Source: Tsuneonella litorea
GTDB taxonomy: Bacteria > Pseudomonadota > Alphaproteobacteria > Sphingomonadales > Sphingomonadaceae
Length of the DNA stretch: 64,000 nucleotides
Direction: 5' to 3'
Assembly: GCF_025154015.1 (NCBI RefSeq)
Contig: NZ_JAOAMV010000005.1
Coordinates: 186,001 to 250,000 of the forward strand
The notes below the pieces were generated by a model. It worked only from the letters and a program-made list of their open reading frames with translations, did not search any database and was not told where the DNA came from. Made by a program: the position numbers and the translations under genes. This document shows positions 1-64,000 of this stretch, in pieces (position 1 is the stretch's first letter; the number at the start of each line of letters is the position of its first letter).

Positions 1-156
1 CTGGCGCTGGGGCCGGGCGTCCTCTACCTCGACTACGTGCACGGGGTGGGGGTATCGAGCCTGACCGGCGCCTTCCTGCAGCGCCGCCTCGGCGTGCGCG
101 GAACGGCGCGCAACATGACCTCGTTGAAGCGTATTCTTGCGAAAATGGATTTCTGA
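1..156 (+). CDS. DUF1697 domain protein, C-terminal part (5' end outside window)
   Basis: Frame 1 is open from the first base to a TGA at 154-156, giving about 51 residues that end in KMDF. The stretch [17 protein letters not shown] resembles the conserved C-terminus of DUF1697 (COG3797) proteins, in which a G-T-A-R-N motif precedes the last helix. Function of the family is not established. The stop overlaps the rbfA start by one base (TGATG), so the two genes are probably translationally coupled. The start lies upstream of the window. Confidence 0.7.
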
Positions 157-554
157 TGGCCCGCAACCAGTCCACTCCCGAACAGCAGTCGGTCCGCGTG
201 CTCAAGGTGGGCGAGCGGGTGCGGCACATCCTGTCCGAACTGCTCGCGCGTGGCGAGGTGCACGACGAGGTGCTGACCGCGCATTCGGTCTCGGTGACCG
301 AGGTGCGGATGACCCCCGACCTCAGGAACGCCAACGCCTACGTCAAGCCGTTGCTCGGCGAGGACGAGGCGGTGGTCCTGAAGGCGCTGCGCACCAACAC
401 CGCGTTCTTCCAACGTGAGGTGGCGAAACGCCTCGGCCTCAAGTTCGCGCCGAAACTCCAGTTCAAGTTCGACGAGAGCTTCGACGAGGCCGCGCGGATC
501 GAGCGGCTGCTCAACGATCCCAAGGTCGTGCGCGACCTCGGGGAGGAGGAATAG
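156..554 (+). CDS. rbfA: 30S ribosome-binding factor RbfA
   Basis: The 132-residue product is of normal length for RbfA, a small KH-like protein that binds the immature 30S subunit and helps 16S rRNA maturation, especially in the cold. The segment around [17 protein letters not shown] matches the family core (V-x-x-V-x-x-S/T-x-D-L). The ATG overlaps the upstream stop by one base. In many bacteria rbfA is followed directly by truB; here an antisense AbgT gene, tdk and an M50 protease lie between them, so the usual rbfA-truB linkage is broken by about 3.1 kb. Confidence 0.93.
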
Positions 555-560
555 CGGGTC

Positions 561-2168
561 CTAGCCCGGAGCGGCTGGCGCGAGAGGTGCGACCGTCGCG
601 CCGGGTTCGATGAATACGCCTGCTCCCGGCCCCAGGGGCAGGTCCAGCACCACCCACCCGATCGTCAGCGCGGTCGCCGCGACCAGGATCGCGCCCGCGT
701 AGGGCAGCATGATCGCGACGAAACTACCGAACCCGTAGTCGTGCACCCAGCGGCGGCAGAAGATCAGCATGATCGGCAGGTAACCGACCGGCGTGATCAT
801 GTTGGTGGCGCTGTCGCCGGCGCGATAGGCAGCCGTGGACATCTCGGGTGAAATCCCCAGCAGCATCAGCATCGGCACCAGCGCCGGCCCGATCACCGCC
901 CACTTCGCCGAGGCCGAGCCGATGATCATGTTGAGCGCGGAGCCGAAAACCACCACCGATCCCACCATCGCCCACGCGGGCAGGCCGCTTTCGCGCAAGG
1001 CGTCCGCCCCGTTCACCGCGATCACGATTCCCAAGTTGGACCAGGCGAACATCGCCACGAAATGCGCCGCGACGAAGACGAGGACGAGGTAATAGCCCAT
1101 GTCCTGCATCGCGCCGGTCAGCATCTTCACCAGGTCGCGGTGGTCGGCAATCGCGCCGGTCGCCTTGCCATAGGTCCAGGCCGGCACGAGGAATATCAGC
1201 ATGAACAGGGCGAGCAGGCTGTTGTAGAGCGGGCTCAGGCGGCCTTCGCCTGCGGTCTCGTCGATCAGCGGCGTCCCGGGGCCGAAGATGCACAGCAGCC
1301 AGGTCGCCAGCACGGCCAGCAGCGCCAGGCCCGCGCGCCGCAACCCCGTTTTCTGCCCGCGTTCGTCCGGTGTCTGATTGAGGGCGGCCACGTCGGAGCT
1401 TTCGCGCAGGGCTGGGTCGTATTTGCCCAGCCTCGGTTCGACCACGCGATCGGTGACATACCAGATGATCGGCAGGTAGAGGACCGTCATCGCCGCGATG
1501 AAATACCAGTTGCCGGCAATGTTGGCGGTATAGACGTCGCCGAAGGCAGAGGTCACCGCCGCTTCGGTCAGGCCCAGCAACAGGGCATCGAGCTGGCCGG
1601 GCAGCAGGTTGGCGGAAAAGCCGCCGGCGATGCTGGCGAAGCTGGCGCCCACGCCAAGCAGGGGATGGCGGCCGGCGGCGTGGTAGATGATCCCGCACAG
1701 CGGCACGAACACCACGAAGGCCGCGTCGGCGGCGTGGTTGCCCATCATCGATACCAGCGCGACCGCCGGGGTCATCCAGCGGCGGGGCACGTTGGCCATG
1801 CTCAACCGCATCGCGGTCGACAGCAGTCCCACGCGCTCGGCCACGCCGGCGCCGAACATCACCACCAGCACGTAACCGAGCGGCGCGAAGGCGGTGAAGG
1901 TGCGCGGGGTCTCGGTCCACAGCAGGCGGATGTTCTCTGCCGAAAGCAGGCTCGCCACCATCACCAGTCGCGGCTGGCCGGTCGCGGCGTCGAGCTCCGT
2001 CGGATGCAGCGCGCTCCACCCCGCCAGCGCGCCGAGCACGGACACGATGACCAGCCCCGCGATCAGCCAGACGAAGATGAACACGGGGTCGGGCAGACGA
2101 TTGCCCACTCGCTCCACCCAGCCGAGAAAGCCGGGTCGCGGTGCCGGCGCTGCAGTCGATGTCCCCAT
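561..2168 (-). CDS. AbgT-family transporter
   Basis: A 535-residue, strongly hydrophobic protein with about a dozen membrane segments. The N-terminus (GFLGWVERVGNRLPDPVFIF) and the C-terminal segment with DSATNMITP are hallmarks of the AbgT family, which moves p-aminobenzoyl-glutamate and, in some members, exports sulfonamides. The start has a purine-rich ribosome site (AAGGGGGGAAACAGCG before ATG). It faces rbfA tail to tail with a 6-bp gap and is divergent from tdk. Substrate cannot be told from sequence. Import of folate breakdown products or efflux of antimetabolites are both possible. Confidence 0.88.
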   Translation of the reverse strand: MGTSTAAPAPRPGFLGWVERVGNRLPDPVFIFVWLIAGLVIVSVLGALAGWSALHPTELDAATGQPRLVMVASLLSAENIRLLWTETPRTFTAFAPLGYVLVVMFGAGVAERVGLLSTAMRLSMANVPRRWMTPAVALVSMMGNHAADAAFVVFVPLCGIIYHAAGRHPLLGVGASFASIAGGFSANLLPGQLDALLLGLTEAAVTSAFGDVYTANIAGNWYFIAAMTVLYLPIIWYVTDRVVEPRLGKYDPALRESSDVAALNQTPDERGQKTGLRRAGLALLAVLATWLLCIFGPGTPLIDETAGEGRLSPLYNSLLALFMLIFLVPAWTYGKATGAIADHRDLVKMLTGAMQDMGYYLVLVFVAAHFVAMFAWSNLGIVIAVNGADALRESGLPAWAMVGSVVVFGSALNMIIGSASAKWAVIGPALVPMLMLLGISPEMSTAAYRAGDSATNMITPVGYLPIMLIFCRRWVHDYGFGSFVAIMLPYAGAILVAATALTIGWVVLDLPLGPGAGVFIEPGATVAPLAPAAPG

Positions 2169-2348
2169 CGCTGTTTCCCCCCTTCCGGGGAGACTTGCAC
2201 AGTCGGCCGAGGGGGTCCAGCCGGATCGGCAAGGGACGCTCGATGCCTCGCGCGCACCCTAGGCACGCCCGGCGATCCTGCTAGGCGTTGACGGATAAGA
2301 ACACCGTCATGATCGGGGCCGGGCGGCCCATTTCGCGCACGAGGACCG

Positions 2349-2924
2349 ATGGCCAAGCTCTATTTCTACTACGCCAGCATGAACGCGGGGAAATCCTCGA
2401 CCCTGCTGCAGGCAGACTTCAACTACCGCGAGCGCGGGATGCGCACGATGCTGTGGACCGCGCAGCTCGACACGCGCAGCGAAGGCATGGTGCGCAGCCG
2501 CATCGGGCTCGAGGCGGACGCGCATCGCTACACGCCCGCGACCGACCTGTGGGCCGGGGTGATGGCAGCGCACCGCGCCGAGCCGCTCGACGCGGTGCTC
2601 GTCGATGAGGCGCAGTTCCTGACCCGTGACCAGGTCTGGCAGCTTGCGCGGCTGGCGGACGAGGCGGGAATCCCCGTGGTCTGCTACGGCCTGCGCACCG
2701 ATTTCCAGGGCGAGCTGTTTCCGGGTTCGGCGGCGCTGCTCGGCATCGCCGACAAGCTCGTCGAGCTGAAGGGCGTGTGCCACTGCGGCCGCAAGGCGAC
2801 GATGAACCTGCGCGTCGATTCGACCGGCGCGGCGGTGAAGGAAGGCGCGCAGACCGAAGTCGGCGGCAATGACCGCTATGTCGCGCTATGTCGCAAGCAT
2901 TTCAGCGAGGCGTTGGCGGGTTAG
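2349..2924 (+). CDS. tdk: Thymidine kinase (type II)
   Basis: A 191-residue type II thymidine kinase, which phosphorylates thymidine with ATP in the salvage pathway. The P-loop SMNAGKS is at residues 10-16. The DEAQFL motif (Walker B plus the catalytic-site region) lies mid-protein. The zinc-binding lasso is visible as a CHC pair followed near the C-terminus by LCRKHF, as in E. coli Tdk. A GAGGA ribosome site precedes the ATG. It stands alone, divergent from the AbgT gene across a 180-bp gap in which I see no other clear feature. Confidence 0.95.
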   Translation: MAKLYFYYASMNAGKSSTLLQADFNYRERGMRTMLWTAQLDTRSEGMVRSRIGLEADAHRYTPATDLWAGVMAAHRAEPLDAVLVDEAQFLTRDQVWQLARLADEAGIPVVCYGLRTDFQGELFPGSAALLGIADKLVELKGVCHCGRKATMNLRVDSTGAAVKEGAQTEVGGNDRYVALCRKHFSEALAG

Positions 2925-2951
2925 GGCGGGCGCCCTACATAAGCCTGTATC

Positions 2952-3671
2952 ATGTCAGACACCCTGCAGCTTGCGCTGGTCCTCGTTCCCTGCCTGATCG
3001 TCGCGATCGTGTTTCACGAGGTCGCGCACGGGTGGACCGCGCTTGCACTCGGCGATCCCACCGCGAAGGAGCAGCGGCGACTCAGCCTCAACCCGATCCG
3101 CCACGTCGATCCCGTGGGCACCCTGCTGGTGCCCGGGGCGCTCGCGCTGTTCGGCGGGCCGATCTTCGGCTGGGCAAAGCCGGTGCCGGTCAATTTCCGC
3201 CGGCTCGACAACCCGCGCACCGGAATGATGCTCGTCGGCGCGGCGGGGCCGGCGATGAACTTCCTGCTGGCGGCGCTCGCCGCGGTGACCCTTGGCCTGA
3301 CGCTCACGGCCGGATCGGCGCTCGGCTTTGCCGCCAGCGGCCTGCCGACGATCGTCGACGCCGACGGGGTCACCTCGCTGCTCGGCACGGGCCTGCTGGT
3401 ATTCATCCTGATCAACACCTTCCTCGCGCTGTTCAACCTGCTGCCGATCCCGCCGTTCGACGGATCGCATATCGTCGAGGGCCTCCTGCCGCGCTCGATG
3501 GCGCGCCACTACGCCAAGCTGCGCAATGTCGGGATGCTGCTGTTCATCGCCCTGATCGCGGCGACCTGGGCCTTTCCCGAAGCCGGCATCCTGAGCCGGG
3601 TGATCGGTCCGCCGGTGGAATGGGTGCTCGACCGCTATCTCGCGCTGGCGACGCTGGTCGCGGGCGGATGA
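2952..3671 (+). CDS. Site-2 protease family protein (M50B)
   Basis: A 239-residue membrane metalloprotease of the M50 family. The zinc-binding HEVAH is at residues 22-26, and the third-ligand motif NLLPIPPFDG occurs in a C-terminal membrane segment. The short form without PDZ or CBS domains is the common 'site-2 protease family' type, whose substrates are mostly unknown. The stop overlaps the truB start as ATGA (3668-3671), so it is co-translated with truB. The ATG has only a weak ribosome site. Confidence 0.9.
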   Translation: MSDTLQLALVLVPCLIVAIVFHEVAHGWTALALGDPTAKEQRRLSLNPIRHVDPVGTLLVPGALALFGGPIFGWAKPVPVNFRRLDNPRTGMMLVGAAGPAMNFLLAALAAVTLGLTLTAGSALGFAASGLPTIVDADGVTSLLGTGLLVFILINTFLALFNLLPIPPFDGSHIVEGLLPRSMARHYAKLRNVGMLLFIALIAATWAFPEAGILSRVIGPPVEWVLDRYLALATLVAGG

Positions 3672-4681
3672 GCGGGCCTGCCGCGTCTCCCCACGGCTGG
3701 CTGATCCTCGACAAGCCGCGCGGCTTCGGCTCGACCCAGGCGGTGAGCGCGGTCAAGCGCGTGCTGCGCGAGGCCGGGTACGGTAAGGTCAAGGTGGGCC
3801 ACGGCGGCACGCTCGATCCGCTGGCCGAAGGCGTCCTGCCGATCGCGCTGGGCGAGGCGACCAAGCTCGCCGGGCGGATGCTCGACGCGAGCAAGGTCTA
3901 TCATTTCACGATCGCATTCGGCGAGGAGACGGCAACGCTCGACACCGAGGGCGAGGTCGTGGCGACGTCGGACCGGCGCCCGCCGCTGGCCGCGGTCGCG
4001 GCGATCCTGCCGCACTTCACCGGCGCGATCGAGCAGGTCCCGCCGGCCTATTCGGCGCTCAAGGTCGATGGCCGGCGCGCCTACGACCGCGCGCGGGAGG
4101 GGGAGACGGTCGAGCTGGCCTCGCGCACCGTCACCGTCCACGACCTGCGCATGGCAAGCGGCCGGGAGCCGGTCCAGGTCGAATCCGCCTTTGCCACCAC
4201 CGCCGGGCGGCCCGACCCGTTCGATCCCGCGGCGCCCCTCGAGCTGGCCGACAGCGTCACGCTTGTCGCGCACGTCTCGAAGGGGACATACGTCCGGTCC
4301 CTGGCACGGGACATCGCACACGCGCTTGGAACCGTCGGGCACGTTACCTATCTGCGGAGGGTCAAGGCGGGCCCGTTCCGCGAAGATCAGGCGATTTCGC
4401 TGGACTTGCTGAACGAAATCGGTAAGGGCGCGCCGCTTGAAGACCACCTCCTGCCGCTCGAGGCGGGGCTGGACGGTATCCCGGCCCACGATCTCGACCG
4501 GACAAGCGCGCAGGCGGCCCGACAGGGCCGGGTCGTGTCCGGAAATGCCCTTCCCGACGGGCTCTTTCTTGCGATGGCGGACGGTGTCCCTGTCGCGCTG
4601 ATGGAATCCGACGGGGCGACCGCGAAAGTGGTCAGGGGCTTCAACCTCCCCGATACCGCGAAGAAAGACGAAGACACATGA
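3668..4681 (+). CDS. truB: tRNA pseudouridine(55) synthase TruB
   Basis: 337 residues. TruB makes pseudouridine 55 in the T-loop of tRNAs. The catalytic aspartate is D50 in [11 protein letters not shown], and the N-terminal [12 protein letters not shown] is the family signature. The reading frame stays open far upstream (to about 2888), but the product before [10 protein letters not shown] is unrelated to TruB. The ATG at 3668, in a 4-bp ATGA overlap with the protease gene, is therefore the start. It overlaps rpsO in the same ATGA manner at its 3' end. Confidence 0.95.
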
Positions 4682-4947
4682 CCGTTACTGCCGAAAAGAA
4701 GCAGGAAATCATCAAGGACAACGCCCAGGCCAAGGGCGATACCGGTTCCCCCGAAGTGCAAGTCGCGATCCTCACCGAGCGCATCCGCAACCTCACCGAG
4801 CACTTCAAGGACCATCACAAGGACAACCACTCGCGCCGCGGCCTGCTGATGATGGTCAACAAGCGTCGCAGCCTGCTCGCGTACCTCAAGAAGAAGGACG
4901 TGGAGCGGTACAACGCGCTGATCGCGAAGCTCGGGCTTCGCAAGTAA
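4678..4947 (+). CDS. rpsO: 30S ribosomal protein S15
   Basis: The 89-residue product matches S15 in length and content ([15 protein letters not shown], then the [12 protein letters not shown] helix that contacts 16S rRNA). Its ATG overlaps the truB stop by 4 bp. The order truB-rpsO-pnp is conserved in many proteobacteria, where S15 also represses its own mRNA. A strong hairpin follows the stop codon. Confidence 0.97.
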
Positions 4948-4956
4948 CCAGTTTCT

Positions 4957-4987
4957 CGGAGGGGCGGCTTCGGTCGCCCCTTCGTTT
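4957..4987 (+). terminator. rpsO-pnp intergenic hairpin with UUCG tetraloop
   Basis: Arms 4957-4968 and 4973-4984 pair over 12 bp (two G-U pairs) around a C(UUCG)G tetraloop, followed by a short TTT. It may be a leaky terminator, or an RNA-processing/stability element like the RNase III site known upstream of pnp in enterobacteria. Confidence 0.7.
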
Positions 4988-5112
4988 ATCCGGCCGGTCG
5001 CATGGGGCGATCCAGGCCATGGGGCGCGAATAGCCCCGCACCGGACCGGGACGGAATCCCCGGCAGCAAACCCCGCCGATGCAATAGGGCCGGCGGGCGA
5101 AGGAAAAATCGA

Positions 5113-7413
5113 ATGTTCGACACCAAGACAGTATCGCTGGAGTGGGGCGGCAAGACCCTCACTCTGGAAACCGGGCGCATTGCCCGCCAGGCCGACGGCG
5201 CGGTTCTCGCGACCTACGGCGAAACCGTGGTCCTCTGCGCCGTCACCGCGGCCAAGACCGTCAAGGAAGGGCAGGACTTCTTCCCCCTTACCGTCCACTA
5301 CCAGGAAAAGTTCTCGTCGGCCGGGCGTATCCCGGGCGGCTTCTTCAAGCGCGAGCGCGGTGCGACCGAAAAGGAAACGCTGACCAGCCGCCTCATCGAC
5401 CGTCCGGTGCGTCCGTTGTTCCCCGAAGGGTTCTACAACGAGATCAACGTGATCGCGCAGGTCTTCAGCTATGACGGCGAGTGCGAGCCCGACGTGCTGG
5501 CGATGATCGCCGCGTCGGCGGCCCTCACCATCTCGGGCGTTCCGTTCATGGGCCCGATCGGCGCGTGCCGGGTCGGCTTCAAGGACGGCGAGTACATCCT
5601 CAATCCCAAGCAGGCCACCGCGCTCGAAGACGGCGGCCGCCTCGACCTCGTCGTCGCCGCCACCCATGACGCGGTGATGATGGTGGAATCGGAAGCAAAG
5701 GAACTGAACGAGACCGAAATGCTCGGTGCGGTGGCCTTCGCCCACGACAGCATCCGCCCGGTCGTCAAGGCGATCGTCGAGCTGGCCGAAAAGGCCGCCA
5801 AGGAGCCTTGGGAAGTCGCCTCGCAGGACGGCAACGCCGACATGAAGGCGGCGATCAAGGCGATGATCGGCGACGACATCGCCAAGGCCTACAAGACGAC
5901 CAGCAAGTCCGACCGTTCGGACATGCTCAACGCCGCCCGCGACAAGGTGAAGGCGCACTACGCCTCGGACGAGTTCGACGGCCAGCAGCGGATGACCGCG
6001 ATCAAGCTGACCAAGAAGATCGAGGCCGAGATCGTGCGCGGCGCGATCCTCAAGGACGGTACCCGGATCGACGGCCGCAAGCTCGACCAGGTCCGCCCGA
6101 TCGAGGCGACGGTGGGCGTGCTACCGCGCGCGCACGGTTCGTCGCTGTTCACCCGCGGCGAGACGCAGGCGCTGTGTTCGACCACGCTCGGGACCAAGGA
6201 GTCCGAGCAGATGATCGACGGGCTCGAGGGCCTGACCTACGAGCGGTTCATGCTGCACTACAACTTCCCGCCCTACTCGGTCGGCGAAGTGGGCCGCTTC
6301 GGCGCCCCGTCGCGGCGCGACACCGGCCACGGCAAGCTGGCCTGGCGCGCGCTGCACAACGTGCTGCCGAGCCATGACGAGTTCCCGTACACGATCCGTG
6401 TCCTGTCGGACATCACCGAGTCGAACGGCTCGAGCTCGATGGCGACCGTCTGTGGCGGCTGCCTTGCGATGATGGACGCCGGCGTTCCGATCGAACGCCC
6501 GGTCAGCGGCATCGCGATGGGCCTGATCCTCGAAGGCGACGACTTCGCGGTCCTGTCCGACATCCTCGGCGACGAGGATCACCTTGGCGACATGGACTTC
6601 AAGGTGGCGGGCACCGAGGCCGGCATCACCACGATGCAGATGGACATCAAGGTCGCCGGCATCACGCAGGAGATCATGCAGCGGGCGCTCGAGCAGGCGA
6701 AGGCCGGCCGCGCGCACATCCTCGGCGAGATGCAGAAGGCGCTCGGCTCGGCACGGACCGAACTCTCGGCCCACGCGCCGCGTATCGAGACGATGCAGAT
6801 CGACAAGTCGAAGATCCGTGATGTCATCGGCACCGGCGGCAAGGTGATCCGCGAGATCGTGGCCGAAACCGGCGCCAAGGTCGACATCGACGACGAGGGC
6901 GTGATCAAGATCTCGTCTTCGGACCTCAGCCAGATCGAGGCCGCGCGCCAGTGGATCCAGGGCATCGTCGAGGAACCCGAAGTCGGCAAGATCTACAACG
7001 GCAAGGTCGTCAACATCGTCGACTTCGGCGCCTTCGTGAACTTCATGGGCGGCAAGGACGGCCTCGTCCACGTGTCCGAGATGAAGAACGAGCGCGTCGA
7101 GAAGCCGACCGACGTCGTGTCGGAAGGCCAGGAGGTGAAGGTCAAGGTCCTCGAGATCGACAACCGCGGCAAGGTCCGCCTGTCGATGCGCGTGGTCGAC
7201 CAGGAAACCGGCGAGGAGCTCGAGGACACCCGTCCGCCGCGCGAACCGCGCGGTGACCGTGGCGACCGCGGCGACCGTCGGGGACCCCGCGGCGACCGCG
7301 GTGGCCGCGGCGGCGACCGTGGTGGCCGCGACCGCGGACCGCGTCGCGACCGCGACGACCGTCCCCGCGAAGGCGGTGGCGAGGCCCATATCCCGGACTT
7401 CCTGAAGGACTGA
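5113..7413 (+). CDS. pnp: Polyribonucleotide nucleotidyltransferase (PNPase)
   Basis: 766 residues. PNPase degrades RNA 3' to 5' by phosphorolysis and is part of the degradosome. In order there are two RNase PH cores with the helical linker, a KH domain (about residues 560-620, with [11 protein letters not shown]), an S1 domain (about 623-695) and a basic tail from about 707 to the end. The tail is made of repeated R-G-D and R-G-G units and ends in HIPDFLKD. The open frame extends upstream to 5002, but the product starts at [11 protein letters not shown] after an AAGGAAAA ribosome site. The RG-rich tail could add RNA or RNase E binding (inference). Confidence 0.96.
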
Positions 7414-7434
7414 GCCGGCCGAACAGCATGAAGG

Positions 7435-7463
7435 GGCCGTCGGAGCGATCCGGCGGCCTTTTT
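7435..7463 (+). terminator. Intrinsic terminator after pnp
   Basis: A 10-bp stem (7435-7444 with 7449-7458, one G-U pair) with a GCGA loop is followed directly by TTTTT. It lies 22 bp after the pnp stop. Confidence 0.9.
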
Positions 7464-7517
7464 GCTTGCCGGCCCGTCCAAGTTCGCCCATCCTTGCTGT
7501 CCAGGGGGTGAGGGGCG

Positions 7518-7979
7518 ATGCGAGAAAGTCTGCTGACCATTCATGTCCTCGCGATCGCGGTCTGGATTGGGGCAGGCTTCTACGAGCTGTGGTTGGGCCG
7601 ATTGTTCCTGCGCAGCGATGGCTCGGCGGCCGAGGCGCCGTTGATCCGGGCGATCTATCGCTCCGACCTCGCGGTATTCGGCGCGACGCTGATCGCTTTC
7701 GTCGCCGGGATCGCGTTGGCGCTGACGCAGGGGTGGGGCTTCTTCAACGATCTCTGGCTCGGCATCAAGCAGGCGATCATGTTCGGCGTACTTGCCGTCG
7801 TCGCGATGATCTTTCCGCGCGCGATCCGGCTGGGCAAGGCGATCGACGCGCTTCCGCACGGCGACGGCCCGGTGCCCCGCGCACTCAAGGCGCAATATGC
7901 TGCGCTCGAACCGTGGTACGCGCTCATGCGGATCGCCGCGGTGCTGGCGGTGGGACTGGCGGTCTTCAAGCCGGTCTGA
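7518..7979 (+). CDS. Small integral membrane protein (DUF2269/CopD-like)
   Basis: 153 residues with four predicted hydrophobic segments. The N-terminal HVLAIAVWIGAGFYE resembles the H-x(5)-W-x-G motif that opens DUF2269 and CopD-like four-helix proteins. A good ribosome site (GAGGGGCG) precedes the ATG. No function can be assigned. It is followed 47 bp later by a methyltransferase-fold gene on the same strand, possibly in the same transcript. Confidence 0.6.
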   Translation: MRESLLTIHVLAIAVWIGAGFYELWLGRLFLRSDGSAAEAPLIRAIYRSDLAVFGATLIAFVAGIALALTQGWGFFNDLWLGIKQAIMFGVLAVVAMIFPRAIRLGKAIDALPHGDGPVPRALKAQYAALEPWYALMRIAAVLAVGLAVFKPV

Positions 7980-8026
7980 AGCGGCAGGCCCTTTCCTTTC
8001 GCGTTCCCGCCTGCAAAGCGAGCCGA

Positions 8027-8707
8027 ATGATACCCCGCGAAACGCTCGCCACCGCCACGATACCGGGCGGCGAAACCTTGACCCTGGTGCGACACGGCAC
8101 CGACCACGTCGTCATGCTGGGCCGCGACGAACTGATGGGCACGCGGATGCGGTTCTCCGAGGAACAGCTGGCCGAGCTCACCCTTGCCGAGCTGGAAACC
8201 GATGCGCCGAGGCTGCTCGTCGGTGGCTACGGCATGGGTTTCACCCTGCGCGCGGCGCTCGCGAAGCTGGGTCCAAAGGGGCGGGTGACGGTCGCCGAGA
8301 TCGTTCCGGAGATCATCGAATGGGCGCAGGGGCCACTCGCGCACCTTACCGGTAACGCGCTCGACGATCCGCGTGCAACGGTCGAGCTATGCGACGTCGC
8401 GGCGCTGATCGATGACGCGCTCGATGGCACCACCCCGAAATGGGACGCGATCCTGCTCGATGTCGACAACGGACCCGACGGGATCGTGCGCACCGGCAAT
8501 GAGAGGCTCTACACCCGCACCGGCCTCGCCCGCGCGCGCGATGCGCTGAGCCTGGGCGGGGTGCTGGCGGTCTGGTCTGCCGCGCCCGATCCGAAGTTCG
8601 CGCGGCGGCTGAAGGACGCAGGCTTCACGGTCGACGAGCGCACGGTGCGGGCGCGGCCGAACAACAAGGGCCCGCGCCATACGATCTGGTTCGCGCGCCG
8701 CCCCTGA
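8027..8707 (+). CDS. Spermidine synthase-like SAM-fold protein
   Basis: 226 residues. The segment LLVGGYGMGFTLRAAL is a Rossmann motif I of the methyltransferase/polyamine synthase fold, VTVAEIVPEIIEW carries the acidic motif, and WDAILLDVDNGPDG resembles the D-x-x-D region of spermidine synthases. Proteins of this type are often annotated as spermine/spermidine synthase, but many are orphan enzymes; aminopropyl transfer is not proven here. The frame is open further upstream, but MIPRETLATATIP is the first start that fits the family. It meets the DUF1993 gene tail to tail with a 10-bp gap. Confidence 0.7.
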   Translation: MIPRETLATATIPGGETLTLVRHGTDHVVMLGRDELMGTRMRFSEEQLAELTLAELETDAPRLLVGGYGMGFTLRAALAKLGPKGRVTVAEIVPEIIEWAQGPLAHLTGNALDDPRATVELCDVAALIDDALDGTTPKWDAILLDVDNGPDGIVRTGNERLYTRTGLARARDALSLGGVLAVWSAAPDPKFARRLKDAGFTVDERTVRARPNNKGPRHTIWFARRP

Positions 8708-8717
8708 ACGCGGGGCG

Positions 8718-9242
8718 TCAGCCCCTGGCCAGTCGCAACTGGCCCAAGAAGTCGCGCTTGCCGAGCGGAATGCCCTTCATCCGCAGGATGTCGTAGGCGG
8801 TCGCCGCATGAAAATAGAAGTTCGGCTGGCTGAAGCTGAGCAGGAAGTCTTCGGCGGTGAACGGCATCTGGAACTCGCGGAAGACGAACTTCATCGGCCG
8901 GCCGATCCATTCTTCCATCTCCGCCTCGTCCAGGGCCTCGAGCGCCGCGACGGATTCGTCGAGCTGGCTGCGCATGGCATCGAACGTCGCGGGCGGCTCG
9001 CTCATGTCGGGCGAGAACGTGCCTGCGCGGATGCCTTCGATCGCGCCCTTGGTATGGGTGGACACGCTCTTCACCTGATAGTCGAAGGCCAGCATGTCGT
9101 CGATCAGGCGGGTGGCGATCAGCGAGTGGTGCTTGTGGCCCTGCTCGGCGCACCAGTCGTCGGCCTTGTCGACCAGACCGCGGGTGGAATGCAGCATCTG
9201 GAGGGCGCTGGGCACGAAGGCGGCGTGAAGCGAAAGCGGCAT
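8718..9242 (-). CDS. DUF1993 domain-containing protein
   Basis: 174 residues starting MPLSLHAAFVPSALQML. The patterns LIDDMLAFDYQVKSVSTHTKG and NFYFHAATAYDILRMKG are typical of DUF1993, a DinB-like four-helix family of unknown role often found in alphaproteobacteria. The start at 9242 has a GGAG ribosome site. The frame is open upstream into the gcrA region, but that part is composition-driven. Nothing suggests a partner gene. Confidence 0.85.
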   Translation of the reverse strand: MPLSLHAAFVPSALQMLHSTRGLVDKADDWCAEQGHKHHSLIATRLIDDMLAFDYQVKSVSTHTKGAIEGIRAGTFSPDMSEPPATFDAMRSQLDESVAALEALDEAEMEEWIGRPMKFVFREFQMPFTAEDFLLSFSQPNFYFHAATAYDILRMKGIPLGKRDFLGQLRLARG

Positions 9243-9261
9243 TGTTTCTCTCCTCGATATG

Positions 9262-9293
9262 AAAAGGCCCGGCAGTCTCGCGACGGCCGGGCC
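9262..9293 (-). terminator. Intrinsic terminator of gcrA
   Basis: Arms 9266-9273 and 9286-9293 form a perfect 8-bp GC stem. On the minus strand the hairpin is followed by TTTT (9262-9265), just downstream of gcrA and upstream of the DUF1993 start. Confidence 0.75.
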
Positions 9294-9322
9294 CCTTGGT
9301 GATGTCTGTCCTGAGCGGCCCC

Positions 9323-10006
9323 TCAGCGAACGCGCGGACCGCCGAACGGCAGCGGCGGAGGGGGACGGCGCGCGCCGCGGGGCAGCTGGGCCTGGTAGGC
9401 CCGGCCGCAATGCTCCACGCAGTAAGGAAAGCCGGGGTTCACCGCCTCCCCGCAGAAATGGAAATCCGGCTCGCCCGGGTGCCCCATCGGCCAGCGGCAG
9501 ACCTTTTCGCTGAGGTCGAGCAGGCTGGTCTTGTCGGCGATCTCGGGGCTGGGCTTGGCAGGCACAAGGCGGCGCGGCGGTGCGGGCGGGATCGGCGCCT
9601 GCTGGTCGCCGGGACCCTGGCGCAGAAAGCCGCCCGGGCCGACCGAGACGATCTTCGGCAGGTCGGGCGTCGGATTTGGGATCGGCTGGCTCGGCGTATC
9701 GGCGCGCGGTGCCGGGCGCGGCTCGGCGGCAGGCGCGGGGGCGGCCGCCGCGGGGCGCGGGGGGCTCGCCTGCGGAGCGGCCCTCCTGGGAGCCGGCTTG
9801 GGTGCGGGCGCGGCGGCCTTCTTGGGTTCGGGCTTCTCGTCGTTCGCCTTGACGGGGGACGGGCGCGACTTGAGGCCGAGGCGATGCGCCTTGCCGATCA
9901 CCGCGTTGCGGCTGACCCCGCCGAGCTCGTCGGCGATCTGGCTGGCGGTCGCGCCGCCTTCCCACATCTTCTTCAGCGTCGCGATGCGTTCGTCGGTCCA
10001 GCTCAT
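9323..10006 (-). CDS. gcrA: GcrA cell cycle regulator
   Basis: 227 residues. GcrA is the alphaproteobacterial factor that works with sigma70 at promoters carrying methylated GANTC sites. The N-terminal helix-turn-helix (MSWTDERIATLKKMW, then SRNAVIGKAHRLGL) and the C-terminal block CRWPMGHPGEPDFHFCG are both conserved. The middle is a long Pro/Ala/Lys-rich linker, as usual. The gene has its own terminator. Its presence is one of the best taxonomic cues in the window. Confidence 0.95.
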   Translation of the reverse strand: MSWTDERIATLKKMWEGGATASQIADELGGVSRNAVIGKAHRLGLKSRPSPVKANDEKPEPKKAAAPAPKPAPRRAAPQASPPRPAAAAPAPAAEPRPAPRADTPSQPIPNPTPDLPKIVSVGPGGFLRQGPGDQQAPIPPAPPRRLVPAKPSPEIADKTSLLDLSEKVCRWPMGHPGEPDFHFCGEAVNPGFPYCVEHCGRAYQAQLPRGARRPPPPLPFGGPRVR

Positions 10007-10089
10007 CGAGGGATATCTTTTCCTGTCGTCTCCGGCCTCATCGCCCGGGATACTTGCCTGTGACGGCGCTTGGCCCTAGTCGCCGCGCC

Positions 10090-10956
10090 ATGGCCGATCA
10101 AGCCCAGCCCATCGAGACCACCGCTGCCACCCCCGCGTCGTTTCGTCCGCGCGGGGAGCCGGTGATCCATGGCATAAACCGGATCGGTGTGTGGAGCCTC
10201 TATATTAAGGAGGTTCGGCGGTTTCTCAAGGTGCAGACCCAGACTGTCTGGGCTCCCGCGGTCACGACGCTGCTGTTTCTGGTGATTTTCACCGTCGCCA
10301 TGGGGCGGAGCGGCCGGATGGTCCTCGGCGTTCCCTTCGCGACGTTCGTCGCGCCGGGGCTCATCGTCATGGGAATGATGCAGAACGCCTTCGCCAATTC
10401 GAGCTTCAGTTTCCTGTCCGGCAAGATCCAGGGAACGATCATCGACCTGCTGATGCCGCCGCTGTCGCATGGCGAGCTGATGACGGGCATTGTCGGCGCG
10501 GCGGTGACGCGATCGGTCATGGTGGGCACGACGGTGGCGCTAGCGATGCTGCTCTACCCCGGCGTAAGCCTTGCGGTGGCGCATCCGTGGGCGGTGATCT
10601 GGTTCGGCCTCATGGGTGCGATCATGCTCGCGTTGCTCGGCCTGCTGACATCGATCTGGGCCGAGAAATTCGATCATGCCGCGGCGGTGACCAACTTCGT
10701 TGTTGCCCCGCTCAGCCTGCTGTCGGGCACGTTCTACGTGATCCACAACCTCGCACCGGCGTTCCAGGCGATCAGCCGCGCCAATCCGTTCTTCTACGTG
10801 ATCTCGGGCTTCCGGTTCGGGTTTCTCGGCGAAAGCGACATCGGCAGCACGAACCAGGCGGTGGTTTGGAGCGCGGTCGGCCTCGGGCTGTTCAACGCGG
10901 CGCTCGGCGCGGTGACCTATGCAATCCTGCGCAGCGGCTGGAAGCTGAAGAGCTAG
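10090..10956 (+). CDS. ABC-2 type transporter permease
   Basis: 288 residues with six predicted membrane segments. The arrangement (short cytoplasmic N-terminus, LYIKEVRRFLKVQTQTVWAP, C-terminal ANPFFYVISGFRFGFLGESD) is that of the ABC-2 membrane family that exports lipids, polysaccharides or drugs. The ATPase partner is not in the window next to it. MADQAQPIE is chosen as start because upstream in-frame codons overlap the gcrA promoter region. Its TAG stop shares the palindrome CTAG with the stop of convergent hspQ. Confidence 0.88.
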   Translation: MADQAQPIETTAATPASFRPRGEPVIHGINRIGVWSLYIKEVRRFLKVQTQTVWAPAVTTLLFLVIFTVAMGRSGRMVLGVPFATFVAPGLIVMGMMQNAFANSSFSFLSGKIQGTIIDLLMPPLSHGELMTGIVGAAVTRSVMVGTTVALAMLLYPGVSLAVAHPWAVIWFGLMGAIMLALLGLLTSIWAEKFDHAAAVTNFVVAPLSLLSGTFYVIHNLAPAFQAISRANPFFYVISGFRFGFLGESDIGSTNQAVVWSAVGLGLFNAALGAVTYAILRSGWKLKS

Positions 10957-11333
10957 TGCGTGAGCCCGCGGCGCAGCTTGTAGCGGCCGTCGGCGAAGTC
11001 ATCGAACAGTTCGGCGACCTGTGGATGGTCGACCGGGCCGTTCTCAGCGTCCGCGAGCAGGTTCTGCTGGCTGACATAGGCGACGTACGAGGAATCACCG
11101 TTCTCGGCGAGAAGGTGATAGAACGGCTGGTCCTTGTGCGGGCGCACGGCCTGGGGGATCGACTCGTACCACTCGTCGCTGTTGGCGAAGACCGGGTCGA
11201 TGTCGAACACGACTCCGCGGAAATCGAAGATCCGGTGGCGCACGACCTCGCCGATCGCGAATCGCGACCGCGCGTGGCGCGGCGCCTCGATCGTGCGGCC
11301 TGCGGTGGCAGAGAAGAAGTGCGCGCGGTCCAT
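10953..11333 (-). CDS. hspQ: Heat shock protein HspQ
   Basis: 126 residues. HspQ is a small hemimethylated-DNA-binding-fold protein that in enterobacteria modulates Lon and DnaA turnover. The conserved block FAIGEVVRHRIFDFRGVVFD and the later PFYHLLAENG-YVAYVSQQNL match the family. The start MDRAHFF is chosen; the longer open frame upstream is antisense to the tRNA flank and gives unrelated sequence. It is the last gene before the tRNA-Ser and lies outside the proposed island. Confidence 0.92.
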   Translation of the reverse strand: MDRAHFFSATAGRTIEAPRHARSRFAIGEVVRHRIFDFRGVVFDIDPVFANSDEWYESIPQAVRPHKDQPFYHLLAENGDSSYVAYVSQQNLLADAENGPVDHPQVAELFDDFADGRYKLRRGLTH

Positions 11334-11492
11334 GACAACGCGAATATAGGCTTTCGCAAGTGCGAGACAAGGCGCGCGCGGGGCTCGTCCCCGGTCGACT
11401 GCGCAAGAGGTCTTGGCAAGCGCGAAACGCTCGGCTAGGCGGCGCGCTCGCTTCGGCCGGCTCCCTGCGGGAGCCCAGCGCACGAACCTCGC

Positions 11493-11584
<92 letters not shown>

Positions 11585-11749
11585 CACCCCCAGCACCAGT
11601 CTCCGTTTACAGGGTACTCGGGCAACGCCGCGGAACAGGCGGGCTTGCGCGCCCTATTCGGTAACGGCCGCACCATTCGCTGGCCGTCTCCGCCGATATC
11701 AGGGTCGTTTCATCGCGCCGGTCTCCGCGCCGATCGCCATCGGTACGGT

Positions 11750-11967
11750 TTCCCTGCAAAACAGGGAAGAACAGGGAAAAATGCAAATTTTGACGCGAAA
11801 ACAGGCCAATTGCGCCCGATTCCGCGATCTCTCGCCTCAGAAAATGCCGTAATTATCGTAACTTGCGAGGCCGAAAGTGTCCTTTCCCTGTTATTCGCCG
11901 GAACAGGGTATTTTATCGCCCGTAACAGGGAGCATATTCGCCCTTAACAGGCTATTTGATCGCGAGG
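11750..11967. repeat. AACAGGG/CCCTGT repeat region next to attL
   Basis: The 11583-12025 stretch has no gene before the transposase. It holds repeated CAGGG motifs. TTCCCTG-CAAAA-CAGGGAA (11750-11768) is a perfect inverted repeat, a further ACAGGG lies at 11771, and ACAGG at 11801. Three units of a 22-bp direct repeat start with AACAGG at 11902, 11924 and 11946 and share an ATCGC or TTCGC core. The 3' half of a fourth unit precedes them. The IS6 left end begins where a further unit would start. They could be recombinase arm-type sites or a structured non-coding repeat family (inference). Confidence 0.65.
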
Positions 11968-12806
11968 TCTTGTCAAAGCAAATGCACCTGCTGGGATTGC
12001 GGGACGTTTGGGGTAGGGCGAGAGCATGCCTCGGCCTCGAAAACCAGCCAGTCCATTCCGCTATTTCAACTCGTCACCGGAGATCATCCGCCTCGCGGTG
12101 CTGATGTATGTCCGATTTCCGCTGTCGCTGCGAAACGTTGAGGACCTTCTCTTCGAACGCGGGATCGACATCTGCCACGAGACGGTACGGCTTTGGTGGA
12201 ACAGGTTCGGTCCGATGTTCGCAGCCGACATCCGGCGTCAGCGGGTAAGCCGGATGAAGGGCTTTCGCCAATGGCGCTGGCACCTTGACGAGGTGATCGT
12301 AAAGGTCAACGGCGGGCGCCACTACCTGTGGCGGGCTGTCGATCACGAAGGCGAAATCCTCGAGAGCTTCGTCACCAGGAAACGGGACAAAGCTGCTGCT
12401 TTGCGTTTTTTGAAGAGAGCGCTGAAGCGACATGGCAAGGCCGAAGCAGTGGTCACTGATGGCTTGAAATCATATCCAGCAGCGATGCGAGATCTGGGCA
12501 ATCTGGAACGCCGGGAGATGGGGCGCTGGCTGAACAATCGAGCCGAGAATTCGCACCTGCCGTTCCGACGACGAGAAAGAGCAATGCTGCGATTTCGACA
12601 AATGAAATCGCTCCAGAAATTCGCGTCGGTACACGCCTCGTTTCACAACCACTTTAACCAGGAACGTCATCTCGTCGACAGAGACACATTCAAAGCTCGC
12701 CGCTCGGCCGCGCTGGCCGAGTGGCAATCCCTCATGGCCTGAACAAACGCTAGGGAAGGGCGAACTCTGCCAACCGGAGACGAGTTGCGGTTAGACTGAC
12801 AGCACC
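11966..12806 (+). mobile_element. IS6-family insertion sequence
   Basis: The transposase gene is framed by imperfect terminal inverted repeats: GGTCTTGTCA at 11966 and, reading inward on the other strand, GGTGCTGTCA from 12806 (8 of 10 match). The 841-bp length fits IS6 elements. The flanking 8-mers (GATCGCGA and GTTCAGCG) differ, so there is no target duplication. That suggests the element mediated a deletion or other rearrangement. The exact ends are inferred. Confidence 0.7.
12026..12742 (+). CDS. IS6-family DDE transposase
   Basis: 238 residues, the usual IS6 length. The N-terminus has the small helix-turn-helix (SLRNVEDLLFERGIDICHETV). The catalytic triad is visible as WHLDEVIVKV (first D), VVTDGLKSYPAAM (second D) and NNRAENSHLPFRRRER (E). 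The gene is intact and its composition is less GC-rich than the flanking genes. Its right end abuts a truncated depolymerase fragment. Confidence 0.95.
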   Translation: MPRPRKPASPFRYFNSSPEIIRLAVLMYVRFPLSLRNVEDLLFERGIDICHETVRLWWNRFGPMFAADIRRQRVSRMKGFRQWRWHLDEVIVKVNGGRHYLWRAVDHEGEILESFVTRKRDKAAALRFLKRALKRHGKAEAVVTDGLKSYPAAMRDLGNLERREMGRWLNNRAENSHLPFRRRERAMLRFRQMKSLQKFASVHASFHNHFNQERHLVDRDTFKARRSAALAEWQSLMA

Positions 12807-12975
12807 GTTCAGCGGAATACTGCCCGAGAACCGCAAGCACCACTTGCAACCCGACGTGGGACATTACGGGGTATTTTCGGGCTCGAAGTTTTATGAAGCG
12901 ATTTACCCTGCAATTCGCGCCTTCATCGAAAACGGCAAGGTTAGCCGCAGGTCGGTCGTTGCAGGGTCTGCTTGA
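12807..12975 (+). pseudogene. C-terminal remnant of intracellular PHA depolymerase (PhaZ-type)
   Basis: Directly after the IS right end an open frame of about 56 codons runs to TGA at 12973-12975. It translates to a segment with KHHLQPDVGHYGVFSGSKF followed by YPAIRAFIENGK. The H-x-L-Q-P-x-V-G-H-Y-G-V-F-x-G block is the conserved C-terminal active-site region (catalytic His) of intracellular polyhydroxyalkanoate depolymerases. The N-terminal several hundred residues are missing, so this is a 5'-truncated, dead gene cut by the IS6 event. Confidence 0.75.
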
Positions 12976-13025
12976 TCGATGGGCATATTGGCGACCTCAA
13001 CGCACCGGCCAGCGTCGCCATAGGC

Positions 13026-14270
13026 CTAGGGCCTCGGATAGTCGCTTATTCGGGCAGGGCGGAGTCCCTGCGCGGCAAGGGCTGCCGCGGCCAGGAGGCC
13101 CATGCTGACAAGCAGTGCGACATCGTAGTCACCGAACCTGTCGCGGCTCAGGCCGATCAGGAAGGGGCTGAGGCCAAACCCGAGCGAATACATGCTGTAA
13201 AGCCAGCCGTAGATCGCGCCGAAAGCTTTCTGGCCGAAGCGTCGCGAAGCGAGATAGGCGAGCAGATCGAGTTCGGCCCCAAGAAGAAGGCCGATGAGGG
13301 CCACCGCGAGCGCCCCCGTGGCCATTCCGCCAAGCCCCAATAGTGCCACCCCGAAGGCGCCGAGCGCAAGGACCAGCGTGGTGACAAGTCGCGCGGGAAA
13401 CCGGTCGAGCGCGAGGCCGATCACCAGGCGACCGACGGCGCTGGCCACGCCGATGACCGAAGCGAAGCGGGCCGCAGTACGAGCGTCGGCACCGAGATCT
13501 TTGAACAGCGGAATCAGGTGGACGATCAGCCCGCCGATCCCAAGTGCCATGCAGAACGCCAGCGTCGTGGCCAGCCAGAATGCGGGCGTGCGGCGAGCCT
13601 CAAAAAAGGTGAGGCCCGGTTCGTCCGATGCTTTCGTCCCGCTCGCCTTGAACCGCCGCTCATTGGGACCGAATCCGAACCACACGACCGGAGCGGCTCC
13701 GATGGCGCAGGCTGAGATTACCCAGTAACCCGCCTGCCACCCGAAGGCGGCGGTAGCCTCGGTAACGGCAATCGGCACCCAGGTTCCAGCAAGGCCTGCG
13801 CCGGTGAGAGCAATCCCGAGCGCTATGCCCCGTCTCACGTCGAAGCCGGCGGTGATCGGCCGAAGGAGAACGATCGGGGTGGAGCCGACGCCGGCCAAGG
13901 CAATGAGAAAGTAGGCGACGAGGAACGAGGCGAAACTGACCAGCGTCAGGCTCATCGTGAGGACGATGAGACCGTACGCCAGCAAGCTGAGCGCGCCGAC
14001 GGCGGCCGCCCCGAACCGGTCGGCCAGCCTGCCGACGATCGGGCCGCCGAGGAACACGCCCAGGGTCAATACCGAAACGGCGAGGGAGATGCTGCTGCGG
14101 TCCCAGCCGAATTGCTCGTTGAGCGGATCGATGAACGAGCCGAGGCTGTAGATCATCACCGCGTTCATGCTGGTGGTCAGCCCGATGAACGCGCTCACCA
14201 GCAGCAGCTTGTTGTTGGCGAATTCGCTCCAGCCCGCCCTGCCAGTCCTCCCTGCGAACGGCTCGCTCAC
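13026..14270 (-). CDS. MFS transporter (monocarboxylate/OFA-like)
   Basis: 414 residues with twelve predicted helices. The loop between helices 2 and 3 carries GRLADRFGAAAVG, the MFS signature, and the overall type (SLGSFIDPLNEQFGWDRSSIS at the start) fits the oxalate/formate and monocarboxylate antiporter subgroup. The start is GTG at 14270, with an AGGGAGG ribosome site unusually close to it. It follows TonB receptor 1 by 57 bp on the same strand. A joint role in outer and inner membrane uptake of the pathway substrate is likely. Confidence 0.85.
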   Translation of the reverse strand: MSEPFAGRTGRAGWSEFANNKLLLVSAFIGLTTSMNAVMIYSLGSFIDPLNEQFGWDRSSISLAVSVLTLGVFLGGPIVGRLADRFGAAAVGALSLLAYGLIVLTMSLTLVSFASFLVAYFLIALAGVGSTPIVLLRPITAGFDVRRGIALGIALTGAGLAGTWVPIAVTEATAAFGWQAGYWVISACAIGAAPVVWFGFGPNERRFKASGTKASDEPGLTFFEARRTPAFWLATTLAFCMALGIGGLIVHLIPLFKDLGADARTAARFASVIGVASAVGRLVIGLALDRFPARLVTTLVLALGAFGVALLGLGGMATGALAVALIGLLLGAELDLLAYLASRRFGQKAFGAIYGWLYSMYSLGFGLSPFLIGLSRDRFGDYDVALLVSMGLLAAAALAAQGLRPARISDYPRP

Positions 14271-14327
14271 CTCCCTAGGCCCCGGTTCCGCAGGCGGATC
14301 GTCCGGCAGACAGGCCGCCCGTGCTGG

Positions 14328-16865
14328 TCAAAAGCGCACCTGGGCCTGCACCGCGACCTCGCGGCCACGGGCGACCACCGCCCGCTGCTCGCCCTGGGTC
14401 AGGGGAACGCTCGTTCCACCCGTACGATCGCCGGCGAACAGGAGGTAATACTCGTTGGTAAGGTTTCGGCCGATCAGGGACACCTTCCAGCCGCCGTCGC
14501 TCGCGCCGATCCCGACGCTGGCGTTGAGCCGCCAGAAAGCGTCCTGCCTGCTCGCCGGAGCGAGCGTGTCCCCTGCGAAATAGGAGCCGCTGTAGATCGC
14601 ATCGCCGGTTACGGTGAACGCAAGATCGTCGCCTGCCGCGCCGGTGTAGTCGAAGCCCGCGTTGGCCGCCCAGTCGGGAGAGCGGGCCGGCGCACGGCCG
14701 TCGAATACCTGCTGAAGGATCGCACCGCCGGCTGCAGTGCGCGCGCGCGAACCGTCGGGATTCAGCACGAACGAGCATCCCGGCGGGGCACTGGCGGTCA
14801 GAGCCTGGCTTACCGGAATGGAGTATCCGTAGCACTGGCCGGTGTAATCGCGAAACCGGTTGTGGACATAGGCGAGGGCGCTGCGGAGTCGCAGGCTGCT
14901 GCTAGCCTCGAGATCAGCCTCGATCTCGAACCCGCGCTGGCGGACCTTGCCCGCGTTGTTGATCTGGAAACGGATCGCGGCCGCATCGTATGTCGTGACC
15001 TGGAGGTCCTTGAAGTCGAACGCGAACGCCGTCGCCTGCAGGGTGAGGCGGTCGATCACTTCCCCTTTCGCGCCCATTTCGAAGCCCTTCACCGTTTCCG
15101 ATGTGAAGTCGATGTCCGAAAGGGTCGTGCTCGTCTGGATCGGGCTGGTGATGCCGAAACCGCCCGACTTGAACCCCGTCTTATAGGCGACGTAGATCGT
15201 CGAATTCGGGACCGGGTGATACGAAAGCGTGACTTCAGGCGAGATGTTTTCGTCCTTGAAGCGTCCGGCGAGGACGCCCGGTGTCTTGTCGATCGAACTT
15301 GCGTACACGGTGTTCAGCGTGTCGAAGCGGCCAAGCGCCGTGTTCACGCCGTAGATGTTGCGATTGAAGGTCGTCTTGCGTTCCGAAGTCCAGCGCGCGC
15401 CGGCCGACAGCTCGAGCTCGTCGGTTATGTCCCACAACAGCTGGCCGAATGCCGAATAGGCTCGGCCCTTCAGGTTGGCCTCCTTGACGTACGTGACCAG
15501 CTGATCTGTGGCGGGATTGTAGCTGATGTCCGCCCGGAAGTTCGTGTGGTTATACAACTGGTCCTTCGAATCCTGGAAATATACGCCGGCCTGGAAGTTG
15601 ATAGGTCCGTCGAAGTCGCTCTGGGCGCGGATTTCCTGGCTGAAGCTGCGGTAGCGCGTGTCCTCGAAGGTCGTCAGCGCGTTGTCGACCGTGTGGGTCA
15701 GCCCGGAAATGCTGCGGTAACGGTTGTACAGCGTGCCCGTGATCGACGTGAGCGAGATGGCTCCCAGGTCCAGCTTCATGTTGAGCGAAGTGGTGAATGC
15801 CCGCTGCCGTCCGCGCGACCGATTGTCGCCGTCGAGCTGCGGGATGCGATTGGCGATCGCCGGCACGATGTTGCTGAAACTGGTCTGGTTGTCGGCCCGG
15901 CAATCGCCGAACGGATCCGGCACCGCGAAAGAGCGCGGCCGACCGTCGGAACACGGCCCGATGTTTTGGGAATAGCTGCCGCCGCCCTGGTCGATCCCGT
16001 GGAGAGCGAAGGCCTTGGCCGTCGCGGTGAAGTTGCCCGTAGGGCGGAATTCAAGAGTGGCCCGGCCCATGACCTCGTAATCGCCCACCCGATCGTCGGG
16101 CGGGCCGGGCAGGCGCCCCTCGGCCGCCGGCAGGGCCGCCGGGAAGAATGGGTTCGCGGCCGGTTGCGCGTTGTTGTAGAGCCAGCCCTTCATGTCGCGG
16201 TACTTGACCGCGATCCGCCCGCCCAGGGTTTCGGACAGCGGCCCCGCGACGAATCCTTCGGTCGTCACCTCGTCGCCGACGAACTCGTAAGCGGCACGCA
16301 GGCCAGCCGAGAGATCGGTGGTCGGTCCAGCCGAGGTCACCGAGATGACGCCCGCCGGGCTGTTCTTGCCGAAGAACAGCGCTTGGGGACCCTTGAGGAT
16401 CTCGACCTGCTGGAGGTCGAAGAAACCCAGCGTGGCGACGCGTCCGGATGATGTCTGCACGCCATCGAGCGCGACCGACACGGGTTGTTCGTAGCCCACC
16501 TGCGTCGGCGGGGAACTGATGCCGCGAATGGACAGCGAGCCGCCGCCGATGGTCCGATAGTTGCTGATGATCACGGTGGGCGTCATCTCGCCGATCTTGG
16601 TGAGATCGCCCGCGTTGTAGCGGTTGATGTCTTCAGCCGACAGTGCCGAGACCGCCACCGGGACCTCGAGCAGTCCTTCGCTGCGGAGTCGGGCGGTAAC
16701 GATGATCTCGGAGCCGTCGGCAGGGTCCTGACCACTCGCTCCGGCGGCATTCTCGGGACCGTCGGATGTCTCTGCCTGTGCGAGTGCCGGCGAGGCAATC
16801 GCCGCGAGCGCAAGCACACTCGAGGAGCACAGAATTCTAACGGGGTTTACCTTCCTTCGATCCAT
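14328..16865 (-). CDS. TonB-dependent outer-membrane receptor 1
   Basis: 845 residues: a signal peptide ending near ASPALAQA, a TonB-box-like EIIVTAR, a plug domain (VPVAVSALSAEDINRYN...VEILKGPQALFFGKNSPAG) and a beta-barrel ending in the aromatic QVRF. This FyuA/CirA-like type is very common in sphingomonads, where it imports hydrophobic or aromatic substrates and sugars. AGGAGG precedes the ATG. Two TetR-type palindromes lie 19-84 bp upstream, shared with the divergent monooxygenase gene. Confidence 0.93.
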   Translation of the reverse strand: MDRRKVNPVRILCSSSVLALAAIASPALAQAETSDGPENAAGASGQDPADGSEIIVTARLRSEGLLEVPVAVSALSAEDINRYNAGDLTKIGEMTPTVIISNYRTIGGGSLSIRGISSPPTQVGYEQPVSVALDGVQTSSGRVATLGFFDLQQVEILKGPQALFFGKNSPAGVISVTSAGPTTDLSAGLRAAYEFVGDEVTTEGFVAGPLSETLGGRIAVKYRDMKGWLYNNAQPAANPFFPAALPAAEGRLPGPPDDRVGDYEVMGRATLEFRPTGNFTATAKAFALHGIDQGGGSYSQNIGPCSDGRPRSFAVPDPFGDCRADNQTSFSNIVPAIANRIPQLDGDNRSRGRQRAFTTSLNMKLDLGAISLTSITGTLYNRYRSISGLTHTVDNALTTFEDTRYRSFSQEIRAQSDFDGPINFQAGVYFQDSKDQLYNHTNFRADISYNPATDQLVTYVKEANLKGRAYSAFGQLLWDITDELELSAGARWTSERKTTFNRNIYGVNTALGRFDTLNTVYASSIDKTPGVLAGRFKDENISPEVTLSYHPVPNSTIYVAYKTGFKSGGFGITSPIQTSTTLSDIDFTSETVKGFEMGAKGEVIDRLTLQATAFAFDFKDLQVTTYDAAAIRFQINNAGKVRQRGFEIEADLEASSSLRLRSALAYVHNRFRDYTGQCYGYSIPVSQALTASAPPGCSFVLNPDGSRARTAAGGAILQQVFDGRAPARSPDWAANAGFDYTGAAGDDLAFTVTGDAIYSGSYFAGDTLAPASRQDAFWRLNASVGIGASDGGWKVSLIGRNLTNEYYLLFAGDRTGGTSVPLTQGEQRAVVARGREVAVQAQVRF

Positions 16866-16883
16866 CCCATCCTCCTATCGCTT

Positions 16884-16901
16884 GTCCACGCAGGCGTTGA
16901 G
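16884..16901. promoter_or_regulatory. Operator site 1 (TetR-type palindrome)
   Basis: GTCCACG-CAGG-CGTTGAG: the weakest of the ten related 18-bp palindromes, 19 bp upstream of the TonB receptor 1 start. Confidence 0.45.
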
Positions 16902-16931
16902 TTATCACGAAGTACATCGAACCTTTCCTTT

Positions 16932-16949
16932 GTCAACAGATTCGTTGAA
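16932..16949. promoter_or_regulatory. Operator site 2 (TetR-type palindrome)
   Basis: GTCAACA-GATT-CGTTGAA in the divergent promoter between TonB receptor 1 and the HAPMO-like monooxygenase; 48 bp from site 1. Confidence 0.6.
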
Positions 16950-17075
16950 TCACGGCAGGCGTCGCGTCAGCGACGATCTAGGATCCTTATAAAAGGCTTA
17001 TATAACAATATATAAGAAGAGGGCACTCCTCCTCGATCCGCCCGGCTGGAACCTGCGATTGACAAACGGGCACAA

Positions 17076-17093
17076 TTCCACAAGAGTGTTGAA
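17076..17093. promoter_or_regulatory. Operator site 3 (TetR-type palindrome)
   Basis: TTCCACA-AGAG-TGTTGAA, 24 bp upstream of the monooxygenase GTG start, where a bound repressor would block the promoter or leader. Confidence 0.65.
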
Positions 17094-17117
17094 TATAGCT
17101 CAAGGGAGCCCAAGGAA

Positions 17118-19034
17118 GTGGAGACTCGGGTGCTTAGCCTCGAAACGCTGCCGACTGCCGTCGGCCATGCAAATGTTCCGACCCTGGCCTGCGTCCTGGT
17201 GCATCTCACGGGGGATGCCAGGTGGATCAGGCCGCCCTTCCGCTACGGTCGGGTGCGCGGGATGGACGACAACGAAACGGGTGACCTGCCGCCGGACCTG
17301 CAAGAGGAGATCCGGGCCGCCGCGATCGAAGCAATAGCCGCCCACTTGGGTGGTGCACCCATGAAACTGGCGGACCCAGGCGATGACCTGCTGCTCGAGA
17401 TGATGTCGGCCATGCTCGGCGAAAGCATTCCGTCGGCCTATGTGCCCATGATCCGTCATGAACTCGATCTGCCGTCTTATCGAGGTGCACAGGATTCCGA
17501 AGGGCCGGTCGAAGTGCCGCCGGGGTTCAACGCGCTGATCATCGGCGCCGGAATTTCAGGCATCTGTGCGGCGGTGGAGTTCGCCAAGGCCGGCATTCCG
17601 TACACGATCATCGAGCGCAGCGAGGCGGTCGGCGGCGTGTGGTTCGAGAACCGCTACCCGGGCGCCGCCTGCGACGTTCCAAGTCATCTCTATTCGTTTT
17701 CCTTCGCTCCGGGCCGCTGGTCGCGTCACTTCGCGGGAAGCCGGGAGATCCACCGTTACCTGCAGGACGTTGCGCAGGAGTGGGACATCCTCCCGCACAT
17801 CCAGTTCGGCATCGAGGCGCTCGGAGCGCGCTACGACGAAGAGCGGCAGATGTGGGAAGCCGAGGTGATTGCTGCCGATGGGACCAGACGCACGCTCAAC
17901 GCGAACATTCTCGTCAGCGGCGTCGGCGCGTTCAACAAGCCCCGGTTGCCCGACGTTCCCGGAATGGACAAATTTGCCGGGGCGAGCGTTCATACCGCTC
18001 GCTACCCCGATGAAGGCCTGGACCTCGCCGGGAAGCGGGTCGTGCTTGTCGGCAATGGCGCCAGCGCGATGCAGGTGGCCCCGGCGATCGCGGACGAAGT
18101 GGCGCACCTGACCATCATCCAGCGCAGTCCCCAGTGGGCGGCACCGTTCAACAAGTTCAAGCAGCCCATTCCCGAGCCGTTGCAGGACCTGCTCGACGGA
18201 CTGCCGATCTATCGCCTCTGGTACCGCTTGCGGTTGAGCTGGGCTTTCAACGACAAGCTCTACGAGGCCCTCCAGAACGACCCCGAGTGGTCAGGCGAAG
18301 GGGCGATCAATGCCATCAACGACGCCCATCGCCGGCATCTCACCCAGTATATCGAGAGCGAGCTGGGCGCGCGTGCCGATCTCCTGCCCGCGGTCCTTCC
18401 GCCTTTTCCCCCTTTCGCCAAGCGGATGCTGCTCGACAATGGCTGGTTCCGGACGCTCGCCCGCGATCACGTGAAGCTGGTAGGATCGCCCGTGACGGAA
18501 GTGCGCGAGGACGGAGTGGTGACGGCCGACGGGGTTCTCCACGAGGCAGACGCCATCATATGGGCCACCGGTTTCGACGTCGTGAACCTTCTCGCTCCGT
18601 TGCGGATCGAGGGGCGAGGCGGCAAGCAATTGCACGATGAGTGGCATGGCGACGACGCCCGCGCCTACCTTGGCACCGTGGTACCGGGATTTCCCAATTT
18701 CTTCTGCCTGTACGGACCGAACACCCAGTTCGGCCATGGCGGCAGCCTGATCACCATCCTCGAGCGGCAGACGCATTACCTGATGTCGCTCTTGAAACAG
18801 ATGTTTGCGAGCGATTGCGCGGTCGTCGAGATACGACGGGACACCTACGACCGCTACAACGACGAAGTCGACGCAACCCACGCGCGGATGATCTGGCAGG
18901 TCTCCGGGGTTCGCAGCTACTTTCTCAACAGCAAGGGCCGCAATGTCGTCAACAATCCATTCCGGATCGTGCGGTTCTGGGAAATGACCGAACGGGCCGA
19001 CCTTGCGGAATACGCCTGCGAGAAAGCCGCCTAG
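17118..19034 (+). CDS. Baeyer-Villiger monooxygenase, HAPMO-like
   Basis: 638 residues. It has an FAD-binding GAGISG (143-148), an NADPH Rossmann motif GNGASA (312-317) and the motif FAGASVHTARYP (286-297). The last is the BVMO fingerprint F-x-G-x3-H-x3-W with Tyr in place of Trp. A ~135-residue N-terminal extension with VPTLACVLVHLTGD matches that of 4-hydroxyacetophenone monooxygenase, which supports the GTG start after AGGGAG. Such enzymes insert oxygen next to a ketone to give an ester or lactone. It is divergent from TonB receptor 1 and is the only plus-strand gene in the first part of the island. Confidence 0.88.
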   Translation: METRVLSLETLPTAVGHANVPTLACVLVHLTGDARWIRPPFRYGRVRGMDDNETGDLPPDLQEEIRAAAIEAIAAHLGGAPMKLADPGDDLLLEMMSAMLGESIPSAYVPMIRHELDLPSYRGAQDSEGPVEVPPGFNALIIGAGISGICAAVEFAKAGIPYTIIERSEAVGGVWFENRYPGAACDVPSHLYSFSFAPGRWSRHFAGSREIHRYLQDVAQEWDILPHIQFGIEALGARYDEERQMWEAEVIAADGTRRTLNANILVSGVGAFNKPRLPDVPGMDKFAGASVHTARYPDEGLDLAGKRVVLVGNGASAMQVAPAIADEVAHLTIIQRSPQWAAPFNKFKQPIPEPLQDLLDGLPIYRLWYRLRLSWAFNDKLYEALQNDPEWSGEGAINAINDAHRRHLTQYIESELGARADLLPAVLPPFPPFAKRMLLDNGWFRTLARDHVKLVGSPVTEVREDGVVTADGVLHEADAIIWATGFDVVNLLAPLRIEGRGGKQLHDEWHGDDARAYLGTVVPGFPNFFCLYGPNTQFGHGGSLITILERQTHYLMSLLKQMFASDCAVVEIRRDTYDRYNDEVDATHARMIWQVSGVRSYFLNSKGRNVVNNPFRIVRFWEMTERADLAEYACEKAA

Positions 19035-19106
19035 ACGGCTCTTCGGGCAGTCCGTGCGGTCGCTTAGGGTGTTCCGACCGTGCCGCTCGCCAGCCTTAGG
19101 ATCGGT

Positions 19107-20264
19107 TCAGTCTCGCTCGCTGCCGGCGACCGGCATGTCGTTCTGGAGCATCCGCAACACGTTCCCTTCGTCCTCGAGAGGAGGGATCGGCCTACGCCCC
19201 ACGATCGACAGTCCATAGCCCTCGAGCGCGACGAGCGTCTGAGAGGTATTGGTCAGCAGGATCATGTCGTGGACCCCGATGTCCGCCAGGATCTGGGCGC
19301 CGATGCCGTAAGTACGATCGTCCATGGGCGGCCGAGTCGGGGTGACCATGTTCTCGAGATCGCCCGGTTGCTGCGCAGTCAGCAGAACCAGCACGCCGGC
19401 GCCCTCCCTGCCAATTTCGGCCATCGCGCGCTGGAGCAGGCGCTTGCGCGGGCCCGGTTTGCCGAGCATGTCATGGAACAGCGATGCGGCGTGCATCCTG
19501 ACCAGCGTCGGGCGATCGCGCTCGATGGTGCCCTTCTGCAGGACGACCGCTTCGTTGGAATCGACCTTGTTGCGGTAGATCATGACCTTCCACTCGCCAC
19601 CGTAATCGGAGGTCAGCGTATTCGTGGTGGCCCGCTCGACCAGGTGATCGTGATTGCGGCGATACGCGATGAGGTCGCGGATGGTGCCGATCTTGAGACC
19701 GTGAGTCGCTGCGAAGATCTTGAGATCGGGCATGCGAGCCATCGATCCGTCGTCGTTCATAATCTCGCAGATCACCCCAGCCGGGATGAGACCGGCAAGG
19801 CGCGCCACGTCGACCGCCGCCTCGGTGTGTCCTGCGCGCACGAGGACCCCGCCATCGCGCGCGGTAAGGGGAAAGACGTGGCCCGGGGAGACGATCTCCG
19901 ATCGCGTCGCGTTCGGCCGGATCGCGACCGAGATCGTCCGCGCCCGGTCTGCAGCGGAAATGCCGGTGCTCACCCCGTCGCGCGCCTCGATCGACACGGT
20001 AAAGGCGGTCGAATGGCGCATTCCGTTGTCGCCGCTCATAGGACTGAGGCCGAGATTGGTCACCTGCTCGCCGGTCATCGCGAGGCAGATGAGGCCACGG
20101 CCGTGCTTGGCCATGAAATTGACCGCATCCGGAGTGGCCATCTGGGCGGGGATCACGAGATCACCCTCGTTCTCGCGATCTTCGTCGTCGACGAGGATGA
20201 ACATCCTGCCGTTGCGGGCCTCCTCGATGATCTCAAGGGCGGATGCCAGATCGATGTCAGCCAT
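19107..20264 (-). CDS. ribBX: RibBX-type 3,4-dihydroxy-2-butanone-4-phosphate synthase
   Basis: 385 residues. The N-terminal domain is a full DHBP synthase (DDEDRENEGDLV, then SDNGMRHSTAF-type and GVSTGISAADRA motifs), which makes the four-carbon precursor of riboflavin. The C-terminal half is related to GTP cyclohydrolase II but lacks the zinc-binding cysteines: where active enzymes have R-x-H-S-E-C-x-x-G-D it reads RMHAASLFHD. This matches hybrid RibBX proteins without cyclohydrolase activity. It ends an operon that contains FMN/FAD enzymes, so a role in boosting flavin supply is likely. Its ATG overlaps the upstream stop (TAATG). Confidence 0.85.
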   Translation of the reverse strand: MADIDLASALEIIEEARNGRMFILVDDEDRENEGDLVIPAQMATPDAVNFMAKHGRGLICLAMTGEQVTNLGLSPMSGDNGMRHSTAFTVSIEARDGVSTGISAADRARTISVAIRPNATRSEIVSPGHVFPLTARDGGVLVRAGHTEAAVDVARLAGLIPAGVICEIMNDDGSMARMPDLKIFAATHGLKIGTIRDLIAYRRNHDHLVERATTNTLTSDYGGEWKVMIYRNKVDSNEAVVLQKGTIERDRPTLVRMHAASLFHDMLGKPGPRKRLLQRAMAEIGREGAGVLVLLTAQQPGDLENMVTPTRPPMDDRTYGIGAQILADIGVHDMILLTNTSQTLVALEGYGLSIVGRRPIPPLEDEGNVLRMLQNDMPVAGSERD

Positions 20265-20866
20265 TACGAACTCCCGGGGTGGTCCTGCCATGACGCACGG
20301 ACCTGCTGTGCGAGCCAGTAGATCTGTTGCGCCTGCGCGGTGCAACTCGCGCGTACCGACGGATCCTTCACGGTCCCGTCGACATCGAACACGGCTTGTT
20401 CAACGGTGTTCACGGTCACGCCGATCGGGGTGGGCCAGCCGCGCATGGCATGAACGATACCCCGCAATGCTTGCAAGGTGATTCCGCACGCCTGCCAACC
20501 TGCTGCGACGACGACGAGGCCGACCGGTCGTTCGCTGAAGTAGACCCGCCGGTCGTCGCGCAGGTCCTCGAGTAGGTCGAGGGCGTTCTTGACCAGCCCG
20601 GACACACCCCCGTGGTAACCGGGCGAGCCAATGACGAGGCCATCGGCCTGGCGCACCGCATCGACGAAATCGCTCTGGGCGTCGCTTCGGGCAGGATCTT
20701 CGGGGCAGAAATGGGGGAGCGCCGCCAGCTCGGGACCACCGAACATGCGCGTGGTCGCGCCGAGCGCCTCGGTCTCTTCAAGCACGCATCGCACGATGCG
20801 TTCGCCGGAGGAACCGGCGCGGGTCGAGCCGCCGATGCCGACGATGAAGGGCGGGGCTGCGCTCAT
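20264..20866 (-). CDS. NADPH-dependent FMN reductase family protein
   Basis: 200 residues with a flavodoxin-like fold: VGIGGSTRAGSSGERI is the FMN phosphate loop and GSPGYHGGVSGLVKNALDLL is the second flavin-contact motif. Enzymes of this family supply reduced FMN to two-component monooxygenases. In this operon the obvious client is the LLM flavoenzyme at 27687. The start at 20866 overlaps the upstream stop as ATGA. Upstream open frame is not family-like. Confidence 0.87.
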   Translation of the reverse strand: MSAAPPFIVGIGGSTRAGSSGERIVRCVLEETEALGATTRMFGGPELAALPHFCPEDPARSDAQSDFVDAVRQADGLVIGSPGYHGGVSGLVKNALDLLEDLRDDRRVYFSERPVGLVVVAAGWQACGITLQALRGIVHAMRGWPTPIGVTVNTVEQAVFDVDGTVKDPSVRASCTAQAQQIYWLAQQVRASWQDHPGSS

Positions 20867-21639
20867 CGGTCGAATATCGCGACCGCGCGGGTCCAGCCTG
20901 CAGAGGCTGCCCGGATCTTCATCGGAAAGCAGGCGATCGTAAACCCGGTTGGCGGCAAGGCCTCGAGGTTGTGCAGTTTCTCTAGGTGACAGTAACCGAT
21001 GTCGCGCCCGGCCTTGTGGCCTTCCCAGATCAGGCTGGGATCGCCGGTCTGTTCGTAACGTTCGCGTGTCCGCTCGAAGGGAGCGTCCCAGCTCCATCCA
21101 TCCGTGCCGGTGACGCGCACACCCCGCTCGAGCAGGTACATCGTCGCTTCGTATCCCATCCCGCATCCCGCGCTGACGTAGTCGTCGTGACCGTAGCGCT
21201 GTCCCGCCGCCGTGTTGACCACGACGATCTCGAGCGGCGAAAGCGCGTGACCGATGCGTTCGAGCTCATCCGCGACATCCTTGTCGGTGACTACGTAGCC
21301 GCTGGGGAAATGTCGGAAATCGAGCTTCACGCCCGGCTGGAAACACCAGTCGAGCGGCACCTCGTCGATGGTGATCGCGCGTTCACCGCCGTTCATCGTG
21401 GAAGCGTAGTGATAGGGTGCGTCGAGGTGGGTCCCGTTGTGGGTGATCAACTCGACCCGCTCGATCGCCCACGCCTCGCCATCGGGCAGGTCTTCGGGCG
21501 CCAGGCCGGGAAAGAATCCCACCAGTTCGGGCACCGACATCCGGTGATCGATGTATTCGATCTTCGGCCGGTACGCCGGGGGATCGGAAATTACGTCGTT
21601 TTCGAGAAAGATCGACAGGTCGACGATGGTGCGCGCCAT
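20863..21639 (-). CDS. Cyclase family (kynurenine formamidase-like) hydrolase
   Basis: 258 residues. The metal-binding motif HNGTHLDAPYHY (H-x-G-T-H-x-D-x-P-x-H) defines the cyclase/KynB-like family, which hydrolyses amides, lactones or cyclic diketones. It is not next to kynurenine genes, so formamidase is unlikely; opening of a ring or lactone in the pathway is a reasonable guess. It shares 4-bp ATGA coupling with the FMN reductase gene and lies 2 bp after the BKACE gene. Confidence 0.8.
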   Translation of the reverse strand: MARTIVDLSIFLENDVISDPPAYRPKIEYIDHRMSVPELVGFFPGLAPEDLPDGEAWAIERVELITHNGTHLDAPYHYASTMNGGERAITIDEVPLDWCFQPGVKLDFRHFPSGYVVTDKDVADELERIGHALSPLEIVVVNTAAGQRYGHDDYVSAGCGMGYEATMYLLERGVRVTGTDGWSWDAPFERTRERYEQTGDPSLIWEGHKAGRDIGYCHLEKLHNLEALPPTGFTIACFPMKIRAASAGWTRAVAIFDR

Positions 21640-21641
21640 GC

Positions 21642-22568
21642 TCAGAACTCCACCCGGTCGCTGCCCTTGAGGCCGAGCATTTCGCGCGCCTCGGTCGGGG
21701 TGGCCGGTTCTCGCCCCATCTCGCACAGGATGCGGACAATCTTCTCGACCTGCTCGGCATTGGAGGCGGCGAGCACTCCGCGCTCGATGAACAGGCTGTC
21801 CTCGAGGCCGACGCGGACGTGACCGCCCATCAGCCCAGCCTGGGTCAGGAACGGCATCTGGTGCTTGCCCGCCGCAAGGACCGACCACTGGTAGCTTCCG
21901 GCACCAAACAGCCGGTCGGCGGTCGTCTTCATAAACATCAAGTTCTCCAGATCGGGACCGATCCCGCCGAGAATCCCGAAGATCATCTGGATGAAGAAAG
22001 GCGGCTTGACCGCGCCGGCGTCGACGAAGTGAGCGAGGTTATAGAGGTGGCCGACATCGTAGCATTCATGCTCGAACCGGGTGCCTGCTTCGCCCATCGT
22101 CCGCAGGATGGTGGCAATGTCCCGAAACGTGTTGCGGAAGATGAAGTCGTCCGAATTGACGATGTAATCACGTTCCCAGAGATGTTTCCACTGATCGATC
22201 CGCCGGGCGGCGGGGAACATCGCGAAATTGATCGTTCCCATGTTGAGCGAGCACATCTCGGGCTGGAACGTGGTGGCGGCCTTCAGCCTTTCGTCGAGCG
22301 GCATGGTGGCCGACCCGCCGGTGGTGATGTTTATGATCGCGTCGGTACGCTGCTTGATGACTGGCAGAAACTGGCGATAGACTTCCGGATCGCCGGTCGG
22401 CCGCCCGTCTTCAGGCACCCGGGCGTGCAGGTGCAGGATCGCGGCACCTGCCTCTACCGCGGCGATGCCCTGTTCGGCGATCTCCTCGGGCGTAACCGGA
22501 AGGGCGGGCGACATCGTGGGGGTGTGCGCACCGCCGGTCACCGCGCAAGTGATGATTGCCTTGTTCAT
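21642..22568 (-). CDS. BKACE family 3-keto-5-aminohexanoate cleavage-type enzyme (DUF849)
   Basis: 308 residues. These zinc enzymes cleave a beta-keto acid with acetyl-CoA to give acetoacetate and a new acyl-CoA. The zinc ligands H46 and H48 stand in ILHLHAR at the same numbers as in the Kce prototype, and FEHECYDVGHL carries a later conserved Glu region. No lysine-fermentation genes are nearby, so the keto acid here is probably a pathway-specific intermediate. The start overlaps the upstream stop as ATGA. Confidence 0.88.
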   Translation of the reverse strand: MNKAIITCAVTGGAHTPTMSPALPVTPEEIAEQGIAAVEAGAAILHLHARVPEDGRPTGDPEVYRQFLPVIKQRTDAIINITTGGSATMPLDERLKAATTFQPEMCSLNMGTINFAMFPAARRIDQWKHLWERDYIVNSDDFIFRNTFRDIATILRTMGEAGTRFEHECYDVGHLYNLAHFVDAGAVKPPFFIQMIFGILGGIGPDLENLMFMKTTADRLFGAGSYQWSVLAAGKHQMPFLTQAGLMGGHVRVGLEDSLFIERGVLAASNAEQVEKIVRILCEMGREPATPTEAREMLGLKGSDRVEF

Positions 22569-23368
22569 CCCGCGCTCCGCTGACGGTCGAGAAGATTCCT
22601 GTGCAGGCCGAGGCGGTCGGCCGACAGCTGGGCCCGCGTCACGCGGCCGTCGGCGACGTCGAGCATTCCCGCCACGCGAAATTCGACCGGCGTGCCGACC
22701 AGTTCTGCCCCGATGTCGTCGAAGCCGCCGGCATAGGAGCCTCTGAAGACGAGGTGCAGCGCGGCGCGGTCGCCTGCGGTGAAGAGGTGGGAAACCGTCA
22801 CTTCGGCAGGGGTGATGCAATCCTCGAAGCGCGGTCCGCCGCTAGCTATCTGGTCGACCTCCGGCCGCTCGAGCAATCCGGTATCCCCGGTCCATGACCG
22901 CACCGTGCGCTCGGTTTCCTCCGATGGGGGCAGGGGGGGCGCATCCCAGGGACAAGGGTGGGGCGGCAGAATGGCGTCGCATTCGCGCGATTTGATCTGC
23001 CGTTTGCGCGCGAGATAGTCTTCCTCGGCCCAGCCGTGCGACAGCCGCCCTCCAGCCATCTGGAACAGCGTGACGCCGCCCCAGGTCGATGGGACTCCGT
23101 CGCGCAACGATACCCCGTGTTCGGTGAAGCGCATGGCCACGCCCGCAGTGCCGATAATCGTGTCATGTACCGTGACGCAGAGCCCCGGAAACTGGTCGAG
23201 CTGCGCGGCGGTTGCCGGAAGATAGCTGTCGTCGCGCCCATCCAGCAGGAAGCCGCCGATCGAAAGGCGATAGCCCGGGTCCATGACCCATTCGACCGCC
23301 GCGACATCGTGCGAGGTCAGGAAATCGACTGCAAAGCCGCGCAGGAGCCGGGCTTCCTCGCAGATCAT
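22565..23368 (-). CDS. Two-domain SnoaL/NTF2-like protein
   Basis: 267 residues that read as two consecutive SnoaL-like (cone-shaped alpha+beta) halves. The first half begins LLRGFAVDFLTSHDVAAVEWVMDPGYRLSIGG. The second has SHLFTAGDRAALHLVFRGSYAG and ends in a DGRVTRAQLSADRLGL strand. SnoaL-fold proteins include ester cyclases, ketosteroid isomerase and limonene epoxide hydrolase. Given the LimB-like enzyme in the same operon, an epoxide hydrolase or isomerase role is attractive but unproven. It is coupled by ATGA overlaps to both neighbours. Confidence 0.65.
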   Translation of the reverse strand: MICEEARLLRGFAVDFLTSHDVAAVEWVMDPGYRLSIGGFLLDGRDDSYLPATAAQLDQFPGLCVTVHDTIIGTAGVAMRFTEHGVSLRDGVPSTWGGVTLFQMAGGRLSHGWAEEDYLARKRQIKSRECDAILPPHPCPWDAPPLPPSEETERTVRSWTGDTGLLERPEVDQIASGGPRFEDCITPAEVTVSHLFTAGDRAALHLVFRGSYAGGFDDIGAELVGTPVEFRVAGMLDVADGRVTRAQLSADRLGLHRNLLDRQRSAG

Positions 23369-24876
23369 CGCGAGCCTGCCGTGTCGAGCTCGCGCAATTC
23401 GCGCTTGAGAATCTTGCCTGACGCGTTGCGCGGCAATTCCTTCACGAAGCGGATCGACGTCGGGCACTTGTAATGCGCCAGTCGGTCGCGGGTGAACGCA
23501 ATCAGGTCGGCTGCGCTCGCCTCGCCTCCCTCGCGCAGGATGACGTAGGCACACGGAGTCTCTCCCCACTTGGGGTGAGGAACTCCGATCACCGCGACTT
23601 CGGCGACTGCCGGGTGGTGCAGCAGCACGTTGTCGATCTCGCTCGGGTAGATGTTCTCGCCCCCCGAGACGATCATGTCCTTGTAACGGTCCTGGATGAA
23701 CAGGTAGCCCTCCTCGTCTGCGTAGGCGGCGTCGCCAGAGCAGAGCCAACCATCGGGCGTTACCGCCCGCGCGGTCTCCTCGGGCTTGTGCCAGTAGCCA
23801 AGCATGATCGCCGGTGACCGCATGCGGATTTCACCGGTCTGCCCCGCATCAACCTTTCGCCCGGTAGCAGGATCGACCAGTTCGAGTTCGACCCACGGCA
23901 TAGGTCGGCCGCATGAGCGGAGGCGCTCGCCTTCATGCTCATGGGGCAGCAAGGTGACGGTCGTTCCCGCAGTCTCGGTCATCCCGTAGACGTGGACGAA
24001 ACCACAACGGAAGGTCGTGCGAGCGCGTTCCAGAAGCTCCTCGCCGATGGGAGCGGCGCCGTAGAAGATCGTCCCGATCGGCGGCGGGGGGGCGCCGGTT
24101 TCGGTCACGTGGTCGACCAGTCGCTGCACGACGGTCGGCACGAAGAACCCGTGGGTGACACCATGGCGGCGCATCGTATCGATGACGGAAGACGGATCGG
24201 CACCCGGAAGGAGGACCGTTTCGCCGCCCTGGCTCAGCGCGAGCAGCGCGTAACCGATGCCGCCGATATGGAACAGCGGCATCGCGACGAGGTTCACGCT
24301 TTCCGAGGTGAACCCCCACAACTCGCCTGCCATCCGCCCGAGGTACGACAGGTTGCGCTGCGACAGCATCGCTCCCTTGGGCAAGCCGGTCGTGCCCGAG
24401 GTGTAGAGAATCAGGACCGGAATGTCCGCCTCGATCATCGCGGCTGGATCAGTATCGGCTGCCGCATCACGCAGCGCGGGGTAATCTTCGAGCGCCAGCC
24501 GATCGCGCCCGACGACCTCGTCGAGCAGCGGCGACAGGCTCGCATCGAGCACGATGAGGGAAGGGTCGCTGTCTTCGATGATCTGCGCGATTTCGCGCGG
24601 CGAGAGACGCCAGTTCAGGGGCACGAGGATCGCGCCGATCTTGGCACAGGCAAACAGAAGTTCGAACACGCTGGGGCTGGTCGGGCACAACAGCGCGACC
24701 CTGTCGCCGCAAGCTATCCCGCGCGCGGACAAGAGGTTGGCCGCCGCGTTGCTGCGCCGTTCGAGCGCACCGAAATCAAGCGTCTCGTCGCCGTTGGTCA
24801 GGCATCGCGCGTCCGGGCGCACTGCCGCATGGCGCCGCAGCATCGAGACGATATCGATCGGGGCCGCTTCATTCAT
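23365..24876 (-). CDS. Acyl-CoA synthetase 1 (AMP-forming)
   Basis: 503 residues, class I adenylate-forming enzyme. The P-loop LYTSGTTGLPKG, the YGMTETAG motif, the GWLCSGD hinge region, the GGENIYPSEID block and the C-terminal catalytic lysine in NASGKILKREL are all intact. It would activate a carboxylic acid intermediate to its CoA ester for the adjacent beta-oxidation enzymes. MNEAAPID at 24876 is the start; the stop of the upstream dehydrogenase overlaps it by one base. Confidence 0.92.
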   Translation of the reverse strand: MNEAAPIDIVSMLRRHAAVRPDARCLTNGDETLDFGALERRSNAAANLLSARGIACGDRVALLCPTSPSVFELLFACAKIGAILVPLNWRLSPREIAQIIEDSDPSLIVLDASLSPLLDEVVGRDRLALEDYPALRDAAADTDPAAMIEADIPVLILYTSGTTGLPKGAMLSQRNLSYLGRMAGELWGFTSESVNLVAMPLFHIGGIGYALLALSQGGETVLLPGADPSSVIDTMRRHGVTHGFFVPTVVQRLVDHVTETGAPPPPIGTIFYGAAPIGEELLERARTTFRCGFVHVYGMTETAGTTVTLLPHEHEGERLRSCGRPMPWVELELVDPATGRKVDAGQTGEIRMRSPAIMLGYWHKPEETARAVTPDGWLCSGDAAYADEEGYLFIQDRYKDMIVSGGENIYPSEIDNVLLHHPAVAEVAVIGVPHPKWGETPCAYVILREGGEASAADLIAFTRDRLAHYKCPTSIRFVKELPRNASGKILKRELRELDTAGSR

Positions 24877-26051
24877 CAGTAGCTCTTCGGCAGCCCCAGA
24901 CTGTGCTGTGCGATGTGGTTGAGGACCATTTCGCGGCTGACTGGTGCGGTCTTGTGCAGGCGGGTGACGAACCACAGGTCGGCAAGACCATATTCGTAGG
25001 ACAAGCCGTTGCCCCCGTGCGTCTGCATGGCTTGGTCGAGTGCCTTGAGCGATGTCTCGGCCGCAAGGAACTTGGCCATGTTGGCGGCTTCTGCCGCGTC
25101 TTCTCCGGCATCGTAAAGCTGCGCTGCCCTGGCCGCCATTAGTCGGGCCGACTGGACGCCGACATAGGCCTCGGCCAGCGGATGGGAGACGCCCTGATGA
25201 GCCGCGATCGGAACCTTCCAGACCGATCGGTCGCAGGCGTACTGGACCGCCTGGGCGATCGCGAAGCGCGCAATTCCGTTGTTGATCGCGGCGGCGGCGA
25301 CGCGTTCCGGGTTGAGGCCGACGAAGACCTGGCGCAACCCGGCGCCGGCCTCGCCGATCAGCGCCTCGCGCGGCAGCTCGATGCCGTCGTAGAACACCGT
25401 GAACTGCTTTTCGGGAACGCTGAGCGCCGAATCGATCGGGTGCCAGCTCAGGCCCTTGGCATCGGTGGGGACGATGAAGAGCGAAAGCGCCGAGCGTTCG
25501 GGGGTCGAGCGGGCCTCGTCGCGGGCGACGACCAGCACGGCGTCGGATTCGTCGATCGCCGAGGTCCAGTATTTCGAACCCTGCAACAGCCAGCCATGAG
25601 CGGTTTCGCGAACGGTGGTGCTGATGTTGTGGGTGTTCGACCCCGCGTTGGGCTCGGTGATGCTGAAGGCCATCCGCTTCCGCCCGCTGGCGAGCCCGGG
25701 CAGCCATTCCTTCCGCAGTTCCTCCGAACCGAACGCGGCAATGATCGGCGCGCAGATCGAATTGATCACCAGGGCGAGCAGGGGGCTCCCGTGTGCGGCG
25801 ACTTCCTCGATGACCACGTAGTAGTCGGCGAGACCGCCACCGCCGCCGCCGTGTTCTTCGGGAATGTGGACGCCCAGGAAACCCGCATCGCCGAGGGCGG
25901 CCCACAACTCGTCCGGTCGCTCGCCGCGCTTGACGACGCCCTGGAAATAGGACCGGCCGTAGTTGCTCATCAGCTTGGCGACGCTTTCGCGCAATGCGGC
26001 GTGATGATCCGACAAGTCGATTAGTGGGCCGTGGTAGAGACTGGCGCTCAT
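24876..26051 (-). CDS. Acyl-CoA dehydrogenase
   Basis: 391 residues with the three-part ACAD fold: N-terminal helices (GFLGVHIPEEHGGGGGGLADY), the beta domain with MAFSITEPNAGSNTHN, and the C-terminal helices with QTHGGNGLSYEYGLADLW. It oxidises an acyl-CoA to the enoyl-CoA with FAD. The subgroup resembles dehydrogenases of steroid, terpenoid and branched-acid pathways more than the short-chain housekeeping type (inference). Seventeen base pairs separate it from the hydroxyacyl-CoA dehydrogenase gene upstream. Confidence 0.9.
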   Translation of the reverse strand: MSASLYHGPLIDLSDHHAALRESVAKLMSNYGRSYFQGVVKRGERPDELWAALGDAGFLGVHIPEEHGGGGGGLADYYVVIEEVAAHGSPLLALVINSICAPIIAAFGSEELRKEWLPGLASGRKRMAFSITEPNAGSNTHNISTTVRETAHGWLLQGSKYWTSAIDESDAVLVVARDEARSTPERSALSLFIVPTDAKGLSWHPIDSALSVPEKQFTVFYDGIELPREALIGEAGAGLRQVFVGLNPERVAAAAINNGIARFAIAQAVQYACDRSVWKVPIAAHQGVSHPLAEAYVGVQSARLMAARAAQLYDAGEDAAEAANMAKFLAAETSLKALDQAMQTHGGNGLSYEYGLADLWFVTRLHKTAPVSREMVLNHIAQHSLGLPKSY

Positions 26052-26068
26052 TCGTTCCTCTTCAGGCT

Positions 26069-26914
26069 TCAGGCTTCCGGCCAGGTAAAGAACCCTTGGC
26101 CGCTCTTGGCCCCGAGTTTCCCTTCGGAGACCATTTTCTCGAGTATCGCGGGTGGAGCGAACCGGGCGCCGTGTGCCGCTTCGAGGGTTCGCGCGATGTC
26201 CAGACGCACGTCCAGGCCGACGATGTCGCTTAGGCGCAGCGGTCCCACCGGATGGCGATAAGCAAGCACCGCCGCCCGATCGATGTCCTCGGCGCTCGCC
26301 ACGCCGCTCTCGAGCATCCGCATGGCTTCTAGCGAGGCGATGAGGTCGAGGCGGCTGGTGGCGAAGCCAGGAACGTCGCGGACGAGCAGCGCCTCCTTTC
26401 CCATCCAGGCGGCAATCGTGCGAGCGGCGGCGATCGTCGCGTCCGACGTCGCGTTACCCTGGACCAGCTCCACCAGCTTGAGCGACCAGACGGGGTTGAA
26501 GAAGTGCATGCCGATGAACCGGTCGGGAGCGGGCAGGCCGTCGGCCAAGCGGTCGATCGACATCGCGCTGGTGTTGGTCGCCAGCACCGCCGGGTTCCGC
26601 TCCGCCGCGGAGTCGAGCACCGCGCGCTTGAGATCGAACCGCTCCGGAACGGACTCGACGATCAGGTCCAGCCCGTCTGCCAAGGCATCAACGGCCGTGA
26701 CGCGGGTCACGCGTGCCGTGAGGTCGGCTGCCTGGTCGGCGGACATCTTGCCCCGCCTTACGGCGCCGTCAGCCGCGTCCCCGATCGCCTTCCACATCTG
26801 GTTGGCACGGCCTTCGTCGGGTTCGACGACACAGACCTCTGCTCCGGCCTGCGCCATGACGTAGGCGATGCCGAGGCCCATGGTTCCCCCACCGATGACT
26901 GCGCCGCGGTTCAT
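26069..26914 (-). CDS. 3-hydroxyacyl-CoA dehydrogenase
   Basis: 281 residues, the size of the HbdA/PaaH group. The NAD-binding GGGTMG (8-13), the NTSAM segment and the catalytic HFFNPVWSLKLVELV are present. It oxidises 3-hydroxyacyl-CoA to 3-ketoacyl-CoA. Two in-frame starts exist; MNRGAVIGGG at 26914 is preferred because it gives a 4-bp ATGA overlap with the enoyl-CoA hydratase gene, matching the rest of the operon. Confidence 0.92.
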   Translation of the reverse strand: MNRGAVIGGGTMGLGIAYVMAQAGAEVCVVEPDEGRANQMWKAIGDAADGAVRRGKMSADQAADLTARVTRVTAVDALADGLDLIVESVPERFDLKRAVLDSAAERNPAVLATNTSAMSIDRLADGLPAPDRFIGMHFFNPVWSLKLVELVQGNATSDATIAAARTIAAWMGKEALLVRDVPGFATSRLDLIASLEAMRMLESGVASAEDIDRAAVLAYRHPVGPLRLSDIVGLDVRLDIARTLEAAHGARFAPPAILEKMVSEGKLGAKSGQGFFTWPEA

Positions 26915-27684
26915 CGCCCGGCCCATTCAGGGATGCGCTTTTCGGCGAAGGCCCGCGCGCCTTCCCGGGCGTCCTCCGAGCCGATGACCGCTTCTGCGAG
27001 CGGCCGCTGGCGGTCCCAGATCTCGTTTTCCGGCCAGCCTGGCGCCTCGCGCACGATCCGCTTGCTCATCATCACCGAGAGCGGCGCGTTGGCCGCAATC
27101 TCTTCGGCTAGCGCCAGAGCGGCCTCGAGCGCACCGCCGGACGAGGCAAGCCGGTTGACCAGCCCCCAGTGATGCGCGACCGGCGCGGTCATCCGCGCAC
27201 CAGTAAGGACGTATTCCAGCGCAATGGCCTGCGGTATGCGGCGCGGCAGGCGCACGAGCCCCCCCGAACCCGCGACCAGCCCGCGAGCGACCTCAGGCAA
27301 TCCGAAAACGGCATCCTCCGCGGCGACGATCAGGTCGCAGGCCAGCGCCAGCTCGCAGCCTCCCGCCAGCGCGAAGCCTTCCACCGCCGCGATAAGCGGC
27401 TTTGCCGGCGGACTCTCGGTAACCCCCGCGAACCCGCGACCGGGCAATTCCGGGCGGTCGCCCTCGAGAAACGCCTTGAGGTCCATCCCTGAGCAGAACG
27501 ATCCGCCCCGGCCGGTGATGACCGCCACGCGAAGGGCGGGATCGGCATCGAGATCGTCCAGAGCGCCGGCAATGGCGCAGGAAACGGCCGCATCGACCGC
27601 ATTGCGCCGCTCGGGCCGGTTGATGGCGATCACGAGGACCGCACCGCGCCGCTCGATCGCGACGGGCTGCTCACCCGCAGACAT
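26911..27684 (-). CDS. Enoyl-CoA hydratase/isomerase (crotonase)
   Basis: 257 residues. The oxyanion-hole segment SFCSGMDLKAF and the two glutamates in LAGGCELALACD and FGLPEVARGL match hydratase-competent crotonases. It would hydrate the enoyl-CoA made by the neighbouring dehydrogenase. Only 2 bp separate it from the LLM gene, and it overlaps the dehydrogenase gene downstream. Confidence 0.92.
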   Translation of the reverse strand: MSAGEQPVAIERRGAVLVIAINRPERRNAVDAAVSCAIAGALDDLDADPALRVAVITGRGGSFCSGMDLKAFLEGDRPELPGRGFAGVTESPPAKPLIAAVEGFALAGGCELALACDLIVAAEDAVFGLPEVARGLVAGSGGLVRLPRRIPQAIALEYVLTGARMTAPVAHHWGLVNRLASSGGALEAALALAEEIAANAPLSVMMSKRIVREAPGWPENEIWDRQRPLAEAVIGSEDAREGARAFAEKRIPEWAGR

Positions 27685-27686
27685 CG

Positions 27687-28853
27687 TCAGTCCTTCGATT
27701 GGCCGTGCTTGGCGGCGAATTCGCCGATTGCCGCCTGCTGCTGGGCGGCCAGCTTGTCACGCACCGCGCGGGTGGCGATCTCGCTCTGCTTGAGCCGGTG
27801 GTTGGTCTTCTTGAAGTGCGGGATGACGTAGTCGCCGAAGATCTCGTAGTGATGCTTCTTGGCGGCCCACGGGGCCCAGTTGTGATCGAACAGCAGGAAA
27901 CAGCCGAACCCGCCATTGGACAGTTCCTGCAGGTTCTCGATCTGCTCGACCGCTTCCTGCCAGGTGCCGATCACGGCCGCGCCGGTGGACATGGCCCACT
28001 CGATGTATTCGCCGATGCTGTTACCCGTCGGGGTAAGCTGCGGGGTGGAGGCGGTGTGCTGCAGGTAGTCGCAGAACTCGCGCAGCCCGTATTCTACGTC
28101 CTTGATCGCCTGATCTTTGGTGTCGGCGAGGTGCATCAGCCCGACGAGCCGCCAGTTCTTGCGGTCGACCGTCTTCCCGCACTCCTTGGCGCGTTGCTCG
28201 GCGACGTCCCAGTGCATCGCGAGCACGTCGACGCCGGCCTTCATCGTCGCGCCGATCGAGAGCAGGCCGGCACCGTGCGTGCCTGCCAGCCGGGGTCCGG
28301 ACGGGGACACGATAGCCGCGGCGGCCACTTCGGGATGCGGATCCTGGTAGAAGTCGAGCTGAAGGCGCGCATCAACGAGCTTGTACCGGTCGGTTTCGAT
28401 CGAAATCGGCTCGTTGCTGGTCATCAGGTGCATCAGCACCGCGGTGTCCTCCTCGAGTGCGTCACGCTGCTGCGAGGGATGGATGCCTATCATTCCGGCA
28501 TCGGTCGCCAGCGCGCCGGGCCCGAGGCCGAGCATGACCCTGCCGCGCGTGAGATGGTCGAGCATCGCGAGACGGTCGGCCACCCACAGGGGATTGTGAT
28601 AGGGAAGGGATACGACGCCAGTCCCGAGGCGAATGTATTTGGTCTGCGCGGCGACGTGCGCGATGAACAGCATCGGGTCGCCGATGGGCTCTGCACCGCC
28701 CGAGTGGTGTTCGCCGAACCAGGCCTCGTCGAAGCCGATAGTGTCCATCAGCTGGACGATTTCGACATCACGCTGGAGTGCATAGGTCGGATTGTAGTTC
28801 ACCGGGAGGTGATGCGGGGGAAGGAAGCTTCCGAAGCGCAAACGGTCAGACAC
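27687..28853 (-). CDS. LLM class flavin-dependent monooxygenase, limonene 1,2-monooxygenase-like
   Basis: 388 residues of the bacterial luciferase-like (TIM-barrel) fold. The N-terminus FGSFLPPHHLPVNYNPTYAL and GFDEAWFGEHHSGG are characteristic of the group that includes limonene 1,2-monooxygenase (LimB) of Rhodococcus. Such enzymes use reduced FMN from a separate reductase and oxygen to epoxidise or hydroxylate alicyclic or long-chain substrates. The FMN reductase at 20264 in the same operon fits this need. It follows TonB receptor 2 by 38 bp. Exact reaction unknown. Confidence 0.85.
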   Translation of the reverse strand: MSDRLRFGSFLPPHHLPVNYNPTYALQRDVEIVQLMDTIGFDEAWFGEHHSGGAEPIGDPMLFIAHVAAQTKYIRLGTGVVSLPYHNPLWVADRLAMLDHLTRGRVMLGLGPGALATDAGMIGIHPSQQRDALEEDTAVLMHLMTSNEPISIETDRYKLVDARLQLDFYQDPHPEVAAAAIVSPSGPRLAGTHGAGLLSIGATMKAGVDVLAMHWDVAEQRAKECGKTVDRKNWRLVGLMHLADTKDQAIKDVEYGLREFCDYLQHTASTPQLTPTGNSIGEYIEWAMSTGAAVIGTWQEAVEQIENLQELSNGGFGCFLLFDHNWAPWAAKKHHYEIFGDYVIPHFKKTNHRLKQSEIATRAVRDKLAAQQQAAIGEFAAKHGQSKD

Positions 28854-28891
28854 TGTGCGTTCCTTTTTCGATTGTGGCCAATGGTGCGAAG

Positions 28892-31249
28892 TCAGAAGTT
28901 GAAGCGTGCTTCGGCAAGGACCGTCCGAGGCTCGCCAGGAACGGCGGTATTGACCGCGAAGAGACTGCTGAAGGCAACGCCGCCCACGTAGTAGACTTCA
29001 TTGAAGGCGTTCTTTAGGTTTACCGCCAGCGACCAGCCGGCGGTTTCGTCTGCGATGCCCAAGCGGAAATTGGCGATCGAGTAGCCGGGGAACCGGGACA
29101 GTGGGTTGAGGTTGGTACCGGTCGAGCTGAACCAGGTTCCGGTCTGGGCATAGAGGTCGCCGCGCAGCGATCCCGTCAGCCTGTCGGTTACCGGCACCGA
29201 GAGGTCGGCGTAGATGGCGCCCGACCATTTCGGGGTGTCAGGATAGGTTTCGAAAGCGACTGACGGGTTGCCGAGGACAGCCACGACATTGTCGGTGAAG
29301 CGGGCGTCGGTGTAGTTGAGGTTGCCGCCGATCGAGAGGCCGCTGACCGGGCTGATCGACGCGTCCATCTCGAAACCGGTGATCTCGGCCTTGGGTACGT
29401 TGACGGTGATCCCCGCGAGGCTGCCGAAGATCGAGACGTAATTCGACCGCTGGATGTTCTCCACCCACATGTTGTAGGCGGCCAGGTTGAATCGAACGGG
29501 CACACCTACGTCGCCCTTGTACTTGAGCCCCAGTTCCACGTCGGTGGCGACTTCGGGACGGTACTCGCCGCCCGCCTCGTTTCCGAAGCCGGGCACCGGC
29601 GGCGCGAAATAGTTGAAGCCGCCACTCCGGTTGCTGCGGCGGGAAGCCGCGTAGAGAAGGAGGTCCGAGTTGGCCTGGTACTGCAAGCCGAGCGTCCAGC
29701 TCGTGCTGTCGAAGGTGTCGCGCTGCGGATTGATGAACGCGGGGTTCGGATTGGTGATGAAGAAGTCGTCGGGCTTGCGGAAGAATTCCACCTTCTCCGA
29801 CGAGATGCGCGCACCGGCGGTAAAACCGAGTCCCTCGATCCCCACGATGTCACTGAGATCGAGCGTGCCCTGGGCATAGCCGGCAATCGTCTCGTTGCGC
29901 GTGATGCCGTTGTTGATCTGGATCGTCTCGGGGATGAAGGGCTCGAACTCGAAGATGTGACTGGACGAACGCGTGTCGTCCTTTTCCTTCGAATAGTAGA
30001 TGCCGGCGACATAATCGAGCCGACCCCCGAAGAGCTTGCCGAGAAGCTGCAGTTCCTCGGAAAACTGGCGCAGCACGCCGCCGCGACCGAAGGTGCCATT
30101 GTCGTCGGCCGGGAATACGGTGCCGTCGAACTCGCCGGCATCCTGCTGCCGTCTGCGGACGTAACCAATCACGTTCTTGATCGTCGTGTCAGGCCCGATC
30201 TCGAACTTGGTGATGTTCGAAGCGACGAATACTTTGGACCGATGAAAGTTCGGCGCGTCGAGGTTCACGAGGAAGGGCCCGCGCTTCTGCTGGGCTGCGA
30301 TCTCGGCGTCGAATCCGAGGGGATTTACCCCCGGGTGCACAGCCAGGAACGCGTCCCAGGTTCCCGGGCCGAATACGCTGTCGACGGCGGGCGAATAGAA
30401 CAGGCCGGTCGGAACGAAGGCCGGGGAAGCGCTGGCGGGTCGGCCCGAATAGGCGACCGACGACAGGCTGTTGCCGCCCGTGTGCGCATAGTCGATGACC
30501 AGGTCGTTGACGATCGAGGCCGCCGGCTTGAGCGTAAGGGAAGCCCGGACGTTTTCGCGGCGGATGTTCCCCAGGCGCTCACCGTTGAAAAGGTTGAACT
30601 GGAAGCCATCCCGGCGCTGGAAGAAGCCGGCCACGCGCAGCAACACGCTGTCGTCGACCAGCGGCACGTTGAGGGCACCCTCAGCCTGGAAATGATCGTA
30701 GTTGCCGGCCCGGCCGAGAACGTATCCTTCGAACTGGTTGGTGGGCTTGGCGGTGGTGAACAGGACCGCGCCGCCGGTCGAGTTACGGCCGAACAGCGTG
30801 CCCTGGGGGCCCTTGAGTACCTGGATCGAGCCGAGGTCGAAGAAGGCGGTGGATCCTGCTCCGCCGACCTGCACTTCGTTTACATAGGGCAGGACGCTTG
30901 GTCGCGAACTGCTGAATGCGTCGACGGTCTGGCCTCTCAGGGAGTAGTTGAGCTGGTTGCTCGTCTGCCCGACGCGGACCGTAAGGCCCGGCACTGTCGA
31001 CTGGAGATCGCTTTCGGTGACGATCGCGCGTTCGGACAGTGCGTCGCCGCTGAGGGCGGAGACGGCGACCGGCGTGCGCTCGAGCGTCTCTTCGCGCCGC
31101 TGGGCGGTGACGATGATCTGGTCACCGACGTTGGCATCCTGGGCCGCGGTGGGCGCGGCCGGGACCGCCTCCTGCGCGAATGCCGGCGCCGCCTGAAGCG
31201 CCAGGGCCATCGAAGTCGATAAGATCAGATCGCGTCCACGAAATGCCAT
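28892..31249 (-). CDS. TonB-dependent outer-membrane receptor 2
   Basis: 785 residues: signal peptide ending near APAFAQE, a TonB-box-like DQIIVTAQRREE, the plug (TPVAVSALSGDALSERA...VLKGPQGTLFGRNSTGG) and a barrel ending EARFNF. It is the first gene of a ~12-kb minus-strand operon running to ribBX, so it probably imports the pathway substrate or a related compound. GGGAGAAATTGCC before the ATG gives a good ribosome site. Two operator palindromes lie 128-166 bp upstream. Confidence 0.93.
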   Translation of the reverse strand: MAFRGRDLILSTSMALALQAAPAFAQEAVPAAPTAAQDANVGDQIIVTAQRREETLERTPVAVSALSGDALSERAIVTESDLQSTVPGLTVRVGQTSNQLNYSLRGQTVDAFSSSRPSVLPYVNEVQVGGAGSTAFFDLGSIQVLKGPQGTLFGRNSTGGAVLFTTAKPTNQFEGYVLGRAGNYDHFQAEGALNVPLVDDSVLLRVAGFFQRRDGFQFNLFNGERLGNIRRENVRASLTLKPAASIVNDLVIDYAHTGGNSLSSVAYSGRPASASPAFVPTGLFYSPAVDSVFGPGTWDAFLAVHPGVNPLGFDAEIAAQQKRGPFLVNLDAPNFHRSKVFVASNITKFEIGPDTTIKNVIGYVRRRQQDAGEFDGTVFPADDNGTFGRGGVLRQFSEELQLLGKLFGGRLDYVAGIYYSKEKDDTRSSSHIFEFEPFIPETIQINNGITRNETIAGYAQGTLDLSDIVGIEGLGFTAGARISSEKVEFFRKPDDFFITNPNPAFINPQRDTFDSTSWTLGLQYQANSDLLLYAASRRSNRSGGFNYFAPPVPGFGNEAGGEYRPEVATDVELGLKYKGDVGVPVRFNLAAYNMWVENIQRSNYVSIFGSLAGITVNVPKAEITGFEMDASISPVSGLSIGGNLNYTDARFTDNVVAVLGNPSVAFETYPDTPKWSGAIYADLSVPVTDRLTGSLRGDLYAQTGTWFSSTGTNLNPLSRFPGYSIANFRLGIADETAGWSLAVNLKNAFNEVYYVGGVAFSSLFAVNTAVPGEPRTVLAEARFNF

Positions 31250-31376
31250 GGCAATTTCTCCCGTTCTGGGCGGCTGGCGCCACCGATAATGCCCTGCGAC
31301 TCTCTGATCGCATCGGCTTTCCTGGGGCGGGCGTCGAGGCGAGGCCGCTTCGCTTGCCGCAGGCTCGACTCAGGAA

Positions 31377-31394
31377 TTACACACTAGTGTTGAA
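31377..31394. promoter_or_regulatory. Operator site 4 (TetR-type palindrome)
   Basis: TTACACA-CTAG-TGTTGAA. One arm is degenerate. It lies 21 bp centre to centre from site 5, i.e. two helical turns. Confidence 0.5.
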
Positions 31395-31397
31395 ACC

Positions 31398-31415
31398 GTC
31401 AACACATCTATTGAC
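31398..31415. promoter_or_regulatory. Operator site 5 (TetR-type palindrome)
   Basis: GTCAACA-CATC-TATTGAC, between the TonB receptor 2 operon and tetR 1, placed to control both divergent units. Confidence 0.6.
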
Positions 31416-31496
31416 TAGGGATGCGGGCGGGTGGCAATCCACGGCCCTTCGACGAACGTGGGGAAACCCATTGCCTCTGGTTTCGAAGGGTAAGGC

Positions 31497-32162
31497 GTGG
31501 CAAATCAGGTTATGAACGATTCCCAGCCGCCCAAGCGGCGCTCGGTTCCCGCTGCCGATCGAAGCGCCTCCTTCGAGGCCAAGAGGCGCGAAATTGCCGA
31601 AGCAGCCGTCAGGGTATTCGACCGCGTGGGCTTTCAGCGCGCCACAATGGCCGCGCTCGCCGACGAGATGGGGGTCGATCGGTCCTCGCTCTACTATTAC
31701 ATAACCTCAAAGGAAGAACTGCTCGACGAGGTCCTGCGGACCGTGGTCGAGCGAAACTTCATGCTTGCCGAGAAGATCCGGCACAGCAACGTCAGCCCCC
31801 GCCGGAAGCTGCGCGATTTCATCATCATGTTGATGACGTCCTACGGCGAGCATTACCCCTTGTTCTACATATACATTCGGGAGAACCTCAGCCACGTGAG
31901 CGGCCCCCGTTCCGAGTGGTCGGTCAAGATGCGCGACATGAACCGGCAGACGACCGAATCGCTGGTCGCGATCATCGAGGAAGGGTTTGCCGACGGGAGC
32001 TTTCGCCCGATCGGTAAGGCGCACGTGATCGCTTACGGGATCTTCGGAGTGGTAGGCTGGACCAGTCGCTGGTTCAAGCCCGACCGCAGTGACGCCTCCG
32101 CGGAGGAGATAGGCGCAACTTACGCCGAAATGGTCCTGTCCGGCCTCGAATCCCCCTACTGA
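31497..32162 (+). CDS. TetR/AcrR family regulator 1
   Basis: 221 residues. The N-terminal helix-turn-helix reads FQRATMAALADEMGVDRSSLYYYI, followed by a ligand-binding domain ending GLESPY. It starts with GTG after GAAGGGTAAGG; an ATG five codons later is an alternative. It is a clear paralogue of regulator 2 at 36176, sharing SPRRKLR, the YGE-YPL-YIYIRE block and the LESPY end. Its position between palindromes and its divergence from the big operon suggest an autoregulated repressor released by a pathway CoA ester or substrate. Confidence 0.9.
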   Translation: MANQVMNDSQPPKRRSVPAADRSASFEAKRREIAEAAVRVFDRVGFQRATMAALADEMGVDRSSLYYYITSKEELLDEVLRTVVERNFMLAEKIRHSNVSPRRKLRDFIIMLMTSYGEHYPLFYIYIRENLSHVSGPRSEWSVKMRDMNRQTTESLVAIIEEGFADGSFRPIGKAHVIAYGIFGVVGWTSRWFKPDRSDASAEEIGATYAEMVLSGLESPY

Positions 32163-32902
32163 ATGGTCATGCCCGCGTCGATCACGTGCTCGGCACCGGT
32201 GATGTAGGATGATTCGTCGGACGCCAGGAAAATCGCCAGATTGGTGACCTCTTCGTCGGTGCCGATGCGCCCGAGGGGTATCATGCTCGTCGCGTCGCCG
32301 CCCTCTTCGCCCGCGGCCTCGACCATCATGGGGGTGTATATGAAGCCGGGATGCACCGAGTTCACCCGGATGTTGTACCGCCCGTATTCAACCGCTGCCG
32401 CCTTTGTCAGGCCACGCACCGCGAACTTGCTTGCGACGTAGGCCGCGTTCGGAAAGCCGTAGTTCGCGACGATTCCGGAAATCGAGGACACGTTCACGAT
32501 CGAGCCGCGCTGTTCGGCCACCATGCTGGGAAGCACGGCTTTCATTCCAAGGAATATCCCGTGCTGGTTGACCGCGCAGACCCGAGCATATTCGGCTTCT
32601 TCGAGTTCGGCGAGGGGCGCGGTGGGGCCGAGAATCCCGGCGTTGTTGACCAGGATGTCGATCTTGGAGAAGCAGGAGATTGCTTCGCGGGTGACGTCCT
32701 GCCAGCCGGACCAGCTGGCGACATCGTGTTCCATCGCAAGGGCAGCGCTCCCGAGTTCCTCTGCAAGGGCGCCAACCAGGTCGGCGCGTTGATCGGTCAG
32801 AACGACTCGAGCGCCTTCGCGGACGAATCCGCGCGCGTGCGCCGCTCCCATCCCTCGCGCTGCTCCGGTAATGATGGCGGTCTTCCCCTCGAGGCGGCCC
32901 AT
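32156..32902 (-). CDS. SDR family oxidoreductase 1
   Basis: 248 residues, classical short-chain dehydrogenase. TGAARGMG binds NAD(P), NNAG is present, and the catalytic Y-x3-K is AAYVASKFAV. It probably oxidises an alcohol intermediate to the ketone that a Baeyer-Villiger enzyme then uses. The start MGRLEGKTAIITG is chosen; the longer open frame runs through the operator region. Its stop overlaps the convergent tetR 1 end by 7 bp. Confidence 0.9.
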   Translation of the reverse strand: MGRLEGKTAIITGAARGMGAAHARGFVREGARVVLTDQRADLVGALAEELGSAALAMEHDVASWSGWQDVTREAISCFSKIDILVNNAGILGPTAPLAELEEAEYARVCAVNQHGIFLGMKAVLPSMVAEQRGSIVNVSSISGIVANYGFPNAAYVASKFAVRGLTKAAAVEYGRYNIRVNSVHPGFIYTPMMVEAAGEEGGDATSMIPLGRIGTDEEVTNLAIFLASDESSYITGAEHVIDAGMTIQ

Positions 32903-32969
32903 GACAGTTCTCCCAAAACAGCGGCGGTCTCGCGCGCTTGATCCAAAATGGCCGCGCATTCGGCAAAAT

Positions 32970-32987
32970 GTCAACATTAGTGTTGAC
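32970..32987. promoter_or_regulatory. Operator site 6 (TetR-type palindrome)
   Basis: GTCAACA-TTAG-TGTTGAC: perfect 7-bp arms, 67 bp upstream of SDR 1. One of the two best copies. Confidence 0.75.
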
Positions 32988-33004
32988 TCGCGAGGGGCGT
33001 GAAG

Positions 33005-33022
33005 TTCAACATTCTTGTTGAA
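33005..33022. promoter_or_regulatory. Operator site 7 (TetR-type palindrome)
   Basis: TTCAACA-TTCT-TGTTGAA: perfect 7-bp arms, 75 bp upstream of SDR 2 and 35 bp centre to centre from site 6. Confidence 0.75.
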
Positions 33023-33097
33023 GAGCGCTGCGGTCAGCTTTCGCAACGGCGTGGCGCGCATTTGGGCAGTCCGGACATAAGACGGAGAGGATCGGCA

Positions 33098-33835
33098 ATG
33101 GGGCGACTGGCGGGCAAGGTGGCGGTGGTTACCGGTGCCGGATCGGGCATGGGTGCGGCGACCGTGGAGCGATTCTGCGCCGAGGGGGCCAAGGTCGTGG
33201 CCGTCGACTGGTCGGGCAACGAAGAGGACGTCGCTCGGCACTGCGGCGCTTCATGCGTCCCGATGCGTGGTGACGTGTCGCAGGCGGAATCGGTCGAGCA
33301 GATGGTGGCACTCGCTATCGAGCGCTTCGGTGGTCTGGACATCCTCTACAACAATGCCGGCATCCAGGGTCCGATCGTCGACACGGCCGAATACGACGAA
33401 GACGATTTCGACAAGGTCATCGCGGTCAACCTGAAGGGGGTCTTCCTGGGGATGAAATACGCGATCCCCGCGATGCTGGAGCGCGGGGGCGGCTCGATCA
33501 TCAATACATCATCGATGGCATCGCTGGTGTCGTTCCCCGGCATGTCCGGGTACTGCGCCTCAAAGGGCGGCGTCTCGATGCTGACCAAGCTCACGGCGGC
33601 GGAATATGCGGCCCGCGGCATTCGCGTGAACGCAATCCTGCCCGGCGCGATCGACACGGGCATGACCCAGTCGATGCCAAAGGATTACATCGACGGTGCG
33701 GTCGCGGCCACCTTGATGGGGCGGATCGGACGGCCTGACGAGATCGCCAGCCTCGCGCTGTTTCTCGCAAGCGATGAATCCTCGTTCATTACCGGCACCC
33801 TGACACCGGTCGACGGCGGGTACACGATCGTATGA
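33098..33835 (+). CDS. SDR family oxidoreductase 2
   Basis: 245 residues. TGAGSGMG (cofactor), NNAG, and catalytic GYCASKGG are visible. It is similar to SDR 1 across its length and both begin MGRL-GK, so the pair may be old duplicates working on related alcohols or stereoisomers. The start at 33098 follows GGAGAGG. The gene overlaps the glutathione transferase gene by 4 bp (ATGA). Confidence 0.9.
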   Translation: MGRLAGKVAVVTGAGSGMGAATVERFCAEGAKVVAVDWSGNEEDVARHCGASCVPMRGDVSQAESVEQMVALAIERFGGLDILYNNAGIQGPIVDTAEYDEDDFDKVIAVNLKGVFLGMKYAIPAMLERGGGSIINTSSMASLVSFPGMSGYCASKGGVSMLTKLTAAEYAARGIRVNAILPGAIDTGMTQSMPKDYIDGAVAATLMGRIGRPDEIASLALFLASDESSFITGTLTPVDGGYTIV

Positions 33836-34509
33836 CCGGGCAGGGTGGATACCGGCTGATCAATGCCCGGCCGAGCCCGTTCGGGCGCAGGGTGGCGATC
33901 GCGCTGATCGAGAAGGGCGTGGACTTCGAAGTCACCTACGATGTTCCCTGGGGGCCGGAAACCTGCACCCCGGAATACAGCCCGTTCCAGCAGCTGCCGA
34001 TCCTCGTCACGCCGGAGGGCGAGACGCTCTACGAGTCAGGCTTCATTCTCGAATGGCTTGAAACGAAGATTCCCTCGCCGCCACTGCTTCCCGCGGACCC
34101 CGATCGGCGGCTCGAGGCAAGGCACCGGCAAATGCTCGGCGAACGCCTGATGGATTTCGCCCAGGCGCTCGTGTTCGAATACAATCGGCCCGAACCCAGC
34201 CAGCACTGGATCGAACGCCAGAGCCGCAAGGTCTTCGGCGGGGTGCAGGCGCTCGAGAAAGCCTACAGCGAGGGCGGGCGTGTCGCGGGAGATCCGCTCG
34301 ACACGGGCGACATCGCGGCGGCCACGACGCTGCTCCTGTTCGATTTCATCGCGCCGGCGGGTCTCGGCCCGGACCTACCCGAATTTCGCTGGCGCGGCGC
34401 GGCGCCCGCGTTGACCGAAGCGGTCGAGCGGCTCGATCAACGACCTTCATTCGTTGCCACCCGGCCGCAGCCGATGGATGTCGACCTGAAAGCCACGGTC
34501 CGCACCTGA
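33832..34509 (+). CDS. Glutathione S-transferase family protein
   Basis: 225 residues with an N-terminal thioredoxin-like domain (SPFGRRVAIALIEKGVDFE, then QLPILVTPEGETLYESGFILEWLE) and an all-helical C-terminal domain. The S-P-F-G-R-R region supplies the catalytic Ser-type residue. GSTs in catabolic clusters may open epoxides, act as isomerases or remove reactive by-products. An epoxide role would fit a LimB-like pathway but is inference. It is translationally coupled to SDR 2 and meets the DUF59 gene tail to tail. Confidence 0.88.
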   Translation: MTGQGGYRLINARPSPFGRRVAIALIEKGVDFEVTYDVPWGPETCTPEYSPFQQLPILVTPEGETLYESGFILEWLETKIPSPPLLPADPDRRLEARHRQMLGERLMDFAQALVFEYNRPEPSQHWIERQSRKVFGGVQALEKAYSEGGRVAGDPLDTGDIAAATTLLLFDFIAPAGLGPDLPEFRWRGAAPALTEAVERLDQRPSFVATRPQPMDVDLKATVRT

Positions 34510-34537
34510 GCTGACCTCTGGCAATCCGGCCGGCGCC

Positions 34538-34888
34538 TCAGTCGGGGTGGAGCGATTCCATCTCCCGCACCCGAGCGGCGCGCAAGGCCCTGGCTTCGGG
34601 AGCGATGTCGTTCGGTGACCAGTCGAGCCCGTTGTCCGCGTGCAGCTCGACCGATGTCACTCCCGGCAAGCCACCCACGAGCCGCATCGCTTCCGCCTTG
34701 AAGAACCCGATCATGTGACAGAACGGTGAGGTCAGGCGCAGGTCGATCCGCACCTCGCCCGCCGGTCCGACGGCTACGTCCTTGACGAGCCCCATTTCGG
34801 AAAGGCCGAGCGGCGTCCCCGCCGCCAGGCTGCACGGGTCCTTGATCTCGTCGAGCGTGGTGCGAATGGCCTGGGCCAGATCAGGCAT
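34538..34888 (-). CDS. MIP18/DUF59 (PaaD-like) metal-sulfur cluster protein
   Basis: 116 residues. The layout, with DEIKDPCSLAAGTPLGLSEMGLVKDV and LTSPFCHMIGFFKAEA, is that of DUF59 proteins (SufT, PaaD, MIP18), which help insert iron-sulfur clusters or metals into specific enzymes. Its start lies within the amidohydrolase gene (8-bp overlap), so they form a tight pair. The client is unknown; the co-transcribed amidohydrolase is the first candidate. Confidence 0.8.
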   Translation of the reverse strand: MPDLAQAIRTTLDEIKDPCSLAAGTPLGLSEMGLVKDVAVGPAGEVRIDLRLTSPFCHMIGFFKAEAMRLVGGLPGVTSVELHADNGLDWSPNDIAPEARALRAARVREMESLHPD

Positions 34889-35990
34889 AGAGCGTATGCT
34901 CCGTGTTCGATTGGCCTAGCGTAGAGAACGGCGGCTTGACCGGCTCTCCGGGCGCCCGTGCGAACTCGTCGCCTTCGATCCCGCGCTTGAGCGCGGGAAT
35001 GTCAAGGTCGTGTAGCCGCGCGAACGTACCGGCGAGGATGTTCGCCTTGTCCTGTTCGGTGATCTGCCGGATCGGCTTGAACAGGCCGGCCGAGTCGAGC
35101 AGGTCTTCGGGAAACTCGAACGCTTCGAACGCCTCGAGCGCGGGCTGGTTGTGCACGAGCGTGCCGCCCGTGCCCCAGTACATCCGCTCCAGCATGTCTG
35201 CGCCGCCGACGCGGCACAATCCCAGGAGCACCTCGGCGAATGCGCGTGGGCGTCGCTCGACTAGGATGTTCTGGATTTCCATGTTGATCGCTATGTTTCC
35301 GAACCGCGCTAGCAGCCAGGCGGTTTCCTCCATGAACGCGAGGCCGCCGTGGACGATCTCGAAATTGATGTCTGGAAAGTCGTTCGCCGCGTTCTCGATG
35401 TCGTTCGGATTGTACGCATCGCCCACCGCAAACGGACCGATGGGGACCGCCTTGTGCACCGCCACCGTGTTGATGCCGAGCTTCTGGGCCTTTTCGTAAA
35501 GCGGATAGATCAGCTTGGGATCGTCCATCCGCCAGCTCACCGGTCCCTTGCCATCCCAGCTGGTGGGATAGAGCTTGAGTCCGAGCGGCTTGTAGGCGGC
35601 GGCCTGTTCCTCCATGTCGCGCAATGCATCGGCGCCGCGCAGCGGATCGACGCACGCATAGGCGCCGATGAACCGGTTCGGCCACTTCGAGGTTCCCTCG
35701 ATAGCCTTGGCGACTGACGAGTAGCCATCCTTGAATGCCGCGATCGCGAGCGGATGGATGATCGCCACGTCGATGTCGCTTTCATGGAACATGAAATTGG
35801 CGACATCGTCCATCTGCCAGTCGATCAGGTAATCTTCCCGGCTCATCGCGTAACGCGGGTCTGGCGGGTCGGCTGCAAGGTGGTAGGCCAGTTCCACCAT
35901 CGCGTGGCCCAGAACCGGGTCTTCCCAGTTCGAGGGAAGATGGTTGTAGGCGTGCGCCACCGCGTCGATCACGAATTTGCCGCCGATCAT
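34881..35990 (-). CDS. Amidohydrolase family protein (amidohydrolase 2)
   Basis: 369 residues of the TIM-barrel amidohydrolase-2 type related to decarboxylases such as ACMSD. Visible elements are VIDAVAHAYNH at the N-terminus (in place of the usual D-x-H-x-H), LKLYPTSWDGKGPVSW, and IVHGGLAFMEETAWLL with a metal-ligand-like His. Substrate unknown. A very similar amidohydrolase plus DUF59 pair is found beside binuclear-iron propane or phenol-type monooxygenases in actinobacteria, but no such oxygenase is in this window. GGAGAGAATT precedes the ATG. Confidence 0.82.
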   Translation of the reverse strand: MIGGKFVIDAVAHAYNHLPSNWEDPVLGHAMVELAYHLAADPPDPRYAMSREDYLIDWQMDDVANFMFHESDIDVAIIHPLAIAAFKDGYSSVAKAIEGTSKWPNRFIGAYACVDPLRGADALRDMEEQAAAYKPLGLKLYPTSWDGKGPVSWRMDDPKLIYPLYEKAQKLGINTVAVHKAVPIGPFAVGDAYNPNDIENAANDFPDINFEIVHGGLAFMEETAWLLARFGNIAINMEIQNILVERRPRAFAEVLLGLCRVGGADMLERMYWGTGGTLVHNQPALEAFEAFEFPEDLLDSAGLFKPIRQITEQDKANILAGTFARLHDLDIPALKRGIEGDEFARAPGEPVKPPFSTLGQSNTEHTLYA

Positions 35991-36151
35991 AATTCTCTCC
36001 CGATGCGACCGCGCTCATTCCGAGGCCGGCCAAGTGGCGCAGGCAGAAAGTCCAGACGTTTTCGTAAGGCCCGTTCGATTAGCTCGGTCCGTGCCCTGCA
36101 GAAAACTGCTCTCTTCGCAGACACGAAGGTTACCGCGCCTCCAGAATATCT

Positions 36152-36169
36152 GTCAACGGTATCGTGGAA
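36152..36169. promoter_or_regulatory. Operator site 8 (TetR-type palindrome, second subtype)
   Basis: GTCAACG-GTAT-CGTGGAA, upstream of the amidohydrolase gene and just after the end of tetR 2. Nearly identical to site 10. Confidence 0.65.
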
Positions 36170-36175
36170 AAAAAT

Positions 36176-36829
36176 TCAATACGGCGATTCCAGGCCCGCC
36201 AGCGCGAGTTCGGCAAAGGTCCGGCCCGCTTCCTCGGCGGATTCGCCCTTGCCGGGACGATACCAGCGATGCGACCAGTTCAGCATTCCGAGGATCCCGT
36301 ATGCGACCATCCGCGCCGACCCAATGCGGCGAAGGCTGCGATCCTCGTATCCCTGTTCGATGATCTCGATGAAGGCGTTCTCGATCTGGCGATTGAGGCC
36401 ACGCATGTGCTTCGACCAGTCCGAGCGGCTGTCGGCCACCTGGCGCAGGTCTTCGCGAATGTAGATGTAGAGCAGCGGATAGTTCTCGCCGTACGATACC
36501 ATCATCGCCGCCACGAGCTCGCGCAGCTTTCGGCGGGGGCTGATCGGGCTGTCTGCGATACGGCGCGCCAGCGCGGCGTTTTCCTCAAGCACCGATGTCG
36601 TGATGGCATCGAACAGCTCGTCCTTCGACGAGAAATAGTAATAGAGCGAAGCCCGGTCGATCCCGAGTTCGGCTGCGACGGCGCTGAGGCTTGCGCCAGA
36701 GAAACCCTGGCGATGGAAGACCTGGATCGCAGCTTCGCAGATCTCCTTTCGCCGGGCCTGATAGGAAGCGCTCGAATCCTCGCTCGCAGCCTTCCGCCGC
36801 TGTCCGATAACGCTTGCCTTCTTGGTCAT
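36176..36829 (-). CDS. TetR/AcrR family regulator 2
   Basis: 217 residues from MTKKASVIG, which has a strong AAGGAAC ribosome site; longer in-frame starts run into the upstream SDR gene. The helix-turn-helix is ASLSAVAAELGIDRASLYYYF. It is paralogous to regulator 1 (shared YGENYPLLYIYIRE-type core and LESPY end). It is the last gene of the acyl-CoA synthetase 2 - SDR 3 operon, 31 bp after SDR 3. It probably recognises the GTCAACR-GTAW-CGTGGAA subtype of operator (inference). Confidence 0.9.
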   Translation of the reverse strand: MTKKASVIGQRRKAASEDSSASYQARRKEICEAAIQVFHRQGFSGASLSAVAAELGIDRASLYYYFSSKDELFDAITTSVLEENAALARRIADSPISPRRKLRELVAAMMVSYGENYPLLYIYIREDLRQVADSRSDWSKHMRGLNRQIENAFIEIIEQGYEDRSLRRIGSARMVAYGILGMLNWSHRWYRPGKGESAEEAGRTFAELALAGLESPY

Positions 36830-36860
36830 CGCGGTTCCTTTTCGATCGATTGTCCGGGCC

Positions 36861-37628
36861 CTAGCCGCGAGGGGCGCCTGCGACATAGAGAATTTGTCCG
36901 GTGACGAAAGAGGCGCGTTCGTCGGCAAAAAACGCGACCGCGTTGGCGATGTCGTCTGGCTCCCCCGCGCGGCCGACGGGGATCGAGCGAAGCTGATCGG
37001 CGACCATGTCTTCGAACGACATGCCGACCCGGCGGGCCACCTCTCGCGTCATTTCCGTAACGACGAATCCGGGGGCAACGGCATTCACGGTGATGCCGAA
37101 ACTGCCGAGTTCCAGGGCCAGGGTCCGGGTAAGGCCCTGAACCCCGGCCTTGGCGGCCGCGTAGTTCGCCTCTCCAAAGGCGCCGAGCGCGGCGACGCTC
37201 GACAGATTTATGATGCGGCCCCAGCCCGCGGCCCGCATGGCAGGAGCGAATGCCCGGCACGTCAGGAACACCGACTGCAGGTTGACCTCGATCACGCGGG
37301 TCCAGTCGGAGAGTTCCATCTTGAGCATCGTCTTGTCGCGAAGAATGCCGGCATTGTTCACCAGCACGCTGGCCTCGCCCAATTGTTCTCTCACTATTTC
37401 GGCCGCCCGGGCCACGGCGCCTTCGTCGGCGACGTCGGCGCCGATCGCACATGCGCGGCGGCCCGCTGCCGTCACTGTCGCCACGGTATCCGCGCACGCG
37501 GTCGCGTCGAGATCGATCGCGGCGATATCATGGCCGTCGGCGGCCAGCCGGCAGGCTATCGCCGCGCCGATGCCGCGCGCGGCGCCAGTGACGACCGCTA
37601 TGCGGGGGTCGGGAGGAGCCCCGGTCAT
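36861..37628 (-). CDS. SDR family oxidoreductase 3 (FabG-like)
   Basis: 255 residues. TGAARGIG binds NADP(H), NNAG and IINLSSVAALGAFGEANYAAAKAG carry the catalytic Ser, Tyr and Lys. This type reduces 3-ketoacyl or oxidises 3-hydroxyacyl thioesters and simple alcohols. It overlaps the synthetase 2 gene by 4 bp, so both act on the same branch of the pathway. Confidence 0.9.
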   Translation of the reverse strand: MTGAPPDPRIAVVTGAARGIGAAIACRLAADGHDIAAIDLDATACADTVATVTAAGRRACAIGADVADEGAVARAAEIVREQLGEASVLVNNAGILRDKTMLKMELSDWTRVIEVNLQSVFLTCRAFAPAMRAAGWGRIINLSSVAALGAFGEANYAAAKAGVQGLTRTLALELGSFGITVNAVAPGFVVTEMTREVARRVGMSFEDMVADQLRSIPVGRAGEPDDIANAVAFFADERASFVTGQILYVAGAPRG

Positions 37629-39325
37629 CCTTGACCGACCATCTGCGTCGCCAGATCGACCAGCAGGAACTTGCGCGCGCGACCTGAAGCCGTGGTCGGG
37701 ATGTCGTCCTGCAAGATCGGAATCACACGTGAGGGCACTTTGAACCGGGCAAGTCGCGCGGCGACAAAATCCCTGAGCTCTCGTGGATCGAGCGTTGCGC
37801 CGGCGCTCGCAACGACGAAGGCGACGCCGATTTCGCCCATGCGCTCGTCGGCCACCGGGACGACGTGCGCCTGGGCCACGTCGGCGCGACTGGTCAGCAG
37901 GTCCTCGACCTCGCTCGGCAGCACTTGCTCGCCTCCGCAGCGATACGATTCCTTGGTCCGCCCGAGCAGGACGAGATATCCGTCCGCATCGATCCGGCCG
38001 AGATCCCCGGTCCTGAGCCAGCCGTCGTGGGTGAACGCGGCGGCCGTTTCAGCAGGCTTGTTGTAGTAGCCGCGAGTCACGCCCGGTCCCCTTGCAACGA
38101 GTTCTCCCGTTTCTCCCGGCGGGAGTAACGCTCCATCGGCGGGGTCGATGACCCGGTAATCGACGAGCCTGTCCCCCATGTCCGGATCTCCGGCCGGCCC
38201 GACATCGCGCAGCCGGCCATTGGTGGTGAGCAGCCGCTCGATCGGATCGTTGGGCCGGGTTACGGTCGTCGATGCGGTCGTCTCGGTCATCCCGTATCCG
38301 GTCGTGACTTCCTCCAGCCCGAGAACCGAGAACAGGTCGGCCCATAAACGTTCGGGTGCGCGTCCCCCCGACGCAAGCGCGCTCCGCCAGCTGGACAGGT
38401 CGTAGTCACGCTCGCGCGCGGCATCGACGATGGCGAGCGACATGGCCGGGATCAGCAGCGCGTCAGTGGCGGCCAGGCGCTCGATCGCGGAGAGCGTCGT
38501 GTGGGCATCGAACCGCAGTTGGGGGATGATCGCGCCGCCAACGAACGGCACCGAGAGCATCCCCTCGACGTAGCCAAAGACGTGGTAGAGCGGGAGAGAG
38601 AAGACGATCCGCCGACCGGCCTCGAAGGCGCGAGCGTAGGCGCTTCCGAACGCGGTGCGGGTCAACATGTCGTGGGCCAGTTGCACGCCCTTTGGACTGC
38701 CGGTCGTGCCCGAGGTGTAAAGGATGTCGCAGTCCCAGTCGGGCTGTACCGCGACGTCGCGGAATTCGGATTCGTCCCGGTCCAGCGCGGCGAAGGGGGT
38801 GGCATGGGGGCGAGGCGCGGCTTCGCCCTCGGCACTGAAGACAACCACGCGGTCGAGTTTCGGAAGCGTCTCGCCGCCCCCCACGGTTTCCCAGCCCGGC
38901 GCGATCGCGTCAAGCATCCGGAGGTAGTCGGATCCGCGAAACGCGTCCATCGTCACCAGCAGCTTCGCGTCGGACTGCTCGAGGACGTAGCGCATCTCCT
39001 CCTGGCGATTGAGGATGTTCATCGGCACCGCGACCGCGCCGGCGCGGGCTATCGCGTATTTCAGAGCGACGAACTCGGGATAATTCGCCATCGCGACCGC
39101 GACCTTGTCGCCCGCCGTCACTCCCAGTCTCTGCAGGCCCGCGGCAAGTCGGCGGGACCAAAAGGCCAGTTCGGCGTAAGTCCAAGTGCGCGCATCGGCG
39201 ATCAAGGCGGGTCGCGAGGGAAATTCCGACGCCGCGCGGTCGAGCGCGCCATGAAGGGTCAGCGGCGTCCAGGGCGAAAAGCGGTTCCGCAGCCGCTGTT
39301 GCCGCACATCCAACTCGATTCCCAT
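37625..39325 (-). CDS. Acyl-CoA synthetase 2 (AMP-forming)
   Basis: 566 residues from MGIELDVRQQRL, preceded by AGGGGGAG; the longer open frame upstream covers the regulatory region. The P-loop LYTSGTTGSPKG, YGMTETTAS, GWLRTGD and GGEQVLPSEVEDLL motifs are present. The A10 region reads TASGRARKF, so the lysine that normally catalyses adenylation (S-G-K) is an arginine. That may slow or alter the first half-reaction. Substrate unknown. Operon leader for SDR 3 and tetR 2. Confidence 0.88.
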   Translation of the reverse strand: MGIELDVRQQRLRNRFSPWTPLTLHGALDRAASEFPSRPALIADARTWTYAELAFWSRRLAAGLQRLGVTAGDKVAVAMANYPEFVALKYAIARAGAVAVPMNILNRQEEMRYVLEQSDAKLLVTMDAFRGSDYLRMLDAIAPGWETVGGGETLPKLDRVVVFSAEGEAAPRPHATPFAALDRDESEFRDVAVQPDWDCDILYTSGTTGSPKGVQLAHDMLTRTAFGSAYARAFEAGRRIVFSLPLYHVFGYVEGMLSVPFVGGAIIPQLRFDAHTTLSAIERLAATDALLIPAMSLAIVDAARERDYDLSSWRSALASGGRAPERLWADLFSVLGLEEVTTGYGMTETTASTTVTRPNDPIERLLTTNGRLRDVGPAGDPDMGDRLVDYRVIDPADGALLPPGETGELVARGPGVTRGYYNKPAETAAAFTHDGWLRTGDLGRIDADGYLVLLGRTKESYRCGGEQVLPSEVEDLLTSRADVAQAHVVPVADERMGEIGVAFVVASAGATLDPRELRDFVAARLARFKVPSRVIPILQDDIPTTASGRARKFLLVDLATQMVGQG

Positions 39326-39500
39326 TCGCTCCCCCTGCAGGTCTCCGCCCCGGTGCCGGGTCGCCCAATCTAGAGCCGGATCCAGTTTCATCAATGACCT
39401 CGTTGAAAAGTCCTGGGGTGCAGAAGCCGGCTTTGCCCCGATGTTTACTAGGGATTGCCGTTCCTGGTGGATCGATCGACACACTAGCCCGCGTACGCTT

Positions 39501-39518
39501 TTCCACGATACTGTTGAC
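39501..39518. promoter_or_regulatory. Operator site 9 (TetR-type palindrome)
   Basis: TTCCACG-ATAC-TGTTGAC (reverse: GTCAACA-GTAT-CGTGGAA), 41 bp upstream of monooxygenase 2 and in the shared promoter of the synthetase 2 operon, which includes tetR 2. Confidence 0.7.
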
Positions 39519-39559
39519 AGAATTTGCTGTTGATGGGAAGGCGCTAAAAAGGAGGTCCA

Positions 39560-41176
39560 ATGCGACAGCAACTCGATGTCATCGTGATCGGCGCCGGATT
39601 TGCCGGACTTCGTGCGCTGCACACGTTCCGCGGGATGGGCCTGGAGACGCTGGTGCTCGAGGCTGATTCGGACATCGGGGGAGTGTGGAACTTCAACCGG
39701 TATCCGGGAGCGCGCTGCGACGTCGAAAGCTACGATTATTCCTACCGCTTCTCTCCCGAACTCGAACAGGAATGGCGCTGGAGCGAGCGATATGCGACCC
39801 AGCCGGAAATCCTCCGGTATATCCACCACGTCGCCGACCGGTTCGACTTGCGCCGCGACATCAAGCTCAACACGCGGATGGAATGTGCCCGGTACCACGA
39901 GGCCAGTGCAAGCTGGTTGGTGGAGGCCGCCGACGGGCGCTCATGGCGCGCGGCGCGGCTCGTCCTGGCGGTCGGCCAGCTGTCGACCCCCAAGCGGACG
40001 ACCTACCCTGGGCAGGGGACTTTTTCCGGGCAGGTCATCTACAGCGCGAACTGGCCGCGCGAGACCGTGGACTTCACCGGCAAGCGGGTCGCGATCATCG
40101 GAACCGGTTCCTCGGGCGTCCAGATGACCCCCGTCATCGCCGATCAGGCGAAGCATCTCACGGTGTTCCAGCGCACGGCCAACTTCTCGATCCCGGCGGC
40201 GAACGCCCCCGTGAGCGACGCCGAGGACGCGGCGGTGAAGGCAGGATACCGCAAGCGCCGCGAGCAGGCCCGCAATTCACCCAGCGGGCTCGGCTTTGTT
40301 CCGAGCGCGAGATCCGCGCTCGAGGTGCCGGAGGAGGAACGGCGGGAAACCCTGGAGGCCGCGTGGAACCGGCTGGGGTTCGGTTTCGCGCTCGCCTACA
40401 AGGACATCCTGCTCGACGAGCGATCGAACGAGATCGCCTCCGAGTTTATCCGCGGCAAGATCGCGGAAAAGGTGCGGGATCCGGTCATTCGCGAAAAGCT
40501 AACCCCGCGGGGCTTCCCCTTCGGGACCCGACGACCATCGGTCGACAGCGGCTATTTCGAGGCGTTTAATCGGCCGAACGTCACCCTGGTCGACATCGCC
40601 GAGACGCCGATCGTCGAGATCACCGACGACGGAATTCGCACGTCGGTGGAGGACCACGCATTCGATATCATCATCTACGCGACCGGATTCGATGCATTTA
40701 CCGGCTCGCTGCTCGCGCCAAAGATCGTCGGTCGCGGCGGGCTGACGCTGGAAGAGAAGTGGAAGGCCGGTCCGGTGACCTACCTCGGGATCGGCGTGCA
40801 CGGGTTTCCCAGCATGTTCATCATAGTCGGGCCGGGTAGCCCGTCGTTGCTCAGCAACGTGCTGTTGTCGAGCGAGGAGCAGATCGACTGGCTGGCTCAG
40901 CTGTTCGATCACGCGAAAGCCGATGGCATCGTCGAGATCGAGGCGACCGAAAAGGCGGAGCGCGAGTGGGTCCAGCACGTCAACGAACGGGCGAAGGAAA
41001 CGCTCTACCTGAAGACGCCGTCGTACTACACGGGCGCTGAAATGCCCGGCAAGCCACAGGTCTTCATGCCGTATTCCGGCGGCGTCCGGCACTATCGCCG
41101 GATCTTGGAACGCACGGCAGCCGAAGGCTACGAAGGGTTCGTGATGCACCGGGCCGAGCACGCCTCGCTTGGCTAG
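39560..41176 (+). CDS. Flavin-containing monooxygenase of the Baeyer-Villiger (CHMO) type
   Basis: 538 residues, the length of cyclohexanone-type BVMOs. FAD motif GAGFAG (11-16), NADPH motif GTGSSG (181-186), ATGFD near residue 375. The fingerprint F-x-G-x3-H-x3-W-P is at 155-166 as FSGQVIYSANWP, with Tyr161 in place of the usual His. GGVWNFNRYPGARCDVES is typical of ring-ketone BVMOs. An AAAAAGGAGG ribosome site precedes the ATG. The esterase that follows could hydrolyse the lactone or ester product. Confidence 0.88.
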   Translation: MRQQLDVIVIGAGFAGLRALHTFRGMGLETLVLEADSDIGGVWNFNRYPGARCDVESYDYSYRFSPELEQEWRWSERYATQPEILRYIHHVADRFDLRRDIKLNTRMECARYHEASASWLVEAADGRSWRAARLVLAVGQLSTPKRTTYPGQGTFSGQVIYSANWPRETVDFTGKRVAIIGTGSSGVQMTPVIADQAKHLTVFQRTANFSIPAANAPVSDAEDAAVKAGYRKRREQARNSPSGLGFVPSARSALEVPEEERRETLEAAWNRLGFGFALAYKDILLDERSNEIASEFIRGKIAEKVRDPVIREKLTPRGFPFGTRRPSVDSGYFEAFNRPNVTLVDIAETPIVEITDDGIRTSVEDHAFDIIIYATGFDAFTGSLLAPKIVGRGGLTLEEKWKAGPVTYLGIGVHGFPSMFIIVGPGSPSLLSNVLLSSEEQIDWLAQLFDHAKADGIVEIEATEKAEREWVQHVNERAKETLYLKTPSYYTGAEMPGKPQVFMPYSGGVRHYRRILERTAAEGYEGFVMHRAEHASLG

Positions 41177-42104
41177 TGGCACCCTCGATCCGGCTTATGC
41201 CGCGCTGGTAGCCGACCCCCGCATGGCGATGCGCCGATTGCCGCCGAGCGTCGGCATCGACGTCGTCCGGGAAGCGGCCAATGCGTTCATGGCGAAGGCC
41301 GCCGGACCGGAGCTTTTGCGCGTGTCCGATCACGCGGTCACGACGGACGCGGGCGATCTGCAGCTCCGGCTATACGAGCCTTCGCGCGGTGCCGACCGGC
41401 CCTTCGTGTTATTCTTTCACGGTGGCGGGTTCATGATCGGCGACCTTGCCAGTCACGACGGCCTGTGTCGGCGTCTTGCGGAAGCCACCGGATTGCCGAT
41501 TGCCGCAGTCGACTACCGGCTGGCGCCCGAAGCACCCTTTCCGGCGGCGCTCGAGGACGGGGCGGCAGCGCTCAGCTGGCTGATCGACAATGCTCGAATG
41601 CTGGGCCTCCACCACCAACGCTGGGGTGTCGCCGGAGACAGTGCGGGCGGTCAGCTTGCTCTCGCTGTAGCCTTGCAGGCCGCCGACCTCGGGCATCACG
41701 CATCCCATGCGGCGTTGTTGTACCCGCTGCTCGACCCGACGCGCTCGACCGTATCGTCGCGCGAGCTGGGCAAGGGATACATGCTTACAGGCTCCTTCAT
41801 CGAGTGGGCATGGGAATCCTATGCCGGCGGCATCGACCGCCTCGGAGACCCGCTCTTCGACCTGCGGCGCGCCGACCTGGCCAAGATGCCGCCGATGCGA
41901 CTGGTCACCGCCGAATTCGATCCCTTGCGGGATGAAGGCGAGGCATTCGCCGAGGCGGTCAAGGGCGCTGGTGTGCCATGCGAGGTCCGCCGGTATCCCG
42001 GGGTAATCCATGGCTTTGCCGGCATACCGCCGCTCACGGCCCAGGCCCGAGAGGCGGTCGCGTTCGTCGCCGAAGGACTGCGTTCGTCCCTCGTCAGCGC
42101 TTGA
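41169..42104 (+). CDS. Alpha/beta hydrolase (HSL/esterase family)
   Basis: 311 residues. The oxyanion motif FFHGGGF, the nucleophile elbow GDSAGG and the C-terminal VIHGFAGIPP with the catalytic His define the hormone-sensitive-lipase family. It starts with TTG overlapping the monooxygenase stop by 8 bp; ATG at 41223 would cut off the conserved LDPAYAALVAD start region. Position suggests it opens the lactone or ester made by the Baeyer-Villiger enzyme. It converges on the thiolase gene with an 11-bp overlap. Confidence 0.88.
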   Translation: MASGTLDPAYAALVADPRMAMRRLPPSVGIDVVREAANAFMAKAAGPELLRVSDHAVTTDAGDLQLRLYEPSRGADRPFVLFFHGGGFMIGDLASHDGLCRRLAEATGLPIAAVDYRLAPEAPFPAALEDGAAALSWLIDNARMLGLHHQRWGVAGDSAGGQLALAVALQAADLGHHASHAALLYPLLDPTRSTVSSRELGKGYMLTGSFIEWAWESYAGGIDRLGDPLFDLRRADLAKMPPMRLVTAEFDPLRDEGEAFAEAVKGAGVPCEVRRYPGVIHGFAGIPPLTAQAREAVAFVAEGLRSSLVSA

Positions 42105-43290
42105 GGATCACGCTGCCGCCGTTCGCGCCCAGGCCCAGTACGGCGGTCATTCCGACGCGTGCATCGGGGACCTGACGGCCAGTTGCCTCGCCGCGAATCT
42201 GCCAGGCGATTTCGCAGACCTGCATCAGGGCCTGCGCAGTGGTCGCCTCGCCGAACGACAGGAAACCGCCGCTCGGATTGATCGCGAGACGGCCTGCACC
42301 AATCGCCAGTTTTCCCGTTTCCAGCAGGTGGTCACTCTCGCCCGGCGCATGCATGCCGAACAGTTCGGGCCACGCCAGAAGGTGCCATGCGGTGTTGTCC
42401 GCCATTTCGAGCACATCGACATCCGCGGGACCGATCCCCGCGATGGACATCGCTCGTTCGACGGCGCCCGCGACTTCGCTCGTGTGAGTGACCCCCGGCC
42501 GCACCGTGGCGGAAATAGTCGGGATGCGGCGCGCCGGATCGCCGAACGCGCCACTTGCGATCGCGCACCCGGCCACCTCGACCGGCCGCCCGCCGCAGCG
42601 GCGCGCGATTTCATGCGACACTAGGATGACCGCCGCCGCGCCGTCGCTCACCGGGCAGATTTCCAGCAGGTGGAGGGGGTCTGCCACGAGGGGTGATGCG
42701 AGCACCTCCGCCACCGTGGACGGCTGCCGGAAGCGCGCGTAGGGGTTCCCGGCAGCATTCGATCGCATCAGGACCGCGGCGCGCGCGAAGGTCTCGGGGC
42801 GCGTGCCATGATCGTGCATGCGCCGGCGGGCCTCGATTGCCCAGTAGGCCGGGTTCGTCGCTCCCATGGTGACCCAGCGCAGGTAGTCTTCGTCGCCGAT
42901 GTCGTCCTGACTGCCGGGAGGGCGCGGGATGAAACCCTTCGGCATCCGTTCGGCTCCGACCGCGGCAACCACGTCGTACTGACCGCTGGCGATCATCGCG
43001 TGGGCGGTCGAGAATGCGATCGCACCAGCCGCGCAGGCCCCGCCGACGTTGACGCAGGCGATCCCTTGTTCGGCGACCAATTGGACTATCTCGTTGGCAT
43101 GCAGGCCCCAGCCCATGCCGCCCTCGAAACGGGAACTCGCGGCTACCAGTCCCTGGACGTCACGCCAGCCGAGTCCGGCGTCACCGAGTGCCGCGCGCAG
43201 CGCGTGCAGGGCAAGCTGGACCTGCGGCGCATCGGGCCACTTGCCCCACGGGTGGGCCCCCGCACCGAGCAGGAAGACTGGACGGCTCAC
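42094..43290 (-). CDS. Thiolase-fold lipid-transfer protein (Ltp2/SCP2-like, possible retro-aldolase)
   Basis: 398 residues. The thiolase nucleophile position is kept (C86 in GGACAAGA), but the usual C-terminal G-H-P-x-G-A-T is replaced by SFGEATTAQ, and the C-x-G motif by GLGANGGS with no cysteine. Proteins like this in steroid degradation (Ltp2) are retro-aldolases that cut side chains and need a DUF35 partner. The DUF35 gene is directly upstream with a 4-bp overlap, which strongly supports this reading over Claisen-type thiolysis. Confidence 0.82.
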   Translation of the reverse strand: MSRPVFLLGAGAHPWGKWPDAPQVQLALHALRAALGDAGLGWRDVQGLVAASSRFEGGMGWGLHANEIVQLVAEQGIACVNVGGACAAGAIAFSTAHAMIASGQYDVVAAVGAERMPKGFIPRPPGSQDDIGDEDYLRWVTMGATNPAYWAIEARRRMHDHGTRPETFARAAVLMRSNAAGNPYARFRQPSTVAEVLASPLVADPLHLLEICPVSDGAAAVILVSHEIARRCGGRPVEVAGCAIASGAFGDPARRIPTISATVRPGVTHTSEVAGAVERAMSIAGIGPADVDVLEMADNTAWHLLAWPELFGMHAPGESDHLLETGKLAIGAGRLAINPSGGFLSFGEATTAQALMQVCEIAWQIRGEATGRQVPDARVGMTAVLGLGANGGSVILKR

Positions 43291-43724
43291 GCTGCTTCGC
43301 TTCCACCAGGCACGAAGGCGAAGGTGCGAACGTCCAGCCCCTCTGGGTCGCGATAGAGCGTGCGGCCGGTGACCCGTACAGGCATGCCGATCGCCAATTC
43401 GTCGAACGCGACCCCCTCCAGTATGCCCATGACCTGCACGCCCGCTCCGAGGTCGACGACCCCGATGGCGTAGGGTTTCCAGTCGTCGATCCGGAACATC
43501 GCCGGTGGCTGGTAACGCTGGATGGTGAAACTGTGGATCGTGCCGTCTCTAGGCAATTGCGCGTCCTCGACAGCCTTTGTTTCGCACGCCGGATTGCGGC
43601 ACGTCGGCCGGCGCGGGAAATAGAGCGTGTCGCACGATGTGCAGCGCGTCGCCAGGAGGCGCAGGCCCCCGGGCCCTTCTTCGAAGAGGCCCGCCACGAC
43701 CGACACCGCTGCCGGCATACTCAC
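43287..43724 (-). CDS. Zn-ribbon/OB-fold (DUF35) protein
   Basis: 145 residues. Four zinc-binding cysteines C28, C31, C42 and C47 form the ribbon and an OB-fold follows (SFTIQRYQPP to VMGILEGV). DUF35 proteins bind CoA thioesters and partner thiolase-fold enzymes, as in ChsH2-Ltp2. GTG at 43724 gives a 4-bp overlap with the hotdog gene; ATG at 43718 is an alternative. Confidence 0.88.
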   Translation of the reverse strand: MSMPAAVSVVAGLFEEGPGGLRLLATRCTSCDTLYFPRRPTCRNPACETKAVEDAQLPRDGTIHSFTIQRYQPPAMFRIDDWKPYAIGVVDLGAGVQVMGILEGVAFDELAIGMPVRVTGRTLYRDPEGLDVRTFAFVPGGSEAA

Positions 43725-44245
43725 AGCGAAAGTATGTCCCGAGTCTCGCGGAAATAGAGCGTGCCGCTGGCGGTGTCCGTGACCGTCACCTCATGACGGA
43801 CATAGCGCCGCCCGCGCTTCTCGTACTTGTCGGTTGCCACGGTGGTGATCCGCACAGTCGACCCTACCGGAATCGGTTCGAGGATCTCGGAATCGTGGAA
43901 GGTATGAATCGATCCGATCGCAAACGGTTTCGTATGATCGAACTGCACCGAGAGAACAAAGTGCGATACCAGCAACGGCGGAACGATTGCACCGCCGAAC
44001 GGCGATTCGCCCGGGATGCGCCAGGTGTTCATTCGCCACCCTTCGTACCACGGATTGTAGTCCTCGACCCCGTCGGCATAGAGAATGACGAGTTCGGGCG
44101 TCAGCTCGATCTCGCGCGAGAGTTCGTCGCCGATCTCGACCATGTCCCAGTACGTCTGCGAACCCTGCTCAAGGCCATCGATGAAGGCGCGTGTCTGGGC
44201 AACCTGGATCGGGCTCATCGGCTTTAGGGCGTCGGTGGCATTCAT
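43721..44245 (-). CDS. MaoC/FAS1-like hotdog dehydratase subunit A
   Basis: 174 residues with a hotdog fold of the FAS1-type N-terminal dehydratase kind (QTYWDMVEIGDELSREIELTPE, then GAIVPPLLVSH). In steroid side-chain pathways two such half-hydratases form a heteromeric enoyl-CoA hydratase tied to the DUF35/aldolase pair. Here it sits between subunit B and DUF35, which fits. It starts 21 bp after subunit B. Confidence 0.82.
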   Translation of the reverse strand: MNATDALKPMSPIQVAQTRAFIDGLEQGSQTYWDMVEIGDELSREIELTPELVILYADGVEDYNPWYEGWRMNTWRIPGESPFGGAIVPPLLVSHFVLSVQFDHTKPFAIGSIHTFHDSEILEPIPVGSTVRITTVATDKYEKRGRRYVRHEVTVTDTASGTLYFRETRDILSL

Positions 44246-44266
44246 CGCGGCGATCCTCCGTTCACT

Positions 44267-44701
44267 TCACACGCCGACATCGGCTTCCGCCCAGCCGACG
44301 GTCTTCTTCTCGCCCGCCTCGTTTTCGCACCAGATGTCGATCTTGAAGCGATAGCCACCGCCCTTGGGTGTCTTCTCGCTCACCACCCCACGACACACGA
44401 TCACCTCTTCCGCCCTCGTCGAGGCAACGTACTTGCAGACCATTCGCGCATTGCGAAACATCGCTGCACCGAGGTGGTTGACACACATCTCGGCAAGGTA
44501 GGCGGAAGACATTTCCCCTGTCTGGATCGGCGCGTCCAGCCCGGTTTCGGCCGCATAAACCGGGTCCCAGTGGTTCGGATTGAAGCGGCCCCACAGGCGC
44601 GAGCCCATGAGCTGAATCGCGGCCTTCTTGAAGATGGGGGCCAGTTCGAAGCCGACCGGCGTGTCCCGGTCGATCGGAGCGAAACGCGGGTCGGCGGACA
44701 T
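44267..44701 (-). CDS. MaoC-like hotdog dehydratase subunit B
   Basis: 144 residues from MSADPRFAPID, preceded by AAGAGA. The hydratase-2-like region is NPNHWDPVYA; its N-H-W-D-P resembles the active-site N-x-x-D-x-x-P-x-H block of MaoC proteins, though less complete. It is the first gene of the hydratase-DUF35-thiolase operon. The open frame upstream is spurious and crosses the operator. Confidence 0.8.
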   Translation of the reverse strand: MSADPRFAPIDRDTPVGFELAPIFKKAAIQLMGSRLWGRFNPNHWDPVYAAETGLDAPIQTGEMSSAYLAEMCVNHLGAAMFRNARMVCKYVASTRAEEVIVCRGVVSEKTPKGGGYRFKIDIWCENEAGEKKTVGWAEADVGV

Positions 44702-44761
44702 GGCATCTCTTGCAGCGGCGAATGGTAACGAGGAACGTCCATGTCGGTCTCTCACAAAGTT

Positions 44762-44779
44762 GTCAACGGTAACGTGGAA
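44762..44779. promoter_or_regulatory. Operator site 10 (TetR-type palindrome, second subtype)
   Basis: GTCAACG-GTAA-CGTGGAA, 60 bp upstream of the first gene of the hydratase/aldolase operon. Differs from site 8 by one base. Confidence 0.7.
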
Positions 44780-45461
44780 ACCTTCATGAAGGCACGGAAC
44801 CGTTGGAACGCGATGTGCTAGGAATGTCGGACTTGAATCGAGGGTCAATCGATGGATCGGCGCCGATAAGAGCTGATACCTGTCACGCAATGCTAAAGGG
44901 ATTATGGTGTTGCGGCACGCGCAGAGAGCAGCGCTGCAAACGAAGCTTTCAATCGCAGCGAAAAATTCGTTCAAGAAAGAACGACAATAAGAGATGGATG
45001 TTCTGTTGCAGGATCGGGAGCCGGTTCACCTTAAGGAACGCAGTGCGCAAAGATTCAAATCGGCATCAGCGATGACTCGCCACAGACTTGATCGACAGAC
45101 TGCGAGGATATCATTTGGGAACGGGTCGTCCACTGAATCGCCGCGTCACACTCCCAGAAGTGGGCGGCCTCCTATCGGCACAGAACACGCCGTTGGAGTC
45201 AATTATGACCAAATGTATGACTTACTGAACGAGTGGTCAAAATATCACGGAAAACCAGAGATTCGAGGCGGACACCCTCTCCGCCAGCTGCTTTCGGTTG
45301 AGCGCTGTAGAACTCTCCCGTCACTATCGATCGGTTTTCGCCCAGGGGCCGAAGCCGGCTTTCCGCTCGCGCGCCTTGGCTCGCGGTGTCCGAGCAGCTC
45401 CGCGGACTGATCGGTCTCGAGGACCAGAGACGCGTGGCTTCGGATCGACAGGCGCGGTCCG
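44780..45461. other. Gene-poor, less GC-rich stretch at island edge
   Basis: About 680 bp without a gene I can support. From 44800 to 45270 it is visibly richer in A/T than the surroundings and has only short, unconvincing open frames. One, 44994-45410 on the plus strand, would give 138 residues but resembles nothing I know and runs through attR. It may be the decayed end of the mobile element. 45289-45461 is normal GC and forms the purU 3' flank. Confidence 0.6.
45273..45288 (+). other. attR candidate
   Basis: CACCCTCTCCGCCAGC, an exact copy of the tRNA-Ser 3' end (11569-11584) in the same orientation, without the rest of the tRNA. It lies where composition changes back to that of the core genome. 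Confidence 0.7.
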
Positions 45462-46316
45462 TCAGTTGGCGAAGACGACGGTGCGGTGACCGTTGATGAA
45501 GACGCGGCCTTCAATATGCATCCTGACTGCCCTTGCCAGCACACGCCGCTCGACGTCCCGCCCCTTGGCGACGAGATCGTCCGGCTCGTCTCGGTGGCTG
45601 ATCGCTTCGACGTCCTGCGCGATGATCGGCCCTTCGTCGAGATCGGCGGTCACGTAATGCCCGGTCGCACCGATCATCTTCACCCCGCGCTCGTGCGCCT
45701 GGTGATAGGGCTTGGCACCCTTGAAGCCGGGCAGGAAACTGTGGTGAATGTTGATGCACCGGCCCGAAAGAAACCGCGCCATCTCGTCCGACAAGATCTG
45801 CATGTAGCGCGCCAGCACGACCAGCTCGGCGCCGGTCTCCTCGATCAGCGCGCGAACCCGGGCTTCCTGTTCCGGCTTCGTATCGCGCGTGATCGGCAGG
45901 TGATGGAACGGGATGCCCGGCGATATCCGCGGATGATTCTGCTCGGCCGGGTGGTTGGAGACGATCGCGACCACGTCCATGTCGATCTCGCCGATCCGCT
46001 TGCGATAGAGAAGGTCGATCAGGCAGTGATCGAACTTGGATACCATGATCAGGACCTTGGCCGGCACGGCGCAGTCCCGCAGGTCCCATTCCATCCCGTA
46101 CTCGCGCGCGATCGGAGCAAATCCATCGCGCAGCAGGTCGAGCGAGCGATCCGCGGGGTCGAACACGATGCGCATAAAGAAGCGTTCGGACAGGCGGTCC
46201 TCGAACTGCTGGGCATCGAGGATATTGCCCCCTGACGCGGCCAGATAGCTCGAAACGCGCGCGACGATGCCGGGCCGGTCGTCGCATGCGATGCGCAGGA
46301 TGAATTTGCAGGTCAT
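45462..46316 (-). CDS. purU: Formyltetrahydrofolate deformylase
   Basis: 284 residues. An N-terminal ACT domain (ACDDRPGIVARVSSYLA) precedes a formyltransferase-like domain with the catalytic Asn189, His191 and the downstream Asp in ADLDEGPI; INIHHSFLPGFKGAKPYHQA is the signature. PurU hydrolyses 10-formyl-THF to formate and THF, balancing one-carbon pools. AAGGAATTACGGC precedes the ATG. It is the first core gene beyond the island and is divergent from an MFS gene. Confidence 0.95.
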   Translation of the reverse strand: MTCKFILRIACDDRPGIVARVSSYLAASGGNILDAQQFEDRLSERFFMRIVFDPADRSLDLLRDGFAPIAREYGMEWDLRDCAVPAKVLIMVSKFDHCLIDLLYRKRIGEIDMDVVAIVSNHPAEQNHPRISPGIPFHHLPITRDTKPEQEARVRALIEETGAELVVLARYMQILSDEMARFLSGRCINIHHSFLPGFKGAKPYHQAHERGVKMIGATGHYVTADLDEGPIIAQDVEAISHRDEPDDLVAKGRDVERRVLARAVRMHIEGRVFINGHRTVVFAN

Positions 46317-46472
46317 GCCGTAATTCCTTCGCGTGACGAGGACTGCAGCGCATTGCCCTTGATCCAGCGCGCCGCCCTTTCGAGGTCGCCGATCGAATAA
46401 GAATGCAACCTTGCGGTCAAGATCGTTCCCCCGGGACAGGAACGGACACCCGGTCGCTCTGGTTGATCGATC

Positions 46473-47693
46473 GTGATCGGCCCCATTCTTTCCGCCCGCA
46501 GCATTCTCGTCGCGATCTTCATGTTCATGGGCGGCAGCGGGTTCGTTGCCAGCCTGGTCAGCCTGCGGCTTGAAAGCGGCGGAAGCCGGGCGTCGACCAT
46601 CGGCTTGATTGCCACCGCCTACTTCGCCGGGTTGACGATCGGATCCCTCCGGGCGCTCCCGATCATCCGGCGGGTCGGGCACATCCGCACCTTCGTTGCG
46701 GCCGTCTCCCTGCTTTCCGCGAGCACGCTCTCGTATGCGCTCTATCAGCACACGGCGCTGTGGGCAGCACTCCGGTTTCTAGACGGGCTCTGCGTTGCGG
46801 GCGTTTTCGTCTGCCTGGAAAGCTGGCTCAACACGAGGGCCGAATCAGTCACGCGTGGCGCGATCCTGGCCGCCTACATGATCGCGTTATATGCGGGGCA
46901 GGCAGCGGGCCAGTTCTTGCTGAACCTCAACGCGCATCCATCGGTGCCGTTCATCGTTTCGTCCCTGCTGATCTCGCTCTCGGTCCTGCCGATTGCGCTG
47001 ACACGCTTGGAAAGTCCGGCGATCATGGGCCATTCGGCGATGACGGCGCGCGAACTTCATGCGGCATCGCCGCTCGGCATCGTAGGGGTGGGCGTAACCG
47101 GCCTGATCCTGGGCGCGTTCTATGCCCTTGGCGCGGTCTACGCCCAGCGGTTGGGCGTGCCCCTCTCCTCCACCGCCTTCTTCATGTCCGTTGTGATCGC
47201 AGGGGGAGTCGCGCTGCAATGGCCCATCGGCTGGCTTTCCGACCGGATCGACCGGCGCCGGGTCATCGTCGGCACATTTGCCGGAGCCGCAGCGGTATCC
47301 GGTGGTCTCGCGATGATCACGACTTCTGGCCCGGGCCTGATGCTCATGGGAGCGGCGTTCGGCGGGCTTGCCTTTGCGCTCTACCCGCTCTGCGTCGCCC
47401 ATACCAACGATCACCTCACACCCGATCAGCGGGTCGGCGCCAGCGGCGGGCTTGTGCTGGTCTACTCGATCGGCGCCGCGGCCGGTCCCATCGGGAGCGC
47501 AGGAGCGATGATGCTGCTGGGTCCGGGAGGACTGTTCGTCTTCGTCGGCTTCTGCGCGGCAGCGGCCTTCGCGTTCGGCATCTGGCGGCAAATCCGCCGC
47601 GCGCCGATCCCCGAGGACCTCCAGCAGCCGTATCAGGCGTTACCGCGCACCACCGCGGTGGCCGCTGCGCTCGACCCTCACTCCGCCGGGTAG
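46473..47693 (+). CDS. MFS transporter (YcaD-like)
   Basis: 406 residues with twelve predicted helices. The N-terminal half contains YFAGLTIGSLRALPIIRRVGHIR and the second half GWLSDRIDRRRVIVG, both loop 2-3 type MFS motifs. The overall form is that of the YcaD/CsbX group of unknown substrate. The start is GTG with a weak ribosome site; ATG at 46519 would remove part of helix 1. It may be co-transcribed with the BCCT gene 113 bp downstream. Confidence 0.85.
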   Translation: MIGPILSARSILVAIFMFMGGSGFVASLVSLRLESGGSRASTIGLIATAYFAGLTIGSLRALPIIRRVGHIRTFVAAVSLLSASTLSYALYQHTALWAALRFLDGLCVAGVFVCLESWLNTRAESVTRGAILAAYMIALYAGQAAGQFLLNLNAHPSVPFIVSSLLISLSVLPIALTRLESPAIMGHSAMTARELHAASPLGIVGVGVTGLILGAFYALGAVYAQRLGVPLSSTAFFMSVVIAGGVALQWPIGWLSDRIDRRRVIVGTFAGAAAVSGGLAMITTSGPGLMLMGAAFGGLAFALYPLCVAHTNDHLTPDQRVGASGGLVLVYSIGAAAGPIGSAGAMMLLGPGGLFVFVGFCAAAAFAFGIWRQIRRAPIPEDLQQPYQALPRTTAVAAALDPHSAG

Positions 47694-47806
47694 CGATGCC
47701 GGGCAATCGATCGCGGTATCCGCAAAAAAAACCCGATGGGCTTGCAACCTCCGCCGGTCCCCTGCGTTGGCGTGATGGGCGCGAAGCAGTCGAGAAGGGG
47801 AGAATC

Positions 47807-49792
47807 TTGACCGGTCCGGTCCGCAATCCAGCATCTTCCGGCACGAGCCCGCGGATGCAGGTCAACGCGCCGGTCTTCTTCACTTCCGCCTTACTGATCC
47901 TGACTTTCGCGCTCGTGGGCGCGCTGTTTCCCCGCCAGGCCGGTGACGTCTTCGGAGCGGCGCAAGCCCTGATCGTCGAGGACTTTGGCTGGTTTTACAT
48001 CGCTTCGGTCGCCGGCTTCCTGATTTTCGTCATATTCCTCATGATCAGCCGATACGGCGACGTGAAGCTTGGCCCTGACGAAAGCGAGCCCGAGTACAGC
48101 TATCTCTCGTGGTTCGCGATGCTGTTCAGCGCGGGCATGGGTATCGGGTTGATCTTCTTCGGGGTTGCCGAACCGATCCAGCATTACGCCAATCCGCCGA
48201 TCGGCGAGGGTGGCACGGTCGAGTCCGCAAGACAGGCGATGGTGCTGACCTTCTTTCATTGGGGCCTGCACGCCTGGGCGATCTACATAGTGGTGGGCCT
48301 GGCGCTTGCCTATTTTTCCTTTCGCCGGGGGCTGCCGCTGACGATCCGTTCGGCGCTCTATCCGCTGATCGGCGACCGCATCTATGGCCCCATCGGGCAT
48401 ACGATCGACATCTTCGCGGTACTTGGCACGATGTTCGGAGTGGCGACTTCGCTCGGTCTCGGCGTCCTGCAGGTGAACGCGGGATTCAGCTATCTCCTCG
48501 GTGTCCCCGTATCGATCACGGTGCAACTGATCTTGATTGCGGTCATCACCGGCCTTGCCACGATGTCGGTCGTGCTCGGCCTTGACAGGGGCGTGAAGCG
48601 CCTGTCCGAGCTCAATATCGTGTTGGCGGTGCTGCTTCTCGGCTTCGTTCTTCTGGCAGGATCTACCGTCTTTCTCCTCCAGGCGTTCGTCCAGAACATC
48701 GGCGCCTATCTCGGCGCGGTCGTCCAGCGGACCTTCCGCATGTACGCGTACGAGCCAAATCCGTGGCTGGGCGATTGGACGCTGTTCTACTGGGGCTGGT
48801 GGATCGCGTGGTCGCCATTCGTCGGGATGTTCATCGCGCGGATATCGCGCGGCCGGACGATCCGGGAGTTTGCCGCAGGGGTGCTGCTGGTCCCCGTCCT
48901 GTTCACCTTTCTCTGGATGACGGTCTTCGGCAATACGGCCATCTCGCTTGACATGAACGGGCTCGCCCCGATCGCGCGCACGGTGACCGACAACCTGCCG
49001 GTCGCACTGTTCGAAACGCTCGCGCAGTTGCCTCTTTCCGCGATTACCTCGGGCCTTGCCACGTTGTTGGTGATTACCTTCTTCGTCACCTCCGCGGATT
49101 CGGGGGCACTGGTGATCGACATGATCAGTTCCGGCGGGTCAGAGGATCCCCCGGTCTGGCAGCGCATATTCTGGGCCGCCTGCGCCGGAGGCGTCGCCGC
49201 CGTGTTGTTGGTGGCCGGCGGCCTGCAGGCGCTTCAGACCGCCGCCATCGCCAGTGCGCTCCCGTTCACCGCGGTGATGATCTTCATCAGCTACGGGCTC
49301 TACCGTGCGCTCAACACGGAGCGCACCGGCGCTCTCGCCGACCTCAGCCTGGCACGGCCCGCCGCGCCGCTTCCCGCGCTTGGCTGGCAGCAGCGCCTGA
49401 CGTCGATATTGCACCATCATCCCCAGGAGGACATCACCCGCTTCCTCGGCGACACCGCGGCGCCCGCGCTGAAGGCCGTTGCCGCGGAAATGCAGGAGCA
49501 GGGCCTGGTGCCCGAGCTGTGCGAAGATGCCGACCATCTGGACCTGACTGTCCCGCATGGCGAACGCGGCGCTTTCCGCTACTCGATCCGCAGTCGCCCG
49601 TTCCTGCTGCCCAGTTTCGTCTGGGCGGAAACGCCCAAGGCCCATGACGCGGAGCCACGCCATTATCGGGCGATGGCGAACACCTCGGAGGGCGACCAAC
49701 CACACGATGTGACCGGCTTTTCGCGGGACCAGTTGATCAACGATCTTCTGAACCGGTACGCGCGATTCCGCCACGCCCGGCGGATCGCATGA
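47807..49792 (+). CDS. BCCT family betaine/carnitine/choline transporter (BetT-like)
   Basis: 661 residues from a TTG start that has an excellent AAGGGGAG ribosome site; ATG at 47855 is the alternative. Twelve helices, with the family signature FYWGWWIAWSPFVG, and a long cytoplasmic C-terminal domain of about 140 residues as in BetT. It imports betaine, choline or similar quaternary amines, often for osmoprotection. The frame is open for another 349 codons upstream across the MFS gene, which is an artefact of GC content. Confidence 0.9.
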   Translation: MTGPVRNPASSGTSPRMQVNAPVFFTSALLILTFALVGALFPRQAGDVFGAAQALIVEDFGWFYIASVAGFLIFVIFLMISRYGDVKLGPDESEPEYSYLSWFAMLFSAGMGIGLIFFGVAEPIQHYANPPIGEGGTVESARQAMVLTFFHWGLHAWAIYIVVGLALAYFSFRRGLPLTIRSALYPLIGDRIYGPIGHTIDIFAVLGTMFGVATSLGLGVLQVNAGFSYLLGVPVSITVQLILIAVITGLATMSVVLGLDRGVKRLSELNIVLAVLLLGFVLLAGSTVFLLQAFVQNIGAYLGAVVQRTFRMYAYEPNPWLGDWTLFYWGWWIAWSPFVGMFIARISRGRTIREFAAGVLLVPVLFTFLWMTVFGNTAISLDMNGLAPIARTVTDNLPVALFETLAQLPLSAITSGLATLLVITFFVTSADSGALVIDMISSGGSEDPPVWQRIFWAACAGGVAAVLLVAGGLQALQTAAIASALPFTAVMIFISYGLYRALNTERTGALADLSLARPAAPLPALGWQQRLTSILHHHPQEDITRFLGDTAAPALKAVAAEMQEQGLVPELCEDADHLDLTVPHGERGAFRYSIRSRPFLLPSFVWAETPKAHDAEPRHYRAMANTSEGDQPHDVTGFSRDQLINDLLNRYARFRHARRIA

Positions 49793-49834
49793 GCCTGGGG
49801 CACCCTCCGCATCGCGACGATCGGGATGTGCCAT

Positions 49835-49848
49835 TGTAACCGGTTGCA
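49835..49848. promoter_or_regulatory. LacI/GalR-like operator upstream of GH97
   Basis: TGTAACCGGTTGCA, near-palindromic around AACCGGTT, 46 bp before the GH97 start. The same core occurs at 56047. Confidence 0.6.
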
Positions 49849-49893
49849 TGACAGGGGCGGACGGCTATTCTGTCGGCTTGGTTCGGGGAGAGA

Positions 49894-51987
49894 ATGATGT
49901 TCGGCAAGCAAGGGCGGCACTTAGCCGTGCGCCCGTGGGGGATGGCGGCAGCGTGCCTTTTCGCGGTCGGCGCGGTCGATCCCGTTTCGTCGCCCGGACG
50001 CGCGGCCGAAACCCCGCCCTCCCACCGGCAATGTTCGCCCAACGGCCGCCTGTGCTTCACCCTGGCGGTCGCCGGGGGTAACGCCACCTGGTCGCTCGAG
50101 CGGGACGGTGCCCCGGTCATCGCGCCCTCGCAGATCGGCTTCCTCCTTCGCGGTGCGGGAAAGTGGGAACACGGGCTTGTCCTCGGCGAACCGGTCCGCG
50201 CGCGCCGCACGGTCACGTGGGAACAGCCGTGGGGCGAGAGCCGCTTCGTCACCGACGATCACCGCGAAATGTCGGTTCCGATCACCGAGCAGGGCAAGAC
50301 CAGGCGGACCATCGTGCTCGTCGCGCGGGTCTTCGACGACGGGGTCGGGTTCCGCTTCGCATTCCCGGATCAGCCGCAACTCGCCGATGTCCGGATCGAC
50401 GAGGAACTCACCGAATTCAATCTCGCCGGAAAGGCCCAGGCATGGTGGATTCCGGGCGGAGAATGGAACCGGTACGAATACCTTTACAAGCAGACGCCGG
50501 CCGAAGCGGTGACGACCGCGCACACGCCGATAACCTTTCGCCGAGCTGACGGGCTGCACGTCGCGATCCACGAAGCGGCGCTGGACGACTACAGCGGCTT
50601 CTGGTTGCAGCGGATCGAGGACCAGCGGTTCCGCACCCGGCTCGCGCCGTCGTCGCAGCCGTGGAAGGTCCGGCGGGCCGCGCCGTTCGAAACCCCGTGG
50701 CGGGTGGTGCTGGTGGCGGAGGACGCGCCGCAGCTCTACGCGGCCGCCGACATCATCCTCAACCTCAACGAACCCAGCCGGATCGCCGACACCAGCTGGA
50801 TCCGCCCCCACAAGTACGTCGGCATCTGGTGGGCAATGCACCTCGACAAGTGGAGCTGGAACGCGGGGCCGAAGCACGGCGCGACAACCGAGCACGCGCG
50901 TCGCTACATCGACTTCGCCGCCCGGCACGGGTTCGGATCGGTGCTGGTCGAGGGCTGGAACGAGGGCTGGTGGAGCGAAAGCGGCCGCAACTTCAAGTTC
51001 GCCGCCGCCTATCCCGATTTCGACATGGATGCGGTCAGTGCCTACGCCAGGGCGCGGGGCGTGGAACTGATGGGTCACCACGAGACGGCCGGCAATGCAG
51101 GCCTTTACGAACGCAACCTTGCCCAGGCGTTCGACTATTACCGCAAGCACGGCGTCCATGCGGTCAAGACGGGATATGTCGCCGATGCGGGCGGCGTGCT
51201 GCGCGAGGACCCGGACGGGACCGAGCAGTGGGAATGGCACGACGGGCAGTTCATGGCCCGCCATCACGTCCTCGTCGCGAAGGAGGCCGCCAGGCGCCGG
51301 ATCGCGATCAACGCGCACGAACCGATCAAGGACACCGGGCTGCGGCGCACGTGGCCCAACCTGATGAGCCGGGAAGGCGCGCGGGGTACCGAGTACATGG
51401 CCTGGGGCGAGCCGCCCAACCCGCCCAGCCACGAGCCCACCCTGGTGTTCACGCGTATGCTGTCCGGCCCGCTCGACTACACGCCTGGTATCGTCAGCCT
51501 CGAGGGCCGGGGCGGGCGCCCGATCCCCAACACGCTTGCCCGTCAACTGGCCGATTACGTCGTGCTCTATTCACCGCTCCAGATGGCAGCGGACCTGCCG
51601 GAAAATTACGCGAAGGCACCCGATGCGCTGGCCTTCATCGAGCGCGTGCCGGTCGACTGGGAACGGACCCGTGTGCTCAGCGGGCAGATCGGCCAATTCG
51701 CGGTCGTCGCGCGCCAGCGGCGGGGCGGGCAGGACTGGTGGCTCGGCGGGGTGACCGATGCCGCGCAGCGCACGGTCCGGGTCGACCTGTCGTTCCTTCC
51801 GGCCGGCAGGCGCTATACGGCGGAGATCTGGCGCGACGGGCCGGACGGGGGGATCGAGGGCAACCGGTTCTCGATGGTTCGCGAAAAGCGGACGGTTACC
51901 GCTGCCGACTCGCTTTCAATGGTGATGGAGTCCGGCGGCGGATTCGGCATCGCGCTGACCCCGCGCGATGGCCGCGGGCGACGCTAG
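49894..51987 (+). CDS. Glycoside hydrolase family 97 protein (alpha-glucosidase-like)
   Basis: 697 residues with a signal peptide, an N-terminal beta-sandwich, the catalytic barrel (KYVGIWWAMHLDKWSW to SREGARGTEY) and a C-terminal beta domain. Glutamates E397 (HHET), E476 (HEP) and E500 (TEY) fit the inverting, calcium-dependent SusB branch rather than the retaining alpha-galactosidase branch (family knowledge). GGGGAGAG precedes the ATG. Its 3' end overlaps the convergent sulfatase gene by 72 bp. Confidence 0.88.
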   Translation: MMFGKQGRHLAVRPWGMAAACLFAVGAVDPVSSPGRAAETPPSHRQCSPNGRLCFTLAVAGGNATWSLERDGAPVIAPSQIGFLLRGAGKWEHGLVLGEPVRARRTVTWEQPWGESRFVTDDHREMSVPITEQGKTRRTIVLVARVFDDGVGFRFAFPDQPQLADVRIDEELTEFNLAGKAQAWWIPGGEWNRYEYLYKQTPAEAVTTAHTPITFRRADGLHVAIHEAALDDYSGFWLQRIEDQRFRTRLAPSSQPWKVRRAAPFETPWRVVLVAEDAPQLYAAADIILNLNEPSRIADTSWIRPHKYVGIWWAMHLDKWSWNAGPKHGATTEHARRYIDFAARHGFGSVLVEGWNEGWWSESGRNFKFAAAYPDFDMDAVSAYARARGVELMGHHETAGNAGLYERNLAQAFDYYRKHGVHAVKTGYVADAGGVLREDPDGTEQWEWHDGQFMARHHVLVAKEAARRRIAINAHEPIKDTGLRRTWPNLMSREGARGTEYMAWGEPPNPPSHEPTLVFTRMLSGPLDYTPGIVSLEGRGGRPIPNTLARQLADYVVLYSPLQMAADLPENYAKAPDALAFIERVPVDWERTRVLSGQIGQFAVVARQRRGGQDWWLGGVTDAAQRTVRVDLSFLPAGRRYTAEIWRDGPDGGIEGNRFSMVREKRTVTAADSLSMVMESGGGFGIALTPRDGRGRR

Positions 51988-53595
51988 CGCATCCGTGACC
52001 GCCGGCCCGCCGTCGTCGCGGTATTTCTGACGCAGCGCGGTGAGCCGGCGTTTCATGCGGGCGATCTGCGGCTGCATGGCGGGATCGTCGATCCGGTTGT
52101 GCATCTCGTCGGGATCGCTGGCTAGATCGTAGAATTCCCACGCGTTCACGTGGCCGTAGAAGCGGATCAGCTTGTAGCGATCGGACTTGATTCCGTAGTG
52201 CGCGCTCACCGCGTGATTGCCCGGGCCCCGGACGTACTCGTAATAGTGATAGTAGATCGCGTCGCGCCAATCGGCGGGCGGGGTGCCATCGGCGACGTCG
52301 CGCAGCGAACGGCCCTGGATCTCCTTGCGCGCGGGCAGCCCGGCGTAGTCGAGGAAGGTGGCCGCATAATCGATGTTCTGGATCGGTGCGGCAACCCGGA
52401 GGCCCGCAGGGATGTGCCCCGGGTACTGCATCAGGAACGGGGTGCGCAGCGATTCCTCGTACATGAAGCGCTTGTCGAACCACCCGTGCTCGCCGAGGTA
52501 GAAGCCCTGGTCCGAGGTGTAGACCACGATCGTGTTGTCCATCTCGCCCGAAGCCTCGAGCCAGTCGAGCACCCGGCCCACGCTTTCGTCGACCGCGGCG
52601 ACGGTGCCGAGATATTCGTCCATGTATCGCTGGTATTTCCAGATCGCCATCTCGCGCTCGTTCAGGTTCGCGCGGTTCATCGCGTCGTTGCCGGGCTGAA
52701 GCGCGCCGAAGTAGGCTTCGCGCTGGGCCTCGGTCATGCGGTTGAAATCGTCGGTCCACGGGTTGAAGCGCAGCTCCCGCGAACCCGCCTTCGTCGTCAT
52801 CTTGAGGTCGTGGCCCTCGTACATGTCATGGGCGACCGTCATTTCCTGCGCCGCGGCCGCGGGGCGCCCGTCGTAGTGGTCGAAATAGTTGGTCGGCACG
52901 GGAAATTCGGTGCCGATGTACTTCTGGACGTGGCGGATCGCCGGCATGAAGTTCCGGTGCGGTGCCTTGTGGTGCATCATCAGGACGAACGGCTGGCCGG
53001 GCTTGCGCTGCTCGTTGAGCCAGCGAAGCGTCAGGTCGGTGGTGATGTCGGTGGCGTAGCCTTCGACCACCTTCTTGCCTTCGGGCGTGATGATGTCCGG
53101 GTTGTAGTACTTTCCCTGGTCGTCAAGCACCGCCCAGGTGTCGATGCCGGACCCCTGGGGGGAATAATTGAGGTGCCACTTGCCGAACAACGCGGTCTGG
53201 TAGCCCGACTGGCCGAGTGCGCGCACCCAGTTCCACGACGCATTGTCGAACGTCTGTCCGTTCTTCGTGAACCCGTGCAGGTGGCTGAACAGGCCGGTCA
53301 GCATCGTCGCTCGGCTCGGCCCGCACAGCGAGTTGGTGACGTAGCTGTTCTCGAACAGCGCGCCGTTCCTTGCGATGCGGTCGATGTTCGGCGTTGGGGC
53401 GATCTTGCCGATCCGGGTTCCGTAGGCGGAAATTGCCGTCTGGGCGTGATCGTCCGACATGATGAAGATGATGTTCGGGCGCTTCTGCTCGACCGGCGCG
53501 GGAGCGACCGTCGCCGGCTCGGCCGCTGACCGGAAATTGGCGCAGGCCCCAAGCGCCAGGAAGGCGAGCGGAGCGAGAAGGGCGACCTGCTTCAT
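51916..53595 (-). CDS. Sulfatase (type I, Cys-type), lipoprotein
   Basis: 559 residues. Lipobox LALGAC puts the lipidated cysteine at 18. The formylglycine motif is C91-G-P-S-R, the metal-binding aspartates are in MSDDH (D48, D49), and the C-terminal TSDQGFYLGEHGW block is conserved. It needs an anaerobic or FGE-type maturase, not seen here. It removes sulfate esters from a saccharide or other compound. It follows GH3 by 3 bp, so they share a transcript. The last residues are three histidines. Confidence 0.92.
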   Translation of the reverse strand: MKQVALLAPLAFLALGACANFRSAAEPATVAPAPVEQKRPNIIFIMSDDHAQTAISAYGTRIGKIAPTPNIDRIARNGALFENSYVTNSLCGPSRATMLTGLFSHLHGFTKNGQTFDNASWNWVRALGQSGYQTALFGKWHLNYSPQGSGIDTWAVLDDQGKYYNPDIITPEGKKVVEGYATDITTDLTLRWLNEQRKPGQPFVLMMHHKAPHRNFMPAIRHVQKYIGTEFPVPTNYFDHYDGRPAAAAQEMTVAHDMYEGHDLKMTTKAGSRELRFNPWTDDFNRMTEAQREAYFGALQPGNDAMNRANLNEREMAIWKYQRYMDEYLGTVAAVDESVGRVLDWLEASGEMDNTIVVYTSDQGFYLGEHGWFDKRFMYEESLRTPFLMQYPGHIPAGLRVAAPIQNIDYAATFLDYAGLPARKEIQGRSLRDVADGTPPADWRDAIYYHYYEYVRGPGNHAVSAHYGIKSDRYKLIRFYGHVNAWEFYDLASDPDEMHNRIDDPAMQPQIARMKRRLTALRQKYRDDGGPAVTDALASPAAIARGQRDAESAAGLHHH

Positions 53596-53598
53596 GGG

Positions 53599-55944
53599 CT
53601 ATTCCGTTATGGTGAATTCGACCGGCGTGCTCGCCTTCGCGCCGGACGACGGGGCGATCCACAGGCGGTATTCGCCGGGCTCCCAACCAAAGCTCATGTC
53701 CGCGCGGGTGAAGGCGAGATCCTCGGGCCGGACGGTAAACTGGACGGTGCGGCTCTCGCCGGGCGCGAGGGCGATCTTTTCGAACCCCTTCAGTTCCTGG
53801 ACCGGCCGGGTCACCGAACCGACCATGTCCTGGACATAGAGTTGCACCACTTCCTCGCCCGCGCGGGTGCCGGTGTTGGTGACCGTGGCGCTCGCGACGA
53901 TGGACCCGCTCCGGCCCATCGACGATGCGCTGAGCGACACCGGCGAATAGCCGAAGGTCGTGTAGCTGAGGCCGTATCCGAACGGATAGAGCGGGCTGTT
54001 GGGCACATCGAGATAACGGGAAACGTACTTGGCCCCCGGCGCACCCAGCTCGATCGGGCGACCGGTGTGCTTCATGTCGTAGTGGATCGGCTCCTGGCCG
54101 ACGTTGCGCGGGAAGGTGATCGGCAGCTTGCCCGAAGGATTGTAGTCGCCGAACAGCACGTCTGCCACCGCATGGCCGCCCATCGTGCCGGGATACCAGG
54201 CGTGCAGGATCGCCGCGACGTGATCCTGGGCCCAGCCGATCGAATTGGGCCGCCCGCTCATCAACAGCAGCACTACCGGCTTGCCCGTCGCTACGAGCTG
54301 CCTGAGCAGCGCCTCCTGGTTGCCGGGAAGGTCGAGCGAGGTGCGGCTGGCGGCCTCGCCGGTCATGTCCCACTTCTCGCCCATGGCGGCGATGATGACA
54401 TCCGATTTGCGGGCGAGGGCGAGGGCCTCGGCGAACCCGTCGGTCTTGCCGGCGGCTTCGAACTCGTAGCTGGCCCCCTTGGCGTAGGTCACGCTGGTCC
54501 CGCTCGGCGCGCGCGCCTTCAGTCCCTCAAGCACCGAAACGGGCCGGGTCCGGCGATCGCCGGCGGCGGCCCAGCTGCCGATCATGTCCGCCTTGCTGTC
54601 GCCCAGGGGACCGATCAGCGCGATCGACTTCGCCGAGGCGGCGAGGGGCAGGGCGTTGCCCTCGTTCTTCAGCAGGACCATCGACTTGCGGGCCACATCG
54701 CGCGCGGCCTCGAGGTATTCCGGCTTGTAGAGCGTCGCCTTCTCGCGCGCCTCGTCGGCGTAGCGATAGGGATCCTCGAACAGGCCGAGACGGTATTTCG
54801 CCTCGAGAATACGCCGCACCGACCGGTCGATCGCCGCGACGGAAACCCGGCCCTCGGCAACCGATTTCGCCAGGTCGTCCATGAAGATCGCGCTCTGCAT
54901 GTCCATGTCGACCCCCGCGTTGATCGCCTGCTCGCCGGCCTGCGCCTTGTCCTTCGCGTAACCGTGGGGGACCATCTCGGCGATCGAGGTGTAGTCGGTG
55001 ACCACGAAGCCGTCGAAGCCCCACTTGTCGCGCAGGGTGTCGGTCAGGAGGTACTTGTTTCCGCTGGCGGGCACCCCGTCGACCTCGTTGAAGCTCGTCA
55101 TGAAGCTGGCGACACCGGCGTCGACGGCCGCCTTGAAGGGAGGCAGATAGGTATCCCGCAGGGTGCGGTCCGAGATGTCCACCGTGTGATAGTCGCGGCC
55201 GGCCTGCGCGGCGCCGTAGGCCGCGAAGTGCTTGGCGGTCGCAAGAATCGTGTCGGTCCGGGCCAGATCGTCGCCCTGGTACCCGTGCACGCGCGCGCGC
55301 GCGATCCGGCTGCCGAGGAAGACGTCTTCGCCCGCGCCCTCGGACACCCGGCCCCAGCGCGCATCGCGGGCGATGTCGACCATCGGGGAAAAGGTCCAGT
55401 GAATGCCCTCGGCCGCGGCTTCTTCCGCGGACACGCGCGCCGAGGTCTCGATGGCGTCCATGTCCCAGCTCGCCGCCTCGCCGAGCGAAATCGGGAATAT
55501 CGTGCGATGGCCGTGGATGACGTCGTAGCCGAACAGGAGGGGGATCTTCAGCCGGGTGTCTTCGACGGCAAGGCGCTGCAGGTCGCGGGTGTATTTCGCG
55601 GTGTAGGCGTTGAAGATCGCGCCGACGCGGCCCGCCTTGATGTCGTCCTGGTATCCGCTGCGCATGGTCGGGCCGGTCGATTCCCAGTCGCTGGTGAGCA
55701 GGTTCAGCTGACCGATCTTTTCCTGGAGCGTCATCTTCGCCATCAGCGCATCGATAAAGGCATCCATCTTCGGATCGCCTTTCGCCCACGCCGGCTGCGC
55801 CGGGACTTGGGGCACGGTATCGGCGCGGATAGCGGGCGCGGAACGAACATCGGTCGTCGCGACAGGCATTCCCGCCGCCGCGCACGCCGCCAGTTGCAGC
55901 GAGCACCCCGCCAGAAAGAGTGCCGATAGCCTTCTCATCATCAT
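53599..55944 (-). CDS. Glycoside hydrolase family 3 beta-glucosidase (BglX-like)
   Basis: 781 residues. A lipoprotein signal with LAAC (Cys21), or LAGC (Cys14), is followed by the GH3 barrel with nucleophile D317 in VVTDYTS, the alpha/beta sandwich with KHF and GEKWDMTGEAASR, and a C-terminal fibronectin-III-like domain. BglX-type enzymes remove beta-linked glucose from oligosaccharide ends in the periplasm. First gene of a two-gene operon with the sulfatase, divergent from TonB receptor 3. Confidence 0.92.
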   Translation of the reverse strand: MMMRRLSALFLAGCSLQLAACAAAGMPVATTDVRSAPAIRADTVPQVPAQPAWAKGDPKMDAFIDALMAKMTLQEKIGQLNLLTSDWESTGPTMRSGYQDDIKAGRVGAIFNAYTAKYTRDLQRLAVEDTRLKIPLLFGYDVIHGHRTIFPISLGEAASWDMDAIETSARVSAEEAAAEGIHWTFSPMVDIARDARWGRVSEGAGEDVFLGSRIARARVHGYQGDDLARTDTILATAKHFAAYGAAQAGRDYHTVDISDRTLRDTYLPPFKAAVDAGVASFMTSFNEVDGVPASGNKYLLTDTLRDKWGFDGFVVTDYTSIAEMVPHGYAKDKAQAGEQAINAGVDMDMQSAIFMDDLAKSVAEGRVSVAAIDRSVRRILEAKYRLGLFEDPYRYADEAREKATLYKPEYLEAARDVARKSMVLLKNEGNALPLAASAKSIALIGPLGDSKADMIGSWAAAGDRRTRPVSVLEGLKARAPSGTSVTYAKGASYEFEAAGKTDGFAEALALARKSDVIIAAMGEKWDMTGEAASRTSLDLPGNQEALLRQLVATGKPVVLLLMSGRPNSIGWAQDHVAAILHAWYPGTMGGHAVADVLFGDYNPSGKLPITFPRNVGQEPIHYDMKHTGRPIELGAPGAKYVSRYLDVPNSPLYPFGYGLSYTTFGYSPVSLSASSMGRSGSIVASATVTNTGTRAGEEVVQLYVQDMVGSVTRPVQELKGFEKIALAPGESRTVQFTVRPEDLAFTRADMSFGWEPGEYRLWIAPSSGAKASTPVEFTITE

Positions 55945-55977
55945 CTCCCGCCCATCGCCAACGGTGTCGGGCGCGAT

Positions 55978-56019
55978 ATCCGCCGTCCATCTCGCTGGAT
56001 CCGCCGTCCATCTCGCTGG
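55978..56019. repeat. Perfect 21-bp tandem duplication
   Basis: Two identical 21-bp units (55978-55998 and 55999-56019), each beginning ATCCGCC and ending CGCTGG, lie in the GH3/TonB receptor 3 promoter region, 28 bp from the LacI-like site. Confidence 0.85.
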
Positions 56020-56046
56020 CTTCGGGATCGGACTATACAGTGCTTA

Positions 56047-56060
56047 TGAAACCGGTTACA
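56047..56060. promoter_or_regulatory. LacI/GalR-like operator between GH3 and TonB receptor 3
   Basis: TGAAACCGGTTACA, the second copy of the AACCGGTT palindrome, in the divergent promoter. It suggests one sugar-responsive regulator controls both sides and GH97. Confidence 0.65.
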
Positions 56061-56154
56061 AGGCCCCACGAAAAATTTGATTCGGACGTCTTCTGCTCGT
56101 CGGGTTTCGGCGAAAATGCATGGAGGCTCCGGTGTTTAGGGAGGTTACTGGAAG

Positions 56155-59100
56155 ATGCTTTCTAGGCTCAGCACCCGTTCGTTCGGCGCCCGTCGATTCG
56201 CGGCGGCGCTTGCCCTCGGGACAGCCGGCGGCGCGATGGCGATCGCGCTTGCGACGCCCGCTGCGGCGCAGCAGGTCAACGCTTCGCTGCGCGGCACCGT
56301 CGTTGCCGATGGGGGCGTGACCCAGGTCACCGTGGTCGAGGTCAATACCGGCATCAATCGCACCGTGCAGGTGGCGCCCGACGGCAGCTACAACTTCCCC
56401 TCGCTGCGTCCCGGGACATATCGGCTCGAGCTGACGACGCCGACCGGCGTGCGCACGACCGACGAATTCCAGCTCCTCGTGGCACAGGACGCGGTGCTGA
56501 ATTTCGATCTCTCCACCGTCACCACCGTCCCGGACGGCGGGGACAGTGGCGGCATCATCGTTACTGCCGACCGCATCAAGACCATGGAGGGCGGCGAAGT
56601 CGGCACGAACATCACCCCGCGCGAATTGCAGACCCTGCCGCAGAACAATCGCAACTTCCTTGCCTTCGCGGACCTCGCGCCCGGCGTGCAGTTCGTCAAT
56701 CCGGACGGACAGTCGCGCATCCAGGGCGGCGCGCAGGACAGCCGCACGGTCAACGTCTTCATCGACGGAGTGGGACAGAAGGACTACGTTCTCAAGAACG
56801 GCATAACCGGACAGGATTCCAGCCAGGGCAACCCGTTTCCCCAGCTGGCGGTCGGCGAGTACCGGGTCATCAGCTCGAACTACAAGGCGGAGTTCGACCA
56901 GGTCAGCTCCGTGGCGATCACGGCCGCGACGAAGTCGGGGACCAACGAGTTCCACGGCTCCGCGTTCATCGACTACACCGACACCAGCATGCGTGAACGC
57001 CGGCCGACGGAAATCTTCACCGCGAACCCGGTGAAGGCGGAAACGAAGGACTTCCAGTTCGGCGGTGCGCTCGGCGGCCCGATCATCAGGGACATCGCAC
57101 ACTTCTTCGTCACCTACGAAGGCAAGCGTCGCCGCCTGCCGGTCGACATCCAGCCGGGCCAGTCGTTCCCCGTCAGCTATTTCCCGACCGAGTACCAGGG
57201 GCTGTTCGGGCCGACCCAGCAGGAGTTCAACGAAGACCTCTACTTCGCCAAGATCGACGTCTCGCCGACTGCCAGCGATCTGATCGAACTGTCGGGCAAG
57301 TACCGCAAGGAGAGCGGCATATTCCTCGGCAACGGCAGCAACGCCGTCGAGACGGCCAGTTCCCAGGAAGTCGACGAAAAGCGCGGCACGCTGCGGTGGG
57401 AGCATACCACCGACAACTGGATCAACGACCTTAAGGTGACTTACGAGGACGTTTCCTGGTCGCCGCGTCCGCAAACGCTTGAGAACGGGTCGATCTTCAC
57501 TTTCAGCGGGGTCAGCCCGGTGACCGGCAACAACCTGTCGAACGCGCAGATCCTGCGCGTCGGAGGCGGCGCCAACTTCCAGGACAAGGGGCAGAAGGGC
57601 TGGGGCATCCAGAACGACTTCACCTATGTCGGGCTGCCGGGCCATACGATCAAGGCGGGCGTCAAGTCGAAGTGGATCGACCTGACCACGATCCAGCAGA
57701 ACTTCTTCAACCCTGCCTATTCGTACAACACCAACTTCAACCCGAACGGCGGTACGTTCAATCAGTCGATCCCATACCGGGTCCAGTTCGGCTACCAGAC
57801 CGGCACGGGCACGCCCATCGTACAGTCCAACAACTGGCAGTTCGGCGTGTACATCCAGGACGACTGGGAGGTAACGCCGCGCCTGACGCTGAACCTCGGC
57901 GTGCGCTGGGATTACGAACGGACGCCCTCGTATCTCAATTTCGTCCACCCGGCCGACGCGCTCGATGCCGTGGACTCGGTGCTCGCGACGACGGACAACA
58001 TCAAGTATCCGAACCTTGCGAACGCGAACTACAATATCGAGGACTACATCTCGACGGGGAACAACCGCAAGGCGTTCACCGGTGCGATCCAGCCGCGGAT
58101 CGGTTTCAGCTACGATTTCACCGGCGACGGCACCTGGGTGCTGTTCGGTGGCTACGGCCGTTCGTATGACCGCAATCAGTTCGATTTCCTCCAGCAGGAA
58201 ATCAGCGTCGGTTCGTACACCACGCGCACGTTCAACTTCATCACCGGCGATCCGCGCAACACCTGCACGCCGAGCCCGACCTGCGTTCCGTTCAATCCGG
58301 TCTACCTGACCCAGGCGGGGCGTGACCAGCTCGTCGCCGGGGCCGGTGCGGGTGGCGGGCGCGAACTCCGCTTCATCAACAACAACCTGAAGGTCCCCTA
58401 TTCGGACCAGTTCAGCCTCGGCCTGCGCAGCCGGGTGTCGAACCTGTGGACGGCCGAAGTCGGCTATACGCACATCGTCAGCAAGGACGGGTTCGCGTAC
58501 CTCCTCGGCAACCGCCAGCCCAACGGTTCGTTCTTCACCGCCTCGGGCGGCTCGCCGTTCGGCTTCGCCCCTCCGGGCTACGGTTCGATCATCATCGGCG
58601 ACAACGGCCTGTATACCCGTTCGGACGCGGGCTACCTGAAGCTCAACAAGCGGTACACGCAGGCTTCGCCGTGGAACATCGCCGCGACGTATACCTATAC
58701 GGACGCGGTAGAGAACCGGAACTTCGGCGAGGTCTTCGCGCTCGATTTCCCGTCGCTCGAGGATTACACGATCAAGCCGTCGAGCGGGCTGCGGCGCCAT
58801 CGCCTGGTCATCGCCGGGGCGACCGATACGCCGATCGGGTTGACGATCTCGGGCAAGTTCACGCTCGCCTCGCCCCCGTTCCTCAACAGCTTCAACCGCT
58901 TCCCGGGGCAGGATCCTGCGCTGGTCGTGAGCGCGCTCGAGGCTTCGCGGGGCTTCCGCCAGCTGGACCTGGCGCTGACCCAGCACATCCCGCTGCACTT
59001 CATCACCGACGAGGCCCGGATCTTTGTCCGCCTCGACATCATCAACGCGATGAACGATCGCAACTACAACAGCTTCATCGCGTCGACTGGCCTCAGGAAC

Positions 59101-59166
59101 CCCAACAGCTTTTCGACCGAGGGGCCGCCGCGGACGTTCAAGATCTCGGCCGGTTTCGACTTCTGA
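56155..59166 (+). CDS. TonB-dependent receptor 3 with carboxypeptidase-regulatory-like domain (Oar type)
   Basis: 1003 residues. Signal peptide ending near TPAAAQQ, then a CarboxypepD_reg-like domain (about 40-125, with LRGTVVADGG and PSLRPGTYRLEL), a plug (RNFLAFADLAPGVQFVNPDG) and a barrel ending in SAGFDF. This Oar-like form is typical of receptors for oligosaccharides in sphingomonads and Bacteroidetes-like loci. It likely imports the glucan fragments cut by the neighbouring hydrolases. Several starts are possible; MLSRLSTRSFGARR gives a normal long signal. Confidence 0.92.
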   Translation: MLSRLSTRSFGARRFAAALALGTAGGAMAIALATPAAAQQVNASLRGTVVADGGVTQVTVVEVNTGINRTVQVAPDGSYNFPSLRPGTYRLELTTPTGVRTTDEFQLLVAQDAVLNFDLSTVTTVPDGGDSGGIIVTADRIKTMEGGEVGTNITPRELQTLPQNNRNFLAFADLAPGVQFVNPDGQSRIQGGAQDSRTVNVFIDGVGQKDYVLKNGITGQDSSQGNPFPQLAVGEYRVISSNYKAEFDQVSSVAITAATKSGTNEFHGSAFIDYTDTSMRERRPTEIFTANPVKAETKDFQFGGALGGPIIRDIAHFFVTYEGKRRRLPVDIQPGQSFPVSYFPTEYQGLFGPTQQEFNEDLYFAKIDVSPTASDLIELSGKYRKESGIFLGNGSNAVETASSQEVDEKRGTLRWEHTTDNWINDLKVTYEDVSWSPRPQTLENGSIFTFSGVSPVTGNNLSNAQILRVGGGANFQDKGQKGWGIQNDFTYVGLPGHTIKAGVKSKWIDLTTIQQNFFNPAYSYNTNFNPNGGTFNQSIPYRVQFGYQTGTGTPIVQSNNWQFGVYIQDDWEVTPRLTLNLGVRWDYERTPSYLNFVHPADALDAVDSVLATTDNIKYPNLANANYNIEDYISTGNNRKAFTGAIQPRIGFSYDFTGDGTWVLFGGYGRSYDRNQFDFLQQEISVGSYTTRTFNFITGDPRNTCTPSPTCVPFNPVYLTQAGRDQLVAGAGAGGGRELRFINNNLKVPYSDQFSLGLRSRVSNLWTAEVGYTHIVSKDGFAYLLGNRQPNGSFFTASGGSPFGFAPPGYGSIIIGDNGLYTRSDAGYLKLNKRYTQASPWNIAATYTYTDAVENRNFGEVFALDFPSLEDYTIKPSSGLRRHRLVIAGATDTPIGLTISGKFTLASPPFLNSFNRFPGQDPALVVSALEASRGFRQLDLALTQHIPLHFITDEARIFVRLDIINAMNDRNYNSFIASTGLRNPNSFSTEGPPRTFKISAGFDF

Positions 59167-59180
59167 TCCTGCAGCCGGGC

Positions 59181-59214
59181 GATGCGCGGTCCGATCCTCC
59201 CCGGACCGCGCATC
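59181..59214 (+). terminator. Strong hairpin between TonB receptor 3 and glucanase
   Basis: Perfect 13-bp arms (59181-59193 and 59202-59214) with an 8-base loop. No T-run follows, so it is more likely an mRNA-stability or attenuation element that sets different expression of the two genes. Confidence 0.65.
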
Positions 59215-59234
59215 ACTGCCAAGACGACGGAACA

Positions 59235-60722
59235 ATGACACCTTTCACTGCCCTTCGGTTCGCATCGCTTCTGTTCCTCGCCTCGTGCACGCCGCTGACG
59301 CCGCCGGAGAGCGGCGCGGCGGTTCGCACGGACCCTCCGGCGGAGGCCTTCTCCGAAGACCTCACCCGGCGCACGTTCCGCTATTTCTGGGACACCACCG
59401 ATACCGAGCGATGCCTTGCGCCGGATCGCTGGCCCAGCAATCCGTTCTCCTCGATCGCGGCCACCGGGTTCGCGCTGACCGCCTACGGGATCGGTGCCGA
59501 ACGCGGCTATGTTTCGCGCCCGGACGCCGCGGCGCGCACGCGCGACTGCCTTCGGTTCTACTGGACCGCGCCCCAGGGGCCGCAAGCCGAAGGCGTGGCG
59601 GGGCACAAGGGCTTCTTCTACCATTTCCTCAAGAACGATGACGGCACGCGCCGCGGAAACACCGAGCTTTCGACGGTCGACACCAGCCTCCTGCTCGGCG
59701 GAGTGCTTTTCGCGCAGAGCTATTTCGACCGCGACAACCCGGTCGAACGCGAAATTCGCGACCTGGCGGAGAAGATCTATCGCCGGGTCGACTGGACGTT
59801 CGTCCAGCGCGAGAACAGCACTATCCCGTCCGGCAACGGCGGCAGCGGCAAGGCGATCGCGATGGGCTGGTACCCGGAACGCGGGAACGGCGGCGACTTC
59901 GGCACGCACGACTGGGTCGGTTACAACGAAGGCATGCTGGTCTATGTCCTCGCCGCAGGATCGCCGACGCATCCCGTCGGCAAGGACGCCTGGGACACAG
60001 GCTGGGCCGCCGACCTGGAAAAGGACTGGGGCAGCTTCTACGGCTATGAACACCTCCAGTTCGAGCCCCTGTTCGGGCACCAGTACAGCCACGTCTGGGT
60101 CGACTTTCGTGGCATCCGCGATGCGTTCATGGCGCGCAAGGGCATCGACTATTTCGAAAACAGCCGCCGCGCGACCTTGAGCCAGCGCGCCTATGGGATC
60201 GACAATCCGAACGACTGGATCGGCTATTCGGGGGATCTGTGGGGCTGGACCGCGTCCGACGGTCCCACCGCAGCCGCGAACGGGCGGCTGGTGAACGGCA
60301 AGCCGCGCACGTTCATGGGGTATTCGGCCCGCGGGGCAAGCAGCCACCGCGTGGTCGACGACGGTACGATCGTGCCCACTGCGGCGGGAGGCTCGGTCGC
60401 CTTTGCGCCAGAGGTGACCATTCCGGCACTCATGTCGATGCGGGATGCCTATGGCGACATGCTCTATGCACAGTACGGGTTCAAGGACGCCTTCAACCCG
60501 AGCTATACCTTCGTCGATGCCGGAAGCCGGAGCGGCTCGATCGATCCGGTCAAGGGCTGGGTGGCGCACGATTATCTCGGGATCGACCAGGGACCGATCC
60601 TCGCGATGATGGAGAACCACCGGACCGGCCTGGTCTGGAAGGTCATGCGCAAGAACCCGCATATCCGGCGGGGCCTCGAACGACTCGGTTTCAGCGGAGG
60701 CTGGCTGAGCGGCACCCGGTGA
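59235..60722 (+). CDS. Glucoamylase-fold glycoside hydrolase (GH144-like endo-beta-glucanase), lipoprotein
   Basis: 495 residues. Lipobox FLASC (Cys18). The mature part (EDLTRRTFRYFWDTTD, STVDTSLLLGGVLFAQ, NEGMLVYVLAAGSPTHP, EPLFGHQYSHVWVDFRG) matches the (alpha/alpha)6 'glycoamylase' domain, whose characterised members are GH144 endo-beta-1,2-glucanases. Specificity here is inferred. It follows TonB receptor 3 after the hairpin and overlaps the next gene by 4 bp (GTGA). The longer open frame upstream is within the receptor gene and is not real. Confidence 0.82.
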   Translation: MTPFTALRFASLLFLASCTPLTPPESGAAVRTDPPAEAFSEDLTRRTFRYFWDTTDTERCLAPDRWPSNPFSSIAATGFALTAYGIGAERGYVSRPDAAARTRDCLRFYWTAPQGPQAEGVAGHKGFFYHFLKNDDGTRRGNTELSTVDTSLLLGGVLFAQSYFDRDNPVEREIRDLAEKIYRRVDWTFVQRENSTIPSGNGGSGKAIAMGWYPERGNGGDFGTHDWVGYNEGMLVYVLAAGSPTHPVGKDAWDTGWAADLEKDWGSFYGYEHLQFEPLFGHQYSHVWVDFRGIRDAFMARKGIDYFENSRRATLSQRAYGIDNPNDWIGYSGDLWGWTASDGPTAAANGRLVNGKPRTFMGYSARGASSHRVVDDGTIVPTAAGGSVAFAPEVTIPALMSMRDAYGDMLYAQYGFKDAFNPSYTFVDAGSRSGSIDPVKGWVAHDYLGIDQGPILAMMENHRTGLVWKVMRKNPHIRRGLERLGFSGGWLSGTR

Positions 60723-61543
60723 GGGCCGGACGCCCCGTGCTGGACAGGCGCGGCTTGCTGTGCGCCGCGGCGGCCCTGCCGCTGGCGTCGTGCGCGAGTG
60801 TTGCCGGCTCGCTGCGCGCGAACCTCAGGGTGGCGACCTTCAACATCTGGCACGACGCGGAAAACTGGGCCGCGCGGCTGCCGCTGATTGTTCAGGCGCT
60901 GCGCGAGTCCGAAGCGGACGTCATCGGGCTTCAGGAGAACCTCGAAGATTCCGCCAAGGCGCTTCCCAATCAGGCAGCGACCATTGCCACCATGCTGGGC
61001 GGCTACTCGGTGCATTTCGCCGCGTCGGAGCCGCCGGGTTCGGCCAAGCGGTACGGGAATGCCATTCTCTCCCGCCTGCCCGTGGTCGAGGAAGCGGCGA
61101 GGGTCCTCGAACCGGTAAGCGATCATCGAACCGCCCTGCGCACGCGCGTGTTGCTGCAGGGCCGCCCGATCGACGTGGTCGTGACGCACCTGGCGTGGCA
61201 GGCAGACGCCGGCCCGGTGCGCGCGCAGCAGGTCGCCGACTTGTTGGCGTGGCTGCCGCGGGACGGGACGCCGCTGGTGATCATGGGCGATTTCAATGCC
61301 CCGCTGACGGCACCAGAGCTTTCGCTCCTGGGGCCACCCCGCTTTGCGAGCGCGCTTGCGCCCGGCGCGACCTCGACCACCCTCAACTCTGCCAGGGGGC
61401 ATTCGCAGCGGGTGATCGATCATGTGTTCGCCGAGCGATGCTGCTTCGAGACGGTGACCGCGCGAAGGATCGGCGATCGCGCGACCGATGGCGAATATCC
61501 GTCGGATCATTTCGGTGTCGCGGCGACCCTGAAGATGGTCTGA
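60719..61543 (+). CDS. Endonuclease/exonuclease/phosphatase family protein 1 (Tat/lipoprotein signal)
   Basis: 274 residues from GTG at 60719, coupled to the glucanase by GTGA. The N-terminus has twin arginines (R10, R11 in DRRGLL) and a lipobox LASC (Cys25). The mature domain has ATFNIW, GLQEN, GDFNAP and SDHFGV, the full active-site set of the EEP (DNase I/sphingomyelinase-like) fold. Being exported with glycan enzymes, it is more likely a phosphodiesterase acting on a substituted glycan or lipid than a nuclease (inference). Confidence 0.85.
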   Translation: MRAGRPVLDRRGLLCAAAALPLASCASVAGSLRANLRVATFNIWHDAENWAARLPLIVQALRESEADVIGLQENLEDSAKALPNQAATIATMLGGYSVHFAASEPPGSAKRYGNAILSRLPVVEEAARVLEPVSDHRTALRTRVLLQGRPIDVVVTHLAWQADAGPVRAQQVADLLAWLPRDGTPLVIMGDFNAPLTAPELSLLGPPRFASALAPGATSTTLNSARGHSQRVIDHVFAERCCFETVTARRIGDRATDGEYPSDHFGVAATLKMV

Positions 61544-61555
61544 CGGGAAGCGGCG

Positions 61556-63712
61556 CTACTCCCCCGCGGCGTCGACCAGTCGCCATTCCACCCTGTCGGC
61601 CACCACGACGTCCCCGAACGTGGCGCGCGCACCGATCGTATTGATGCCCGGGCTCAGTTCGATCCCCGTCATCACGCAGACGCGGTCGATGCACGGCGCC
61701 TCGCCCAGCGGCCTGTCGTTGAGCGTGACCGCCACGCCGGGGGCGTTGCTGTAAATCTTGATCCGTGTCCCGCGCTCGGCGCGCCGATCGAAGCGGCGCG
61801 ACGTGATGTGCACCACCGGTTCGCTGCTCCATTGCGCCTTGTAGTAGTAGAAGGCGTCCTTCTTCACCGTACGATCGTAGCTGACCAGGCCCTTGGTATT
61901 GATGTCGGTGGCGTCGCCTTCGCGCCGGATCCGGCTGGAAAAGTCGAACATGTTCCAGATCCAGCTGCCCCAGAGGTACTTGCGTTCGCGGATCTGCGGC
62001 CAGCTCTGTTCGTGCCACCAGGCCTGGAACTCTTCCGGCTGGGGGCGACCGGTCACGTTGGTCGGCCGGCCTTCCGGATGATCGCTGTGCTGGGTCAACG
62101 CGCCGCCCGCGCCGTATTCGCTGACCGACAGGGGGATCGCCGGATGGCGCGCGTGCAGCATGTCGAGGTGCGGTCCCAGGTCATCGACCTTGCCGTAGTA
62201 CCAGCCGAAGTAGCGGTTGTAGCCCATCAGGTCGGCTTCGCCGGCAAGGACCGGCAGGTATGCCGCCTTTTCGCCGGGGGTGCTTTCGCAGCAGTCGGCC
62301 AGGACAGTCGGACGTGAAGGGTCCTCGGCGTGCGACAATGCGTTGAGCTCGCGCAGCAGGGGCCGCGCGTCGGCCTTCGGTCCCAGCCGCTTGAACGCGA
62401 GGTCGATGTCGACCTCGTTGCCGATCCCCCAGGTCACGATCGACGGGTGGTTGAAGTTCTGGCGGATCATCTCGGTCATCTGGACCCGCGCGTTCTCGCG
62501 CAGGGCGTCGGAGGCCGGTGCGTCGCCGAAACTCGGCTTGTTGACGAAGGGGACCTCTGCCCAGACGACCATCCCGGCGCGGTCGGCCAGGTCGAACCAG
62601 TTCTCCGATTGGGGGTAGTGCGCCACGCGCACGCTGTTCGCGCCCATCTCTGCGATGATCGCCATGTCCTGCGCCTCGTCCGCCGGCGACAGCGCCCATC
62701 CCTGGCCGAGCCGGTCCTGGTGCCGGGACACGCCGCGCAGTTCCAGCCGCTCGCCGTTGAGGAAGAAGCCCTCGTCCGGGTCGAAGCGCGTGGTGCGTAT
62801 GCCGAACGGCTGGCGCACCGTGTCGATCGGGGCGCCGTGCCGCAGCAATGTCGCCGTCACGGAATAGAGGTGCGGGTCGCGGCGGCCGTTCCACAGCCGG
62901 GGCCGAGGCACGACGAGCGTGGTCCGGGCGGCCTGCAGGCCGTCCGCAAGCGGGAGCGCGGAACGCGTGATTTCGCGGCCGTCATCGCCGGCGATGGCGA
63001 CGATCAGTTCCTGGCCCCGTTGCGCGCCGGTTAGGCGGACTTCGACCGAAACCGCCGCAGTGCCGTCTTTCTCGAGCGTGGGGGTCGCGTAGACCCCGGG
63101 ACCGCCGAAATCGTCGAGCGCGATATGGCTGGCGGGCACCGAGACGAGGCGCGCCGGGCGATAGATGCCACCGTGAACGAAGAAATCGCCGAGGAGCGGG
63201 ATGACGTCGGCGGTCGCGATTCCGGGCTTCGGATCGCTGTTGTCCGCACGGACGATAAGCAGGTTGGGGCCGGTGTAGTCGAGGGCATCGCCAAGTTCGA
63301 GACGAAAGCGCGTGAATGCCCCCGCGTGTCGGCCCAGAGGCTGCCCGTTCAGCCAGACGTCGGCGACATTCCCTACCGCATCGAATTCGAGGTAGTGCCG
63401 CCTGGACGGGTCGAGGACCCGACCATCGATCGTGCGTCGATACCAGCCGGTCCCCTGGCGGTTGTCGGTCGCGGCGGTCCGCTCCTCGCGGTACTCGCCG
63501 AGCCGGTTCCAGGTGTGAGGCAGGTCGACCGATTGCCATTGCGCGTCGGGCGCGGCAGCCGCCTGTCCGACCGTCCACTCATCCTGAAAGCGGAATTGCC
63601 AGCCTGTCTCGAGCACGGTCGCGCTGCGTCCCGCAACCGCAGGCACGACCGGCCCGGGCGTCATGCAGCCGGCAAGCAGCAACGTGAGCAGCCATGGGAT
63701 GGACCGGTTCAG
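61556..63712 (-). CDS. Glycoside hydrolase family 2 protein, lipoprotein
   Basis: 718 residues if read from CTG at 63712. Only this start gives a normal lipoprotein signal: N-R-S then a hydrophobic core and LAGC (Cys16). The first standard codon, TTG at 63682, would leave six residues before the cysteine. The CTG also forms a 4-bp CTGA overlap with the upstream gene stop. Domains in order: sugar-binding sandwich, immunoglobulin-like, TIM barrel with acid/base GNEVD and nucleophile SEYGAGG, then C-terminal beta domains. Likely a beta-galactosidase or beta-glucuronidase-type exo-enzyme. Confidence 0.85.
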   Translation of the reverse strand: MNRSIPWLLTLLLAGCMTPGPVVPAVAGRSATVLETGWQFRFQDEWTVGQAAAAPDAQWQSVDLPHTWNRLGEYREERTAATDNRQGTGWYRRTIDGRVLDPSRRHYLEFDAVGNVADVWLNGQPLGRHAGAFTRFRLELGDALDYTGPNLLIVRADNSDPKPGIATADVIPLLGDFFVHGGIYRPARLVSVPASHIALDDFGGPGVYATPTLEKDGTAAVSVEVRLTGAQRGQELIVAIAGDDGREITRSALPLADGLQAARTTLVVPRPRLWNGRRDPHLYSVTATLLRHGAPIDTVRQPFGIRTTRFDPDEGFFLNGERLELRGVSRHQDRLGQGWALSPADEAQDMAIIAEMGANSVRVAHYPQSENWFDLADRAGMVVWAEVPFVNKPSFGDAPASDALRENARVQMTEMIRQNFNHPSIVTWGIGNEVDIDLAFKRLGPKADARPLLRELNALSHAEDPSRPTVLADCCESTPGEKAAYLPVLAGEADLMGYNRYFGWYYGKVDDLGPHLDMLHARHPAIPLSVSEYGAGGALTQHSDHPEGRPTNVTGRPQPEEFQAWWHEQSWPQIRERKYLWGSWIWNMFDFSSRIRREGDATDINTKGLVSYDRTVKKDAFYYYKAQWSSEPVVHITSRRFDRRAERGTRIKIYSNAPGVAVTLNDRPLGEAPCIDRVCVMTGIELSPGINTIGARATFGDVVVADRVEWRLVDAAGE

Positions 63713-64000
63713 TCGAGCACCTTGAGGTCGGCGATAACCGGATAATGATCCGATGGCAGCCGGCCGCCCCAGTGCTGGGTGATCGTGGCATGGCGCAGCA
63801 CTGCGAAGCCGCCCGAGACGAAGATGTGGTCGATCGGCGCGGGGTCATCGCGATCGATGCGGAAGGCGTTGAACGTCCCGGCGGGACCGTAAGGGGGTGT
63901 GGCGCTGATGGCCCGCGTGTTGCGAAGCGCGCCGCGGGCCGGGTCTGCCAGCGTCAGGATCGCCGGCATGTCCGGGGTCGAATTGAAGTCCCCCAGCACG
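63709..64000 (-). CDS. Endonuclease/exonuclease/phosphatase family protein 2, C-terminal part
   Basis: About 97 residues of the C-terminal part are in the window; the gene starts beyond base 64000. MLGDFNSTPD and PSDHYPVIADLKVLD are the conserved GDFN and SDH active-site motifs, and IDHIFVSGGF matches the D-H-I-x-V motif. It is the upstream, coupled neighbour of GH2, giving this locus a second exported-type EEP protein. Confidence 0.8.
   Translation of the reverse strand, partial: VLGDFNSTPDMPAILTLADPARGALRNTRAISATPPYGPAGTFNAFRIDRDDPAPIDHIFVSGGFAVLRHATITQHWGGRLPSDHYPVIADLKVLD

Follow-up and report, generated by a model that had tools for sequence, protein, structure and literature searches.

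A shared palindromic motif, probably a TetR operator, joins the promoters of a catabolic island in Tsuneonella litorea, in which two sister TetR regulons appear fused

Background

Cholesterol catabolism in actinobacteria is governed by two TetR repressors, KstR and KstR2, whose motif sequences differ from each other. Among the closest described systems are also other TetR repressors of catabolic clusters. KstR2 has a palindromic operator, AnCAAGnnCTTGnT, which lies between divergent genes at three places, one of them beside its own gene (PMC3068626), and its effector is a CoA thioester (PMC8700777). In Caenibius tardaugens, the TetR repressor EdcR controls estradiol catabolism from operators at several promoters; its operator TnnCnnTACnAnTnGTAnnGnnA overlaps the -10 box, and the operator at its own promoter is less conserved (PMC8700777). 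The pdc cluster of the same species, for progesterone, combines a BVMO, a luciferase-like monooxygenase, a TetR and a LuxR regulator in four genes over 4.6 kb; the available part of its account gives no operator (PMC12239570). In Azoarcus sp. CIB, four promoters of a single catabolic cluster carry the 18-bp palindromic operator of the TetR repressor MbdR, which responds to a CoA thioester, 3-methylbenzoyl-CoA (PMC4424350).

The catabolic island of Tsuneonella litorea resembles each of these systems in part. As in the KstR/KstR2 case, two TetR repressors appear to serve one catabolism, but in another phylum and with other gene content, and whereas the KstR and KstR2 motifs differ, the two paralogues of the island share one core. 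With EdcR it has in common a sphingomonad TetR on a catabolic cluster with several operator-bearing promoters, and with pdc the combination of BVMO, luciferase-like monooxygenase and TetR, a likeness at the level of gene combination, since pdc differs in size, in its number of genes and in its LuxR regulator. MbdR offers the parallel of an 18-bp palindromic operator at several promoters of one catabolic cluster, but its operator is ATACN10GTAT, its pathway is anaerobic and the available part of its account describes one regulator (PMC4424350). The operator code proposed here gives a handle on a sphingomonad TetR group for which we found no published operator among the open-access papers listed by our searches, where we also found no matching gene cluster.

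Results and Discussion

Gene content of the island

The window is the whole 64-kb stretch of DNA analysed here, taken from a genome of 3.03 Mb. The island occupies ~13.0 to 44.7 kb of the window and comprises about 30 genes (Pfam scans; 28 genes called), including two TonB receptors, two FAD-dependent monooxygenases, two acyl-CoA ligases, three short-chain dehydrogenases (SDRs) and two TetR regulators (Table 1). The island probably serves the breakdown of a ketone-like compound. We divide it into module A with TetR1, at ~13-34.5 kb, and module B with TetR2, at ~34.9-44.7 kb. The long run of module A holds TonB receptor 2, a luciferase-like monooxygenase, an enoyl-CoA hydratase, a 3-hydroxyacyl-CoA dehydrogenase and an acyl-CoA dehydrogenase, followed by an acyl-CoA ligase, a SnoaL-like protein, a beta-keto acid cleavage enzyme (BKACE), a cyclase, an FMN reductase and RibBA. 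To phenylacetone and steroid monooxygenases FMO1 is less closely related than FMO2, its match starting at about residue 85. The luciferase-like monooxygenase shares its run with RibBA and the FMN reductase (19107-20866), so that the pathway appears to supply its own flavin.

Table 1. Genes and operator-like sites of the island, in window coordinates
Feature	Position	Strand	Remarks
TonB-dependent receptor 1 and MFS transporter	13026..16865	-	Pfam
Site GTCCACGCAGGCGTTGAG	16884..16901	.	Lowest-scoring of the ten, 19 bp before TonB-dependent receptor 1; 1 mismatch
Site GTCAACAGATTCGTTGAA	16932..16949	.	Between TonB receptor 1 and FMO1; exact match
Site TTCCACAAGAGTGTTGAA	17076..17093	.	169 bp upstream of FMO1; exact match
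FMO1, FAD-dependent Baeyer-Villiger-type monooxygenase (module A)	17262..19034	+	Pfam, homology
Module A run, TonB receptor 2 to RibBA	19107..31249	-	Pfam
Site TTACACACTAGTGTTGAA	31377..31394	.	Between TonB receptor 2 and TetR1; 1 mismatch
Site GTCAACACATCTATTGAC	31398..31415	.	Between TonB receptor 2 and TetR1; 1 mismatch
TetR1 (TetR_N + TetR_C_24), proposed module A regulator	31497..32162	+	Two sites upstream
SDR1, short-chain dehydrogenase	32156..32902	-	
Site GTCAACATTAGTGTTGAC	32970..32987	.	Between SDR1 and SDR2; best palindrome; exact match
Site TTCAACATTCTTGTTGAA	33005..33022	.	Between SDR1 and SDR2; exact match
SDR2 and glutathione S-transferase	33098..34509	+	
Amidohydrolase (Amidohydro_2)	34881..35990	-	Module B assignment by position only
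Site TTCCACGATACCGTTGAC(A), read toward amidohydrolase	36152..36169	-	Between TetR2 stop codon and amidohydrolase; exact match
TetR2, TetR1 paralogue, proposed module B regulator	36176..36829	-	Third gene of ACS2-SDR3-TetR2 run
SDR3 and acyl-CoA synthetase ACS2 (module B)	36861..39391	-	ACS2 may start at 39391 or at 39325
Possible degenerate eleventh site ATCAATGACCTCGTTGAA	39390..39407	.	PWM 12.2; overlaps assumed ACS2 start; weak
Site TTCCACGATACTGTTGAC(A)	39501..39518	+	Exact match; 42 bp before FMO2, with ACS2 diverging on the opposite side
FMO2 and alpha/beta hydrolase (module B)	39560..42104	+	FMO2 closely resembles phenylacetone and steroid monooxygenases
MaoC1, MaoC2, ChsH2-like OB-fold protein and thiolase-like protein (module B)	42094..44701	-	
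Site TTCCACGTTACCGTTGAC(A), read toward MaoC1	44762..44779	-	61 bp upstream of inferred MaoC1 start; exact match

Ten sites in six between-gene regions

The original prediction held that ten palindromes fitting one consensus, all of them intergenic, tie seven promoters of the island into one circuit. Scanning for 18-bp sites with this consensus, KTCMACRN4YGTKGAM, recovers all ten, but three of them depart from it by one mismatch; the other seven are the only exact matches in the window, where 100 dinucleotide shuffles lead one to expect 0.00. The individual palindromes are imperfect, each having 9 base pairs of which 1 to 4 fail. Leave-one-out scores against a position weight matrix (PWM) range from 17.3 to 25.1 for nine sites, with 10.8 for the site at 16884, which has a counterpart at the corresponding place in a relative (G122a 27792); the pair at 31377 and 31398 likewise has its corresponding pair in G122. 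The next-best positions in the window are the possible eleventh site at 39390, and 38048 and 56749 (11.0). Four relatives (G122, G088, G080 and G086) have a better ACS2 site than this eleventh one, 6-59 bp upstream of ACS2.

Across the whole genome, all seven exact matches (7/7) fall inside the window, and the reversed-pattern control gives 1; the motif is not equally frequent elsewhere, a finding that would have spoken against the original prediction had it been otherwise. Allowing up to one mismatch yields 28 matches against 22 for the reversed control, 10 in the window and 18 outside; as extra regulon members the 18 are rejected, being at the background level set by the 22 control matches of the whole genome. 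A sequence-only profile (covariance model) searched against the genome listed 9 rows at E ≤ 10, and every one of them falls in the window. The test is a weak one, in which the rows cover only 5 of the ten sites, at E values of 0.5-4.8, and 150 of 208 candidates were scored.

The claim that the sites are intergenic depends on the choice of start codons. None of the ten falls within the 28 called genes when starts are set by homology, but four (32970, 33005, 39501 and 44762) do when each gene is given its longest open frame. The ten sites occupy six between-gene regions, namely TonB receptor 1/FMO1, TonB receptor 2/TetR1, SDR1/SDR2, ACS2/FMO2 and those upstream of the amidohydrolase and of MaoC1, and because four of the six are divergent, up to ten transcription starts would be covered. 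Thus the count of seven promoters gives way to six regions, while a motif at multiple promoters remains, and with it the island-wide coverage that had been claimed: all target promoters share one operator. We also sought the operators of two described systems in the window. That of KstR2 gave 0 exact and 2 one-mismatch matches (0.64 expected), and that of EdcR gave 0 matches with up to one mismatch allowed.

Two TetR clades and two modules

TetR1 and TetR2, the two strong members of this TetR group in the genome, are 52% identical; both genes are open reading frames here, and both products match PF00440 and PF17932 above curated cut-offs. KstR2 is among their closest solved relatives (E 2.3e-19 for TetR1 and 1.4e-17 for TetR2), structure 3vpr scoring higher in both cases. 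The segment that, from the fold, we take to be the recognition helix reads (V/I/A/L)DR(A/S)(S/T)(L/I)YYY in both clades. In a maximum-likelihood tree, from which two TetR pieces with an internal stop were excluded, TetRs in a module-A context (12 rows) are split from those in a module-B context (5 rows) with branch support 98/90, and comparison of the tree with module context gives one change each. A further TetR of the group, on a plasmid of G122 (L046 10731-11189), is broken by a stop codon and appears to be a decaying extra copy. Modules A and B also occur apart in relatives. Two genomes (G080 and G086) hold one TetR match each, of the module-B clade, with the motif present, and two others (G094 and G221) one match each of the module-A clade; hence the link to the motif holds for either TetR clade by itself.

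The two clades differ in where their sites lie. Upstream of the TetR1 gene there are sites at ~80 and ~100 bp, and 9 of 15 TetR1-clade genes have a site (PWM score at least 16) within 300 bp upstream. In the remaining 6 of 15 no site reached 16 within this distance, with best scores of -4.8 to 14.9 (below 10 for G091, G122a 54799 and Tobar; 12.0-14.9 for G070a, G088a and Sjin). The TetR2 gene has no directly upstream site, its three-gene run being preceded by the site at 39501, and a site of at least 16 within 300 bp upstream is absent from all five TetR2-clade genes. All five come third in an ACS2-SDR3-TetR2 run, the nearest regulated start lying two genes upstream, and at each of these loci a site stands before ACS2 or between ACS2 and FMO2.

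The sites themselves differ in composition between the modules. Among the sites of relatives, the half-site TTCCAC occurs in 16 of 25 assigned to module B versus 1 of 34 assigned to module A (Fisher p 2.5e-7, a value that overstates independence because the sites are largely orthologous promoters), and in the window in 3/3 and 1/7, respectively. This count took 59 sites of relatives and the ten of the window out of a set of 97 (thresholds of 14 for the window and 16 for relatives), to which G152, G088c and G091 contribute zero sites. The 28 sites left out are those of G299, G011, G093, G127, G035b, G177b and Srhab and of the far parts of G088b and G070b, and TTCCAC is found in 3 of them. The ten sites of G122a were all counted under module A, some of them lying beside FMO2-, SDR3- or amidohydrolase-like genes, and the split is not clean, with TTCCAC present in the module-A sites 17076 of the window and G122a 27792. 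In G299, the orthologue of the module-B gene MaoC1 stands beside a module-A-clade TetR and its operator is without TTCCAC, one case where the half-site follows the TetR and not the gene.

Could one TetR, whether TetR1 or TetR2, control all ten sites, the other having a different role or being redundant? We consider this rather unlikely. A single core is indeed present in all sites and in the genomes that carry one TetR clade, the recognition-helix segments of TetR1 and TetR2 are nearly identical, and the lack of a site directly upstream of TetR2 would also fit. However, the TetR clades go with their own modules, which are separable, TTCCAC half-sites are concentrated in module B, and both TetR genes are open reading frames. 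The prediction of one circuit is supported in part: the operator is common, but the island joins two separable modules, each with its TetR paralogue and with differing half-sites. The best reading is that the island consists of two sister regulons that have been fused and have the core operator in common. We consider it quite probable that a small TetR subfamily uses these sites as operators, with TetR1 and TetR2 as sister repressors whose two regulons are fused in the island, and the two regulons probably cross-talk. This two-paralogue arrangement provides a natural test of how regulons with near-identical operators merge or stay separate.

Conservation of the motif in relatives

A TetR1 homologue (E ≤ 1e-40) is present in 11 of the 298 family genomes drawn, our own included. 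In these 11 genomes the exact motif occurs 38 times against 4 for the reversed control, and in 14 genomes without the TetR, our own pick from the 287 without a match, motif and reversed control both occur 12 times. In G122, all eight exact sites (8/8) are on the contig that holds its TetR genes. At 27 loci placed by TetR position alone we found 42 sites (PWM at least 16), with at least one site in 19 of the 27, while 200 column-permuted matrices on the same loci averaged 0.92 and never exceeded 7. No site of at least 16 was found in 8 of the 27 loci, and the TetRs of G091 and G088c likewise have none in the surrounding 20 kb. An earlier permutation test had given 87 sites versus a mean of 2.18 and a maximum of 20, with a motif-biased choice of loci, and a 'TetR-selected' set 55 sites versus a mean of 1.53 and a maximum of 11, which shares this bias: G035b, G177b, G070b and G070c were chosen because of motif matches, and most other stretches of relatives were placed once motif positions were known. 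The 27-locus test is the cleaner one.

The motif precedes orthologous genes in relatives despite rearranged blocks. FMO2 orthologues (at least 66% identity) have a site 44-51 bp upstream in 6/6 cases, compared with 42 bp in the window, and MaoC1 orthologues 74-92 bp upstream in 6/6, compared with 61 bp; the latter include G299, whose best site (28.4) is flanked by its TetR on one side and, at 85 bp, by the MaoC1 orthologue on the other. In alignments the motif forms a conserved block in the FMO2 and MaoC1 promoters and is less uniform upstream of TetR1. Homologues of island genes make up 64% of the span, and 69 of 70 sites (at least 16) fall outside them, a figure that includes some loci chosen for motif matches and is not a full intergenic test, because the remaining span holds other genes plus gaps. 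The motif can help define the whole pathway, uptake and flavin supply included, where gene order is scrambled.

Sites of at least 16 also occur at 4 of 5 loci with a TetR of 33-37% identity. More distant TetRs, 33-35% identical (L061, L063, L096 and L097), are found near 1-3 motif copies upstream of an acyl-CoA ligase-like gene, and a broader set of TetRs may share the operator code. Three contigs from a viral collection (L099, L100 and L101), possibly host sequence, contain an exact match to the module-B operator pattern.

A regulator of another family, unlinked to the island, would make the TetR neighbours a coincidence, and the 12 exact matches in the 14 TetR-less genomes might be taken in its favour. 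These matches, however, equal their reversed control, site density is high at loci placed by TetR position alone, and 9 of 15 TetR1-clade genes have a site close upstream, which leaves such a regulator very improbable. The guess that a TetR is in control has thus gained support, as the motif exceeds its control only in TetR-bearing genomes and is dense around TetR genes. That the island is a TetR-controlled catabolic regulon, a conventional type of bacterial control, in which two sister regulons appear fused, is well supported.

Orientation of the half-sites and a proposed mechanism

Where a site of a relative has a single TCCAC-type half, the other half faces the nearest gene in 15 of 18 cases, faces away in 2 and has no annotated gene in 1 (p 0.0023, for sites that are not independent); in the window it points toward the gene at 4 sites and away at 1. 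In module-B operators with a TTCCAC half, it is usually the -35-like GTTGAC half that is gene-facing. Among 76 gene-assigned sites, window included, TTGAC followed by A or G is found in the proximal half of 35 and in the distal half of 16, as would suit an operator that overlaps a -35 element. Alignment of 47 sites showed no clear -10 column beyond the proximal half on its downstream side, so the -35 reading rests on orientation and on the frequency of TTGAC(A/G). The distal half is conserved alongside the proximal one, and this, together with seven exact matches in the window versus 0.00 expected and zero elsewhere in 3.03 Mb, and 42 sites versus a permuted-matrix mean of 0.92, makes it scarcely credible that the motif is a mere -35 element, for all the resemblance of its proximal half to TTGACA, or a chance palindrome of between-gene DNA, both being contradicted by genome counts and permuted matrices alike.

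Returning to the two fused sister regulons, we propose that dimers of TetR1 and TetR2 would bind the core GTCAAC-N6-GTTGAC, the promoter-proximal half of which would overlap the -35-like TTGAC(A/G). Because of this overlap, a bound dimer would keep RNA polymerase away by steric repression. Both repressors would be released by an intermediate of the pathway, probably an acyl-CoA; we infer this kind of effector because the TetRs resemble KstR2, whose effector is a CoA thioester. Derepression would switch on uptake through the TonB receptors, oxidation of a putative ketone-type substrate by the two Baeyer-Villiger-type enzymes and the luciferase-like monooxygenase with its flavin supply, and ester cleavage and beta-oxidation-like steps. 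More tentatively, and with the chances leaning somewhat against it as a whole, the observations may be read jointly as one operator code whose halves carry different information, in a natural fusion of regulons with graded cross-talk. Under such a reading, the proximal GTTGAC would be kept by its second role as a -35 element, while the distal half would drift to TTCCAC at TetR2 promoters and so tune the choice between paralogues.

Apparent acquisition of the island, and its neighbours

The TetR is present in 1 of 11 genomes of the genus, and the other ten have distant matches to FMO1 only (at most 35% identity among the matches listed), whereas the left-flank gene is found in 11/11 and the right-flank gene in 8/11, our own genome being counted each time. 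Hence the island looks acquired, its TetR and FMO1 being sparse in a genus where the flanking genes are widespread. To its right (49894-63682) lie GH97, sulfatase and GH2 genes that resemble a polysaccharide-use locus and contain no exact motif match. Just to its left (11493-13000), a tRNA-Ser(CGA) is followed 444 bp on by an IS240-type (DDE_Tnp_IS240) transposase, a possible entry point. Searches of plasmids with the two monooxygenases gave, among the matches listed, one record each at 60-80% identity and others below 60%. The closest copy of module A that we found is on a mobilizable plasmid, pSFD01 of Sphingopyxis sp. FD7 (L066, NZ_AP017899.1 53591-94253), which carries the module in nearly the same gene order and has protocatechuate 4,5-cleavage genes further along.
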